A DNA stretch of 64,000 bases. Origin: Euborellia annulipes (Eukaryota; Arthropoda; Insecta; Dermaptera; Anisolabididae). Each line of letters opens with the position of its first letter. Position 1 is the stretch's first letter. The position numbers and the translations under genes were made by a program. Below, in pieces: positions 1 to 64,000 of this stretch. The stretch spans positions 62,001 through 126,000 of the forward strand of contig JAKCPI010009463.1 in the NCBI GenBank assembly GCA_023213315.1, in the 5' to 3' direction. The notes under the pieces were generated by a model. That model did not search any database, was not told where the DNA came from, and saw nothing but the letters and a program-made list of their open reading frames with translations.

Positions 1-664
1 ATTTGAAACCCTTCGCAAATTAATGTAATTTCACAAGACTTCCCGATGGGCTAGAGGTGTGAAATGTAATACTTAAGAGTCATTTTTGATGACGCCACTA
101 TATGGTGGTTTTGTAAAATAGAAAACTAATTGTACTTTATTTGAAACCTTCGGAATTAATAATTTCAAAAGACTTCCGATGGGCTAGAGGTGTGAAATGT
201 AATACTTAAGAGTCATTTTTGATAGCCACTATATGGTGGTTTTGATAAAATAGAAAATAATGTGGTACTTTATTTGAAACCCTTCGGAATTAAGTAATTT
301 AAAAGACTTCCGATGGGCTAGAGGTGTGAAATGTAATACTTAAGAGTCATTTTTGATAGCACTATATGGTGGTTTTGATCAAAATAGAAAACTAATTTAT
401 TTATTTGAAACCCTTCGGAATAAGTAATTTCAAAAGACTTCCGATGGCTAGAGGTGTGAAATGTAATACTTAAGAGTCATTTTTGATGAGCCACTATATG
501 TGGTTTTGTCAAAATAGAAAACTAATGTGGTACTTTATTTGAAGCCTCAGCAAATAAGGCCTATTAACTATAGTTTTGAATTTTGATATTTACGAGTCAT
601 TTTTTTATGATAATGAATAATTTTTCATTTGAAAATCAATACAGGAAACTAATTGGTACTTTAT
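1..664. repeat. Tandem satellite, unit about 134 bp, five copies
   Basis: The phrase ATTTGAAACCCTTCGG starts units at 1, 139, 272 and 403, and a diverged unit starts at 537, giving spacings of 138, 133, 131 and 134. Each unit carries GGGCTAGAGGTGTGAAATG, then CTTAAGAGTCATTTTTGA and ACTATATGGTGG. The array runs off the left edge. The first four copies are nearly identical and differ mainly by 1-3 base insertions or deletions, which suggests recent homogenisation plus some read error. The fifth is eroded, as expected at an array edge. Confidence 0.93.
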
Positions 665-700
665 CATATTGATGATTTTTGATAAGACTAAAAGAAAAGC

Positions 701-972
701 TTAAAATAAAAATAAAATAAAAAAGATTTTAAAAAATGTTTTATTTAAATTGAATAAAAGGAGAAATAAGAAAGAAATAATTTAATTTTCTTGTAAAATT
801 TTTTAATATTTATGTTAAAATAAAAGCGGGGGCGAGCTGAATCACTGAAGGCCCCAGTTTTATTTTAAGTAAATATTAAAATTTTAAAAAAAATTAAATT
901 ATTTTTTTTATTTTCTCTTTTTAGTTAATTTAAATAAGATTTTTAAAATTTTTTTTATTTTATTTTGATTTA
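701..972. repeat. Long AT-rich fold-back (inverted repeat) with GC apex
   Basis: Two arms of about 125-130 bases (701-833 and 850-972) are reverse complements at roughly 80 per cent, ending in GGGGGC and GGCCCC around a 16-base loop. Transcribed, this would be a hairpin of about 270 nt. It could be a decayed fold-back transposon or a hairpin-RNA source; no coding potential is seen. Confidence 0.75.
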
Positions 973-2103
973 TTATTATTTATTTTCAATTTTTTTTGTT
1001 GTAAGCAAATTCCTCATGAATAAGGTTGTAATTGAATATCGAAACATCTCTTTAATAATTCATTCTTTTCAGGTATTCCGGTAATAAAAAAAAAGTAGAT
1101 AGACTATCACATAATAAAAAATTCCAAATAAAAGTGATTTAATTTTCTTATTGTCTGGTAATAAATTTTATATCGTGTCAGAACTTATAAAAATCTCGTC
1201 AGTCATAATTATCTGTTATAGACTGGCGGGGGGGATTTTGAAATATTACCTTCCTAGTTAAAGGGTTTTAGGGTGTTTATTTCTTTCTAAGGTATTTTTT
1301 TTTTTTTATTAATTTAGTAGGCCAGTCTGGTTTTATTTATCCAACGAAGGGTATTTCATAATAAATTCTAAAAGACTGAGAGAGAAAATAATTTATTTTT
1401 TTTATTTCCGACGTTTCGCAAGCCTGACACGAACTTCATCATGACTGACAGGGAAGTCTAATTATACGGACTTTTGATAAATATGAATTTATACAAGTGG
1501 ATGCGAATAGCCGAGGGAATAAAGCAGTTAAGATTATAATTTTGAGTTAAAAACAATTCGAGTTCAAATCCACCTCAAGGCAAAAAATTATTCAACTCTA
1601 GTTGAGTTGCCTCCTCCTGAGGAAGTAAGCTAGAACCCACCTCAGTATTATTTCCATGTAGGTGAAAAGGAATATATACAAAGGATATACCGTCATTAAG
1701 GCCTACTGAAAATCTTTAAAATTTCTCTAACCCTTAAAACCCTTAAAAAAATGCAAGACGGACCTACCAAATAAACAAAACATTTTATTTTTACCTCGCT
1801 GCAAACTTCAATGACTTATATAAAAACTACAATCAAAATAAAAGAGGTTTAAAATTCTATAAAATTTTACATACATCATAACCGGTGGCATTAAGGGAAG
1901 ATTAATGAATATTAGGGTGCGATACTATGGATACTTAAAACTGATTTATTGATAGAGGGGGGGGGGCGTATTAAAATTAAGAACTCAAAATTTCTAAAAA
2001 AAAAATTCTTTCCTAACAATAAATTTTGATTGATATTTATTATTTATGTTAGTATATTTTTATTTCACCACTTATAGTAGAATGTTTATTTGTAATCGAG
2101 ACC
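973..2103. other. AT-rich spacer without recognised gene
   Basis: Only homopolymer runs, G-runs at 1226-1232 and 1956-1966, and one decayed ribozyme-like motif (annotated separately) are seen here. Confidence 0.6.
1409..1446 (-). other. Decayed hammerhead-like motif
   Basis: Read on the minus strand, ATGATGA (for CTGATGA) is followed by about 20 bases and then CGAAACGTC. Box 2 and the ACGT stem III remnant are intact, but the first core base is changed and the helices are poor. Probably a fossil of the hammerhead-bearing repeat found elsewhere in the window. Confidence 0.4.
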
Positions 2104-2560
2104 ATGAGAAAACGGGGGGTGATTAAGAAAGACCCGCGTGTCGTCGTCGATGTCGTCGTCGTCGTCGTCTTCGTCATCGTCGTCGGTGGCGGCGGCGCTT
2201 TGCCGTCTCTCTCCTGTACCTTTCCTCTACTATTGATTTTCGTCGACGTCTCCGTTTTGTTGGGTGGAAAAAAAAAAAAGGGAACCTCCCCCGGCGTGCA
2301 GACTGCTCTCTTGCAGTAAGGGGGAAGCTGCCAAGCTGCTTGTGCTTGTGCTTGCTTGCCTGGTATTCTGGCTGCCTGAAATCATTCCAAGTACAGACCC
2401 GGGCAAAAGTGCCCACGTCGCCCGAACCTGGCACCGGCCTTCCTTCTTTCCCTCCGGGATCCCCAAAAGGGTGGGAACTCCCACTGCACTTCCTACACCC
2501 CATCCCCCATTCCTTTTCTCTCTCTCTCTCTTCTTCTTCTTCTCTTCTTAAATATATTTA
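2104..2560. other. Less AT-rich island with GTC/GTCGTC microsatellite
   Basis: Begins with a GTC-trinucleotide run (about 2141-2190), then mixed-composition sequence to 2500 and a CT run to 2545. Open frames on both strands overlap here but contain low-complexity residues and match no family I recognise. It may be regulatory or part of an untranslated region; no splice or start signal is convincing. Confidence 0.4.
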
Positions 2561-2974
2561 TGAAATTCCTTAGTAGAAAAATCAATTTCCTCCTTATTAA
2601 AAGAGAGACAGATTTCTCTTTAACCATTTCCCTTAAAAAATATTATATATATATATATATAAATAACCCTTTTCACATTGTTGGAATTTTACTACAAAAA
2701 GTTTGTTTTCTTAAAGCAGATAGAAGAAATCTAGTCTTCTTTGGTTTAGAAGGTACATAAAAATTATTCATAGAATCTAGTACAGTGGTTCCCAACCTTT
2801 TGTGGCCCATTGCCCCTTTTTGAAGCTCTAATACCTATCGTCCCCTTTTCATTTTAATTGTATGTCTAATTTTAATCTAAAGTAAAGTGTAAATAATAAT
2901 GCAGTTTTATTATTTTAAACAATTTTATTACCGTATGTAAAAACAGCCAAAGCAGTTTTATCTGTTCACTCTTA

Positions 2975-4181
2975 AGGCGGCCATACACGGCAGGTCCAAA
3001 ATCCAAATTGGCCCGGCACCGATCCAAAACTCGCCGTGTATGGGGAAACCGAGTTGGCTCGGCGGCCGTTAGCTGGCTCGGTTGGATTTCCATCCGATCC
3101 AAAATCCACAGAGCCAAGTCCACGAGCCTTGGATTTGTCCTCGCCGTGTATGGTAGTTCTCCGAGCCAAGCCAAAACTTGTGCAGCGTTGCCAGATTCAT
3201 ATTTATTTTTTTTAGATCCTTTTGATATTTTTTTTTAATTTTCTGAAGAGATTTTAATCAGGATAATTATTTAAATATTTTTTAAATCATTTTTTTTTAA
3301 TAAAATTTTGAAAAAGTACTAAAATTAAGATAATTATGAGTGACATGTCATTTGTTGGGGGAAGTTCAAATGATCAATGGTAACCATTCATCCCGCATTT
3401 TTCGGGGCAATTTTGCATTTTGATTCAATGACCCACAAAATGTCCTACATTTAATTTGTAACCGTTTCTTCACTTGTGTTTAAGATTTAAATAAAAATTT
3501 TCAATTTTTAAAAATTATTTAAATTATTTATGATATGAAAGATGACATTATATTGGGATATTTTTTATGTAATTTTTCATTTTGTTGTATTAAACGAAAT
3601 TCTTTTTCAAAAAAGGCACAGATGTAACGAGCTACAAAAAGGTTTTTTTTTTTTTTTTAAACATTCACACTTTTTTTCTCGTTCACACTCACACTCACAC
3701 ACACATTCACACAGTCTTTTCGGCAACTTAAGCCATTTAAGACTTTGACGATAACCGTTGTAATTAATATATCAATTTGGGGTTCAGGCATTTCTATTTA
3801 AGGCTACAAAAGGTTGTTTTTCCTTCTATAAAGGATTTAAATAAACATTTTTTATTTATTATTTATATGGTGACATATTTTCTGATATTTTTAAACAATT
3901 TTTTTGTCTTATTAAACAAAATCATTTAATAAATTCTATTTGTTTTTTCTTGTTGTATCTTCCTTATAAAAAAATATATATTTTTTTGGCATTTTTATTT
4001 TGTTGTATTAGGCACCGATTTGACAATTTACTAAGAGACTAACCTTTATTTACTCTTAAATGTCAAATTTCAAACGGGCCTGCTTGGCTCGGCCGTGTAT
4101 GACCCCCTATTTTGGATCGGTCGAAAAATGGACTCGCACAAATTGGCTCGGTCTAAATGGACCTGCCGTGTATGGCCGCCT
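2975..4181. mobile_element. PIF/Harbinger-type element nested in the hAT element
   Basis: The two ends are perfect inverted repeats of 24 bases beginning AGGCGGCCATACACGG and are flanked by the 3-base duplication TTA (2972-2974 and 4182-4184), the target type used by PIF/Harbinger. The subterminal regions repeat CCGTGTATGG and GGCTCGG in several orientations, a common layout for transposase binding. The interior is AT-rich and has no transposase frame, so it is non-autonomous. It contains a truncated SINE at 3643-3802. Confidence 0.88.
3643..3802 (-). mobile_element. 5'-truncated SINE (family t1)
   Basis: Read on the minus strand it holds the 3' half of family t1: AACGGTTATCGTCAAAGTC, then TTGCCGAAAAGACTGTGTG, a GTGTGAGTG-type tail and poly-A. 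It is bounded by the duplication GCTACAAAAAGG / GCTACAAAAGG (3631-3642, 3803-3813). The tRNA head is missing, as expected from incomplete reverse transcription. Confidence 0.85.
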
Positions 4182-4339
4182 TTAGCTTTAGCATTTTACA
4201 GAAATATATCATACAAAATATAGCATGGTTCAAATTGAATCAAATTCAAAGATTCTGTGATCTGCATCTGCATTTTTGTACAAAACATGATTTAAAATTT
4301 TTAACAAAAATGTAGCCAAGTACTTTATTTCATATATAT

Positions 4340-4574
4340 CTTCTTCTTTCTTCGCCTGATTATTCCCGCGATGCGGGGTCGGCAGAATTAGTCATTCATG
4401 GGTTTTTGCGACCGGGAAGGAATAGAACAGGTCGGCCCGTCGCACGGTCTGACGCCTGTTGAAAATATAGAAGGCAAGAGACTGACATGCAAAGAACAGA
4501 AGTACTGTCAGTCCCAGCTAGGGTAGCTCGTGGTCGCTATTCACGTACCCACAAGATGTGGGTCCCTGAGCAAT
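4340..4574 (+). mobile_element. GGC-family short retroposon, copy 1
   Basis: About 235 bases starting with TTCTTCTTTCTTCGCC, then CCGCGATGCGGGGTCGGC, later GGGTAGCTCGTGGTCGC and ending CCACAAGATGTGGG and CCCTGAGCAAT. It is flanked by a perfect 17-base duplication CTTTATTTCATATATAT (4323-4339, 4575-4591), which shows retroposition by target-primed reverse transcription. It has no poly-A tail and no clear tRNA promoter boxes. It lies inside the hAT element and so is younger than it. Confidence 0.88.
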
Positions 4575-5221
4575 CTTTATTTCATATATATAAATATAAA
4601 TAAAGTTAAAAATAAATCAAGTTCCTCAGATAACGTTTTATTTTCAAAATGAATAAATAGAACAGTTGACCGAAACGTTGAAATTTTTTTTAGTTAAATT
4701 GTATTATTAATTACTAACTAAAATTAACCACAATTAATGGCAAAAATTTATTTTGAAAACTACTCCTAACCCAAGGAGTAGTAAGCAAGATTTCTAATAT
4801 TTATCTCAACCCAAATCTTTTAAAAATTGATAATTTTATTTTTATGAAGAAAATTTCAAAAATGGATATTTTTTCGGTAAATTTTTATTTAATAAAAAAC
4901 AAAAATGATGTTTCGATTCTAGATTGGAATTGGATTCTTCAGAAAATTTTATTTTTATGACAATTTGTTATCCTCTTCTATCCTGGCCAATCTCTAAATG
5001 GGATATTTTTCTCTTTGATTTTTGTTTTTTTCTTTTAAATTTTTGTAAACTCTAATAATTTTCCCCCTGAAAACCAAATCGCCCAATTGGGGGCGATCGC
5101 CCCCAGGTTGGGAACCACTGATTTAGAGTTTCTATCTAAAATTACAAAAAAATGTTGGCCATTTTTAAGTATGTTTTTTTTTTTCTAATCTAACAAATAT
5201 AAATTCAATCGAGATAAGATC

Positions 5222-5480
5222 TTGATAGCGGTGGTAGGAGAGAGAGAGAGAGAGGTATCTTGTTCTGATGTTACACTTCATGAAGTTTCTAATCTCACTC
5301 GCATCCATCCATCCATCGTTTATCGTGTCTTCTTTTCTTTAATGTTGTTGCGTTTTTTTTTTGTTTCAGGTCAGTCTTCTAAATCTTCCTTCTCTTTTTT
5401 TTTTTTTTCATCCACCGCTTTTTTCATCGTCGTCGTTGTCGTCCTCTTCGTCCTCCGTCGTTGGCCGTTGTGAGTAAATT
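5222..5480. other. GA-run and CT-rich island with splice-like signals
   Basis: A GA run (5239-5254) is followed by unique sequence, a T-rich tract ending TTTGTTTCAG (acceptor-like, near 5370) and CCGTTGTGAGT (donor-like, near 5468). A short untranslated exon is conceivable, but the interval is low-complexity and I would not call it a gene. Confidence 0.2.
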
Positions 5481-6510
5481 TCTCATTCATGATTTAAATG
5501 GGTCATCAAAATGTCTGCCCGTATCGGGGATATCGAGTATCGAGTGCATTCATATAGCGTCATTTACTCTTTTATTACTCAATCGAATCAAAAACAAGAA
5601 ATAATCATCTTTTCTCTCTTTTGTTTCTTCTTCTTATTCTTTTTCTTTCCCTCCTCCTTCTTATATTAAAATCATCTGTCCCCGCTGGCCCTTTTTTTTA
5701 TTTTATTTTTATCGTCGCGATAACGCAGAGCCAGGACATAAATGGAGACAAAACATTCTCTCAATTGGCTATCAAAAAAATTAATAATTATCCTTTGATA
5801 TTATCTGTCTAGCCGTCTGTTTAGGGTATATAAAAGTTGAAATATATAAGGTAGTCGTGCCTAGATAAATAGATTTGAAATTAATTTTTTAAACGCTTTT
5901 ATTTTTTTTTTATTTGCTTCCTCTATCTTCTAGTGCATTTTTAATTAATTCCAGATGATATAGAGATATGAATTTTTATGGTCAATGATAAAAGTGAAAA
6001 TATCTTTTCAATTTAGAACAACTTTTGTTCGAAATTTTTTTTTTTTATATCTTAGAAAACTAATTTATAATGCGATGATCAAGGGAATAAAGGTTTGAAA
6101 CAAACGTCTTATTCGCTGTTTAATTTATGTTAAATTTCAAAAGATTTGGTCCAGGAGATGCTGAGAAAATAGCTGGTCTCAATATATATATATTGATGGA
6201 CCTTTTTTAAGTTCCCCCCTGCGGACGGATTCACTCCAAATTTTAATATCTTCTTTGAAACTCCTAGGATTATGATTATATAAATTTTCATCCTTATTCG
6301 ATGAGTGCTAAATTGTTTCTTGCTCAAAGTTTATGGACACTTCATTATATTGTAAATGTTATCTACATTTATTTTTATTTTATACTTCGCTAATATCATA
6401 AAATATCTTGGAAGAAATTTGAAGTCCCAAGGAAGAAGAAAATGAAAATTTATAATTAAGAATTTTTTAAATTTTCTGACCTAGCTCTGAAAAATTTTGT
6501 TTCAAGTCTG
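5481..6510. other. AT-rich spacer
   Basis: No gene or clear repeat is recognised; composition is AT-rich with scattered homopolymers. Confidence 0.55.
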
Positions 6511-6512
6511 TA

Positions 6513-6997
6513 AGGCGCCTCTACATGTAACTGCACACTTGAAAAGCATGCATGTGCAATCTTTTTATACCTGCATGCACAAAATCCCTTCAGCACCACA
6601 CGGCACAATCTTGCTTGTGCAAGAAATAGCTTATGCCGAAAATTAACCTAAAAATGTCCAATTCGGAAGGTTATTTATTCGAAGATAATGAGAAATACTC
6701 ACTTGCTTTAAACAGAGACACAATAAATTAAATTGAAATTTTAAATGAATTTTAAATGAATGAATGAAATTTTAATGAATATATTAAATAAATATCAAAT
6801 ATCAAGACGTAAATAAAATAGTGGAGAGTTTTGCTTGCGCAAATATGCTTGTGCATGCTTAAGATTCAATCGAGTATCAATCGGCTTGAACAATTAAAAT
6901 GCTTGCGCAAAATTCTCCTTCAGACGCTACAGTTTGCTTGTACAAAAAGATTGCACGTGCATGTTTGTCAAGTTTGCAGTTATATGTGTAGCCACCT
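6513..6997. mobile_element. Harbinger-like MITE, about 485 bp
   Basis: Terminal inverted repeats of about 55 bases: left begins AGGCGCCTCTACATGTAACT, right reads (minus) AGGTGGCTACACATATAACT, each followed by CTTGA and CATGCAYGTGCAATCTTTTT. TA flanks both ends (6511-6512, 6998-6999). The interior repeats GCTTGTGCA / GCTTGCGCA several times, resembling transposase-binding repeats. Similarity of the end to the 2975-4181 element suggests the same superfamily, but a full 3-base duplication is not preserved. Confidence 0.72.
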
Positions 6998-7698
6998 TAA
7001 AATAAATAATACGACAAAAAAAAACTTATTCAAAAACTGGAAAATAACTTTTTGCATATTCATGACAAATCTTTAAGTACTCAGACCTCTTACCAACAAA
7101 TTTCTCAAGTTGATAGTGGTCAGGCTCTGGGTGGTGTGCACTCGAATAAGCAACTCTTTTGCGATCAATCATGTCCTTTGGGGATTGACAGCTAGTTAGG
7201 TTAAACTGTCACTCGCTCAGCTCAATTTTGATCAAATAGCTTAGTTATATTAACCTTTAAAAATTAATTATATAGGGACGATGCTTACTAATAATGAAAT
7301 TTTTAAGACGTTTAGTTAGGAATAAATTAAAGAAAAGATTTAAGGAATTCCTATATTTAAAAAAAAAGATCATGGGACGTCTCTTAGGCTGTGGTTTGTG
7401 AAAAAAGTAAGTTCTTACAATAAAAAGTATTTACAATTAATTATTGGGATGTCTCTTTGTTCCAAAATAAATGACCATTCATTTAAGATGCCATCCTAAT
7501 TCTAGAACTTTAGGATATGATCTTTGCATTACTTTCTGCCAATGTTAGATGTTTAAAGGTCAATTTGTATCTGAAATTAAACTCTAGTATAAGCACTGAT
7601 TTAGCCGATAATTAGAGATTTTACAAAATTATACATACATTCATTCAATATATATTTACTTTTAAAAATTGCAGTTAATGAAAACAAAAAAAAAATTT
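6998..7698. other. AT-rich spacer
   Basis: No gene, RNA or repeat recognised. Confidence 0.5.
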
Positions 7699-7735
7699 AC
7701 AAGTCGACGTTTCGGTTACCTCTTCTGAAATTGAA
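7699..7735 (-). other. Hammerhead-like motif, left arm of an outward-facing pair
   Basis: On the minus strand CAGAAGA (for CTGANGA) is followed by GGTAACC (a tiny stem II) and GAAACGTC, then GACTTGT. The box 1 T is changed to A. The flank shares CAAGTC with the intact motif at 7928-7972 in opposite orientation, about 195 bases apart, suggesting the two ends of one inverted-repeat element. Confidence 0.55.
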
Positions 7736-7927
7736 AATTAGCAATATGTTAAGTGATTATGCATGAGTTTTTTTTAAACTGATAATCTTTAATCATAATA
7801 TGCGTGAGAGAATCCAAAATATTTGTAGCTATCTGAGCCCAATTTTTCACGAATAGCAACAAAAAGATCATATTTTGTTTTTCCAAATAAAATACTCCTG
7901 CATATACACCTAACGCATTGACATTTT

Positions 7928-7972
7928 TCAAGTCCTGAAGAAGATCTCGCGGTGACCGAAACGTTGACTTGA
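7928..7972 (+). ncRNA. Hammerhead ribozyme motif, near intact, minimal stem III
   Basis: Stem I is perfect: TCAAGTC (7928-7934) pairs with GACTTGA (7966-7972). Box 1 is CTGAAGA (7935-7941), matching the CTGANGA core, and box 2 is GAAACGTT (7958-7965). The hairpin between them pairs GATC with GACC with one A-C mismatch. Stem III is only the self-complementary ACGT, so cleavage after GTT would need two RNAs pairing as a dimer. This layout is known for hammerheads associated with Penelope-like retroelements. Activity is inferred, not shown. Confidence 0.8.
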
Positions 7973-8103
7973 CTTCTACCATCACCTGCTTCATCTACCT
8001 TTCTTTTCCTAATTATATTAACTTTTATTGATTATTTTAAACATCTTTTTTCTAATTTTTGATTTGGTATGGTTTCAGATTTCAGATTAAACAATAATAA
8101 TCT

Positions 8104-8247
8104 TAAAGCCAAGGGGCGCGGGTTCGGATCCCAAGCAGTCCTATGAATATTTATTTAAATCATTTAGATACCAAATGGTATAAACAAATATGCATGGACC
8201 CTCATACTATATTTACAAGAGTATCGTTAAAGTCTAAGATCTTAACA
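8104..8247 (+). mobile_element. SINE t1 fragment
   Basis: Contains a box-B-like GGGTTCGGATCCC, then the t1 body phrases ATTTAAATCATTT and ATACCAAATGG and a degraded TATCGTTAAAGTCT. The 5' tRNA part is incomplete and no duplication is visible. Confidence 0.65.
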
Positions 8248-8639
8248 AAAAAAGATCTTGTTTATTTTTGTTAGATAATTATAGTAATTTGACATTAATC
8301 ACTATTATAATAAATTTCATCATATAAAAATAGATAAATTCATTTGAATAATAAATAATAGCAATTATGATTAATCTAAATAAACTCCTTATAAGAACTG
8401 ATAAAAAATTTAAAATTGTAATATGTTGAGAAAAGTGAAAGACAAAAGGGGAAAGTAAAGAGAGGGAGAGAGAGAGAGATGTTACGTTATTATAAAAATG
8501 TATTTTTTATGGATACAGGGAATATAAATTTCTATATACTTTCTTGTCGGTGTATGTGCGAGATGATCATCTTATAAGATGAGGACAAATTATAAATTCC
8601 AAAAAAAAAAAGAAGCGATACAAGAAGAAGAAGTGTGTA

Positions 8640-8870
8640 TATATAAGAGTGTGTGTTGTTATTAAGGGCTGCTCGCATATCTCGGCCTTGGAGCTAATTT
8701 GGGGTTGGCGCCCAGGCGGTCAATAGCACCAACTCACATGCGCCGTTTCTGCCCGGACGATCTTTAATAAGGCCGAGGAGCCCGAGGGATCGCCGGCCTG
8801 GGCCTGGATTTCCGGGAACGGCTAACAAGAAACCGAGCCCTCGTCTTTCTCTCTCTTCCGTCTCTCCTCT
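8640..8870. promoter_or_regulatory. Less AT-rich island, candidate cis-regulatory element
   Basis: About 200 bases of mixed, non-repetitive sequence (GGCGCCCAGGCGG, GCCGTTTCTGCCCGG, GGAACGGC) stand out from AT-rich flanks. No reading frame or repeat family explains it. Regulatory role is inference from composition only. Confidence 0.28.
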
Positions 8871-9891
8871 CTTTTTTATTTTTTTTTATTTTTTTTTTTT
8901 TGCTAAATTTTGTAGATATTTTTTGATATTTTTTTACCCCCTGTAACTACAACCGGGAATGTGATTATCAGGCGTAATTTTAATTAAATACTATTAATTG
9001 AAAATATTCTAAAAGGATTAGGAGTGTAGAACAAATAATAAATCATTCATTCTTCTTACATCTCCACCCTTCTTTTTAAAACAAGAAAAAAAAAGCATAA
9101 ATTATTCGAATTTTGGAGCCCACTCGTTGCCATGTAATTACTCTCCAATTCGATGGAGATAACGAATTAAAACAAAGTGGTAGGGTGAGGGGGGACAGAA
9201 GGGTAAAGGGGGGATCCCTTTCCCTTCTCTTTCTTGAAAAGAACTTTTCTCTCTTAAGTATTAGAAACTTTTGTTCTAAAGACTATTTAATTTGAAATTT
9301 TAAATACTTTTATAAGAAGCCTAAAAAAAAAAAAAAATAAGTATTATAATCTTTCCAACTGATTAACACACGAAAAGCTCTTTGACCTAATTTATAAATA
9401 AAATAGAGAAAAAATTGGTCTGATAAAAAATTAGTTTTAATAATAATAATAATAGGTGATAGATTTTTGCCATCTTTCTTCTTAAAAAAAAGTGCAATCA
9501 TACCTACACACCTTAACTTTTGTCGGATATTTAAATTAATAAATATTAAATTGTGTGATGTTTTTTCAAGGATCTGAACATGATCATATATAATATCTTA
9601 AATATTATATATTATATGATTTCATTCCTACAATCATTTCAATATAAACTAGGTAGAGCTTTGTTTGAAAAAATATGAAATAGACTGTAAATAAGCCAGT
9701 CAATATCAATTCCAATACATGAAAGTAGCAACTTTTAAGATAGAAAATTTGCGTGATGAGTTCGGGTAAAAATTTGGCTCCTTTAATTTAGAAAATATAC
9801 CTATAAATTCGCGTTATAAAAAATTTCTCCGAGCCTAGGAATCGAATGATTTTTAGATTATATCATCTCTATACTTTAAAATCCTGAATTA

Positions 9892-9980
9892 AAATTAAAT
9901 ATACGAGTTAAACACTAGGTTATATGTTTCAAAGGTTTTATTAATTAAAAATTATCACTTAATTCTCGACAATTAAGGTA
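9892..9980 (-). mobile_element. Family A repeat fragment (without ribozyme)
   Basis: Shares AACACTAGGTTAT, GTTTCAAAGGTTT and TTAATTAAAAATTA with copies at 12067-12190 and 60547-60676, which continue into a hammerhead motif. Here the ribozyme part is lost after TCGACAATTA. Confidence 0.7.
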
Positions 9981-10050
9981 AACACCACAGTAATGGGCCG
10001 GGGCCAGTAGATGGCCATTTTGAAAAGAAGATAAAAAAATAAGAATTCAG

Positions 10051-10152
10051 TGATGATGATTGCATATACATAAACAAGTGTCTTCTGTGCATGAGCAGAT
10101 CTCGGAATAGATGCACAGAAGACACAACTTGTATATGTATATGCAAATCATC
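10051..10152. repeat. Compact hairpin, arms about 40 bp
   Basis: Arms 10051-10092 and 10111-10152 pair almost perfectly (GTGTCTTCTGTGCAT with ATGCACAGAAGACAC, then CATATACATA with TATGTATATG), with an 18-base loop. The size suits either a fold-back MITE or a precursor of a small hairpin RNA. No homology to a named microRNA is claimed. Confidence 0.75.
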
Positions 10153-11367
10153 GAGATTATTTTTTACAATTTATAAAAAAATTTTTGTTTTTGATTATCC
10201 GAACACCCTCAGTTTTGTATTAAATAATTTCTAAATATTATATTAGAAATCACGATTCTAATTTCATTCTTGTCCGAAATCGATTCTTACTAAATAAATA
10301 AAATAATTTTTATGCTTCATATTTTGATTATTAAATAAATTTACGACAATTTTTAAGAGAGTTAAGAGAGAGATATAAAATCTCAACACACACAAGAGAC
10401 AGACACACAACAACTTAAAAGAAATTTGAAGAAAAGATTTAAGTACCGCATTTTATTAATCCATAAAGTTGAAACTTTTTTTTTTTCTTCCCTCTTCTCG
10501 TTCCTTCGAGTGAATTATAAAACCTGAAATGGATCTTGTCTCCCGATTAGGAAACAAAGAAACAAAAAAAACAAAAAAAAAAAAAAATTGAATCAAGAAA
10601 AAAAATAACAAAATTCCAAATTTAAAGATGAAATCAAATCAAATAACTTGTTTTCTTGAGAACTTGATTTGAAATATTTTTTTTATATTAATAATGATAT
10701 TACCTTTTCTATAAATCTTTCTTTTCACCTTTTTTTTTATTTTTTTAAAGAGAAACATCCCTAACTGATTATTACCTCCAACCCTTTTGAACTGATAATG
10801 ATGACGTCGTTATCATCTGTGCCGGCGATTTATTGACCGCTCTTTATACCTATTTATTATCCATTCCCTATATTTGGACAAATTGATTATGAGACACACC
10901 GGAATTTTCAAAAAAAAAATTCTAAGCGAGAAATTCCAATAAATGGACAAGTTTTTTTTTTTTTTTAATATAAAACAATTTTATTTCTTTTGTTTAAAAA
11001 ATAAATTTTTTTATGTACCTGTAGATTAGATCTATCCCATATTAATAAAACAATGAATTGACCAATTGAAAGACCCAGAATTAATATCTTAATTTATACA
11101 ACTTTTACTATTTTTACTTTCTCTTATCTATATAATTATGTATATTAGGGTGGTCCTTATTTATAGAGGTCAATTTTTTTGAAATTTAGTAGCAGGTACC
11201 CTTAGATCTTTTCCATTGCATTAAAAAATAATGTCTGCAAAATTTAAACTAATTTGCAAAACAGGAACACGCGGCCCATCGCTTTTGAACTTTAAGAATT
11301 TTCAAAATTTTCTTAAAACTAAGCACTCCCTTTGCTTCCGTTCACATGGAACTAAATTAATTTCACC
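10153..11367. other. AT-rich spacer with one mixed-composition patch
   Basis: Mostly A/T homopolymers and CA repeats. Only 10790-10865 stands out, with TGATGACGTCG (half-CRE-like) and CGATTTATTGACC (Hox/caudal-like); too little for a confident element. Confidence 0.45.
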
Positions 11368-11712
11368 TTTATTATTTAGAATCTTTTATTGCTTAAAATT
11401 GCCTTAATTAATACATAATAAATTAATAGAAGTAATAAAAAAAGATAGATTTTTAATAACCCTATCTTCCTCAATTTTAATCATGATTAAAGCATTTTTG
11501 AATGTAACATATTAAAAAATCCTTAAATTCTTGGGCCATAGCACAGTGGTAGAGTCCACCTCTTGTGCTAGGGGTCTAAATAATATCCCGTGAGCTGATT
11601 AGGATAGAATAAAGACATGGAAAGTCTTGAATTCTCATTCTAAAGACAGATAAATTAAATTGTTTCATCTGTCAAAGTTCCTCAGCATAAATCTGTTCAT
11701 ATTTCTTTTTCA
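11368..11712 (+). repeat. Dispersed repeat E split by an insertion
   Basis: Phrases TAGAATCTTTTATTGCTTAA and TCATCTGTCAAAGTTCCTC with CATAAATCTGTTCAT recur at 45488-45610, where they lie close together. Here about 190 bases separate the two halves, consistent with insertion of the tRNA-like unit at 11535-11640. Confidence 0.7.
11535..11640 (+). mobile_element. tRNA-like short insertion
   Basis: GCCATAGCACAGTGGTAGAG resembles a tRNA box A region and GGGGTCTAAATAATATCCC a degraded box B. It interrupts repeat E. A decayed tRNA-derived SINE is the simplest reading. Confidence 0.5.
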
Positions 11713-12066
11713 TTTCATGAATGTATTTTTATTATATAAATATTTTTCATATTTTTAGCGCACCTTGAAGGTACTTCGTACCACGTAGATGTTCATTCAT
11801 TATATTTTTTTATTGTTTTTCGAATTTTTTAAACTTTGTCCTTCGAAAATAAATGCCTAATAGATTTTTCTTATTTAATTTCAGTTTCCTTCCTTGAGTT
11901 TTTAAGTTTCTCCATTTTTCCTAAATTATATAAATATGATCACAATTTTGTTTTTGTTTCTATTTACCCAACCCCTATTTTTTACTTTTTTAATCTATTC
12001 TTTAACAAAAAAAGAAAATGAAAAATATGTGTTACATTTATGTATCACAAGTGTTAGTAAATTTTT

Positions 12067-12190
12067 TTAAATTAAAATTAAATATACAAATCAAACACTA
12101 GGTTATTTGTTTCAAAGGTTTCTTAATTAAAAATTAACACGTAATAAGTATTTCGACAATTACTTGTCATCATCGAAATGATTACATTTT
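12067..12190 (-). mobile_element. Family A repeat with decayed hammerhead
   Basis: Same body as the copies at 9.9 and 60.5 kb. On the minus strand the ribozyme part has an intact hairpin GACAA...TTGTC and GAAAT, but box 1 reads TCGATGA instead of CTGATGA, so the core is broken. Confidence 0.65.
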
Positions 12191-12413
12191 TTTTTTTTAC
12201 TTCGTACTTCAGTATAGATTTCAATCGATAGTCCAGAAAATATTGTTTATTCTTCCCCCACAATATAATAAGATAACGAAAAAATGGGGGACTTAATCAA
12301 TTCTCTTTATTCATATTATATTTTAAGTCGCCTTTCTTAACTCGCAGATCTATAGATGGTGGCAACAGTAGCGTAAAATATTTTTTTTTCCTAAATAGAA
12401 TTTCTTTCCCCGA

Positions 12414-12740
12414 GTGGAAGCCAATAGCGAGGAGATTTATGTCGGTTGGTTGTTATCACGTGAGATTTTCTCCATTTGAGAGTCCGCCACTGTATCGAGT
12501 CGTTTAATTCCTTCGGGATCTCTCTCTCACTCTCCTCTTGCGAGGGTTCATTGTCGATTCATAGCTCGCCCAGGATAAGGCCCTTCCTTTTTCCAAGTAG
12601 AGCGAAGTGCTCCACCCTCCTCCTCCTTCTTCTTCTTCTTTCTCCTTCTCTCTCAGCTCCAGCATCTTTTTCCCATAATTACAAAACAAGATAAGAGCAG
12701 CTTCTGATACAGTAGCCTGACTGTCTCGCGCCATATATCA
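12414..12740. promoter_or_regulatory. Candidate cis-regulatory island
   Basis: Mixed-composition sequence with an E-box CACGTG (in TTATCACGTGAGA) and TTTAATTCC, followed by CT-rich DNA. Long frames on both strands are serine- or arginine-rich low complexity and not recognised. Confidence 0.27.
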
Positions 12741-12984
12741 AATTCTTATTTACAGATGGATTTTTGCTAATTTACAACACACGTTATGTATACAAAGGAA
12801 GTTGTTTAACAAAAAACGCATTGACTCTCTCACTCTCTTTTGTGGGGGTGCAGATGTGTATTTCGGTTACATTCTGCCAACCTCCCCACTACGGTCTTAA
12901 GAACAAAGCAGTAGACTCGGGTAAAAATAGCAGTCAAACAAAGCGAAGCGTTTGTTTTAGGAAGGGAATTTCTCAACTTGTGAC

Positions 12985-13014
12985 GAAAGAGAGAGAGAGA
13001 GAGAGAGAGAGACG
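12985..13014. repeat. GA microsatellite
   Basis: A run of GA dinucleotides, slightly interrupted at its right end. Confidence 0.9.
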
Positions 13015-13408
13015 AAGAGAGTCCGCTAATCTAAACACCAGCTCGGAATAAATTCCCAAGGAAAAATAGACAAAGCCCCTAAGTTATTTTCTATTTATTT
13101 ATTTATTATTATACAAATAATAAATCCTCTGCCTTTTGTTAAAAAAAAATATATATATAATTCAGCAATTATTCTATAGGGCCAAATAGATACCACAAAA
13201 ATTGATTTACATTTCATATTAAATTCTTATTTACAAATGGATTTTTATTAACATCCTATTTTAAGAGCAGAATTAAAATTTTTTTCTTCAAATACACTTA
13301 AGAGCTTTTTCAATTTCTAATCAACATTTACCCCTCACATCTCCCAAACATTTAATAAATGAATTTCCAGAATTTCAATGATCTTAATAATACTACTTTT
13401 GTAGTTTG

Positions 13409-13548
13409 AAATATTATTATTAGGAGAATTTTTAATTATAGACCACATTTTTGTATTAAATATTTATTAAAAATATATAAATACTGTACTTATATATTTT
13501 TAATAAATATTTAATACATAATTAAAATTTCTCCTAATAATAATATTA
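13409..13548. repeat. AT-rich palindromic fold-back
   Basis: Arms 13409-13480 and 13489-13548 are reverse complements (TATTAGGAGAA with TTCTCCTAATA; ATTAAATATTTATTAAAAAT with its complement), with a short insertion in the left arm. A fold-back transposon remnant is likely. Confidence 0.72.
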
Positions 13549-13604
13549 CTTTTGTTGATATTAGCAACCAATCAATTTTCGTTTATAGATTTTTAGTTCG
13601 AGAT

Positions 13605-13740
13605 ATAAGTCTCGCCTCATATACTAGCGTTCAAGCGGTTCGCTTCCCATTCCAAACAATGAAAAATTTTTCTAAGTTATTTAGATCTGATTAAGAAGTG
13701 CGTACCAAATGGTATAACATTTATTTGCCTTTAGACTCTA
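13605..13740 (+). mobile_element. Decayed SINE t1-like fragment
   Basis: AAGCGGTTCGCTTCCC resembles box B and ACCAAATGGTATAA resembles the t1 body. Poorly preserved. Confidence 0.4.
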
Positions 13741-15352
13741 TTTTTTTTTTTTTTTTTTCATATTTCCACTCATTTTCAATTTTTAATTAACACAAATTCC
13801 AAAAATCCCGGCCGAAATGTTAATTTGGTAATCTATCTGATTTCCCAAGACGCATTATAAAACTTTATAGTAATAAAAATAACAATAAAATTCACTTTCT
13901 TCTAAAGAGAATTGGTTAATTTTCACCCTTTAATCATTAATTCTTCAAATGACCTACTTCTGAATTTTTTTTTTTTCTCAGACTTAAACAAGATATTAAA
14001 TGGTCATCAAAAATCATTTAGATTATTTGATCAATGAACAAAAATTGACCTATCAGATAAAAAAAAAACGTTTGTATCATCTCATCACACAATAAATTGT
14101 TTGATTTACTGTTTGACATTTCTCATTTAGAAAAAAAAAGGGAAAAAAACCTCTTAAGATTTCCGTAAACTCAGTTTGAAGACAAACCTAAATAACCAAA
14201 TTTCAAAAAATAAACAGTTACAAGGAAATTTAGTCATCCTTTGGGGAACTTTACAGAGAGGAAACTTTCCAAAAAATTACTAACTATTTATCATACAGTA
14301 GAATTTTGTATTCTTCTTCTTCTTTCCTAGCCTTATTCCCTCAACCAAATAAAAAATTAACAGTTCATAAAATTCAAAGCTAGCGAATTTAAATTAAACA
14401 GCCGAAAAAAATTTAATATTTATAATAGATATTATTTATTTATTTATATACAAATATTTCTCCTCTAATTATTATTATTTAAAAAAAAATAATTAAATTG
14501 TTGAAAAAAACTTACATTAGGTAAAAGAAAAAAATTCCGATTTTTTAGTTGATTATTTAGCCCTCGAAATAATGTTCGCCTAAGAACTAGGCAACTTGTT
14601 CTACTTTTTTTCATATTTCATCTCATTTCGTTACTAATAATAATAGTTTATATTTTATTAATTCATAAACAGAGAAGTAATAAGCATCGGTTTATATACC
14701 ATAAACAATATTTATTCTGCGAATTTAGAGGCTTCTATCATAAATGTCAATGGGTGGAGATAGAAGTGAAACGCCCAAGGATCACATCTATATTGTGAAT
14801 TACTTTGATAAAATTTTTTTTATCCATTTCTTAAGAATTAATATGTGGATTCTCCTCTTTCATTAGGCAAAAAATTTATTGTTTTACTAATTATATTTAT
14901 ATTGTATATTAGTAAAAAAAAAATTAATCAAAAACAGATAGATAATAATATAATCAACAAACTCTTTATTTTTATATCTCGAAAGATTGGAAAATGCAAT
15001 CCTCTTGGGTGGAGTGCTTCACTTTTCCGTTACTATACATAGCTAACCCAAGTCCTCGTGTTATTTCCAGCTATTAATATCAGGCTGTTTTTCCTCGAGG
15101 GTTTCTCATTAATCTCGCGCGTCATTTCGATTGGACCTCCCCATTCTGGCTTGTTATCACCTATTTTATTATTATATAGGACTAGCCTGAATGGTTTCGT
15201 CCCCTTCGATCCAACCTATCATCAAATACAATTTTATTACAATTAATAATAAAGAAAAATTAAAAATAAATGGAAATGTCGGATTTAGGTATAAATAATA
15301 TATATTTTTTTATAAATTAAAAAATGAAATTGAAAATTGAATAAAAATTTTT
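13741..15352. other. AT-rich spacer
   Basis: Homopolymers and AT-rich unique sequence; no gene or repeat recognised. Confidence 0.5.
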
Positions 15353-15376
15353 GTTCTTAAATACTACTAAATCTCC

Positions 15377-15607
15377 TTTTGCTCAGGGGCCCACATCTTG
15401 TGGATGGTGACCACGAGCTACCCGAGTTGGGACTTGCAGTCCTTCTATTCTTTACATGTCTGTCTCTTCCTTCAACATTTTCAACAGACGTCAGGCCGTG
15501 GGACGGGCCGGCTTGTTCTATTTCTTCCGGTCGCAAAAAACCCATTCCGTCGCCCCCTTTACCGCCAACCCCGCACCGCGGGAATATTAAAGGCAAAGAA
15601 AGAAAAA
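15377..15607 (-). mobile_element. GGC-family short retroposon, copy 2
   Basis: Minus-strand copy: GCTCAGGGGCCCACATCTTG at the left is the complement of the family 3' end. Flanks share GTTCTTAAATA and AAATCTCC (15353-15376 and 15608-15626), a target duplication with a 5-base difference. Frames across it are chance. Confidence 0.82.
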
Positions 15608-15984
15608 GTTCTTAAATAAAATCTCCGTATATTATTACCTAATAGGCCTACCAGTGGGGCATTTGCCCCCCTCCCCAAGGCTCTGATTTTTTTAAATTTT
15701 TTATTATTCTAAAAATAAAATATGCATACTGTACGAGTATACGAGAAATTACTGTTGTATAATTTTAAGAAAAAAAATTTTTAAAAATTAAAAAATTGGT
15801 CATCATCTAGTTGTAGATGGATTAATTTGTGAAAGAAGAAGAAAAAAAAAGAGTAGGAAGGCAATTTTTATGGTATTGGAAAGTTAGCGCACCCCAAGCT
15901 GAAAGAGAGAGAAAAGAGGGGAGTGAGTGAGATTGGGTTGTGGGTGTAGTAGTGGGAGAATGTTGGAGAGAGACGGAGGGGGGG

Positions 15985-16300
15985 GGTGTTTTCCCGGTCC
16001 GACGGAACTCATTTCGCCCCCGGAGCGAAAGCGCCGCTCCCCCGGCAAAGCCATATAAATCAAACTTTTAATCTCGACGGCCGGCGCGAGAGAGAGTGAG
16101 ACGGAGTGAGGGCTGAGAGCGTAAGTGGAAAAGAGACAGAGAGAGAAGGACGGACGGACGGACGGACAGACAGACGGACGGACGGACGGGGCTCACTCAG
16201 CCAACCAACCGCCGCCGCCCCAAAAAGAAACTCGCAATGCAAGGGAAAGAGAATGAGAGAGAGGACTTGGCAAAACATGCGCACCCGAAAAACCGAATGC
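15985..16300 (+). promoter_or_regulatory. GC-rich island with TATA-like box and GGAC repeat
   Basis: GC-rich DNA (GACGGAACTCATTTCGCCCC) precedes CCATATAAAT (TATA-like, 16054-16060), then a GGCCGGCGCGAG segment and a GGAC/CAGA tetranucleotide run at 16147-16190. The order GC-rich block, TATA, downstream GA-rich leader resembles a promoter, but no following frame is recognised. Confidence 0.3.
16147..16190. repeat. GGAC tetranucleotide microsatellite
   Basis: About ten GGAC units with CAGA interruptions. Confidence 0.92.
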
Positions 16301-16592
16301 ATCTTAATAACTGTCCATAAACATACTCACACATATACCTATATACATACTCCATTCATACAGAATAGAATATAAACAGAAATTTAAAAAAAATATTTTT
16401 TATAATATTAATACAGCGAAATTAAAGATTAGTAAAAAACAAATATTACACAAGGATTCACATAGAATAGCGGCAAAGTGCGGTTCTATTAATTAAGCTT
16501 TTTTTATATTTGTTTAAACTAAAGTCAGCTACTGTGACTATTAGACAAGAAGCGGGGTCTACAAGGTGGACGATCACAACCCCAGCAATCAT

Positions 16593-17482
16593 TTTCTTTA
16601 TCTTACCTCTATATATGTTAATATATATATAGAGAGAGAAAGTATTGGTTTCATGTCTAAAATTTGATGACGAGATTTTGATAGATATATACGTTTTGAG
16701 AACCTTTGAGTCCAAAAAAGACATGGTCTGTCTGTGTGTCTGTTTGTGTGTCTGTGTGGGTGTTCCATTTTAAGAATGAAGAAATTGAGCTACGAGGTTG
16801 AAATTTGATTTTTAAATTAGGCACTCTCTTGGAGCGTGAAAATAAATTTTTAAACAAAATTGGCCAAAAAGTTCTAGTACTTCTTTACTGATTTACTTTT
16901 TCAGTTTTTTTCGATTTTCTCAAAATTCGCTCTAACGATTTTGATTAAAATTCAAAAATCAATTATTTTTTAGATGCTCTTTAAAATGTATGTTCTCAAT
17001 TTGCTCTCAAAATTGTTTAAAGCACACTTTACTCTTGTACTTCATAGGAAATATAGGAGAAATGGTTGCCATGGTAACAAAAGATAAATATTTTCTCTAA
17101 TAGGAAAAATTCAAGTATGATACACAAGGTTTGGATACTTGAATTTAATTCTCCTATTAAAGCATAATGTTTCAACTAGAGCCAACGGTTACCAGTTTAA
17201 AATTAATAAATATTTTCCTATGTTTATAAATTTTACATGAGGTTAGCCTCTTATACCAAGAGTCGCGGGTTCGGGCCCCCAATATGTATATTAATTAATA
17301 ACTGTTATCGTCAAATTCTTTTATGGCCTGAGTTACCGAAAATACTGTGTAAATGTGAGTGTGAGTGAGAGTAGAAAAAGTGTTTAAAAAAAAAAATGTA
17401 ATATATCGATGGAAACTAAATATATCTCGACACAAAAAAATCTGGTGTGACAATCACAGACCAGGACACCAGATTTTTTAGT
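16593..17482 (+). mobile_element. Family H hairpin-tailed repeat, copy 1 (split by SINE)
   Basis: Shares with the other copies AGAAAGTATTGG, GAGATTTTGATAGATAT, the CTGTCTGTGTGTCTG block, GAGCTACGAGGTTGAAAT and TTGCCATGGTAACAAAA. A SINE t1 (17242-17397) lies before the 3' tail, which reads AAAAATCTGGTGTGAC...ACACCAGATTTTT. The tail hairpin is shorter here than in copy 2. Confidence 0.75.
17242..17397 (+). mobile_element. SINE t1, internally shortened
   Basis: GAGGTTAGCCTCTTATACCA and the box B GGTCGCGGGTTCGGGCCCC-type segment are followed directly by CCCAATATGTATAT, TTATCGTC, ATGGCCTGAGTTACCGAAAA, a GTGAGTGTGAGTG tail and poly-A. The middle phrase found in the complete copy at 54701 is deleted. 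Confidence 0.78.
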
Positions 17483-17699
17483 TTCTTCCAAAAAAAAAAA
17501 AATAATAATAATAATAATAATAAAATGATGTTCGGTTTATTTAAATAAAATCAAATCGTCGATTATAATAAATAAATAAAATACTCATCTGGAAATTGAA
17601 TATTTTTTTTTCTAGAGGGATAGTTAAAAAATGTTATTTTGTTGTTGTTTTTGACTTTATAGGTAATTACATTCTCGAATAAATAAATAAATATTTTAA

Positions 17700-17900
17700 T
17701 AAAGAAATTCCTGTCCGAGGAGTGAAGGGGGTGGGGGATCCAATTTCAAAATCGTCGTTTAATCGCGGCTGATATCAAATATCAAGAGCGCAGGCTCGAT
17801 TGGATATTTACTAATTAAAATGAAATTTATCGTCGCGATTCGATTACACCTCGTCCAACGAGAGAGAGCGAGAGGGAGGAATGGAGGGGGGAAGTGATGT
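17700..17900. promoter_or_regulatory. Candidate cis-regulatory island
   Basis: Unique mixed sequence with TTTAATCGCGG, TGATATCAAATATCAAG, ACTAATTAAAATG and GCGATTCGATTAC, i.e. several homeodomain-type cores (TAATC, TAATTA) within 120 bases. Function is inferred. Confidence 0.3.
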
Positions 17901-18417
17901 AATCCGTTTGGAATATGTCCAATTTGTTTAGGAAAGAAAGAAAATTAATAGATTCAAAATTCCACCACTTTGTAAAGAGAGATGTATTAATCTTAACAAA
18001 CAAGAATGTATTGTTATTTAATCGACTGTTTAACGAGCAGACAGACTAAATAAACAAATGAAAGCCTGAGGGAAAGTAGTGGTGGGGGAAATTATCATCA
18101 TCATCATCATCATAAAAAATAGAGCTCCGTCCTTCTCTTCCCTTTTTAATTAATTATTTCAATTAATTGGAGAATAAACTGATTTTTGTGATTTCATTAA
18201 AGTTTCGACCATCATTTAAAATATTAATAATACGCAAAGGTCAAGTTCGGTTTATTCTGATTGGAGTGTGTTGTCTTAATCAATTAAATTTATCCCACTC
18301 AAAACATTTAATATTTAATTAAATGTTTTAATTTTGATATACAGTAATTAAAATTTTAATTTACTATAGAGTAAAAAATTATTTAATTTCTGTCTATCTT
18401 TCTGTTTCGCGAACTTC

Positions 18418-19028
18418 TTTTACTTTCTCTTAATATATATAGAAAGTATTGGATTCATGTCAAAAATTCGATGTCGAGATTTTGATGGATATACACGTTT
18501 TGAGATCCCCTGAATCAAATCATCTGTGTGTCTGTCTGTCTGTGAACAAAATATCTCAAGAACGAAAAGAGCTAGGAGGTTGAAATTTTATATTTAAGTT
18601 AGGCACCCCCTGGGACGTTACAGGAAACAAAATTAGCCAGAGTACTAGTACTTTACTGATGTGCTTTTTCAGTTTTTTTTCGATTTTCTCTAAATTCGCT
18701 TCAACGATTTTTTTTAAATTCAAAAATCAATTATTTTTTAGATTCTCAATAAAATGTATATTCTCATTTTGTCATTGAAATCTTCTGAAGACCACTTTAC
18801 TCTTGTACCTCATAGGAAAGATAGGTGAAATGGTTGCCATGGTAAAAAAATATAAATATTTTCACATATAAATTTTACATCTTGAAAATCGAATGCACTC
18901 TACTGTCGGAGCCTAAATATATGTCGACACAAAAAATCTGGTGTGACAAGCACAGTACACAACTTTTTCTTGCTGAAGGGTAAGAAAAAGTTGTTTGCCG
19001 TGCGACCAGTCACACCAGATTTTTTTAT
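18418..19028 (+). mobile_element. Family H hairpin-tailed repeat, copy 2 (most complete)
   Basis: Begins TTTACTTTCTCTTA, continues through ATTCATGTCAAAAATTC, GATGGATATACACGTTTTGA, a CTGTCTGTCTG block, and GAAATGGTTGCCATGGTA. It ends in a hairpin of about 90 bases: AAATCTGGTGTGAC...CACAACTTTTTCTT with AAGAAAAAGTTGT...GTCACACCAGATTT. About 610 bases. No frame longer than chance. The superfamily is unknown to me; the fixed 5' end and 3' hairpin suggest a non-autonomous element. Confidence 0.78.
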
Positions 19029-19080
19029 TTAAAAATAAATTAACATCAAAAATTTTACAATAAAATAAAGAATTTTTTTA

Positions 19081-19372
19081 AAATCAATGCAGGTGGGTGC
19101 CACGCCCAAAATTCACCTCTCTTTTTTTTTTAAAGGGATGAGGGATATAAAAAAAAAAGAAGAGCAGTTGAGGACGAATGCTCGTCGAAATGAAATAACA
19201 GTTGTCGGTGTGGGTGGGCTCCCCACCCCTAACAGGAGGGGGGAGGGGCGCAGCTGCGCGTTAAATAAGCCCCGAGATGCATAGAAGAGCCCTCGAGATT
19301 CGAGTGGTCCAGCGCCGAGCAGCATCTCGAGGACCTCGCGCCATTAGCACTGACGAGGGCGAGTTTTAAAAA
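19081..19372. promoter_or_regulatory. Less AT-rich island
   Basis: GGTGCCACGCCCAAAATTCA and GCGCAGCTGCGCG with a CCTCGAGAT ... ATCTCGAGG inverted pair. No gene recognised. Candidate regulatory or unique sequence. Confidence 0.27.
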
Positions 19373-19384
19373 AATTCATTCCAC

Positions 19385-19416
19385 CTGATGAAGGCATAAA
19401 CATATGCTGAAACGTT
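19385..19416 (+). ncRNA. Hammerhead ribozyme motif without clear stem I
   Basis: Box 1 CTGATGA (19385-19391) and box 2 GAAACGTT (19409-19416) are perfect. The hairpin between them pairs GCATA with TATGC around AACA. Flanks do not form an evident stem I, so the motif may be truncated at its element edge. Confidence 0.62.
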
Positions 19417-19550
19417 ATAAATCACTGTTGGTATAAATTTAAAGACTTAAAAAAAAAAAAATGTTTTTTCTTATAATACCGCCAGTAACAAAATAAATTC
19501 TGGCAACTTCATTTGTTAAACCAAAATAAATTTTTTTTACTGACTTTCAA

Positions 19551-19833
19551 AACAAAAAATCTGGTGTGACTGGTCTCACCGCATTCAAGATATAAAATTT
19601 ATAATCAGAAAAATATTTATATTTTGTTAATATGGCAACAATTTCTTCCATCTTTTCTATGAAGTACAAGAGTAAAGTGTGCTTCAAAAGATTTCAAGAG
19701 CAAAATGAGAATATACATTTTAAAGAGCATCTAAAAAATAATTGATTTTTAAATTTTTATCAAAATCTTTGGAGCTAATTTTGAAAAAAAAAAGAAACTG
19801 AAAAACCACATCAGTAAAGTATACAAATACTAG
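19551..19833 (-). mobile_element. Family H repeat, copy 3, truncated
   Basis: On the plus strand AAAAAATCTGGTGTGACTGG is followed by the complement of the family body to CATCAGTAAAGTATACAAAT. The 5' part is lost at the homopolymer tract. Confidence 0.72.
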
Positions 19834-19867
19834 GAACCACCATATTCGGTTTGTTACGGTTTTGGTT

Positions 19868-19984
19868 CCAAAAAAATCGGTGGGGGGGGGTGTTAAAAAA
19901 AGGGGGGGGGAAAAAAAAAAAAAAAAAAAAAAAATTTTGGAAAAAAAAAAAATTTCAAAAAAAAAAAAAATATTTTAGGGAGGG

Positions 19985-20033
<49 letters not shown>
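19868..20033. other. Poly-A/poly-G low-complexity tract, suspected artefact
   Basis: Runs of G (9-10) alternate with A runs of 10-40 and TTTT. Such blocky homopolymers without mutation pattern are typical of failed base-calling or consensus rather than natural sequence. Confidence 0.65.
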
Positions 20034-20035
<2 letters not shown>

Positions 20036-20125
20036 ACTAAATACTTAACAAATGATCTAATTTTATATAAACTTAATTAGTCTATATTTCTCGTTTAAAA
20101 AACACCACTACTTTTGTAATTAGTC

Positions 20126-20161
<36 letters not shown>

Positions 20162-20202
20162 CTATATAGCCTAATATATACAATTTTGATTTTTCTAAAA
20201 TT

Positions 20203-20455
20203 TATTTAAGGTCTTTTTCGCGATGAGGGGTCGGCGGACCTCACTCTTTCCTCACCCCCCTGTCCCAGCTCGGGTAGCTCGTGGTCGCCATCCACGTACC
20301 CACAAGATGTGGGCCCCTGAGCGAATTTAGACCCCATTCCTATTTATTCCAAATGATTGGTAGTCAATTCAAACGAAATAAATTTTTCTCGGTTGCGACT
20401 GGAAGCGAACCCGGGACCCTAGACACGAGAAGCTAATGTCATCTCTCTGAGCCAA
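20203..20455 (-). mobile_element. SINE t2 interrupted by GGC-family copy
   Basis: AAGGTCTTTTTCG at the left and TTTAGACCCCATTCCTATTT at the right are adjacent in the t2 copies at 38336 and 56856. Here a GGC-family unit sits between them. The tRNA-like head lies near 20410-20455 on the minus strand (GCGAACCCGGGACC). Confidence 0.7.
20219..20320 (+). mobile_element. GGC-family short retroposon, copy 3 (internally deleted)
   Basis: CGCGATGAGGGGTCGGCGGA then TCCCAGCTCGGGTAGCTCG and CACAAGATGTGGGCCCCTG. The middle portion is missing. No separate duplication is seen because it lies in SINE t2. Confidence 0.75.
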
Positions 20456-20939
20456 TAATTTATATTTATAATAATTTATATTTCGGTCCCTTTTTTTGGC
20501 CTTTTCGGATTTACATATACAAATTTTCCTAATTCATTAAGGACAAGTAAAAGTGACCTTTAAAATTGCATCGCATTTTTAGATGCGTTTTTTTAATGAA
20601 TTTAATAATAATTTTATGACTAAATACGCTAATTTTTTCATCTAGAAAATTCTAACATTTAAAATTTTTTTATTTGCATAAATTATAATTGAATAAATTT
20701 TGATGGTCCGTAAAACAATCTTTAGATTATGGTTCATTCACTCGAGCTATGCTATGTTTCTTAATTTCATTTGGAGTTTAATAAAATTTTACATAATTTA
20801 TTCCATTCAATCATTTTAATTAATGTTTATTATTGAATCACAAATAAGACAAATAAAGACTCAAAAGAAAGAGTGATTAAAGATAACTCTGGTTTTCAAC
20901 AAATCCACACTTGTATTGCTAGGATACAAAATTTTCAGG

Positions 20940-21500
20940 ATATCAAACCGACTTGAAGGCTTGTGCAAGTGTGAGTCTTGGCCATGGGATTGAGCCATCA
21001 CTCACCGTAGCTTTAGCCCCGTTGTAGGCTGTAGGATGTAGCCACCCCCTCAGCTTAATACTTTCATTTCTACTACACGTCCATAGAGTGAGAGACGCAC
21101 CTGCAACCCTCTCACCCCGACACCTGCGAGTCGCTCGCTCGCAAATAGTTGCAAATATACACACCTGCATAGCAACGAGAGAGAGAGAGAGAGAGAGAGA
21201 ACAGCACAGCACACACAGCCTGAGACGGGTTGAGCCTCGAACCACCACCCACTACGCCATGGGGTTTGAGGGTTGTGGGGGGTGAGCTTGCACCATTAAT
21301 AACCCGAAGCCGTCACAACCCCTCCGAAGGGGGTTGCTTGGAGACAATTTTCATTTGGGCGTAACATGCAACCGGGACGTGGATGGGGGGGACGGCCGAG
21401 GGAACGGCCGCACCTGCTACCAGGGGCCCCCTCATTCCCATTCCCTGGAACCCCACAAGGGGGATGGATATACACTGCGCACTCTATTGGCTCGGCAACC
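20940..21500. promoter_or_regulatory. Island with four CACCTG E-boxes
   Basis: Mixed-composition unique sequence with CACCTG at 21098, 21121, 21162 and 21411, paired GCAAATAGTTGCAAAT at 21141, and a GA run near 21176-21200. Four copies of this E-box (Snail/bHLH type) in about 320 bases is more than expected in AT-rich DNA. Overlapping frames are not recognised. Confidence 0.35.
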
Positions 21501-21954
21501 GAGTGATTCTGACACACACATACACACAACAATATATATAATACCACTCACTCTTAAAATTTTGATTTTGAAACACCTTATAACTCTTTCTCTTTAGAAT
21601 TTATATAAATAAAAAAAAAAAAATTATTTCGATTTTTTTTTTTTTTTTTAAAGGACGAATTTAATAAGTTTATTTAATTTAATTTATTGATAAACAGTGA
21701 CATTCTTGACGTCCCCTTCCTTTGGTGTCTTGGGACACTTACCTACAGACGTTTTTCATCTCCCCTCCTTACAACTCATTTAACATATAAGAATATATAT
21801 TCTGGTCCAATAAAAAAGATAATACCCCAATTTCATCTTGTTATCATATTTATGTTTACAGAAAATATTATTGGTACAAATAAATGTATATTAAAATTTG
21901 CGTAGAGAGATTAAATACATAAAATAGAATAGTTTCTTTGTAAAAAAAATTGTA

Positions 21955-22000
21955 TTATTCAGGGGCGGGCGTATATAAAGGGGGGGGCGAGGGCCCCCCG
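21955..22000. repeat. GC-rich end of a DNA-transposon-like repeat
   Basis: CAGGGGCGGGCGTATATAAA, a G run and GGGCCCCCCGCCCG resemble ends of GGGGCG-type DNA transposons. Only one end is seen. Confidence 0.35.
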
Positions 22001-22254
22001 CCCGAAAAAAATTTCTATATAAGCCTCTGGTATTATTTTTAATCATGAGTTTTTAATTAGTTTGTTAGACTTTTTTTCTTAAATAAATTTTTTGTCGAAA
22101 CGTTGTTTTAAAATGTATAAAAAAATAAAAGTAAATTATTATAGTTATAGTTATTTCATAACCTATTTAAAAACTAATTTTCGGTCTCATCCCTTTTTTC
22201 GGTTACAGAGGACATTTAGGGGTTTATATTTATTAATATATATATATTTTTTTT

Positions 22255-22390
22255 AATACATAGTACCGGTGGACTTTCTACATTACTCGGGGTGACCAAT
22301 CCCGAGCTTTCGCCGCGCTTGGCCTCGCTTAACCGCAACGATTATGGGGACTGTAGCTCTTCTCTGTTGCCAGGCTCCCCGGCATCATTA
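22255..22390. repeat. Dispersed repeat shared with 25580-25680
   Basis: CGCTTAACCGCAACGATTAT, GACTGTAGCTCTTCTCT match GCTTAACTGCATCGATTAT and TAGCTCTTCTCTC at 25616-25666. Confidence 0.6.
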
Positions 22391-23860
22391 CTTTATTTAA
22401 TAATTTATTCATATTATTATTAGATCATTATAAACAAATAATGCCAAGCAGCTCTCAACATTTAGATTAGTGGCTCAAATGGAGAAGGCTGTTGAACACC
22501 TGCTGGAAGCGTGCAATACATTCATTATACATAAAATATGTATACTCTAAAGTCAAATTGGTGCAGCAGCCAAATCACTTAAAACAAATATTAATTAGAG
22601 AAATAATTTTTAAAGTAAGATACAAATATTTTAATCATATTTATAATTAAATCACAGTAGGCGCAGAAAAAACTGTTACTGTTGGCCGAGCTCTTTGGAG
22701 AGTAGTTGACTAAGGCAGGTAGTGTAAACCTAAAAAAGATTAAGTTCACATCTGACACGTGTCTGTGTCAGATCCACAAGTGTGTAACTCCCCTGCTCTG
22801 GGTCTCACTTCACGATTCTCATCCCCAAAGTGTGAGTCAGAGAAACTTATCTGCTTTTCAATTCGCCCCGAACCTAAAGTTTATTTTTACAAATGACCTT
22901 ATTGTTGTCTTAAATAAGAATAATTTAATCATTTATAATATTACTTATTATAGAAAGAGCGTTAGTAAATATCTTGGGTGTAAGACAATACTTGTTCTGG
23001 CTGGAAGTCGAGGGTCCTAATCTTGCTTGGGAAAGAGATCTCGCCGTCAGGTTATGATTGATGGGTGATTATCACACTCCCCACCCTTCCGCACCCAAAC
23101 TCATATACTACAACCCAGCTAATTTGTATGGACCAGAGGCGATGGCTGCTGGAGGCCAAAATTACCATTATGTCTATTTAAATATATATGGTATGTTGTA
23201 CTGTACATAATACAATCAAAGAGATTGTTTAAAAAAATCATTTATAAGATTGATAGACATTTTTCTTCTTGATTTTTTTTTTTAATAAGATACTATTAAA
23301 ATTGCTTACTTTTTTTTTTGTTGATTATTTTTCCTATATAGTCGTTTATCTTGAGTGTAGTAAGGAATTTTATTTAGAACGCTTTTGAATAGTTTCATAT
23401 TTACAAATTGTGACTTTGGTTGGGTAAATACGATTTCTAAAGGTTCACTATGCAGACCTGCTGCGGGCGTGTGGATCCCTCGATCATTTTTAATCATTTA
23501 TAGTCGGGCAGTTTCTCAACCGAAGTACATCAGTTCTTGGCGTAGATCTTTTCTTTGACATTTTTTTTTTATTTTAGAAAATTTCCTTTTATTAATATTG
23601 CTCGGAATTTAAAAGATGTCTCTCTTATTCTTGACAAAAAAATTTCCTTTTAAAGTATCCAACATATTTGCTTTGAACCTTGACTGGTATTTATGGTATT
23701 TAAATTATTATCCGGAGTTGGTATGCGCTATCATTTTTTTAAATATTTAATTAATAATTTCGTACAGACTAATTTTATTAATTTTTGAGTAGGCTATATA
23801 AAAAAAAATAATTTCTTACTTTATTTTTACTTAATAACAAATTAATTGTTAAAGACAGAG
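22391..23860. other. Spacer, no recognised gene
   Basis: AT-rich sequence with a somewhat less AT-rich stretch at 22680-23150; a 104-residue frame there is not recognised and its composition is ordinary. Confidence 0.45.
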
Positions 23861-23864
23861 AAGC

Positions 23865-23897
23865 AACGTTTCGGACTTTGGTTAGGATCATCTTTAA
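23865..23897 (-). other. Decayed hammerhead-like motif
   Basis: Minus strand TTAAAGA (for CTGAAGA), spacer and CCGAAACGTT. Box 1 has two changes and stem I is absent. Confidence 0.4.
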
Positions 23898-23929
23898 ACC
23901 AATCAATCCAGATAAAATATTTAATTTCC

Positions 23930-24539
23930 ACTCTTGACTCTCTTTCTTTAGAATCTCTACTTTCCTAAATTATAATAAATTGAATTAGAGTTTCACAAAA
24001 ATAGCATACAATTTCATCCCACTTTTGGAAATAATTTTAATAATGGGCAACTTAGAACCTAAACGCCGTTCGATTAAAATAAATCTCGACTCAGGCGAAA
24101 AAATGTATTTCAATTGCATTGAAATAAATAAGGACTTAAATGGCCTCAAATGCCGAAAAATACCTTAAAAAAATTTAAAAAAATAATAAATAAATTTTAT
24201 TAGCCATAATCTGCTATAATTTCAAATAAATTTATTTGTACAATTATTATAAAATAGATATATTTACATATTTTTAGAGTAAGTGAAAGAATTTTTTTTT
24301 AATGATGATGAAAACTACGATTTAGTAATTCATAAAAAAATCTTATTTTGAATTTTTAGTAATTATCAAAATACTACAAAAAAAGAGATTAACTACAAAA
24401 AAGAGATTAAAAAGAAGATAAAAAAAAAAAATCTAGATAGTTGCACAAAAATTCACCACCGATTAGCATTGTCCAAGACAAATACAAACTAAACTACACC
24501 CAAGTACAATAACAACATCTTATCTGGTTGTTTTGCATA
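23930..24539. other. AT-rich spacer
   Basis: Nothing recognised apart from homopolymers. Confidence 0.5.
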
Positions 24540-24990
24540 TCAAAGTTGGTTGTGCCGATGGATGGTCCGATCGCGTGCGTGATTTGTCCTCCTTGGGGGG
24601 CTCAGGGCTCGGGGCTCGGGGCCCGAACCCAAGGCCGCGAGGTTAAAAAAGCAATCAAAAATGTTTAAATAAAAATAAATGAATAAAAGGGCGAGGTCAC
24701 GACGGAACAAAGCAAAAAATAAAATAAAATAATATTAATATCGATGAAGAAGGTAAACAAACAAGAAGAATAATAAAGAGAAAAGGAAGGAGCTGAAAAA
24801 AAAACTAAAAATAGCCAAGAAGATATTTCGGGACAGACGGATCCATTATGAAAATAGAGGGGGAAAAGGGATTCTTCTCTGGATAAATAAATTGATCAGG
24901 AAATTGACGTAGGGGGGAAGAGAAGAGATCGTTTGTTTGGAAATTTCATTTGAGTATTATTTTTGGCTACCCCTGCCTATTTTTTTTCCT
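24540..24990. promoter_or_regulatory. Candidate cis-regulatory island
   Basis: Includes AGGTCA (24694, nuclear-receptor half-site), AACAAAG (24706, Sox-type), a tandem GGGCTCG run near 24600-24620 and GCAATCAAAAATG. Repeat-free. Role inferred from motif clustering. Confidence 0.3.
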
Positions 24991-25505
24991 CCATCGATAT
25001 AGGTGCAATACCACAGCTTAGCTTTTTTCTATAGGAGACATATAAAATCTTCAGACTTTCAAGTCTAACCTCAACAGGCATCTTCTCAGTTCCCGCAGTT
25101 GAATTTCCCCTTTATGCTTCTCCTTTTGTTTTTATTTTCTTCCTGGCTGCATGTGACTATTGGTCATTATAGGTCTTCGGACCTTATCACCCATTCAAAA
25201 AAAAAATCTCAAGTTTATCTCTTTTCTATTACTAAGTAGTGTATAAATATATAATAATAGTGCGAGAATGTAAAAGTCATGAATGCATTATTGAATAAAA
25301 AAAAATTAGGACGAGATTTTGATGATTTTTACCTCCTCAATAAAAAAAAAAAAAAAAAACATTTTTGGAAAGTTTAATTTTTTTAAAATTATCCTCCTCT
25401 TGGCTACTGACTTGTGAGACTAGAAGGGTTTATTAATTATATTTTATTATTTATTGCATCGAAGGCTACTGGGGGACGTTCCACACGCAGGTTCCTTCCC
25501 AGATA

Positions 25506-25576
25506 GCACAGTACGTCTTATGTACGTACATAAGACGCACAATTCGTCTTATGTACGTACATAAGACGTACTGTGC
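25506..25576. repeat. Perfect 32-bp-arm palindrome made of two smaller palindromes
   Basis: Arms 25506-25537 and 25545-25576 are exact reverse complements around a 7-base spacer. Each arm itself contains the 24-base palindrome centred on TATGTACGTACATA. The outer edge is GCACAGTACG / CGTACTGTGC. Confidence 0.93.
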
Positions 25577-25579
25577 GAT

Positions 25580-25690
25580 CGGGGTTGGGATCACAACCCT
25601 AAGTTTCGCTTGATATTGCTTAACTGCATCGATTATGATGACTGTAGTAGCTCTTCTCTCTTGTCATTTGTTTTTATTAAAATTTAAATT
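25580..25690. repeat. Dispersed repeat shared with 22255-22390
   Basis: Follows the palindrome directly and shares the GCTTAAC...CGATTATG...CTGTAG phrases. The palindrome may be part of the same element. Confidence 0.55.
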
Positions 25691-25699
25691 TTTTTAACC

Positions 25700-26017
25700 C
25701 TTGTAAGAAAGATCTTTTGTTTTCTTTTTTGGAATTATTAATTATTATTATTTTTTTCAAAATTAGCAGGAATTGTCTATTTCTTCGTTGTTTATTTTAA
25801 AAACGACAAAGAATAAAAACTTTTTACAATTTTGCAATTTATCATAGCATGACAAAACAAAAATTACAAATTTCAAAATTTTTTAAAAAACTTATTAGGT
25901 AAAATAATACTTCCGGTTGACGTATTTACATATCTAAATTTTTAGTCTACAATTAGATGTTTATACCAAATTTCATCAATTTGGTTACTCGTGTTTTTAA
26001 ACAATCGTGTTCACACA
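25700..26017. other. AT-rich spacer
   Basis: No feature recognised. Confidence 0.5.
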
Positions 26018-26205
26018 CACAGACATAATTCCAATTTTTTTTTTTTTTTTTTGACCCAATGAGGTCTAAAACGTCGAGAATCATCAAAATCTCGAAGTCG
26101 AATTTTTTTACGTTTACAATACTCTCTCTTTATATACTTTGTATACGAGAAAGTAAAAATAAAGACACAAAAATTCTCTTTTCGGTTAGTCACAACAGAT
26201 TTTTA
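26018..26205 (-). mobile_element. Family H repeat fragment, copy 4
   Basis: Minus-strand pieces of the family 5' end (TTTACTTTCTCGTATAC, GAGATTTTGATGATTCTC) run into AGTCACAACAGATTTTT, part of the tail. Most of the body is missing. Confidence 0.6.
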
Positions 26206-26375
26206 AATTAATAATTTTTGTAAAGATCTTGAATAATATATTAATATAAAAAAAAATCCTTTAATAGTTGGTCATTTTGGTTGCCTATCTTCCAGGAATT
26301 TAAATTTTTATTTTCCAATCTCTAATCATCATATTAGGTAATTTGTTACATTTCCATTTTAGGTATCTATTGAAT

Positions 26376-26545
26376 AAATTCTTCTCTCTTCGCCTTATTC
26401 CCGCGATCTGAAGTCGGCAGACCGAAAAAGATAGGACATACCGGCCCGTCGCACTGTCTGACTATTGTTGAAAAGAGGAAGGGACGAAAAGAACGAAGGA
26501 CGGGCAACTCGTGGTCGCCATCCACAAGACGAGGGTCCCTGAGTA
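26376..26545 (+). mobile_element. GGC-family short retroposon, copy 4
   Basis: TCTTCTCTCTTCGCCTTATT to GGGTCCCTGAGTA, flanked by the perfect duplication ATCTATTGAAT (26365-26375, 26546-26556). Shorter than copy 1 through internal deletion. Confidence 0.85.
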
Positions 26546-26559
26546 ATCTATTGAATCGA

Positions 26560-27255
26560 TTATTATTTATTTATTAGACTTGCTCATTACAAGCAGACTC
26601 TTTTTAATTGTTCTAAAACCTTTTCCTTTGGAAGAGAAAAATGTACAAAGACTCTTTTTTTTTTAATTTAAAAACGAAACAATCATACTTTTATCATCTC
26701 TCATCTTCTTTACGATACAATCTCCGTCTATTAACAAAAAAAAAAAAAAAATTTATTTAAACAGATGGTTTGTTTGATAATCGAGAATCGAACCTCTTAC
26801 TTCTTTTTTTTCTTTTTCAAACATTTAACATTTATTAGACTTTATCGTTTCCATCTTAATTTTTTTGAAAGCTCCCTCAAATTTATTTGACATGTGTAGC
26901 GTAGACGTAGTATCTATCTATCGATAGGTAACGTAGAATAGAAAGGAAAAAGTAGCGGAGTCTGTTGGCTAAATGACAGCTGGAGCCTCTCCGGCTTGAC
27001 ACCGAGTGAATCATGGGTCTAATACCCTCTATCCTCCTCAATTATGCATTACAGATATATATATATACATGTATATTTACACTAATACCCCATCAGACGA
27101 TAGGGTTGATTAATTATTAACCCACTTAAGCATATGGTATAGGCTAGTTGATCTCGAAGCGTGTTTTGTGAATCTGTCTCAGGTGTTCCGTAAAAAAAAA
27201 TATAGTAAATATTATTGTTACGCAAACAGCTAAAGTTGAGTACTTAAATATACCT
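26560..27255. other. AT-rich spacer
   Basis: Mostly AT-rich; 26895-27010 is more mixed (TATCTATCTATCGATAGGTA, GGAGCCTCTCCGGCTTGAC), with TA repeats at 27055-27066. No gene recognised. Confidence 0.45.
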
Positions 27256-27269
27256 AAATATAATAAAAC

Positions 27270-27469
27270 CAATCTTCTTTCTTGGCCTTATCCCTATGTG
27301 GGGTCGGCAAAATCTAACTGTATATAAAGATATGTATAGAGACCGATTGACGCTTGGTATGAAAAAGGAAAAAAGGCTGACATAAAGGAAAGAAAGAAAT
27401 GCCAGCCTTAGCTCGGGTAACTCGTGGTCGCCATCCACGTACTCACTATTAGTGAGCCCCTGAGTGAAT
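27270..27469 (+). mobile_element. GGC-family short retroposon, copy 5
   Basis: CAATCTTCTTTCTTGGCC to GTGAGCCCCTGAGTGAAT, flanked by the perfect 14-base duplication AAATATAATAAAAC (27256-27269, 27470-27483). Confidence 0.87.
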
Positions 27470-27644
27470 AAATATAATAAAACTCATATATTATGTATGT
27501 AAATAATTCATGTAATTCCGGGTTAATCCTCTTTTTGGAAGTTCTTTAGGATTTTGCTTTTAATTGTGATTAGTAATAACAATTCATTTCAAATAGGTAG
27601 AAAGAATGAGCAAGCAGCTAGTTATATTTTAATTTATTGTCTAA

Positions 27645-27690
27645 CCAAGGCCGACATTTCGGTCACATATGGAATCATCTTCAGGTCCAG
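27645..27690 (-). ncRNA. Hammerhead motif in left arm
   Basis: Minus strand: CTGAAGA (27684-27678), hairpin GATT...GACC with a mismatch, then GAAATGTC (27660-27653). Box 1 and GAAA are intact, but ATGT replaces the self-complementary ACGT, and stem I is weak. Confidence 0.55.
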
Positions 27691-27846
27691 GTTAATGTCT
27701 GAAAAATATATTAATCCTCGCCAATTTATATTGAGCATACATAATTGTAAGTAGCTCAATCATGATAATGCCTCAAATAATTACAATTGTGTATGCCCAA
27801 TATAACTTGGCGAGGATTAATATAGTTTTCAGACATTAACCTGGCC

Positions 27847-27862
27847 GTGAAGATGGTCCCCA
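27847..27862 (+). other. Hammerhead remnant in right arm
   Basis: GTGAAGATGGTCCCC matches box 1 and the start of stem II of the left-arm motif with C changed to G; the GAAA half is deleted. Confidence 0.5.
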
Positions 27863-28429
27863 ATATAACTATCTGCTTGCTCATTCTTTCTACCTATTTG
27901 AATATCAACACTCAGCTATATACATCCTTCAAATAATTCATTTCGAATTATGATGCCGATTGTTGAACAAATGTGAAATTGCAACTTCTTATCTGTGAAT
28001 TGGCATAAATATCTATATCTAACTAGATAATGCAGATCCGTATTATTATTCTTGTAATGAAGTAACAAAGCGCACATGGTTCAGATGTCGTGATGTGACG
28101 GCGATATTGTTTCTAATTTCAGTTCAGTCTCTAAATGTTACTCTTTGTGATTGTATTCAATATCTAAGAAGGCTACAATAACGTTGTTATTTTATACAGT
28201 TTACTCGATATTTTTAATTGATAACAACAATTGAAAGCTTCAAATACCAAACTTCTCAATCTCATCTATAAAACTGATCATTTCTCTTTCTGATGATTCA
28301 GTAAAAAAAAAAAAAGATGCCAAAACAAAATTTCATTTCTCATCTCGAACTTTTGAACCCATGTCTCGACCGGAATCATTATGACAAATTAACCAATATT
28401 AATAAAAAAAAATAAATAAATAAACAGAG

Positions 28430-28670
28430 AGGAAAAGGTGAGTGTCGGATGGAAGATGCTGGCAAAGGAGCTGAAATTGAACGTCACGCAATCCGTGAGA
28501 TCGCATTCTGATTGGATCAAGCACGAGACTCTCGATGCGTGCGCGATGCCATTGGCTGAACGCCATTCAAAGATGCCAAACAACATCAGCAACTAGATCC
28601 TTTTCATCTTCTTCTTAAGGACAATTGAGTGACAACAATAGAGAGAGAGAGAGATGACGTCATAGGCCAG
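28430..28670. promoter_or_regulatory. Candidate regulatory island with CCAAT boxes and CRE
   Basis: Two inverted CCAAT boxes lie 40 bases apart (28511, 28551) in unique mixed sequence, and a perfect CRE TGACGTCA is at 28655-28662. This combination is promoter- or enhancer-like. No adjoining frame is recognised. Confidence 0.38.
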
Positions 28671-28856
28671 TCGGACTTCCGTTTCTCTTTTGTGGAAATG
28701 TTTTCATTGTTATAAGGAATAATTTGTCTAAATTAGACATCTTCCCTCTTATGGACTAAATCAAGGGAAGGAAAAAGAGAGAACTTGAATAATTCTCAAG
28801 TTATGTATGAAATATTTATTAAACTCTAAAGTTCATACACAGAAAAATTTTACTTT

Positions 28857-29212
28857 ACTTTTTTACTTTCTCTTACTCATGTACGTAATATGGTATATAG
28901 TGAGAAAGTGTTGCGATCATGTCAAAAATTCTGTCAAAAATTTTGATGGATATACACGTTTTGAGGTCTCCTGAATCCAAAAAAGTGGTTGTCGCAAAAT
29001 GGTCTGTCTGTCAGTGTTTGTGGACAATTTTAGGCATGAAAGAAATGAGCTACGAGGTTAAAATTTTATATTTAAGTGGGGCATGAAAATAAGCGTTTGA
29101 ACAAAATCGGCCTAAAAGTACTAGGACTTTACTGATGTACTTTTTCAGTTTTTCGATTTTCTCAAAATTCGCTCCAACGGTTTTGATTAAAATTCAAAAA
29201 TTAATTATTTTT
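28857..29212 (+). mobile_element. Family H repeat, copy 5, 3'-truncated
   Basis: TTTTTACTTTCTCTTACTC, TTTTGATGGATATACACG, TTTGAGGTCTCCTGAATCC and a CTGTCTGTCAG block match the family; the tail hairpin is absent. Confidence 0.75.
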
Positions 29213-29724
29213 ATAATTTTTCTTCACTATTTAATCAAGAAAACCAAAAAAGTCTCAGGTTAAAAAAATTTTAAATTAAGTATTTGTAATAAAAAAAATA
29301 ATTAAAATCAAATATTTGAATTTTTCTCAAATCAAGCCCAAGAAAATTTTGTATCCTTTTTGGTAGGACGGAATAGTTAGTAACGTAAATTATTATCTTA
29401 TTCAACTAAAATTTATTTTCTGAATTTTCATTTGACTTTTTTTTTGACTTTCGATTGTTCTTTTTTGCAAAGAATCTGGTTTCTCAATTTATCTCAGAAA
29501 CAGAAGATTTAAGCCTTGTAGTGAACGATTGACTGTATACTTATGGTGTGGGAATATTTTTATCTTAAGAGGGAGGATAAAATGTTCTGACTTCCCTTAA
29601 TCGATCGGGAATAATTATTATTTCATGTTTCTATCAATAATATTGATATGATTTCTATACATTTAATTTTTAAATTTTTTTCCCAGTCTGAAAATAAAAG
29701 TAGCTAAATAATAAAAAATAAATA
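29213..29724. other. AT-rich spacer
   Basis: No feature recognised. Confidence 0.5.
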
Positions 29725-29900
29725 AATGAGCTGAGCGAAGGGTGGCTGAATGGCAACAGCGCAACAGCAGCCCAGCATCCCGGCAACTACTGTTTAATTT
29801 GCCATCAATATTGGAGGCTTTACAATTAAGCTAAATAATTATGTTGTCCCAGCGCCCGGCTGAGTGCGTGAATCAATTCATAATGAATTCAATTATCTAG
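29725..29900. promoter_or_regulatory. Candidate cis-regulatory island
   Basis: CAACAGCGCAACAGCAGCCC, TTTAATTTGCCATCAATATT and TACAATTAAGC form a mixed, repeat-free block with several homeodomain-like cores. Confidence 0.28.
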
Positions 29901-30642
29901 CTTCTGAATATTTACCAATTAAAAACTCTATTATGAAAACACAGCCTCCCCTTCCTCCAGGGGATCATCAGGCCTGTTTTCTAATTTTCTACTATTATCT
30001 ACACTGAAAGGAAAACATTAAACAATTCATGTATTTCCGTTTTGACCAGTAAAAATTAAAAATATATCTGAATAGAACATCGAAAATGTAATTATCTTTT
30101 AAAAGATAATTAAATTACATTAACCATAGCCATTTAAATTTTTTTTTTTTTAATTATTAAAAGATCATGTTTTTTTTTATTATTAATCCTATATCCCTAT
30201 TGTTTAAGGATATTTACATTGGGAATTTATTTTAATAACTCCCAAATGATATAAAGAAGTTAGCTTAAATGAAAGAAACTCAGATTCATGAGAAGATAAG
30301 CGAAACCCGCCTCAGTATAATTCACAGTTACCGCGCGATTAACCAAAATATGGAGAGAATAAATATTTTTAATTATTATTGTCAACATTATAATTCATTC
30401 TTAATCATTATTATCAAATCAAATAAAAAAATTTTTGTTTTACAATGAATAAAAAAAACTTGTGTAAGAGAAAGTAAAAATTCTCTCGAGGGGGGTTATG
30501 TTTGATATTATTTTAATATCTCAGTGGCATATTATATATCTGTCTTCGGATTATGCGCTAAAACTTGCTTGAATCATCACAAACAATTTTAAACTATTAC
30601 CGGCTAATTACTTGGAATGAACATAATAGTCCTTTTTTGCTT
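29901..30642. other. AT-rich spacer
   Basis: A GTAAGAGAAAGTAAAAAT fragment at about 30463-30480 matches the complement of the family H 5' end. Nothing else recognised. Confidence 0.45.
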
Positions 30643-30807
30643 CCTGGAAGATAGGCAGCCCAAATAACCAACTTAATACTGGAGTTTTTGATTAATTCAT
30701 CTCAACTGCATGTAATATATTTAACTAGAAATTAATAAATTAATGGGTGAACCAGTCTGCAGTGCCTCTGAGAATGAGTTAGTCAGATTGGTTGCCTATC
30801 TTCCAGC
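30643..30807. mobile_element. MITE with CTGGAAGATAGGCA ends
   Basis: Left CTGGAAGATAGGCAGCC and right GGTTGCCTATCTTCCAG are inverted repeats of 17 bases with one mismatch. Single ends of the same family occur at 26278-26295 and, diverged, at 46643-46660. No clear target duplication. Confidence 0.75.
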
Positions 30808-32775
30808 AAAGCAACATAAATTAATCTTAGAGTTTTAATTCTAAGATAAAATTTTAAAAATTATAGATCTACTCTTAAAAAGTCATAAAATAAAATTTAT
30901 ATAAATTATAGAGCTACAAAAATTTTAAATGGATTTATTAATAATTTAAAGAATTTTTAATGAATTTCGTCTTTCGCATTTAATAGGAAAAATTTTCTAG
31001 ATTCAATTAATAATTCTCAACCCGTCCTTTTCTTTCTTAAAGTGCTTTTAGAAGTGTCTTCATGATCATAATTTTAATTTGCAAGAAAGATCTTAAAATG
31101 CTTCTTGAGATTTTAATTTTTTTTTATAATAATTACTTAAAAATTTTATTAATCAAAAAAAAAAAAAAAAGAAACTCTTAAAGATGTTCATTATTTTATT
31201 TTTTCATAACGTCAATCAGATTTTCCTCTTAGGAAAGATTTTTTTCTTTAACAATTTCATGTTCATACAAAATACCAATAAACATTTTATTATTACATGT
31301 ATACATTCATAATAACAAGATATATTAACATGAAAACTTGTTCTCTTTTATAGCTGTAAGTACAATACAAAAAAAAATCCTCTATTATTAAACAGAGCCT
31401 TTAGAAGTTAATATTTACGATTTTGTTTACTATATAAATAAATACTTAGGAAGGAGAAAATGAATTGCTTGTCCCCTTTTAAAGGATATCAAATAAATAC
31501 ACCAATTTTTATTTTAGTTTGCACCTTAATTAATATACGGATACGATAGGGGGAAAATTTGTTTTATCCATAAAAAAATAACAAGTTTCAACTTCCTGAA
31601 AAACATAAAAATTGAAAATGTATATACCTCTTCACTTTCAAAGGTGAAATTCATTTTAATTAATAGTAATTTTCTTTTGGTTTATATAAAATTTTGACCT
31701 TACAACAATAATAATGAATTTATATATATATAATTAAGCTTACCAAATAATAAAGTTCACTTCAATTCATTTTCATGTTTTTTACCAAATTCGTTTGAGC
31801 GGTTTTTGAGTTCATAGGAATCTAATATAAGAAAAAAAAATTTTTGATCATCTTAACAGCCCAAACATCACTATTTTCTCAAAATGAGTTCTTTCTTATT
31901 AGAAACTAGTCGCAAAGCTCTCCTTCGGGGGGATTTCCGTCTAGACTGGGGATGCGCCCCCTGGACCCCCTTGCACACCTCCTACTAGCAATTGCCCGCC
32001 TCCCGCAAGCAAGTCTATTGCCAATTCGGGATATTTCTTGAAATTTGATTATAATTAAGTTTCCTAAATATTTAAGAGATTCAAATTATTACTACTTTAC
32101 TCCCTGGTACATGTACAATATATGTACTTAATTTCAAATAGATTCATTGAAAATTGTAAATTTCTATAGAACATATATATATATATACATACATACATTT
32201 TCCCATTTCATTTATAATATATTCATTATTATTATTATTATTTCTTATTATATAGAGATTATTATTATTTATTTCATTTATATATTATAATATGATATAT
32301 TATACTATATTATAGTCCTATATAGATAATATTTTTTTTAGTGTTGTTCGATCTTTATTTCAAGTGTTCTTTTTTTAATAATCATTTTCCTACAATTAAA
32401 ATTTTATTTTATTTTCCAAAAAATCTCTTTCAAAATTTTGACCTCCAATACATAAAAATAAAAAAAAGTTAAAATTTTAATCTGTTTTAATAAACTGAAA
32501 AACTGCTCTAATGAAATTGTTTAAATGACTGACTTTAATGAACTAAGAAAATTTTTCATTGAGTTCTGATATGAATGCCTATGTAAAAAAAAAAAAAAAA
32601 ATTCAATCGATCATACCAAGGCATGATCATAAATATAATCAAAAACAAGAATAAATCAAATTTGATTTTTCAGCCAATAATAATGATTTATAATAAGAAA
32701 TTAATTACTTGAGGTGATAATTGTTAAAGAATCACAAACAGAAGTTTCCATATTGGATTTAATTTGTCAATTACA
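30808..32775. other. AT-rich spacer
   Basis: TA-rich runs at 31720-31730 and 32168-32310. At 31915-32030 a GC-rich patch (GGGGGGATTTCCGTCTAGAC, TGCGCCCCCTGGACCCCC) looks like part of an unidentified repeat. No gene seen. Confidence 0.4.
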
Positions 32776-33130
32776 TTGGTGGGACATAAAACCCCCAGTC
32801 GATGACACTCTTATGAGAAGGGCGGATTATAGTGTCTGTCTATGTGCGTGTGTGTGACGACGATGATGCAATAGGGCCGATTGGGTAGGAAATGGCAGAG
32901 AAAAGTCAACTGGCCATTACTGGTGACGTTTATACTATGCCATCAATGCTCGGTTATAGGCACTTGAGTGACGTCGACATGGCAGCAGCACCCTGACCTA
33001 CGCAATTTCTAACGCGCAGCCTCATTTGCCTCTCTCCAGGGCTCCAGTTGCCGGCCTCCAGCATCCAACCTCCTTGACGACCATCATCCCCCACAGTCAC
33101 TCGTAAACCGAGACTCTTTCCCTCTCCTCT
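32776..33130. promoter_or_regulatory. Candidate cis-regulatory island
   Basis: Unique mixed DNA with TGACGTTT (32924), GAGTGACGTCGAC (CRE-like, 32969), GGCCATTACTGG and CATAAAACCCCC. Repeat-free over 350 bases. Role inferred. Confidence 0.33.
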
Positions 33131-33895
33131 TTTTGGCCACTCTAGAAAGGATAATTATTTACTCAACTTCGATAATAAAAATTGTTTTAATGACAATATT
33201 TATTTAATTACTTCACAAAAAATTTTATTATGTACTTAAATCTGAAATGACTCTCTGGGTGATAAAAATAAAGACCGAAAGAGGGAGAAAAACCCTTCCA
33301 AAGTTAGTAGTAAAAATTCAATAACATAGTTTTTTAAGATCTAAATAATGGATTTATAATAATAATAATAAAAAATCTTAATCTAAGCACATCACAAAAC
33401 TTTTTTTACACTATGTCAGAATTAGGCAGTCTCCAATGATTTATTGAATATATTTTTTTGAAAATTTTAGAGGTTTACGTCAAAAATTATTGTTATAAAA
33501 CTGCATAATTATTTAACATAGGTATTTCGTTAGAATTCTATTTTAATTTAAGTTTTATTCTTTATTTTCCTAACCATTTGGATGAACTTGGGCAGAAACC
33601 ACGATTTATCCGAGCTAAGATTAGCATTTATTCTACTTTGCTAATCCTTTATTTCTTTCATCATCATTAATAACATAGATTTTCGTTTTATATTGACATA
33701 ATTTTTTTGGTATTCTCTTTGCAATCATCTTTTCTAAAAATCTGATCATTTTGTAAAGGTATAGGGAATTTAATTAATATTTAATAAAACTGTTTTTGAG
33801 ATAACTAAAAATTATTTTAAAAAAATAAATAAATAAAATAAAATAAAAATTTTAAAAATTGGAAACAAGAGGTTTAAATCCAATTTAGGATAACT
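33131..33895. other. AT-rich spacer
   Basis: No feature recognised. Confidence 0.5.
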
Positions 33896-34262
33896 AACCT
33901 TTGAGGGCGGGGGGGGGGCGAAGCTCAACTGGGGCGCCATTTTACGTTCGAGCTTTTTTTTTTTACTAGGCTAAACGAATCTCATTCGACCTTTTTTTTT
34001 TATTAATTTTTTTTTAGTATTCGATCTCGTTCTAGCTTTTTTTTGTCATTTTTCTCCGGATTTGTGATATAAAATGAATTTATTATGAAATTTCAAAAAA
34101 AAAGCTGGAGATCGGGAAAAATCCGGAGATTTAGGTAAAAAGCCGGAAAGCCGTATGCGCTAGGCGCCTATGTCGGTATCGAAGGGCTCTAAAGGCTTGA
34201 TATGTCTGGGGCGCAGGGGCGACCGCCCCCTCCCCCCCCCCCACCTGACTACGCTACTGATA
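33896..34262. mobile_element. Degraded DNA-transposon-like repeat
   Basis: GGGCGGGGGGGGGG at the left and GGGGCGACCGCCCCC...CCACCTGACTACGCTACTG at the right resemble ends of CAGTAGCGTAG-type elements. Interior AT-rich with CGGAGA/CTCCGG blocks in both orientations. Ends not clean. Confidence 0.4.
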
Positions 34263-34759
34263 CGTAATTATATGCACAGTTTTTTCTTTATAAAAGGAGA
34301 AATTCCCTATCCCTATTCGGAATTAATGATAGCTTAAAACCACTCCAGATAATTCTTGAAAAAAAAAAAAAACAGTAGTTGAGGAAAGTATATAGGACAA
34401 ACAAACAGATTTACAATTTATAAATTTGATAAAAGAATTTTTTTCTACGTTCAATGACAAGTTCTAAGTTCAAAACTAAATGGGCAAAATATATTTTAAA
34501 AAAATAGCACTATAATTTTCTTCTAATTCAAAATTCCTCCATTCTTAGTTCTATTAATTAAAAAGTCAAGAAAAATTTTATCTCAAAAATGATTTATAAA
34601 AACAGAAAAAATTCATTTTAAGATTTTTCTTAAGTAGGTATTTTTATTATGGGTTAAAAAAAAAATATTAAAAAACCTTATTGGAGAAAATTTTAATATA
34701 TCTTGATGTCAGCAAATGGAATTTTTCCTTTAGTGATTTGAGGTCATTTTTGTCTCTTT
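34263..34759. other. AT-rich spacer
   Basis: No feature recognised. Confidence 0.5.
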
Positions 34760-35100
34760 ATAGTGTATGGGGAAAAGGTCGTAATTAAAGAACCTCCCCC
34801 CCCCCCGCTGCCTGCCCTTCACATTCGGACTGCGCTCTGTAATATTTCGCAATTAGACGCGCGGACGAGGATGCTGGTTATGTCCCCAATATCGGCGACA
34901 TATTGGCCGCCTTGTGATGGCTCCGAAGAAATGACCATTCGAGAGCGGGGGGAGGGGGTACCATATTGACTGCCTCCCCCCTTCCCTCTCCCCCTTCTCG
35001 TTCATATCCCCATCTGGACCGATAAAACATCGCGCCAACCCTTCTGTCACTCGGCATAAAAGACACCTGCGGCGAAAAGTGATTAAAACTACACCCCAAG
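34760..35100. promoter_or_regulatory. Less AT-rich island, candidate regulatory
   Basis: CGCAATTAGACGCGCGGACG, ATATCGGCGACATATTGGCC, TCCGAAGAAATGACCATTCG. Overlapping frames on three registers are low-complexity proline or glycine rich and unrecognised. Confidence 0.28.
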
Positions 35101-35674
35101 ACTATTCTTCATTTTATTAATAATCCAACTAATTCTTCTACAAACAATAATAATAATAATTATACTTATATGACTTTATGTTCATGAAAATCCATTTTCA
35201 AAACATGTGTTCTTAATTAAAAGAAATTTGCAATTCTCTATTGAATCATAAATTCTATTCAATTATATTATCAATTCTATCAAGTTGGCTATCATTTTAA
35301 TCTTGCATCCGTTTAAAAGACGTTAAAAAGAAATTTTTACTGAAAAAATATTTTTATTTTTTAATTTTATTAATCAATTTTTTTTTATTTTTTAATCTGG
35401 AAATCTACCTACTGATTGGTAAAAAAAATATTTTTTTTATAATTCATATCTTGATAAGAGGGAATCTGTATGAAATTTTATTTTCCAAATGTACACAGTT
35501 TTCAATACTAATTTCTATAAGGTTAATTATTTTCTCATTTCTTAATTTCCCCAGACTGTTGGATCGCCAACATTTAAATTAGAGATACAGATAAGAGAAA
35601 AACATTTCTACAATAGTGATATCAGACCACTCAAGTCAATAATCTATTGATTTTTTATTATAATAAAAAATTTG
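35101..35674. other. AT-rich spacer
   Basis: No feature recognised. Confidence 0.5.
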
Positions 35675-35682
35675 AAACATTT

Positions 35683-35874
35683 TTTTTAACACTCACACTT
35701 TTTTCCTATTCACACTCAACTTAGGCCAAATAAGAGTTTATACCATAACCGTTATTTATGTAATTTGGTATCCAAATGGCTTAAATAAAATCATCGGACT
35801 GCCTGGGATCCGAACCCGCGACCCTTGGTATAGAACGCAGGCGCCCTACCAACTACACCAAGCCCGAGGTCTTT
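35683..35874 (-). mobile_element. SINE t1, nearly full
   Basis: Minus strand: tRNA-like head with TTGGTGTAGTTGGTAGGGCG (box A region), CGGGTTCGGATCCC (box B), body ATTTAAGCCATTTGG and tail GTGTGAG. AAACATTT flanks both sides (35675-35682, 35875-35882) but overlaps the tail sequence, so the duplication is uncertain. Confidence 0.85.
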
Positions 35875-35944
35875 AAACATTTAATTAATTAGGGGGATCC
35901 TTCCCAGGAAACAGTAACCAGGTGAAATAAAAAACTTTATGTTC

Positions 35945-35990
35945 TGTTGTCAACGTTTCGAGAGCTAGTCACACTCATCTTCAGTAGCGT
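35945..35990 (-). ncRNA. Hammerhead motif, cores intact
   Basis: Minus strand: CTGAAGA (35984-35978), stem II GAG...CTC, GAAACGTT (35959-35952). Boxes are perfect but no stem I is found in the flanks. The upstream minus-strand sequence TTACCGCAAAATTGATAATA recurs at 38606-38625, marking a shared element. Confidence 0.6.
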
Positions 35991-36169
35991 TATTATCAAT
36001 TTTGCGGTAACCTATTCTACTTCAGAATTGTCAAAAATAAGTACAGGTGGTGTACTGCATATTATTATCAAGTTTGTTTGTATTATTTTTGCATTGTCAT
36101 AAAAGTGTGCAATATACAAACTTCAACAACAACTATGCAACCGAAACTGCATTAAAACAGCAAGTAGTA

Positions 36170-36379
36170 CAGTGAGGAACAATAATAAGTCCCACCCATG
36201 TGTTTTCTGTTTGGGATTATTCCATTGTTTTTAAAAAAATATATATATTTTTTTAGTGGAAACTTTCATGGATCAAAGCTAGAAAATTTCCAATAAAGAT
36301 TTTCATTTTCTTTTATAAAAACAATGAAATAATCACAAGTAGAAAACGCATGAGTGGGACTTAACTTTGGCGTTCACTA
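36170..36379. mobile_element. Tc1/mariner-type MITE
   Basis: Ends CAGTGAGGAACAAT and (minus) TAGTGAACGCCAAAG, then AAGTCCCAC on both sides, with inverted repeats continuing for about 70 bases, flanked by TA (36168-36169, 36380-36381). 210 bases, no frame. Confidence 0.82.
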
Positions 36380-36475
36380 TACATCATATACATATATCAA
36401 CAGCCATCAGTCTCAACAAATTTATCATTTAATTAATTATTAAACTTGATTTTAAAATTATTTCTTTTATTCAAG

Positions 36476-36522
36476 CCAGAGCTAACGTTTTGCTCACATA
36501 TTGGAACATCTTCAGAGCCATG
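36476..36522 (-). other. Hammerhead motif with one core change
   Basis: Minus strand: stem I GGCT with AGCT (one wobble), CTGAAGA (36515-36509), stem II GTTC with GAGC (one wobble), then AAAACGTT (36491-36484), where the G of GAAA is changed to A. That change should abolish cleavage. Confidence 0.6.
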
Positions 36523-36559
36523 ACTACGTATTTGTTGACTCTACTTAACTTTGATATAA

Positions 36560-37229
36560 TGAAATTTATTAATTAATTTCTCCCTTCAGTTTTTATTTTA
36601 TTTTTTTTTTATACCTGTACAAAGAAAAAAAAATTTTTTTAATCAATAATCAACATCTTACAAGCAAGTAACTTGGTATGGAAAAAGTTAATCCTTGTGC
36701 AGTATTTAATGACTGGGTGTCTAGATACTTTGACGCAATTAATTTTCATGTGATCCTACTTGGATGAGGTTTCCATTTCCTGGATATATTTTTACCAGAG
36801 GTAAATTCGAAACTGCGTGGACTTCAAAAAGAAGAATCTTTTAGTTAATCCCCTCCTTATAAATCACTCTTCTCCCCATAATCCAAAACAAACTTTTGGT
36901 ATTGAATTTTCTTTTAATTTTAAATAAGTTCCATATTACTAAAAAAAATTAATCTACTTCTTGAGCTTGGAATATTTTTTTTTTTTTTTTAGGAAATTTT
37001 TCAAATCCATTCCTAGAAAATACTTTTTTTTTTTAAATATTAATTGAAAAGTTCCTCCAAACTCTCGCTCTAATTTTCTGAATTGTTTGAAAATCATTTT
37101 TTTTTTTTAATATTCTTTATGGATTCGCCTATTAGTAAATCATTTTCCCATTATTATTATTATAATTTTTTTTTTATTTTTTAATCGAGTTAATTGATTC
37201 AAGAACCCTAAATTTAATTAAGCAAATTA
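36560..37229. other. AT-rich spacer
   Basis: Homopolymer-rich; nothing recognised. Confidence 0.5.
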
Positions 37230-37600
37230 AATCTATTATTTGAAAAGTATGGAAACTCTCTCTCTCTCTCTTGTCCCTCTCCCGGGGCATGTTCATTTTG
37301 AGTTTTCCAACGAGGACGACGACAACGATGAGCATACGTTGTTCCTAAAATGGCCTAAAGGGTGGTATAGTGTGGGTGGAGGGTTCTTTCAGTGCGTCGA
37401 CATCTGTTGGTCATCGATTTCTCTCAGGGTAGCTTCCCTTCCTCTTTCTCTTCTCTCTCTCTGTCCGGAGAGCAGCCGGCCGATCACTTAACCCTCCCCA
37501 TTCCTGAACCTAAAAAAAACCTCGTTTTTCGATTAGCATTTAGTCTGAACAGAGAAGAGAAGAAGTATACGAAGAAGAACGTTTAAAAAGCTCCACACGA
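37230..37600. other. Less AT-rich island with open frames
   Basis: A 72-83 residue frame from 37240 or 37249 contains an acidic EDDDNDEH run and ends at 37491. CT runs flank it. No family recognised and no reliable splice signals; it could be regulatory or a chance frame. Confidence 0.25.
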
Positions 37601-38033
37601 TAATTGGGTTTGCTTTCTTCTTTTCTTCTTCGTTTGGTTTCAAAATAAATAGATAAATAAGCCTCTTTAATTATAACTCCGCTTCTATCTCTTTCTATTT
37701 CTATTTAGTTCTCAATGTCAAGTCACGATTTTATTTTCTAAACACCCGGTACGTTTCTCTTATATATTAAACAGTTGATGTTATTTAATAGAATAATAAA
37801 GATTGAAATGAGAAAAAAAATTAATTAACTAAAATTTTCTTCTTTCATAGCATAACATCAAAACGTTATTTAATTTCTATTTAAATTTTTCATCAAAATA
37901 CATGTAAAATAAATTTCAATAGTTCTTCAAATTCGATTTTAACATGTTTGAGAATTTAAAAAAGGGAAAGTAAAAAAAATATCATGCCTTGATTCAGATA
38001 GCAAATTTTCAAAAAACAAAAGAAAATTTTCGT
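37601..38033. other. AT-rich spacer
   Basis: No feature recognised. Confidence 0.5.
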
Positions 38034-38283
38034 GTATTGCAATAGTAGTGAGACTAAAGCCCGGTAGTTAGGCAGCCCAATTGGCAGCTTGTCAACAAGT
38101 CCGAACATCCAACCCTTTTTAATAAAAGAATAGCCAAAAAAAATTATCTTTTTATTAATTATAAATTTCAAGATATATGAAAATAAAAATTAGCTCAATG
38201 TTTTAATCAGAAAAAAGTTTAGTGAGCGTGTGCCTTTTGGGCTGCCTAACTACCAGGCTTTAGACTCAATACTAATCCAATAC
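38034..38283. mobile_element. MITE with 48-bp inverted ends
   Basis: Left GTATTGCAATAGTAG, CTAAAGCCCGGTAGTTAGGC and right complement CTAAAGCCTGGTAGTTAGGC, GTATTGGATTAGTA. AGGCAGCCCAA matches in both arms. About 250 bases; no frame of interest. Confidence 0.82.
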
Positions 38284-38335
38284 GGTAAATGTCTGTGAAC
38301 TTAGAAAATTTATACATTCTTTTTTTTTATTTGTT

Positions 38336-38432
38336 TAAGGTCTTTTTCGGCATCTGTGACCATTTAGACCCCGTCCTTATTTATTTCAATTGATTGGTAT
38401 ACAATTCAATTGAAATAAATCCAATTTAATTG
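38336..38432 (-). mobile_element. SINE t2 3' fragment
   Basis: AAGGTCTTTTTCGGCATCTG, CATTTAGACCCCGTCC and ATTCAATTGAAATAAA match the t2 copy at 56856-57016. The tRNA head is missing. Confidence 0.75.
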
Positions 38433-38597
38433 AAAAATACAATGTTATAAAAAATATTGTTTATCTAACAAATTTTTCAAGGAAGAGTAACAAACCAGTT
38501 TTTTTTTAATTAAATGTATATATATATATATATTCTATTCCATTAAAAAATAATTATAAATTTTTATATTTGTATCATCGTAAATCGTGGAATATTA

Positions 38598-38640
38598 AAA
38601 TAGGTTACCGCAAAATTGATAATAACACTACTCTCCGTTT
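38598..38640 (+). repeat. Fragment of the 35.9 kb ribozyme-bearing repeat
   Basis: AAATAGGTTACCGCAAAATT and TTGATAATAAC match the minus strand next to the hammerhead motif at 35945-35990. The copy stops before the ribozyme core. Confidence 0.65.
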
Positions 38641-39005
38641 TTAATCTACTGGATCACAGGTCAGGTATTAGAAATACATTATTTGTAAATTTATAATTTT
38701 TACCCACTTATTATTAATCAATAGAAACTTATGAATTTTTCTTTTTAAATTTAAGAGCAGAATGTTTTTTTTTAATTTTAACAAAATCTGAGAAATTCAG
38801 GTCGCAAAACTAGAATTTGAATCCGAACCAAAATCATGGTGGGGTATTTACCCCCTCCCCCTTGCTTCTATTCTTCAATGGTAATTTGTAACATAAAACT
38901 TCATTTTGCTTCAATCAATAAAAATTTTTTTCTTTGGATAATTAAATGGATTTTCAATTTAAAAAAAAGGGGGAAAAGGAAAGAAAAGGGCTTTAAAGAG
39001 AGCGG

Positions 39006-39022
39006 TGTGTGTGTGTGTGTGT
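39006..39022. repeat. GT microsatellite
   Basis: GTGTGTGTGTGTGTGTG within a GA/GT-rich stretch. Confidence 0.9.
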
Positions 39023-39029
39023 GAGTGAG

Positions 39030-39260
39030 AGAGGCTTTAGACATGTTTATCAGCCCCCCGCGGGCGGCACTCCTGAGGGGTCCCCTTCTCTTCGTTGTCC
39101 CGTCTCCTCAGGAAACTAATGATCCATTGTGAAGCCTCCAATCGCCAAATAATATCTTCATTCAACAACACACTTGTCGAAATATTAAGTAAATGTAGCC
39201 ATCTATCGGCTATCAGGCTAAATACATTGTTGATGATTTAACGAATAGCAACGCCCTCTC
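39030..39260. promoter_or_regulatory. Candidate cis-regulatory island
   Basis: CCCCGCGGGCGGCACTCC, AACTAATGATCCATTGTG, CCTCCAATCGCCAAATAA, GTAGCCATCTATCGGCTATC. Repeat-free, with TAATGATCC and ATTGTG motifs. Inferred. Confidence 0.3.
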
Positions 39261-40369
39261 ACATGAATTATTATTTTTATAATACAAATCGCTTGTTAAA
39301 TCGGTTATTTCAATACAATTTTGTCGTGATAAAATAAAATTCGCAATTAAATAAAAAAAAAAATAATAATAAAGACGAATGAACAAAATTATGTATATGT
39401 CCTAAACCCCGAAAAGGGGAAGGATGAATCACTCAAAAATAAATAAATAAATAAATACGAATGATTAAAATATTTATGTATTTATGAAATTTTTGAGTTT
39501 TCAGATACTTCAGTATTTTTGTCATTTGGAAATTGATTTTATATTTACATACCGTACTGAACATTTTTGAAAATATGAATATAAATATATACGATATGTT
39601 TTTTAAACACGTATTAAATGATAAACTATATGGGCGCAGCCATCGGGGGGCAGGACGGGGGCCAATACCCCACCCCTGTCTTGATCTGAAAAATTTTTGT
39701 CTATTAAAAACAAATAGGGGCCTATATATACGTATTTTTCCCATTGTGAATTTTTTTTTTAATGAAAATATCAATATTTCTATTATAAATTTCTTAGTGC
39801 TTTATTTAGGAAAAAAAATTTTCTTGCAATTTTAAGCAATCAGAGCTGTAACCAGAAAATTTTTTCGGAAGTTTTTGGATAATTCGAACGATACTTTCCA
39901 CCCCTTTTCTAACACCATTTAAAATTTAAAAACAATATTTCTCTCTCAACTTTCCTACATTTTTAACTTATTATTATTATTATTTTTTTTTGGAGGATCG
40001 AGGATACCCATACCCACATACGCCCCTTCCCCCATGGCTAAGACTCAGGTAGCAACTCATTCTAACTTTTGTGACTAATAGTTGAAATTTATTAATTGCA
40101 AATAATAATATTTAATAGATTTCTCAAAATTTTTAAGATTTTTTTATTTATTTTATTTTATGTAGACTTTCTGACAGTTTTGATTTAGAGATTCTAAAGA
40201 TCTTTGAAAAAAATTTTATGTAAGCATTTATTAAAGATCTTAATAGAAAATGAGAATTTTTTAGAAAATAATTCGTGATAATTTTAAAAATTTTCATTAT
40301 TCTTTCAAGCACCGTTAATTTATCTATTTTATATAATTATTTATTTATTACACTTTTTCCAATTTCGTC
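39261..40369. other. AT-rich spacer with TE-end fragments
   Basis: GGGCGCAGCCATCGGGGGGC near 39634 and CATACGCCCCTTCCCCCATGG near 40017 resemble ends of GC-capped DNA transposons. Otherwise AT-rich. Confidence 0.4.
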
Positions 40370-41449
40370 TGCTATTTTGTTGAATTTAATGTGTGATTCA
40401 GTTTGCCTATAAACCAGTAAGGGGAGAGAAGATTTGAAACGTCAAATAGTATTATAATTCCGACCCTTTTCTTGAAACGACCATACGTTTCTCTTTTATT
40501 TGTTGTAACCTCGTTTTTAGTGTGCAAGGGATGATGTGATAGAGGGGGTGGAAAGAGAGAGAGAGGATTACTACCACCAAAAGTTTGAAAAGAATGTGAG
40601 TTTGTGTGAGTGTGTCTCGTTGACCTTGTTGTTGTTTTGTGCCCCGCGTCGGGTTTACTGCCCACTATAACCTAATAATAGCTGGGGTGGGGGTAAAGGG
40701 TTTACGACCCATAAGAAACACAGTCAAGTAATAGCGCTGCTATATAATAACAGAACGCCACCTATTCATTCACTTGTAAAGCTCTAAAAGAAAAAAAAAG
40801 AGAAGACGACGACGACGACGCCCCTTTCGACTACGACATACGTGATTTTTATTATTATCTTTATTTTATTCTAATGTCAATCATCTAAAAAAAAGAGACT
40901 TGTTAACGAAGATTCCCACCCTTATTAGGGCAAATGTTTAGGAGTCATAGGGTGTTCCGGCGACATTAAGCTTTCAATCATACTCTCAGCTCTCTGTCAA
41001 AATAAATAGGGATTGATTGATAGATTCATAAAAATCTCAAAGAAAATAAACTCATCTTTTTTTTTTTATTTATACACAATTATCATGTAAAATTTTATCT
41101 TGTAAAGAAACAATTTGTTTGGTAATTTATCGATAATTTTTCCTTCAAAAAATTTAATTTTAATAGGAAGTATAGATCTATCTCTCTATTCCTAAAGATT
41201 TAGCCACAATTTCCTAAAATTTTGCCAAAAAAAAAATAAAATAAATGAGAAAAAAGTAATTAAAATTGCTTATCAAATTTTACATATAAAATACAGTTAG
41301 TTTAAATTAAATAAGTTGAACCTAGAGGTATAATTTAAAAATGTAGGTTCTTCTTATCCACGAACTCAACATATAATAATTAAACGATGTAATGCATGAA
41401 GAAACCAAGCGCCATTATGATCGAAATTGAGATTGTAGGGAATAAGGCG
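40370..41449. other. Spacer, part less AT-rich
   Basis: GA run at 40555-40563 and GAC repeat at 40805-40820. The 97-residue minus-strand frame near 40372-40665 is not recognised. Confidence 0.4.
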
Positions 41450-41660
41450 TACCTAGACAGTTGGGGCCTGTGGCTTAGGGGTAGCCAGGGGGTTCAAACC
41501 CCTCCCCCCATGGGACCCAAGCCTTGACTAGATATGCAAGCTCTATAATAAAAAAAAATGATTTATAAATGTCCTAAAATAATCTTACATTTTTCAAATG
41601 TTTGAAAAAATTTTCTTGAAACCCTCCCCTCATCAAAAATTTCTGGCTACGCCTGGGCGT
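41450..41660 (+). repeat. tRNA-like / GC-capped repeat fragment
   Basis: GGCTTAGGGGTAGCC and GGGGGTTCAAACCCCTCCCC resemble tRNA A and B boxes. AGGCGTACCTAGACAG at the left and TGGCTACGCCTGGGCG at the right form loose inverted ends. Confidence 0.4.
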
Positions 41661-42180
41661 CACTAGAAGAGGGTGGGGGGAGTACAAGAGTTCAATGGGA
41701 AAATTTTTTTTTTCGAAACTTTATTTTTCCGCCCTGCGGAACATTTAAAAAGAAATTATTTTTTTAGAATCTATTTTTTCTACCCTGCGAAAAATTTTTT
41801 TCCCTCCTGTGAAGATTATTTTACCTTTCTTTTAGGAAGACGAAATTTTTTTCGCAAGGCGGCAAAAATTTTGTCTTCTCGGGGGCTTATTATATCTCAA
41901 CGCAACAGCAAATTACGCAAACTTCGAATACCGAAAATAAGAGAAAATTATATGCTGTACACTCAGTCACTCCAGATTTTGTAATCTATATCTGTATATA
42001 TTTTAATTAAATTATTTTTTATTTATTAAAATGAAAAGAGAGATAATATTTCACGTAAGACTATTTTGAAAATAATAATATACGTAAGTGGTATTATTTG
42101 AAGGTATTAAAAGAGAGAGAAGACGCAAATAGTAGTTTTATAATCTAGTAATAAAATGTAAACTAGTGTAAAGTTGTGTG
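41661..42180. other. Spacer with repeated CCCTGCG phrases
   Basis: CCGCCCTGCGGAAC and CTACCCTGCGAAAA with T runs recur at about 60-base spacing at 41730-41810. TCACTCCAGATTTTG at 41966 resembles the family H tail. Confidence 0.4.
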
Positions 42181-42189
42181 TCAACGCGA

Positions 42190-42740
42190 AGGGACATTTA
42201 ATTCGCGCGCTAAAGCGACATTTAATTGTACATCGGCGGGGGTGTAATAAGGCAAGGGCTTGGCCCTTCGTGTGTACGTATAACCCCGTGCGTGTGTGCT
42301 TGTGTGTGCGTGCGCCGTAAAGTTAATTACAATTGTTGACTCAAATTAAAGGGCAATCGCCGTCGGGTTTTATGAAGCCCAAGCCCCAAGATTACCTCGA
42401 GATAGAATTTAATTTGACCTTTATTGCGAGAGATGGATCCCGGCCGTCCGCCATTTTCGGTAAATATGTCAGCTGCCGGCAAGCACCACCCACCCAAACC
42501 CAACCACCCGGTACCTTAGAGAGTATATCATGTTTTTATCGTCGCTTTTACGAGCCGCCCGGTAGTCAATCACACCCCCGCCGATCGCCCAACGACACAC
42601 TCTGATGGAAATATTAAGGATAAGATTTTCTCTTTTTTTCTTTACGGCCTGAGATTAAGAAATCAAATTAAAAGAGCGAGAGAGAAAGGGAGCTTAAGAT
42701 GCGCGCTAATCCGGCTGATTGGGCGTTAGTTAATTACAAT
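42190..42740. promoter_or_regulatory. Large candidate cis-regulatory element
   Basis: About 550 bases of repeat-free, less AT-rich DNA. It carries ATTTAATTCGC, ATTTAATTGTA (42219), AGTTAATTACAATTG (42321), TTTTATGAAG (Abd-B/caudal-like, 42368), TTTATTGCG (42419), CAGCTG (42470), TTTTTATCGTCG and TTTTACGAGC. Density of homeodomain and posterior-Hox-like sites makes this the best enhancer candidate in the window. An overlapping 90-residue frame is not recognised. Confidence 0.42.
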
Positions 42741-43044
42741 CTTTTTAACAAAAATTTTATTTTTTTGTATAAACAATCAATAAAAGTTTATCTAAACCTG
42801 TTTTAATTAGTCTTAATTAGCAGCACGTTAATTTCTCAATCACAAAAGATAGAACATAACTTCGGACAAATTAACGCTTTTAATAATTTAATTTAATTAA
42901 TAAAAATCGCTATATTTTATGTACCGGTAGTTTGAGTCAAGATTTTTAATTAATAATAGAGGCGATAAAAAAAAAAAAATATAGGCCTATTTCAATGAGG
43001 TGGGTGGAGTAGGCAGCTAAAAGGAGAAATAAAACGCTAATTGA

Positions 43045-43105
43045 TTTCAGTCTGATCTGCGACGTTTCGGGTGCTTATCACTCCCTTCTTCAAGACCAGG
43101 TTGAC
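43045..43105 (-). other. Hammerhead motif with one box 1 change
   Basis: Minus strand: TTGAAGA (43093-43087, for CTGAAGA), stem II GGG...CCC with additional TG/CA pairs, GAAACGTC. Stem I is weak. The first C is changed to T. Confidence 0.5.
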
Positions 43106-43187
43106 TTATTTAATTATAGAAAATTAGAATTTTATTTCTCCTTCTGGCTATCTTTTACTTAATTGGAATAGCCCGCAATAAAAAATG

Positions 43188-43240
43188 TATATTCCATAGC
43201 TGATGTTTCGAATAACCAACACACTCATCTTTAGGGTTGG
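43188..43240 (-). other. Decayed hammerhead motif
   Basis: Minus strand: CTAAAGA, spacer with GA...TC pairing and GAAACATC. Two conserved positions changed. Confidence 0.42.
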
Positions 43241-43605
43241 ATAATTGTCAGGAGTAGAATATTCGTTTTTTTTTTTTAATTTTATTATTATGCTCCAATA
43301 TCCATTTATCGTATTGTTTGGTAGAAGATAATTTTTAAATTTTATAATAGAAATGAAATTCTATCACCATCTAGTGCAATGGGGGGCTTTTGGTCTCCCA
43401 TTTTTATTTATATCGGGGTGGTCTCCGAATTTTTTTAAACTTTATTAAATAGTTTTCGAGACCTATCCATTCGAATCAGATATTAATATTCATTTTGAAT
43501 TCAAGTGTCAGCTGACTTAGTGGGCCTATTTTATAAATATATTTTGCGTTTAAATTAATTTTCAAGTTGGTGGTGTCACCACCCTTCTTCCGTAAAAGCA
43601 AATAA

Positions 43606-43810
43606 AATATTTTACAATTAAATATTTATTAATTCATATACCCGAAAAATAAGGGTGTGCCGCCGGGAGTCGAACCACGGATCCTCCAATTTGTACACGG
43701 AGTGCCCTAACCACTAAACCACATAATATGAACTTCATATACCCGAATGTCGTGCGCCCGGAGCACACCCTTATTTTTTTCGGGTAAATAAATATTTAAT
43801 TGTATAAAAT
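43606..43810. mobile_element. Fold-back element enclosing a tRNA-like head (t3)
   Basis: Arms of about 60 bases (ACAATTAAATATTTATT; ACCCGAAAAATAAGGGTGTG with its complement) enclose a minus-strand tRNA-like segment: GTGGTTTAGTGGTTAGGGCA (box A) and GTGGTTCGACTCCC (box B). The anticodon arm does not fold properly, so it is tRNA-derived rather than a tRNA gene. A related segment is at 62855-62930. Confidence 0.75.
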
Positions 43811-44330
43811 TTCCGTTTCGCGGCTCACATACGCGAAATTATATATAATAAATCTTAAATATTATGTATAATTATTCTCATTTATCTAATAAAATATCTG
43901 AAAACAAATTATATTTAAAAAAAAAGAAAATTTTTTTGGGATATTACGTTCAATTACAATGATTTTAATAATGAATTTTAATGTCCTTCAATTGCATTTA
44001 ATGGTAAATCTTGTTATGCAATTTTACAAATATTATTAGGCTTAATAAAAAAATTTAGGGTTGAGGGCAGAGGACGAAGAATAGGCCTTTTATAAAAAAA
44101 ATATTTTCATGTAAAATTTTTAAAATCTAGACCCATTCCTCATAGAGATAAACCATTCCTGTACATGAAAATAAATAATAAATAAATAGATTCCCTTATC
44201 GGTGATAAAAATAATAAAACAATTAATTCAATAATTTATTTTAAAAAAAATAATATTAATAAAAATAGAGTAAATAAAACAAGAGTATTATCTTGATTTG
44301 TACAACTTGTTGACCTCACAAATAGCGCAC
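43811..44330. other. AT-rich spacer
   Basis: No feature recognised. Confidence 0.5.
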
Positions 44331-44334
44331 AAAA

Positions 44335-44412
44335 AAGCCCCCCCCCCCCACCCTTATCAGATTTGAACCTTGACGCCTGGCAGATGATAGAGGGGGGTGG
44401 GGGGTGGGGGGT
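44335..44412. repeat. C-run and G-run low-complexity patch
   Basis: A C run near 44339-44349 and GGGGGGTGGGGGGTGGGGGG at 44393-44412; G-quadruplex-prone. Confidence 0.7.
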
Positions 44413-44459
44413 GAGTTTATTTGCAAACACAGTGCATGCGTATATAAATATGTGCTCAA

Positions 44460-44810
44460 ACATGTGTGCTAATGTGTATGCACGTTGTGCCCCGCCCGGG
44501 GAACGTGTCTAATAATATTTATTATGCATTATTTTTGCCCGAGGACGTCCATAACAGCCGCGTGCGCGCACAACTAATGACAAATAATGTGTCGAATAAA
44601 GCGAACGTTTGTCATTTATCAATTGGCAAGTGGTGGGGGCGGAGGGGGTAACTGGCGATATGGTAACTGGTAACTGGGAACTGTAACACCGACGAGCTTT
44701 GTTTGTGCAATGAATCAGAGTAGCAGCACTCCGCATTAGTGCGGAGGCACGCACCAAAAATAGACACTCGCTGTGTTGAGAGACACGAGTCAAGGCGTAG
44801 CTTATACATA
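44460..44810. promoter_or_regulatory. Candidate cis-regulatory island
   Basis: TTTATTATGCATTATTTT (POU/octamer-like and homeodomain, 44518), ACAACTAATGACAAATAATG (44570), AATAAAGCGAACG and GCGCGCACAAC in unique sequence. Minus-strand frames are not recognised. Confidence 0.35.
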
Positions 44811-45370
44811 CATACTCCGTGAGGGGCGATTTTGTTTGTTTTATTTGCTCTGTTTTATTTGCAAATAAATTGACACGTGAAAATAATCACAATCACAGGT
44901 ATGAGAATTTGATTAATCTCTTAGAAAAGAGAAAAAGAAAAAAAAAATTTGTATAAAAATAAATAAACGAATCTATTTAATTAATTGTTTATTTTAGAGA
45001 GATCTAGGCCAATCGAGGTTGATAATATTTAAAGCAGCCTTGAACATGTTTTTATGAAAATATATTATCAAATGTCTTTTTTTATTTATTTTTCTTCCTT
45101 GTCTAACTAGACGTTGATTATATTATTTTGACGATAACTCGTTGAAAATTTGGTTCCTGGTTAAGTGATATAGGGGTTGGCTTTTTTTTCTACCCCTGAA
45201 TAAAATAAAAATTCAATTAGGAGTTTTGCAATAAGAAAAATCATAATTTTGCTGTTAATTCCGTATTTTTATTTGGTTACTAATCGATTGAAACAAATGG
45301 CTCAAAAGATTTAAAACAAAAAATCCTTATTTGACGCTGACATATTAAAAACAGAAAGAAAAGGCTAGAA
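44811..45370. other. AT-rich spacer
   Basis: Nothing recognised; a hAT-like single end CAGCGGTTCCAAACC starts at about 45373. Confidence 0.45.
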
Positions 45371-45484
45371 CAGCGGTTCCAAACCCGAGGGCCGCGGACA
45401 TCTATGAAAAGATAAAAATTTTATGTGGTTATATAAAAATATATATATACACTGGGCCTCAGCGTTTTTTTTTTTATAAAACTA

Positions 45485-45740
45485 GAAATTTATTATTTAG
45501 AATCTTTTATTGCTTAAAATTAGCTCAAATAATACATAATTAATAGAACTAATAGGGATAGATTGAATTGTATCATCTGTCAAAGTTCCTCTGCATAAAT
45601 CTGTTCATATTAGGACATATTTCATAAAAAATACTATTAATTATAGCATTTGAAACAGTATTCCGTCATTAACTCAATTTTTAATTTTTTTGGCGCTTGA
45701 CACACTATTGCATAATAGGGTCCATTAAGTTATTTAGACG
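45485..45740 (+). repeat. Dispersed repeat E with downstream block
   Basis: Same phrases as 11368-11712 (TAGAATCTTTTATTGCTTAA; TCATCTGTCAAAGTTCCTC), then GGACATATTTCATAAAAAAT to GCATAATAGGGTCCAT, which recurs at 58497-58613. The unbroken order here shows the 11.5 kb copy has an insertion. Confidence 0.72.
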
Positions 45741-46562
45741 TATTATATATCGTAAATAAAAATATTTGGTATACTAGGTAGAGCCTTGTTTGAAAAAGAT
45801 GGAATTTTTTCAACCAACGCACAGTGGTCTAGAATGAAAAAAAGTTGGCCAAAAATAGAAAAAAGTTTTAGATTTGATTGAAAATTGGTATATAAGCGTT
45901 TTCGATGTCGCTGATTACAAATTTTAGAATATTTATTTAATTTAATAAATTGCAGTGGCGGATCATATATGGCGGATCACTCGTCAAAAATTGTTGGGTA
46001 TATAAAATTTTGCAAAATGTTGGACCAAACATTTAAGAAACGTGTTCAAGACCTAGTTCACATCGTTTAGTATAATCTCAAACATTTTTCGACCAGTTAG
46101 ATTATTTTATCAATACGCTTTTCCGTCATGATGCTATTTATTTTTAATAAAAATATATAATATCTTTTATTTAGTTGAAATAAGAAAAATTATAATTATT
46201 CACAATAATATTTCAAAAATATAATAAATCTTTGGAATAAGACACCATCTATTACAAGACATTTTAAACTCTTTAAAGTCTAAATGGCTTCAAATGACGA
46301 AAAGTTTTTTTAAAATTCTTTTTTTAATGAAATCATTTTATCTTTTTCCTAATTCATTTCTAATGAAAGACGTATTATTTATTTATTATTGAATTCATAG
46401 TCCTACTTTTGCCGTTGAGACTCCCAAGATAGTTAACAATTTGAATAAGTTTACTATTCCTATAACCCGCTTTATTTTCCAATCCTATATCCATTCTTTT
46501 AAATAACAAACAATTAATTATTAAAGATAATTAATTTATGTATTTTTCTCTTTTTGTTGCAG
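45741..46562. other. AT-rich spacer
   Basis: ACTAGGTAGAGCCTTGTTTG at 45774 matches 9650-9668. No gene recognised. Confidence 0.45.
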
Positions 46563-46618
46563 GTAAATATCGGACAACCATGACGATGATGATAATTATT
46601 GCTAGTTTTCGGTATTTG
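46563..46618 (+). CDS. Candidate first coding exon (low confidence)
   Basis: A T-rich tract ending TTTTTGTTGCAG (to 46562) is a good splice acceptor. It is followed by 56 bases and the donor-like TTG|GTGAGT (from 46619). Inside, ATG at 46580 in the context ACAACCATGA opens 13 codons in phase 0 to the donor: MTMMIIIASFRYL, a hydrophobic start that could begin a signal peptide. The remaining bases would be 5' untranslated. No further exon was recognised, so a chance combination remains likely. Confidence 0.25.
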
Positions 46619-46642
46619 GTGAGTGATTAAATGGCTAACTAG

Positions 46643-46660
46643 CCTGGAATTTAGGCAACC
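46643..46660 (+). repeat. Single MITE end (30.6 kb family)
   Basis: CCTGGAATTTAGGCAACC resembles the end of the MITE at 30643-30807; no partner end found. Confidence 0.4.
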
Positions 46661-47757
46661 AATTTAGCTTTAATACTTTAAATTTAACTAGAATACATCT
46701 ATTATATTGGTTGGATAATCAAATTACGAACTCCTTTTGCAAACTAGTACCCTAATTAAGTAGAGGGATGTTTGAATTACTTTTAAACTTCAATTTTTAT
46801 TTAATAACTGTTAAACAGATCGTTATTATTATTTTTCAATTATTCTTTATTTTATAAAATAATAATAATAATCTCAGGCCGATACGTTAAATGGGTAGAT
46901 CCAAACAGGTCTGAAGGAAAATTTATGAAGCATTATCAATTATTTCTCCCCCCAAGAAAAAAAAAATCTTGATAAATAATTAAATTAACACAAACAAATA
47001 AAAAAAAATCGATTGAATTTTTTTCGTGTAAATATAATAATTAGAATGTCGTTATTAAAAGGGATTAAAAGATAGGATGTGTTGAGAATAGAGGGGAGGG
47101 TTATTACTATTATTATAGATTATATAGAAAGTGAAGCTGGTTATTAAATTGTCCGATCCAACTAGCGAGATAAGCGATTCTTTTTTAATAATAAAATAAT
47201 AAGACTATATTATGGAAATTGGATGAAATCATTAACTAAAAAAAAAACTAATAGCTCCTGTTTTTTACTAAAAAAAAAAAAATTAATTTACTTCCCATTA
47301 AAATTTTATTTGATAACCTCAATAAATAAAATCCGTGGCGATAAAATATTAACTAAATGTGTATTTTTTTTTTTAGTATGTTTGTCTCTCTGTCTCTCCA
47401 TTCATTGATCGTTAAATGAAATTTGTTTTATTAAATAAATGAGTCTTTAAATCTTTAATGGCTCTTATTTGGATTGTAATCCCACCCCTCACTTTCCGGG
47501 TGTGGAAACTAATAAACCTAAAAGACACCTCAAAAAAAAGAGGCTCGTAAAATAGCTTTGTGATATTAAAAGTCGTCGTCGTCGCTGTTGGGTCACTGAT
47601 ATTGATATTTTGATAACGAGAAAAGAAAGAGAAGGGAATCTTCTTAGACATAAATTAAAATTCAATATTGGCTGCCTCTTCTCCGTTGATGATGATGATG
47701 ATGATTGTATTACATCGAGAATCGATTTTTATTCAGTAGTATGCGCAATTTTTATCG

Positions 47758-47790
<33 letters not shown>

Positions 47791-47924
47791 TCAATCGAAA
47801 AATAAATTTTGATAATCAAAATTTTATTTCCACTTAATTTTAGTTTCGTACCGTTAACGCCACTATTAACCGTTTGGACTGCAATTTGGGCCTTGAAATT
47901 AGTCAATGAAAACTCATAGCTGTT
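46661..47924. other. AT-rich spacer
   Basis: Homopolymers, GTC run at 47576-47586 and GAT run at 47687-47705. No gene recognised. Confidence 0.45.
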
Positions 47925-47939
47925 GGAAGTCTTGTTTTT

Positions 47940-48151
47940 CTACTTTCCTGGCCATATTCCCTCATTGCGGGGTCGGCAGAATGGTTTGAGAAGAAATAGA
48001 ACAGACCGGCCCGTCAGCGCGGTCTGTCGCCTATTGAGAATATAGAAGGAAGGGGGAGACATGTAAAGAACAGAAGGACTGCCAATCCCAGCTCGGGTAG
48101 CTCGTGGTCGCCATCCACGCACCCACAAGATGTGGGCCCCTGAGCATTTTT
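47940..48151 (+). mobile_element. GGC-family short retroposon, copy 6
   Basis: CTACTTTCCTGGCCATATTC, GCGGGGTCGGCAGAATGG, GGGTAGCTCGTGGTCGCC and ATGTGGGCCCCTGAGCAT. Flanks GGAAGTCTTGTTTTT (47925-47939) and GGAATTCTTGTTATT (48152-48166) match at 13 of 15, an aged duplication. Confidence 0.82.
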
Positions 48152-48244
48152 GGAATTCTTGTTATTCCCTTCAATTCTATTAAAAAAGTTTATTTATTTA
48201 TTTCCAAGATGCGATTTGGTTTTCTCCATTGGCAGTTAATAGTC

Positions 48245-48303
48245 GACTGTACTGTACCATCGTATTGCAATAGTATTGCGCCAGGTCACACCAGATTTTT
48301 TAA
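48245..48303. repeat. Family H tail remnant
   Basis: GCGCCAGGTCACACCAGATT with an upstream imperfect hairpin matches the family H 3' tail. A second remnant, CCTGGTGTGATTGGCGC, is at 49507-49523. Confidence 0.5.
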
Positions 48304-48305
48304 AT

Positions 48306-48699
48306 TAAATTCATTAGAAATTTTCTTAATAGTAATTTTTATTTATTTTTTTTATTAACAAATTAAAAAAATTATGAATTTTTTTTTAATCAAGAAAATT
48401 CAAATAAAAATATTATTATTTTTTAAATAATACAATATCATTACGATATATAAAGCTTTAACCACTGACTTCCTGTGTGTATGTGCCTGTTCTTTCGCTG
48501 ATTGACCAGAGTGAGAGGAAGTGGAGATAGTGAGGTAAATTTAAAACTTTTCCCGAAGAAAGGTTCTTTGATGCTCGCTCTATGCACCATCTTAACGCTA
48601 TCTCTTAGCAAAAACATAGGAATAGCTTTGACTCTTACTTCAATCAGTGTTTCATAAAATTTTCTTGACCGATGAGAAAATCCCTTTAAAGAGATAATT
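48306..48699. other. AT-rich spacer
   Basis: A 91-residue minus-strand frame (48441-48716) is not recognised. Confidence 0.4.
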
Positions 48700-48960
48700 T
48701 TTGAATGGACGCCCAAATGGGAAGAGAGAGGGAAAGAAGCTCTGATGATGAGAGAGAAAGAAAGAAGAAAGCCGCCCCCCCTCTCCCAATGCTAATGACT
48801 TTGAAGCGGCGCTGATGAAAAGCACCGAGAGCTGATAAAGAATTACCCTCGCCTTCCCACCCCCTCATACTGCTGCTTGATAATAAGTCATTGCCCCCCT
48901 CCCCCCAACACCCTATTAAAAAAAAAACTCCACCGGCCATTTCCAATTTGTTTCCCTCCC
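48700..48960. other. Purine-rich then pyrimidine-rich island
   Basis: GA-rich to 48775, CCCCCCTCTCCC blocks, then GCGGCGCTGATGAAAAGCAC. No repeat family or gene recognised. Confidence 0.3.
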
Positions 48961-49794
48961 CACTCCCTTTAACTTAAAATGAATTCCTCTCGTTTTCGAA
49001 TGAATACATTTTCTTTAATAACAATAATAATGATGATTACATTCCAAGATACCACTACACACGCACATATGGATACATTCAGAGAGAGAGAGAGATGAAT
49101 TTATTGCAAATAGAAACAGAACAATTCATCATTAATAAAGATAAAGATGAAAATTATTAGATAAAAAAAATATATTTGTATATAATAAATAGGAAATTTT
49201 AAGATTGATAACGTTTCGATTTTTATCAAAATATAAAATATTGGTTTAGTAAAAGATAGGAGAGACGTAGGGGGGGGGGGAGGTGGATTTAGTATCTAAA
49301 TTTTTATTTCATGTTTATTGGGTTAAAAAAAGGATCAGGTCTGTTGATAACTGCACAACCTGCCATCGGTGGTCCATTTGACCTCAAATAAAATTGATAT
49401 TAATTTTTCTAAATTTTTAAAAAAGATTTTTATTTTCTTTATTTATATTTAATTTAAGTTTCTTTTCTTAAAATAGATCGATTCCGATAGGACGAAGAAA
49501 AAAAAACCTGGTGTGATTGGCGCAAGCACACCACTTTCTCTTAATTTCAGTAATCTCAAGTTGTGTGATGTTCTATCAGACAAATTGAAAATGGATAATT
49601 TTTTGTGTCTAGTTATATTTGATTTCCGATAGTTTTATTCCCCAATAATATATCTGGACAGTGAAGCTTTTGAATTTCCATTGTTTTTTTAAAAATAATG
49701 CTTCTATTTTAAATACAAAAATTAATTCATTGATAATACGAAAATCAGAAACCAAAAAGTAAAATTTATAATAAAAAAAAATCAACAATTTAAT
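48961..49794. other. AT-rich spacer
   Basis: GA run at 49081-49094, G run at 49270-49280. A decayed AACGTTTCGA motif at 49209 lacks a box 1. Confidence 0.4.
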
Positions 49795-49980
49795 TAGATA
49801 AATTATAGTAATGAAGAGATTTGCAGCCAAATGAAAAGAGCCTCTAATATTAAATAAACTCTTTATTCGGGACGTTTCGGCATAGATTTACTATGTTGAT
49901 AACGACCTGAATAAAGAGTTTATTTAATATAATAATAGAGGCTCTTTTAATTTGAGGCTCTTCATTACTATAATTAATCT
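49795..49980. mobile_element. Near-perfect hairpin element with hammerhead-like apex
   Basis: Arms of about 70 bases (AATTATAGTAATGAAGAG outer; AAATAAACTCTTTATTC inner) enclose, on the minus strand, TTATCAA, stem CATAG/CTATG and CGAAACGTC. Box 2, stem II and ACGT are preserved; box 1 is not CTGATGA. In effect a hammerhead-like fold with a 70-bp stem I. Confidence 0.75.
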
Positions 49981-50115
49981 TAAAAACAGCCATGATATCT
50001 TATAGACTCTCACAAAACATTGACACTCGCCTGTTTTTATAAAAACTATACATGTGCACAAATTCGTGCCACAACAACAATGACAACTTTGTGCCTAATT
50101 AGTTTATAAGCCAAC

Positions 50116-50161
50116 AAGGACTGAAGATGGACAAATAAATTTTGTCCGATACGTCTCCCTT
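50116..50161 (+). other. Hammerhead motif with strong stem II, one core change
   Basis: AAGGA, CTGAAGA (50121-50127), stem II GGACAAA with TTTGTCC (7 bp perfect), GATACGTC (50148-50155), TCCCTT. The third base of GAAA is T. Stem I is 5 bp with a bulged C. Confidence 0.6.
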
Positions 50162-50759
50162 TCGGCATTTGGCATCCAAATTATTTGCTGCACCTGTACT
50201 TGCTCTTTTCCATTCCATAATATCGACAGCAACTTCCCTTCAACTTATTTATAATTTAATTAGATAATTTCTAGAGGATCTACGGGGGGGGGGGAGGCTA
50301 ATATTCCTAAAACAGAGGAAGGAACAGCCCCTAACCTCCCCTGTCAAAAATCACACTACCAATTTTAATATTTTTAACTCTTCTAATTCTTAATTAAGAA
50401 TGAATCAAAATATATTTCTATCTAATAATTTTTATTTCTCTCTTATTGAGGAGTGCATAAGTATTAGAAAACAATTTAAATATAAAAATTCTTTTCAACA
50501 CTCGATGTAAAGATGCAGTTAAACATCTGCAATAAAAATAAAAATTTTAGTAAATAAAATCCTAAATGATCTTTATTTCTTCACCCAATGATATATCTTT
50601 AAAATTCATCGCGACATTATTTTTGTATATTTTAAGTCATCTCTTTTTCGTTAACACCCTGTAGTTATATATATATATTCGTGGAGTAATTTTTAAGCAA
50701 AAGGGTTAATGATGTTTGGTGTCTACGAGGAGAATCCCTTAAGTTTAGACGTGATAACA
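50162..50759. other. AT-rich spacer
   Basis: G run at 50285-50294; otherwise no feature recognised. Confidence 0.45.
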
Positions 50760-51080
50760 GAGAGGTAATCTGTCTACGTATTTGTGTGTATATGTGTATG
50801 CATTTGTCTGAGAATGTGTGAGTGTGACGTGAAGATATCTCCACCGGGTCAGCCTGTCATCGAGTCACTTATTTAAACTTTATTTATATTCGTGCGGAAA
50901 GCAGCAGCAGCAACACACTCTCCTCCCCTTTAACCTCCCCCCATTTCTCGGTGGTGGGGAGGAGTCGCTTATCGAGACGACAGGAACATACATCGCCGCC
51001 GAAAAATTGGATTGCTGCCTATCGCCTAATATTATCTCCATCGGCTCGTTATTCACAGACAGATCGAGAAAATATATTAA
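50760..51080. promoter_or_regulatory. Less AT-rich island
   Basis: GTGACGTGAAGATATC, CACCGGGTCAGCCTGTCATC, GCAGCAGCAG, and GGATTGCTGCCTATCGCC. Repeat-free; candidate regulatory DNA. Confidence 0.25.
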
Positions 51081-51432
51081 TTCCATTTAGATATATACAT
51101 ACATACGTTACATATACACTTGCTTGCATTTATACATAACTTATATAAGAAATAAATTATATTTTTCATTCATAACTCTGTTTATTCAATGAATAAATTT
51201 TTTACCGGGAACGAATATCATAGATTTTTTTTTTACTTAAGAATTAATTATTAGTAATCTTCTTAGTATTTTGAGGGATTAATGTATATTGTGGAAATTT
51301 TATTTGAATGGTGTTTGTTATACAATAGCATGTCAGTTTGCCAAATGAAGGGGATACTCCAGGTGCGATTGATCTGCCTTGAAGCAAAGTGACATGCTGG
51401 TATTAGAATCAAGTTAATATGAATTGAGGAGC

Positions 51433-51862
51433 AACATGCAGGTTGTTCCATGCAAAGGTACAGTGAGTGATAAAATTAAAGCCCACACGTTGCAAATTGT
51501 TCCTTGTAATTGCACAGTGAGTGACAAAATTAAAGCCCACACTTTGCAGTTGTTCCTTGCAAGTGTACAGTGAGACATAAAATTAAAGCCCACACATTGC
51601 AAATTTTTCCTTGCAAATGCACAATGAGTGACAAAATTAAAGTCCATACATTGCAGATCGTTCAATGCAAGTTTACAGTGAATGACATAGTTAAAGCTCA
51701 CTCATGCTTCTTCTACAATAAATGTTTTTTTTTTTTTTTTTTTAAGCTAAAAATTTTATAGTTTTGAGCAATTTTCCATATTTTTTTTTTTTTAAACATT
51801 CAAATAATTGCATAACTTTATCACTCACTGTAGGCCTACACTTGGCTGGAACAACCTGTTTT
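51433..51862. mobile_element. 54-bp tandem repeat array bounded by inverted ends
   Basis: Five units of ACAGTGAGTGA...AAATTAAAGCCCACAC start at about 51460, 51513, 51567, 51621 and 51675 (period 53-54). CAGGTTGTTCCATGCAAAG at 51439 pairs with the inverted end TTGGCTGGAACAACCTG near 51842-51858, so a unit is repeated in reverse at the far side. Because 54 is a multiple of three, a minus-strand frame of 95 codons stays open with an 18-residue repeat; it is probably a by-product. Confidence 0.82.
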
Positions 51863-52129
51863 TGTTTAAAAATATAAGCTACCCTAACCACATTAATTGA
51901 ATCATTTTAAATTAATTTCCAAAATTCGATTAAAAAAAAAAAACAAACAAACAAAGATTCATTTTGCGTTTTTGAGAGAGAAAAAAAAATTTCTTTCTTA
52001 ATCAGAAAGATTTCTCGCCTATTTATGTTCAGGTTAATAGATATTCTAATGATATGCTTAGTTAATTGGAAAAAATATTCCCGACTGTAAAGAAAAGTTA
52101 AAAAGAGAGAACGAGTCTCAAGAGAGTGA
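51863..52129. other. AT-rich spacer
   Basis: No feature recognised. Confidence 0.5.
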
Positions 52130-52440
52130 GAGAGAGAGGAATCGTTTTTTTTTTGTGCTCTGCTCCCCCACCCCTTCTCTCTCCGACTTTAATTATAAGT
52201 CTCCGGAAATTAAAGAGGGGCTCCCACTTCTTTTTCTATAATCTGGCGGGGCCCGGGGCGCGCCTTTTTATCTCTAATGGGGTTTTTCTTTGACTCTCTC
52301 TCTCTCTCTCCCTTTTTGCCTCTCCCTAAAAAAGTGAGCTGTAATTTGCACCCACCCCCGTAGGGTGTTAACGGCTACTTACGGGGTACCCATCTCGGTC
52401 ATGTTCATACTCATTAATGACTTTTAGGCATTGAGAAATG
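52130..52440. promoter_or_regulatory. Candidate cis-regulatory island
   Basis: CGACTTTAATTATAAGTC (homeodomain core), CGGGGCCCGGGGCGCGCC, CACCCACCCCCGTAGGG, GTTAACGGC and CTCATTAATGACTTT; CT/GA runs at both sides. Repeat-free. Confidence 0.32.
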
Positions 52441-52498
52441 ATTCTCATTGTCGAATTTATTCATCCCTTTGATTACGCTTCTTTAAGCTCTTTATATA

Positions 52499-52922
52499 GG
52501 GTCCCCCCTGATTTTAAAATTAAATAACTCGAAAACAAAGATTGTTAGAAGAATGAAACAAAAGGTATATTTATTTTGAAAGTTTCGAAATTAGTTACAA
52601 ATATTGCCACAAGTTGCGTTCGTTATATTCCCAATATGAAGTCTTTAAAAGTGCTTGAAGCTCAGATTGAACAATTGAAACATGAAAGGAAGTTGGATGG
52701 ATGAAGTCATAATGTTCTAGAACTTCTGAATGAACAGAAGTTTCGAAATTAGTTACAAATATTGCCACAAGTTGCGTAAGTTTCGAAATTAGTTACAAAA
52801 GTTGCCAGAGGCGGCGGCGTAGTCGCATACAGAGTCCTAGAACACTTTTTTAAATGACTTTATCCATTTTCTTTATGTAAACTTCCTTTTCAAGTTATTT
52901 AAGTTTTAAAATCAGGGGTATC
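52499..52922. mobile_element. TIR element with internal direct repeats
   Basis: Left CCCCTGATTTTAAAATTAAA and right complement CCCCTGATTTTAAAACTTAA are inverted ends of about 30 bases. Inside, AGTTTCGAAATTAGTTACAA begins three direct repeats at 52581, 52739 and 52779. A 22-codon helix-like frame (starting MKSLKVLEAQIEQLKHER) lies at 52636-52704. A non-autonomous DNA element is likely; superfamily unknown. Confidence 0.65.
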
Positions 52923-54240
52923 AATCTCAATAATATATATATCAGTAAAACCAAAAACATTGTTTATTTAATAGCTCAAATATCTTCAATTATTTCAACT
53001 CTAGATAAATATTTATCTCTTAAAAATTAATTACAATTGTTAAAACAGAGTGTATCTTAAACAACGGAAACTGCTTTCTATTAGTGATGATTGAATTTTT
53101 ATTTCTTTTTTTTTTGTTTGTTTCTTAATGAGTTTGTCAATGAAAAGTTGGCGACAGCATGTGTAGACAAACATATTAACTATTCTTTTTTTTTTAAGTG
53201 GGAGTCAAGTGCTAAAAAAATATATTTATACTATCTATACATAAATATTTTTACCATTGACCTTTTATTCTGATTCAAGTGTCAATATTCTTTTCATATT
53301 TTTTTTAAGTCTTTTCGGCATCTATAGACTTATAACGTAACACAAATATTACAATACAAATTATCCCAGGCACTTTTATTTACATTTTGGTATCCAAATT
53401 ATCTTTTCATAACTAAAATATTTTTACATTTATTTTTAAGAATTGCTCTAGAAATTTTTATGTGATGGGAAGAAAAATTACTGTTACTTTCATAAGCGCT
53501 ACGCTTCTCATTACATATAAATAAATTTTGTATTAAAATCACATAAATTCAACTATTTAGGTCTCATTTCTTTTTGATTTTTACATTCTATAGTCTTTGC
53601 TAGCTCTTATGCCCTTTTCAAATTCTCTTTCGATTGCTCCCACTCTTTTTCTCTCATTTTATTATATACTTCGTTTCAATTTCCCTTTCTTAACTATTCT
53701 CTCTTTTTCCGACTATCAATAGGATTTCAATTTTATGCTCTTTTTGTTTTTAGAATAAAATTACTTCTTTTACGTTTGCATAAATTTCAACACATTTAAA
53801 ATAAAAAATAGAAAAAAAGAAAAAAGATGATCTGAGTATGGAATTTTTGTTTAATGATTTTAAACAATTATACTTCGATATACTGTGTATTAATTATCCA
53901 GGCATAGGATTTTGGCTTTTAATCAATATTGACAATACCATTACGTCTTACCCCTCAGGTTATATTGTTTTTTTACCTCTTGTTTATTTTTTTTTTAAAG
54001 CCAGAAGCTATTTACAATCTTAATAACACTTGTTATCTGAATTTTCTGAATAATAATTGTTTATATTATTTTTTTTTAATCAGCCAGATGGGGAAGGAGG
54101 GGGAATTTAACCTTAAGGACCTGCTCTAAATACATTTCTACTAATGTAAATAAAATATCTTCAAATAAACAAAAGAAAATTGAATTAGCCTATATCAGGA
54201 ATGAAAGTAAGAAGAAAACGCAGCCAAAAAAATTTTTTTT
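52923..54240. other. AT-rich spacer
   Basis: 53300-53405 holds a t1/t2-like SINE tail (TAAGTCTTTTCGGCATC; TTTTGGTATCCAAATT). No gene recognised. Confidence 0.45.
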
Positions 54241-54251
54241 TTATCTATTTC

Positions 54252-54297
54252 TAACAGCTGACGTTTCGGTTTTGCTCAAAGCCATCCTCGGAGCTAT
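54252..54297 (-). other. Hammerhead motif with one box 1 change
   Basis: Minus strand: stem I AGCT with AGCT extended by A-T and wobble pairs, CCGAGGA (54291-54285, T4 changed to C), stem II GGCTTT with AAAACC (one mismatch), GAAACGTC (to 54261). Only one conserved base differs. Confidence 0.62.
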
Positions 54298-54591
54298 AAA
54301 CAACGAAACATTTTTCTTTTATAAATAGAGTTTTATAATCTAATGATCTGATGATTACGGAATGAAAATCATACCAGTTAGTTGTCATTATATAAGCTTA
54401 TATATATTGGAATTGTATTAGTATTAATTTTGTATATAACAAAGAAAATTATAATTGACATAGGAAGTTTACTCAAAGTACCTTTCATTCTTATAAGGTG
54501 TAAAGTAAAACAAATTTTGATTAGTAAGGAAATCAAGGCAGCCTAAAACAATAAAGAAAAAATATATTTTTCTTTCGCTTTATTATATACA

Positions 54592-54635
54592 ATTGTCGAC
54601 GTTTCTGCTGATATTCCGGCCTTCATCAGGACAAT
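54592..54635 (-). ncRNA. Hammerhead ribozyme motif, core intact
   Basis: Minus strand: stem I ATTGTC with GACAAT (6 bp perfect), CTGATGA (54629-54623), a weak stem II (GGCC...AGCA) and GAAACGTC (54605-54598). Core bases all match; stem III is only ACGT, so activity would need a dimer. The weak stem II suggests early decay. Confidence 0.75.
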
Positions 54636-54700
54636 GTGCCTCGAGCTTAGAGGGGCTCTTGGAAACTTCTGACGTATTGTTGGCGCGAACATTCGTCATG

Positions 54701-54978
54701 GCCCCCGAGTTTGGCGTAGTAGGTAGCGAGCCTACCTCCTATACCAAACGTCGCGGGTTCGCACCCAGGCAGTCCGATGATTTTATTTAAGCCATTTGGA
54801 TACCAGATGGCTTAAATAGAAATGCCTGAACCCCCAATATGTATATATTCTACTTACAACGGTTATCGTCTAAAGTCTTAAATGGCCTGAGTTGCCGAAA
54901 AGACTGTGTGAATGTGTGTGTGAGTGTGAGTGTGAATGAGAAAAAAGTGTGAATGTTTAAAAAAAAAAAAAAAAAAAA
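54701..54978 (+). mobile_element. SINE t1, complete reference copy
   Basis: 278 bases bounded by a perfect 13-base duplication AACATTCGTCATG (54688-54700, 54979-54991). Head with TTGGCGTAGTAGGTAGCGAG (box A) and GCGGGTTCGCACCC (box B); body ATTTAAGCCATTTGGATACC; ACGGTTATCGTC; GGCCTGAGTTGCCGAAAAG; a GTGTGAGTG tail and poly-A. It would be transcribed by RNA polymerase III and moved by a LINE supplied elsewhere. Confidence 0.93.
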
Positions 54979-55006
54979 AACATTCGTCATGAATTTGTTT
55001 TGGTTG

Positions 55007-55081
55007 AATTTATTGCAACTGAAGATGGAGGCGTTGAATCTTCTAAACTGTAACTCTGTGCAGAATCAGTTGCAATAAATT
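55007..55081 (+). other. Hammerhead-like hairpin with decayed second half
   Basis: AATTTATTGCA (55007-55017) pairs perfectly with TGCAATAAATT (55071-55081). CTGAAGA (55019-55025) is intact but GAAACGT is replaced by GAATCAGT. No stem II recognised. Confidence 0.5.
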
Positions 55082-55184
55082 GAAATCTTCGTGTACATTG
55101 GTTGGTCAAAACTCTGAAAATAAAAAATTAATTAAATTAAAATGTTTCTCGAGTGTGGAAGTGGCTGTGATTAATATCTTAGAA

Positions 55185-55360
55185 GAATGGCCAGGAAGGA
55201 GCGTCTCCAAAACAATTAAGTTAATTATGAATCAAATCTATTGTAGCCTGATTGCCTGATGATGGTCAAATAAATTTAGACCGAAACGTCGCGAATATCT
55301 GGGAGTTTCATTGTTTTGGAAACGATCCTTCCTGGCTGCTACCTCCTGCCATTCTTCTAA
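55185..55360. repeat. Inverted repeat around the 55.25 kb hammerhead
   Basis: AGAAGAATGGCCAGGAAGGA at the left and TCCTTCCTGGCTGC...GCCATTCTTCT at the right, plus CCAAAACAAT / ATTGTTTTGG, bracket the ribozyme. The left arm has a short deletion. Confidence 0.8.
55250..55296 (+). ncRNA. Hammerhead ribozyme motif, best core in the window
   Basis: CTGATGA (55256-55262), T, stem II GGTC (55264-55267) with GACC (55279-55282) perfect, GAAACGTC (55283-55290). Stem I TTGC with GCGA (one wobble). All conserved core bases are present; stem III is the palindrome ACGT. The form equals the small Penelope-associated hammerheads described as acting in dimers. Confidence 0.82.
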
Positions 55361-55789
55361 AATAATGTTTTAATTTATATATACTTCCCTTCAACAAGAG
55401 TGGCTGTGACATTCCTTCAATTAATTAAAAATATTGTCTAGATCCTTAGATGCAATAAATTCCACCAAAACAAAACTTCCTTTACACCTTATAAGAACGA
55501 AAGGTACTTCGAGTAAACTTTCTATGTAAATTATAATTAATCAAACTTAAACAATCCAGTTATAAAATAAAATTTTTACAAAAATGGATATCGCTAGTTT
55601 TTGCAAGCCATGCTGTCCTTTTTTATTGAGAAAGGAAAAAAGGAAATCGAAAATAAATATTATATATTATGTTAAGAAAACATATTTGCTGTTTCATTGG
55701 CCACTGGATGTATCATCTAATGGACTTGTATATATTTTATACATAGGAATATGAGTTTGAGGAGGTAGGAATAAAGAGAGATAGAGCGG

Positions 55790-55932
55790 GGAGAGGGAGC
55801 ACTGAGGCTTGTCGCCATTGTGCGTTTGCCTCCCCATTCTATCAAATTTGCGCTGTTTCTTTCCCCAAAAAACGATGACTCCCCTTCATCTCTCTCTCTC
55901 TCTCTCTCTCGGTTGCTTGCTCAGTCATCCAA

Positions 55933-55965
<33 letters not shown>

Positions 55966-56235
55966 GTTCTCCCCATTGGCGTTCACCTTTATCTCTCTCT
56001 TTTCTGTCCAATTCGCTTTTTGTCTCTTTCATTCCCGTTCAATTCCATTGCTTCATGTATGTCTCTCTACGCTCGATCCGTTGCCGATAAATCCTGATCG
56101 GGTTTTGCGCTTCTCTCTCTCTCTCTCTTCTTTCTATACCATTCCCGTTTTCTCTTTCTCCTCCTCCTCCTCTTCGCTTGGTCTTGTCTGGATTTGCATT
56201 CCATACAGGAATGAACCAATCGATTTCTTCAAACA
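55790..56235. repeat. CT-rich low-complexity region
   Basis: Several CT runs (55889-55909, 55934-55965, 56113-56129) within pyrimidine-rich DNA. Plus-strand frames of 93 and 141 codons are Ser/Leu-rich products of the runs and are not accepted as genes. Confidence 0.75.
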
Positions 56236-56604
56236 TTCGAATTAAAAAAAAAAAAAAAAGAAAATACAATTTGATTATTGTAGGCTACACTTGAAATACC
56301 GATTTCTCAAATTTTAAAAAAACTAGGCTTCATTCTCAAATGTGTCTGAAACCATTGACTTAAATAAGCAATAAAAAAAATAAATATTTGTTTTTTTTTT
56401 TAATTTTCATATTAATATAATAATCATCATCTATAAGTCTCCCTTTTTTTGAGATGTTATATGTAAAGACTGTTGGATTAATTGCAAGGAGGAAGAGAAA
56501 ATTGGCACCCAGAAAAAAATAAAAGTTTAAATAGACCGAAAAAATTGTAAATTAACAATCCATACAAACAATTTAATTTATGGAAAATAAGCCCAATTTG
56601 CTAT

Positions 56605-56789
56605 TCATGAGTACTCGAAAGTAGAGCCTTGGGCTTAGGCAACCATAATGCTTAACAGTTAGGATGGTTGTCTTAAATGTAGCTTTTTTCCCTTCAGTTG
56701 CATTTAAAATAGATGATTAAAAAAAAAAATATATTGGTTTGGTTGACTAAGCTCAAGGCTCCAATCTTTAGCAATTGTGGCGCCGACTG
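56605..56789. mobile_element. MITE family B, copy 1
   Basis: Left GAGCCTTGGGCTTAGGCAAC and right complement GGAGCCTTGAGCTTAGTCAAC. Right end CAGTCGGCGCCACAA resembles a Tc1-type CAGT end. Same family as 63365-63531. Confidence 0.72.
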
Positions 56790-56855
56790 TGCGTATATAT
56801 TAATATATATATTAATATACCAGGTAGATATAATCAAGGAATATTTTTTTTTAAT

Positions 56856-57016
56856 TCGTTCAAGGTCTTTTTTGGCATCAAAAGCCATTTAGACCCCGAC
56901 CCTATTTAATTCAATTGATTTGTATCCAATTCAATTGAAATAAATTTTGTCGCCTGGGACTCGCGACCCTTGATACAAAAAGCCAGCCCGCTAACCACTA
57001 CCCCAAGGCCCGAGGG
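56856..57016 (-). mobile_element. SINE t2, best copy
   Basis: Minus strand: GGGGTAGTGGTTAGCGGGC (box A), AGGGTCGCGAGTCCC (box B, altered), body TTTCAATTGAATTGGATAC, then GGGTCGGGGTCTAAATGGC and AAAAAGACCTTGAAC. No poly-A; no clear duplication. Confidence 0.8.
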
Positions 57017-57029
57017 CGGATATTTATTT

Positions 57030-57250
57030 ATATCATTGAGTATTCAATTGATTTGAATAATCAGACATCCTGGGATCCAGACCCCCATCTCTTGTGTTTT
57101 AAGGTTTCAATATTGACAATGTCAATAGTTTTAACATCTCGGCCACATTATTGATAATCTTAAAAGCCAAGGGACATGTGCTCGGATCTCAGTCCGATTT
57201 ATTTAAATCATTTGAATATAAATATGCCTGGATCATATGTATTGTATTAA
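57030..57250. mobile_element. Decayed SINE t1 fragments
   Basis: A minus-strand piece (TTGAATAATCAGACATCCTG, 57052) and a plus-strand piece (AAAAGCCAAGGGACATGTGC; ATTTAAATCATTTGAATA, 57160) resemble t1. Confidence 0.5.
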
Positions 57251-58496
57251 ATATTAAAATATAAGTTAAATATTTTTCGAGATATATATATTTGAATAAG
57301 ATATTAGTATTCAATATACCTCATTCGTCGTAGGTATATTTAACAAGACTGGGAGTAAAAAAAAACATACAGCATTGTTTAATATGTAAGAATTGCTTAA
57401 AATCTAATAGAAAATGAAAGGAGAGAAGAAACTAGGAATGGAACTTAAAAAAAATACATCTCAACCATCGGAAATTTTTTTTTTTGTATTTATAATTTTC
57501 TTTTATGGTCTCTTTTTTCACCGAGAGTGAAGCACCTACCCCCTGTTTATTTTGGTTTATCGAATTGATTGGTGGTTATTTCCATTAATTCCATAAAATT
57601 GATAAAGCAGGCCATTTAGAAATGTTCTCTAACCTTAATGACGATATTATTATATATATATAAAAATAAAATAAATTTTCGATGTTATTTATAAAATTGA
57701 TTGAACTTTATTATTTTTTTTTATTGAATAAAACCAATCTTTCTATTCCAAGACCGACACCTTAACCCTTTCACCTCCGGCTGGAAAAAAAAGACACAAT
57801 TATAAATAAATTCTAACAACATTTCGCTTTTAACAAAATAATATATATTGATTAAAATTATTGGAAATTTAGAAAAGCACTTTAACCTAAAAAAAAAAAA
57901 CCCTCGAAAATCGTCTTTTCTTGTTAAGGCATCAATTCCGATTAAAACAGAGTTTTTTTAGAGTTTTTTTTTCTTTAAATAGACAAAAAAAATGTCAATT
58001 TTTTTCATAAATAAATTAATTGAAAGCTTAATTTATATATAAAATAATAAAGCGTCAGTCAAATCATTCGATTGATAATTAAATATTGAAAAATGAAATT
58101 TGAAATCTACAATAAGAAATTTTATATTTTTTTCTCTTTTTACACGATGTAGCCATACGTTCATAAAAATTGCGCCTAAAGAGAATTAGTTTTTGTACCA
58201 GAACCTAATTAATTTACGGAGTTTTTTCTTTCTTAAATTAGATTGGCATTAAATAAAAAATTCAACCCCCAAATCGGAGCAGAAATTCTACATGTATTGT
58301 TTTATTAAATTCTATTTCTCATAGCGATGAGAAGTGGCTGTAGATCTTGAATTAGATATGGACTCTGTTACGCATTAGTGTATCAAGCGCCAGCTACAGA
58401 GTTTTGAGAAAATTAACATTAAAGTTTTTTGTTTTGATTGGATTATATATAATTTTTTTTGTCAATTGTGTAAATAACAAAAATATAAATTTTTTT
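57251..58496. other. AT-rich spacer
   Basis: TA run at 57651-57662. AAGATATTAGTATTCAA at 57298 is shared with 62780. No gene recognised. Confidence 0.45.
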
Positions 58497-58613
58497 AGGA
58501 CATATTTCATAAAAAATACTATTAATTATAGCATTTGAAACAATATTCCCTGCTTAACTCAATTTTTAATTTTTTTTTTGGCGCTTGACGCACTATCGCA
58601 TAATAGGGTCCAT
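58497..58613 (+). repeat. Dispersed repeat shared with 45612-45734
   Basis: AGGACATATTTCATAAAAAA, TAGCATTTGAAACAATATTC and GCGCTTGACGCACTATCGCA match the other copy at about 90 per cent. The ribozyme fold-back follows immediately. Confidence 0.85.
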
Positions 58614-58817
58614 ATAGGAGACATAACAGCCAAGGAATTGAATAAAAAACTTTTATTTAATTGTGGTTTAATTTCCAATGACAATTAAAAATAATACTGT
58701 ACATCTTGTATTTTAACAATCGTCCTGAGGTAGGTCGTGATTTGCGACCGAATGGTCGATGATTAACAATTAAATAAATTTTTTATTTAATTACTTGGCT
58801 GCTACGTCTTCTATATC
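58612..58817. mobile_element. Fold-back element with hammerhead-like core
   Basis: Arms ATATAGGAGACATAACAGCC / complement ATATAGAAGACGTAGCAGCC run inward through AAGGAATTGAATAAAAAAC, about 50 bases each. A hammerhead-like fold lies at 58718-58764. Confidence 0.78.
58718..58764 (+). other. Hammerhead fold with mutated core
   Basis: Stem I AATCGTC with GATGATT (7 bp, one wobble), CTGAGGT (last base of box 1 changed), stem II GGTCG with CGACC (5 bp perfect), GAATGGTC (for GAAACGTC). Helices kept, catalytic bases lost. Confidence 0.65.
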
Positions 58818-59329
58818 CAATTTAAATTTTTTATTTATAAAAAAGAGGGAAAACATTACTATACAAAACAAATTACGCTAAATCATCAGATTTCTTACTT
58901 GAATGTATATTTTTTAAACATTCTTTATATCTTGATCATTTGGATTATTTTTTATTTTTTAATATTTCAATATCATTAAAAGAAATGCGAACCAATAACC
59001 AGACCTTACTTCACTTACTGTATTTTATTTCTTAGTAGTTCTTTTTTTTTAATTAAAATAAAAATTGTATTTATTTAGAATTTAAGAAAATATCAGCGTG
59101 TTTAAAAAACATGATTCCACTACTTTGAGAATGGAATTTGTTAATAAAAAGCCTTTCTGTCTTTGTTAGATCGCATACAAGTCTAAACGTTCGTGTTCGG
59201 AAATACCTTCAACCCCTCATTCCATCGACCGAATAAAAAATACAAAAAAATCCATGCATAAATATTTTTTTTTTTTTCATTTCCGTAGATCATTTCCTTG
59301 CAAGTCAATCGAAATTAATATTTAATCTA
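58818..59329. other. AT-rich spacer
   Basis: No feature recognised. Confidence 0.5.
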
Positions 59330-59720
59330 TCCCTCTGAGTTGCTATATTTAAGTGGGTGTGGAGGGGATGCGTGTCTGCAAAGTCAGAAGAGCGAGCGAC
59401 GTTATTGAAATGCCATCGCAGGGTTTGCGAAACGAGGGTGTATGTGTATGTGGGTGTGAGGATGCCCTGCAAAAGGGCAGAAGGCCAGTCCAACTAGCAC
59501 ACCACGGGAATTTCATTTTGGGGGCCGTTGCTCGGGAATGCCAACCTCTCACCCCCTTTCATACCATACACCCAAACTCCACCCTCAAACCATCTCTACC
59601 CTCGAAACAATCCTGCACACACGTCTCGTCTCGAATACCGGAACCTCTCTCTGTCTCTTTCTCTCTTGCTCTTGTCTCGTTTAGTATCCCACTCTCATTC
59701 TCTTAAAAAAAAAAAAAAAA
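59330..59720. other. Less AT-rich island
   Basis: Mixed unique DNA (GAAATGCCATCGCAGGGTTT; GCCAGTCCAACTAGCACACC) ending in CT runs and poly-A. Frames of 62-117 codons on both strands are unrecognised. Regulatory or untranslated sequence is possible. Confidence 0.3.
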
Positions 59721-59872
59721 AAAATTGTTATTAACCTGTTTTATATGTGGAGTAATATTTACATGGGATTTTATATATATAAAAAAAAAAATTCCCAAAA
59801 GGACACACGTGCTCTTCCAACCACTAAGATTTGAAATTACCCTTTTTTTAATAAATATAATATTTTTTAATC

Positions 59873-60384
59873 AAAAATCTGGGGTGAGTGGTCTCACAGC
59901 ACACAACTTTCTCTTACACTGCGGTAAGAGAAAGTTGTATACTGTGCTTGTCACAGCAGATTTTGTGTGTTGAGATATATTTAGTTCCCGACAGTAGGGT
60001 AAAAGATTTAAAATTTATGAACAGAAAAATGGTATATTTTGTTACCATGACAACCATTTCTTCTATCTTTTCTATGAAGTTTGAAAAGGTAAAATATACA
60101 TTTTAAATAGCATCTAAAAAATAATTGCTTTTTGAATTTTAATCAAATTCGTTGGAGTGAATTTTGAGAAAATCTAAAAAAGTGAAAAAGTACATCAGTA
60201 AAGTACTAGTACTTTTTGGCCGATTTTGTTTAAAAGCTTATTTTCACGCCCTAGAGGGGTGCCTCACAAATATAAAATTTCATCCTCGTAGCTCAATTCC
60301 TCCATGCTTTAAATTGAACACACAGTCCACACACTCACAGAGAGACCATGTTGCGAAAACCACTTAGGTAAGAGAAAGTAAAAA
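59873..60384 (-). mobile_element. Family H hairpin-tailed repeat, copy 6 (full length)
   Basis: Tail hairpin at the left (CTGGGGTGAGTGGTCTCAC; CTCTTAC...GTAAGAG; TTGTCACAGCAGATTTTG), then the complement of the body, to AGGTAAGAGAAAGTAAAAAT at the 5' end. About 510 bases. TTACTTTCTCTTAC of the 5' end and the CTCTTAC/GTAAGAG of the tail stem are related sequences. Confidence 0.8.
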
Positions 60385-60546
60385 TATTACTAATGAATAG
60401 GGAGAGATCTGATGGGGAGAGATTTTTTCATTATGATTGAATTGCATACTTTTACATTTTCATTCTATTCAGGTTTTTACTCGGTGTTTAAATTAATTAA
60501 AGCTAAGATTTAAATATTCGACCGTAGGTTCCCGTTGAAACATTTT

Positions 60547-60676
60547 ATAAATTAAATTTGATATACAAATTAAACACTAGGTTATTTGTTTCAAAGGTTT
60601 TATTAATTAAAAAATTAACACTTGATACGTATTTCCACAATTCCTTGTCATCATCAGAAGTGATTACATTCTAATA
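60547..60676 (-). mobile_element. Family A repeat with hammerhead
   Basis: AACACTAGGTTATTTGTTTC, AAAGGTTTTATTAATTAAAA, then the hammerhead on the minus strand. The other copies at 9.9 and 12.1 kb have lost or damaged the ribozyme. Confidence 0.78.
60619..60662 (-). ncRNA. Hammerhead ribozyme motif with short palindromic stem III
   Basis: Minus strand: stem I CACTT (60662-60658) with AAGTG (60623-60619), CTGATGA (60657-60651), stem II ACAA...TTGT closed by a G-G mismatch, GAAATACGTATC. ATACGTAT forms a 3-bp hairpin or an 8-bp dimer helix as stem III. Core bases all match; only the closing pair of stem II is changed. Confidence 0.75.
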
Positions 60677-60689
60677 ATTTTTTAATTAA

Positions 60690-61036
60690 TTTAAAAATTG
60701 AAAAAATTAATAAAAAATTAATTAAACCCCTTTTTTAGTTAAAAAAAAATTTAAAGTTTAAATTAAAAATTAAAAAAACCTTTTAAAAAAAAAAAATAAA
60801 ATATAATTTTATATTTTATTTTTATTTGAAGTGAAAAATTTTAAAATGGGGTTTTTGAAATAATTAAAAAAAAAAAATTTATATAAAAAAAAAAAGAAAA
60901 CCAACCAAAAACCCCTTTTTTTTTTTTAAAAAAATTTTTTTAAAAAAAAAAAAATTTTTTGGAAAAAAAAAAAAAAAAAATATTTAAAATTTTAAAAAAA
61001 ATTATAAAAAAAAAAAAAAAAAAAATATTTTTTTTT
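60690..61036. other. A/T homopolymer tract, suspected artefact
   Basis: Alternating long A and T runs with occasional CCCC or GG and almost no other sequence. Similar in style to 19868-20033 and likely a consensus failure or collapsed low-complexity region. Confidence 0.6.
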
Positions 61037-61559
61037 TTATGACCGAATTTGTAGTTCAAAATTTGTATAATTTAACAAATATGACCTGCTAAAGATTATT
61101 TAATTTTCGAAGTAGGAAAAATAATTTTTCTTGTTTCTCGGTAGATAAAATTACCGTTATCCGTCCAATTTTTATTTAAATTAATTGTTAAAAATAAATT
61201 ATATCGCTTCAGATGGTAAGCGAACCACTGACCTTTATATAAAGAAAGCCTAGTAAAGGCAAAAGGGGCGTTGAACATGCAGGTGGTAAAGAAAAAGAAC
61301 CGTTAAGTGAAAATTATAAATTACAGAACTCCTTTAAATTATGCAACCGAATTTGATTGTCTTCATTTTAATTGCCTATTTAAAGGCAAACCCTTTGTTT
61401 TACATTTCATAGACCTAATAAATTTCATCCAGAGATTTAAAAATAATTTTAGCACTAATTTTTATTGAAAATATTTTTAGAATTCATATCAAATGAGAGA
61501 AAATAGATTTTTTTTTTATATATTTCGGTCACACAACATTTATTTATTTATTTCAGTAA
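61037..61559. other. AT-rich spacer
   Basis: No feature recognised. Confidence 0.5.
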
Positions 61560-62110
61560 ATAAGAGAGCAGAGAAGAGGGCGGGGCTGTCGAAGGGAGCG
61601 TTTCGCTCAACGCCTTGCATGCCAAATGAGCCCAGGGCTGTCAATTAGAGGCTCACCTCTCCATTAAGGACCAAAGGCACAAAGCCCTTTGTCTCCTAGC
61701 TAGTATCACTCTCACCCTCCCTCCCTCTCTCTTACTTACTTTTCAAGCAAAAACATCTTTTCTATCTCCTCCTTCCTCTGAATAAAAATGTGTTTACCCT
61801 ATCCACTCTAAAAAAAAAAAAAAATGGCGAGCTATTGTCGTGTCTGGGCCAACATTTGAATAAAATATTCATTAGGCTGGCCACGGGCTATTGGCCCTAT
61901 TGAGGGACCAAGGGCTCCTTGGGCCCTCAGCAGCCCATAAATATTGGAATCTCTTTTGATTGACAAATGGATAATTCCTGGGCGGCCGGAAAATTAAACT
62001 CTTATAGTCCCGGGATCGATTTAAATTCGAGATTAATGATGTGACCACCAACAACAACATAAATGTATGTGGGTGTGTGTATGTGTAGAGAAATGGCAGG
62101 GGGACAAACA
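61560..62110. promoter_or_regulatory. Candidate cis-regulatory element with Pbx/Meis-like sites
   Basis: CTGTCAATTAGAGG (61638), TCCATTAAGGACC, CCCATAAATATTGG (61934), TGATTGACA (61957-61965, Exd/Pbx-Meis type), AATTAAACTC and GAGATTAATGATGTG in mixed, repeat-free DNA of about 500 bases. Motif clustering is typical of developmental enhancers; inference only. Confidence 0.4.
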
Positions 62111-62350
62111 ACCCAAATCACCTTTCAAATATTTATTATTATTTTCCTCTCTTATTTGCTAATCTATATTTCCAATATACGTTGTTTTGCCCAAATCTAG
62201 TAGTACTATTTATTATCCTAGATAGTAAAACTATTAAATAACTTTGTTTTTATTAAATAAAGTAGTGATATTATGAAATTAACTTTTGAAAATAAATAAA
62301 ACTTTGTATGTAAAAATTAGTGGAATATATAAATAGCTAACTCTTTATTC

Positions 62351-62620
62351 CAGTGATTTCCAAACTTTGTTACAACGCCTCCCTTAAAAAAATTAATTGG
62401 ATGTCGCCTCTCCCCTCCATTTTATAAAATAATAAAAAAACTACAAAATCAAAAATTTTTTATGCTAAAAAATATAAATTTATATAAAAATATTTTTTTA
62501 TTTATTATTTTATTTATAAAATTAGCAATTATGTGAAAAATTGGTTTTGGTAGCTAATATTCGCGCCTCCCCCCGCCCCTTCTCCCTAGGGAGGAGCCCC
62601 TCACAGTTTGGAAAACGCTG
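62351..62620. mobile_element. hAT MITE with perfect 8-bp duplication
   Basis: Ends CAGTGATTTCCAAACTTTG and CACAGTTTGGAAAACGCTG are inverted repeats; CTTTATTC is duplicated exactly on both sides (62343-62350, 62621-62628). 270 bases, no frame. Diverged from the 2783-5120 element but of the same superfamily. Confidence 0.92.
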
Positions 62621-62854
62621 CTTTATTCTAACATCAGGTCTCGGTCACATTAAAAAAATTCTGACCTCGGACCTGGATACATACTAGGAATTTTTATCTG
62701 GGTAATCAATTTTTTAAAACTGCTAGTGATCTGAAATTTTTTTAATTAAATATTTTCCAGATTTATATACTTGAATTAGATATTAGTATTCAAAATATCT
62801 CAATTCTTTTCGGACTTGACTAAGTCATAGATCTAACAAATCTGTGAGTGTTAT

Positions 62855-62930
62855 TTATTGGCGAGGCCAAACACACCATGGCCCCCGGGAATCGAACCCA
62901 GGATCTCCAGCCTTTCCTGGGCATAGAGAA
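62855..62930 (-). mobile_element. tRNA-like fragment (t3)
   Basis: Minus strand CTGGGTTCGATTCCCGGGGG (box B) and GTGTGTTTGGCC follow a region like the tRNA-derived segment at 43650-43730. Confidence 0.55.
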
Positions 62931-63138
62931 ATTTTTATTTGAGCTCAATTCTCATTATAACACATTATTACTTTCCTTTTTAAATTAGATTATTAAATCT
63001 ACTGGGATATTTCATTTGAAATCCAAACATGAAAAAGCAAAAATTTAACTATTAAATTAGTCGAAATACAGTTCAATTTTGTTTGAAAAAAATTTTTGTA
63101 CTCTTTCCAAAAAATAAAAAATATAAAATATCCATATA

Positions 63139-63341
63139 CAGTAGAGTCTTGTAAATCCGGGCTTCGATAGTACGGCACACGTGCTAATCCGGCATGATAT
63201 TGCAGCAAAAAGAAGCGGTAATTTAAGAAAACAAATCGTCAGTTTTTTCAAGAGATAAATATATGTATGCATTTTATATGTTGGTAAACCGGCATTTTCG
63301 GGATCCGGTCCCGTTTAGGCCGGATTAGCAAGACTCAACTG
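63139..63341. mobile_element. pogo/Tc1-type MITE
   Basis: Ends CAGTAGAGTCTTGTAAATCC and (minus) CAGTTGAGTCTTGCTAATCC, flanked by TA on both sides (63137-63138, 63342-63343). Internal CTAATCCGGCA and AAACCGGCAT repeats. 203 bases, no frame. Confidence 0.9.
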
Positions 63342-63364
63342 TATTAAGAATTTAAAAATGCATA

Positions 63365-63531
63365 GGTCTTGGTGCCTGATGTGCTCGAGAATAGAGCTCA
63401 GGCAACCAAAATGCTGTCGGAATTATCTTTTCTACTTTAGACGCATAATAAAAAGCTGATTTATTTATTAAAAAAAAACTTGTTTGGTTAACTAAGCTCT
63501 CGACCAGATCAAGCACTTGTAGCGCCTACTG
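63365..63531. mobile_element. MITE family B, copy 2
   Basis: AGAGCTCAGGCAACCAAAAT at the left; complement AGAGCTTAGTTAACCAAAC at the right; right end CAGTAGGCGCTACAAGTG before TA. Matches 56605-56789 in both arms. Confidence 0.72.
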
Positions 63532-63599
63532 TATCCTCAAAAAAAGAGAACCTCAACATAAATAAAATATCAAATTTTGAATATAAAAAAAAAAAAAAA

Positions 63600-63860
63600 A
63601 TGGTCGTTGAATGGCGATAGTAGATGATGATATTTGGTCTAGTGTGATGACCACATCTTTTTTTTTATTTCCTATATTTGCGAAGAAGTGTGTCTCCCAC
63701 CCCCCTAGAGAGCTGCATTGATCGCCATGTCCCGGTCGATTGGCCAAAGGTCTTATCACCCCCCACCCCCACACACTCCCGCCCTTTTCTTTCATTATCT
63801 GCTCCCCGATATTGACAATATGATTCGCTTCGGGGTTTGAAAATAAAAATAATATTTATT
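63600..63860. promoter_or_regulatory. Less AT-rich island at right edge
   Basis: CATTGATCGCCATGTCCCGG, GATTGGCCAAAGG (inverted CCAAT-like), CACCCCCCACCCCCAC and TCATTATCTGC. Candidate regulatory DNA; the overlapping minus-strand frames are unrecognised. Confidence 0.27.
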
Positions 63861-64000
63861 TCGCGTATCAAACAACAACAACCCCTTCAAAAAATGGAAT
63901 AAAAAAAAACCAACATATATGCTGTTTTATCTTTATTTTTATACTCCCTCTGCTTTAGGACTTGTTAAGTAATAATCATCGGACTAAAATATGTCAAATA

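Follow-up and report, generated by a model that had tools for sequence, protein, structure and literature searches.

Minimal type I hammerhead folds and the paired ends of Penelope-like elements in Euborellia annulipes

Most of the hammerhead motifs in the 64,000-nucleotide stretch of Euborellia annulipes DNA analysed here (the window) are almost certainly minimal type I hammerhead ribozyme folds belonging to the ends of Penelope-like elements (PLEs). Neighbouring motifs that diverge make up insertions in head-to-head order, truncated at the 5' end and bearing a hairpin "tail"; the window copies are old remnants of PLE ends. It is very likely that hammerheads at PLE termini, together with insertion on two strands, explain the observations as a whole. 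Earlier papers already report minimal hammerheads in PLEs, inverted pLTRs and a tail that may occur on one side. What exceeds the published accounts found is the scale and the sharpness of the one-tail rule, novelty not being claimed for the latter, and PMC12910113 mentions neither "tail" nor "hammerhead". In those portions of the literature drawn on here, the role of the hammerhead in PLEs is called a mystery (PMC7761336) and knowledge of PLE transposition is described as comparatively scant (PMC11167929). The paired, lopsided ends hint at the insertion route of PLEs. Tens of thousands of termini in one genome make the PLE insertion model testable, and end asymmetry, target duplications and arm subfamily markers can separate two-strand priming from self-priming.

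Fold, covariation and abundance of the motif

The motif has the minimal type I layout, i.e. CTGANGA, one unpaired base, helix II, GAAACGT, an unpaired H and helix I. The one extra unpaired base sits between A9 and helix II, and the stem-III loop is absent by definition of the search pattern. Invariance of the core is not independent evidence, because the core is the search pattern. Stems I and II covary at the hammerhead geometry, with a covariation score of 0.582 against 0.186 when shuffled and 97 double-change cells against 41.5 (0/500 shuffles as high in both cases), and the signal collapses once the pairing partners slide by 1-3 columns. Pairing of helix I, with H17 left unpaired, reached 3.50 of 6 positions compared to 2.55 when cross-paired (0/20,000 permutations), and neighbouring offsets gave no signal. 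An earlier stem-I test, which allowed bulges and used 17 loosely chosen window sites, was weak (736/20,000 permutations as high); the signal became clear after switching to the exact register. The covariation thus upholds the proposal of the preliminary description that the sites represent a structured RNA rather than a copied sequence. A significant score against existing hammerhead models was not obtained: no Rfam hammerhead family matched in the window up to E=10, and no Rfam hammerhead model reached its gathering score in 13 loci, presumably because the Rfam models need stem III.

Judged from sequence, the self-cleaving activity of these folds is putative. The folds may no longer cleave alone here, or may never have done so, and the PLE enzyme may instead use the retained motif for binding or as a start site. 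The anole PLE ribozyme, which according to the cited part of PMC11167929 cut only with protein and was not required for insertion in vitro, would be in line with such a role. We nevertheless find this doubtful, as compensatory helices persist across many families beside the catalytic core, although it was the search that selected this core.

The window contains five exact matches to CTGANGA-N(8-26)-GAAACGT (mean 0.005 over 200 dinucleotide shuffles) and 12 with one substitution (0.74 in 200 shuffles, largest 4). Allowing two substitutions gives 30 sites, compared to 17.35 in 60 shuffles (largest 28); therefore, most two-mismatch sites are chance matches. The pattern CTGANGAN{4,20}GAAA was found 11 times in the window (against 2.7) and GAAACGTH 17 times (against 4.8). 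The population had been described as local and as one family, neither of which holds. Exact matches to CTGANGA-N14..22-GAAACGTC number 48,895 in the 903-Mb genome, compared to 9 for the reversed control, and the window contains 2 of them against a genome average of about 3.5 per 64 kb; the population is therefore genome-wide, and it comprises many families. Another exact genome count gave 402 matches against 7 for the reversed pattern.

Hammerhead sites in the window

A covariance model built from 30 copies, all outside the window, was run unfiltered on the window and recovered 12 sites at E<1e-3 (Table 1), which correspond to 12 of the 16 sites listed previously. This tally counts 54251- as the entry at 54.3 kb, the alternative 54339+ reaching only E=0.3. 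From the same list, the 7.7 kb site is borderline and the 49.9 kb site is a half-motif to which the model gave no match. Two listed sites were rejected as hammerheads, namely that at 23.9 kb, a partial match (E=1.7), and that at 60.6 kb (E=0.59), which lies within a different dispersed repeat with copies 91-95% identical. Five long ORFs of the window contained no Pfam domain at E<=0.001.

Table 1. Hammerhead motifs and PLE-terminus features in the window (E-values of hammerheads are those of the covariance model).
Position	Strand	Feature	Score	Relatives and arms
1401..1451	-	borderline hammerhead, absent from the earlier list	E=0.031	80% to L022 over 61 nt
7697..7736	-	decayed partner hammerhead of 7926+ (7.7 kb site)	E=0.047, borderline	
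7700..7971	.	old head-to-head terminus pair	E=6e-9	inverted arms 7700-7773/7889-7971, 72%
7926..7974	+	hammerhead, perfect 7-bp stem I	E=2.1e-7	
19376..19425	+	hammerhead	E=7.4e-4	neither tail nor partner detected; partner score comparable to controls
27588..27902	.	head-to-head palindromic element; motif of right arm partly deleted		palindrome 86% over 180 nt; 75% to L036, L035 over 371 nt
27644..27693	-	hammerhead, left arm of palindromic terminus	E=1.9e-5	
35943..35993	-	hammerhead	E=4.3e-6	no covering relative among best alignment hits
36475..36524	-	decayed hammerhead	E=3.3e-5	no covering relative among best alignment hits
43052..43102	-	hammerhead with short inverted partner arm at 43122-43149	E=1.5e-6	77% to L044; arms 43015-43042/43122-43149
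43193..43243	-	decayed hammerhead	E=8.3e-4	
49796..49980	.	palindromic terminus truncated within hammerhead (49.9 kb)	E=2e-39	palindrome 77%; 77% to L010
49871-49878	-	half motif of 49796..49980, 3' part only, GAAACGTC		
50112..50164	+	hammerhead, then TGCTG and CAGCA tail-hairpin strands	E=2.2e-7	87% to L018 over 195 nt
54251..54300	-	hammerhead, GGCTGC-type strand beyond	E=2.7e-8	80% to L018 over 162 nt
54589..54638	-	hammerhead, exact core, 6-bp stem I	E=7.8e-6	
55142..55364	.	PLE terminus insertion, inverted arms	inverted-partner score 45 (controls 18)	81% to L047 over 237 nt; left arm short, made up of tail region (about 55175-55219), opposite the right-arm tail (55307-55364)
55247..55299	+	minimal type I hammerhead, best of window	44.5 bits, E=4.9e-10	
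58716..58766	+	hammerhead; left arm comprises just the tail region	E=2.4e-5	85% to L037 over 125 nt; arms 58612-58664/58766-58816, 87%

Coding elements and the paired ends of insertions

The link to PLEs made in the preliminary description is borne out by ORFs with RT and GIY-YIG domains that have hammerheads on both sides. GIY-YIG matches were found in 118 of the 150 ORFs scored, out of 710 candidates, and the ORFs carrying both domains span 822-851 aa. RVT_1 was detected in all three ORFs tested, and GIY-YIG in two of the three in the same scan and in the third in a separate scan only; the RT had no sequence relative in the PDB up to E=1. For instance, L050 encodes two open 822-aa ORFs with both domains, each between two hammerheads (52.5 bits), and its termini are matched at 88-100% identity by the short palindrome L032. 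In L049, a divergent hammerhead variant (20.6 bits) is located on either side of the ORF, at 1214-1266 and 4146-4198. The left-hand copy of L051 has hammerheads on both sides of its ORF, though weak ones (14.2 bits, E=0.064), and L052 has a hammerhead only beyond the 3' end of the ORF. Matches to the hammerhead model were only weak (13.8-14.6 bits) for the PLEs of L051 and L052 and for the flanks of C5672. Head-to-head PLE copies have arms of 3.2-3.3 kb that are 99.5-99.97% identical, and some PLE palindromes outside the window look recent; the near-identical long palindromes could partly be an assembly artefact. The suggestion of an active or recently active family is plausible for the PLEs of the genome, given their open ORFs and near-identical arms, but is unproven. 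Window copies are only ~75-87% identical to their relatives in alignments covering the hammerhead.

Close neighbours among the first 100 listed places formed 21 pairs, 19 divergent, 1 convergent and 1 same-strand. This orientation bears on whether the elements are metazoan retrozymes, i.e. small circular-RNA elements with type I hammerheads, which likewise occur in repeats of a few hundred bp and for which PLEs have been suggested as helpers (PMC7229834 and PMC7761336, in the parts cited). Retrozymes consist of units of 150-450 bp repeated directly in tandem, whereas all but two of these pairs are divergent, and the stem-III loop is absent here, albeit by definition of the pattern; we regard this identity as very unlikely. 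Of 20 exact sites lacking an exact partner, only 8 had a partner arm; among 57 sites with more decay, the number was likewise 8, and 5 had one on the control side.

We examined 39 head-to-head insertions, any far larger total being an extrapolation. A clear target duplication of 12-15 nt was present in 19 of the 39 (one duplicate dropped), and in 18 of these 19 one end was 20-38 nt longer than the other (P=3.6e-5 versus independent ends), the symmetric exception being L070. Against such asymmetry, L028, L034, L040 and L042 carry repeats of 9-10 nt whose offset is near zero. The set with one long end includes the GIY-YIG-encoding pair at C5672, the only clear case among four coding PLE palindromes checked for duplications; L051, L052 and C8739 showed no clear duplication, C8739 having a simple AT repeat only, with a symmetric offset. 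A tail hairpin outward of the ribozyme, matching in its variable letter, was identified in 15 independent insertions (GGCTG/CAGCC in 10, AGCTG/CAGCT in 5); covariation of the tail rests on one base pair because the test fixes all letters but one. With the strict motif, neither side was tailed in 14 of 30 elements. A generic stem search was uninformative in this AT-rich DNA (control-segment rate 0.67 per side at 5 bp and 0.38 at 6 bp), and the specific motif and the target duplications were therefore used instead. Inverted arms and short target duplications would also be expected if the short palindromes were MITE-like DNA transposons whose terminal inverted repeats merely contain the motif. 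The asymmetry of the ends, the RT and GIY-YIG ORFs flanked by these same termini and the covariation of the stems as RNA make that origin extremely improbable.

The lopsided ends and target duplications fit a single break at which both strands prime reverse transcription. The hammerheads lie near the 3' termini of endonuclease-containing PLEs. We propose a series of steps in which the GIY-YIG enzyme would make a staggered break in the target, both 3' ends of which would prime reverse transcription. Two start sites may be used in the tail hairpin, one in the loop and one beyond the 3' strand. Both cDNAs would stop early and become joined, leaving two hammerheads facing outward, and the ribozyme may separate the units of tandem PLE transcripts. 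Such two-strand priming is somewhat more likely than not. The palindromes could instead arise when a single cDNA snaps back and primes itself on an antisense PLE transcript, the route put forward for the head-to-head copies of rotifer Penelope (Arkhipova et al. 2013, PMC3846280, in the part cited), and many elements are indeed palindromic through or near the centre. An arm copied in this manner should share a fixed end point, which disagrees with the unequal ends of 18 of the 19 insertions, and a PLE enzyme is reported to cut and extend both strands in vitro (PMC11167929, cited part); self-priming therefore appears unlikely. Returning to two-strand priming, we offer more tentatively that two coordinated starts, each hairpin site being used once, might produce exactly one tailed end per insertion, and that the dispersed minimal hammerheads of animals might largely be paired scars.

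Comparison with known systems

Minimal type I hammerheads of PLEs, without helix III and situated in pseudo-LTRs, were described by Cervera and De la Pena 2014 (via PMC7761336), with thousands of dispersed copies across animal genomes (PMC7761336). By comparison, this one genome contains at least 48,895 exact copies, and a large share of the sampled copies are head-to-head insertion ends. Metazoan retrozymes (PMC7229834) resemble the present elements in carrying type I hammerheads in small non-coding repeats, but theirs are direct tandem repeats with circular RNAs, whereas those described here are divergent inverted pairs. In the rotifer Penelope (PMC3846280), an 842-aa ORF lies between pLTRs with an adjacent inverted pLTR in head-to-head order, the target site duplication is short (8-10 bp or none) and one inverted pLTR has a 31-bp tail. 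The elements studied here share the ORF between termini, the inverted head-to-head copies, the short duplication and the one-sided tail. They differ in that the duplication is 12-15 nt, the sampled copies have mostly shrunk to a few hundred bp, and just one of the two ends is tailed in 18 of the 19 usable insertions. In Poseidon of Anolis (PAc; PMC11167929), a stem-loop lies downstream of the hammerhead and has two RT start sites, the tail is the stretch between these sites, and both DNA strands are cut and extended. The same order of hammerhead and tail stem-loop is found here, where two start sites would likewise be used; the start sites of PAc in vitro are alike by strand, whereas the genomic ends here seem to complement each other, each insertion having one of either kind.

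A folded RNA dispersed through the genome

The hammerhead motif (CTGANGA, helix II, GAAACGT, an unpaired H17 and helix I, with no stem-III loop) is a folded RNA. As the core was the search pattern and the helices were not, invariance of the core is no evidence of structure. In 30 dissimilar copies outside the window, chosen from 67 exact sites, the covariation score of the helices was 0.582 against 0.186 in shuffles, and double-change cells numbered 97 against 41.5 (0/500 as high in either case). The score fell to 0.11–0.21 when the columns were slid by 1–3, and pairs changed on both sides, a less telling measure, numbered 10 against 9.0 (69/500 as high). These results bear out the preliminary description, which had read the motif as a structured RNA. 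A helix I test on 92 sites with one substitution allowed from 287 kb including the window, gave own-with-own pairing of 3.70 of 6 against 2.58 with flanks swapped between sites (0/5,000 permutations), an excess that appears only with one base (H17) skipped. The values were 3.50 against 2.55 in 60 dissimilar sites (0/20,000 permutations as high) and 3.85 against 2.79 in the 13 window sites alone (11/20,000); helix II pairs only when one base after A9 is skipped. A covariance model from the 30 copies, which include relatives of two window copies (at L035 and L047, loci of this genome outside the window, as are all L numbers), recovered 12 sites in the window at E<1e-3, with another two at <0.05. 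Rfam gave no match at gathering scores in the window or in 13 other loci of the genome, and no hammerhead family in the window up to E=10.

The window has five exact copies of CTGANGA-N(8-26)-GAAACGT where shuffled sequence gives a mean of 0.005; allowing one substitution raises this to 12 against 0.74. Sites with two are mostly noise, since 30 were observed against 17.35 (60 shuffles, largest 28). Across 903 Mb (25,949 contigs), the core with a spacer of 14–22 and a following C was found 48,895 times against 9 for the reversed pattern, and with a spacer of exactly 10, 402 times against 7. Redundancy among contigs inflates these counts somewhat: one palindromic insertion is present in both L035 and L036, oppositely oriented, the two being allelic or duplicated contigs. 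The window holds two of the 14–22 cores, close to the average of ~3.5 per 64 kb, and is therefore not a cluster; the proposed local population dissolves into a genome-wide one. In hammerheads with the 10-nt spacer (e.g. L014:5023, L024:5023) loop II is lost and the partner arms retain the full loop (TGGGTAACCC vs TGGGTAAATAAAATTCACCC), which suggests recurrent loop-II deletion.

Inverted arms are still visible at six window loci (table). Window copies whose hammerhead is covered by a relative are old, being only ~75–87% identical to it; for the copies at 7.9, 19.4, 35.9, 36.5 and 54.6 kb, the best matches fall in adjoining repeats and not over the hammerhead. A palindromic repeat (36186-36363) adjoins the 36.5 kb hammerhead, with 85–88% copies of 36225-36385 in L016, L017, L023 and L027. 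The 60.6 kb motif is false, lying inside a dispersed repeat (60504-60676) with 91–95% copies in L004, L014 and L040. The window also contains a near-perfect palindrome of GTCTTATGTACGTACATAAGAC-like units (25498-25584), a 134-bp tandem repeat of ~4 copies at its start (1-543), and a five-copy dispersed repeat (table), SINE-like in look, with a common block like AGCTCGGGTAGCTCGTGGTCGCCATCCACG...CCCACAAGATGTGGG and no Rfam match.

Coordinates of repeats and hammerhead loci
Feature	Sequence	Position	Strand	Remark
Dispersed repeat	window	4484-4577	+	
Dispersed repeat	window	20235-20328	+	
Dispersed repeat	window	27378-27471	+	
Dispersed repeat	window	48058-48151	+	
Dispersed repeat	window	15400-15498	inverse	
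Locus with inverted arms	window	7700-7971		
Locus with inverted arms	window	27588-27902		
Locus with inverted arms	window	43015-43149		
Locus with inverted arms	window	49796-49980		
Locus with inverted arms	window	55175-55364		left arm is tail region alone
Locus with inverted arms	window	58612-58816		left arm is tail region alone
Divergent hammerhead	L049	1214-1266		directly upstream of 851-aa PLE ORF; GAAATATTTG replaces GAAACGT
Divergent hammerhead	L049	4146-4198		downstream of the same ORF; GAAATATTTG replaces GAAACGT

Penelope-like carriers and head-to-head insertions

The ORF-bearing carriers of the hammerheads are Penelope-like elements (PLEs). Of 710 candidates from a GIY-YIG search, 150 were scored and 118 of these matched, with frames up to 852 aa and several matches as minus/plus pairs on one contig; four GIY-YIG-bearing stretches were read. 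In L050, two 822-aa ORFs lie head to head, each flanked by two hammerheads of family CTGAAGATGGCCTAGACCAGTGGCC (52.5 bits under the covariance model), in arms of 3.3 kb that are 99.5% identical; the L051 arms (3.16 kb) are 99.97% identical. The L049 ORF has a divergent variant on either side (20.6 bits), and the hammerheads of L051 and L052 are weak (14.2–14.6 bits, E 0.05–0.06). RVT_1 was found in 3/3 ORFs tested and GIY-YIG in 2/3 in the same scan, and the short palindrome L032 is 88–100% identical to the L050 termini. The link to PLEs drawn earlier thus holds, with RT/GIY-YIG ORFs between hammerheads in L050 and an ORF flanked on both sides in L049.

The first 100 listed exact places include 21 pairs of neighbours no more than 700 nt apart; of these, 19 are minus-then-plus, one is plus-minus and one is same-strand. 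Minus-then-plus pairs made up 24/30 in the window and first loci, those loci having been picked around spacer-10 sites. An inverted partner arm (score >=69; outer-side control maximum 28) lay on the inner side in 8/20 exact places without an exact partner. We estimate that roughly 60% of exact sites lie in head-to-head insertions, from 38/100 plus 8/20 of the remainder. A set of looser, partly decayed motifs gave a partner arm at 8/57 unpaired sites, against 5 on the control side.

Tail hairpin, insertion ends and mechanism

Outward of the ribozyme lies a hairpin, R-GCTG followed 24–55 nt on by CAGC-Y, in a search that left only the R/Y pair free to vary. The raw tally was ten GGCTG/CAGCC, seven AGCTG/CAGCT and one mismatched, the last in an element that also carries a matching hairpin; without L036 and one twice-counted element, it was ten and five. 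The coding PLE palindrome C5672 has a variant, TGCTGA with TCAGCA. By motif search, the outer tail strand is on exactly one side in 16/30 elements (15/29 without L036), on both in 0/30 and on neither in 14/30. Target duplications were examined in 39 elements independently of the tail motif. With L036 dropped, 19 had a clear one (a shared 12–15 nt word, rare in swapped controls); in 18 of these one end is 20–38 nt longer (P=3.6e-5 under independent ends), L070 being symmetric. Weaker duplications in L028, L034, L040 and L042 are at near-zero offset. Among four coding PLE palindromes, the duplication is clear in C5672 alone, at 15 nt and offset 29, and not in L051, L052 or C8739.

The outer ends of the insertions are near-fixed start points, and their truncated inner ends meet. 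Self-priming on an antisense template, preferred by the authors of the rotifer Penelope work (PMC3846280), also yields head-to-head arms and is compatible with the data, but a copied arm should then end where its template did. For this reason the data favour two starts, one per side of the break. Each side of a staggered break would prime its own cDNA, and the two cDNAs would give fixed outer starts and truncated inner ends that are joined.

For the anole enzyme, PMC11167929 describes cutting and extension of both strands, with starts at two adjacent sites within a stem-loop and a tail corresponding to the segment that separates these sites; the anole ribozyme cleaved only with protein present and was dispensable for insertion. 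The rotifer Penelopes are described with an adjacent inverted pseudo-LTR in head-to-head order, target duplications of 8–10 bp or none, and an optional 31-bp tail at one inverted pseudo-LTR (PMC3846280). Minimal hammerheads are already reported from animals in thousands of dispersed copies, part of them in PLE pseudo-LTRs and with a role described as unknown (PMC7761336); for Acropora, the number of minimal or canonical motifs is put at >6,000 (PMC7229834). Therefore, the PLE hammerheads found here are of a known kind; what goes beyond it is their unusual scale and a sharper end rule.
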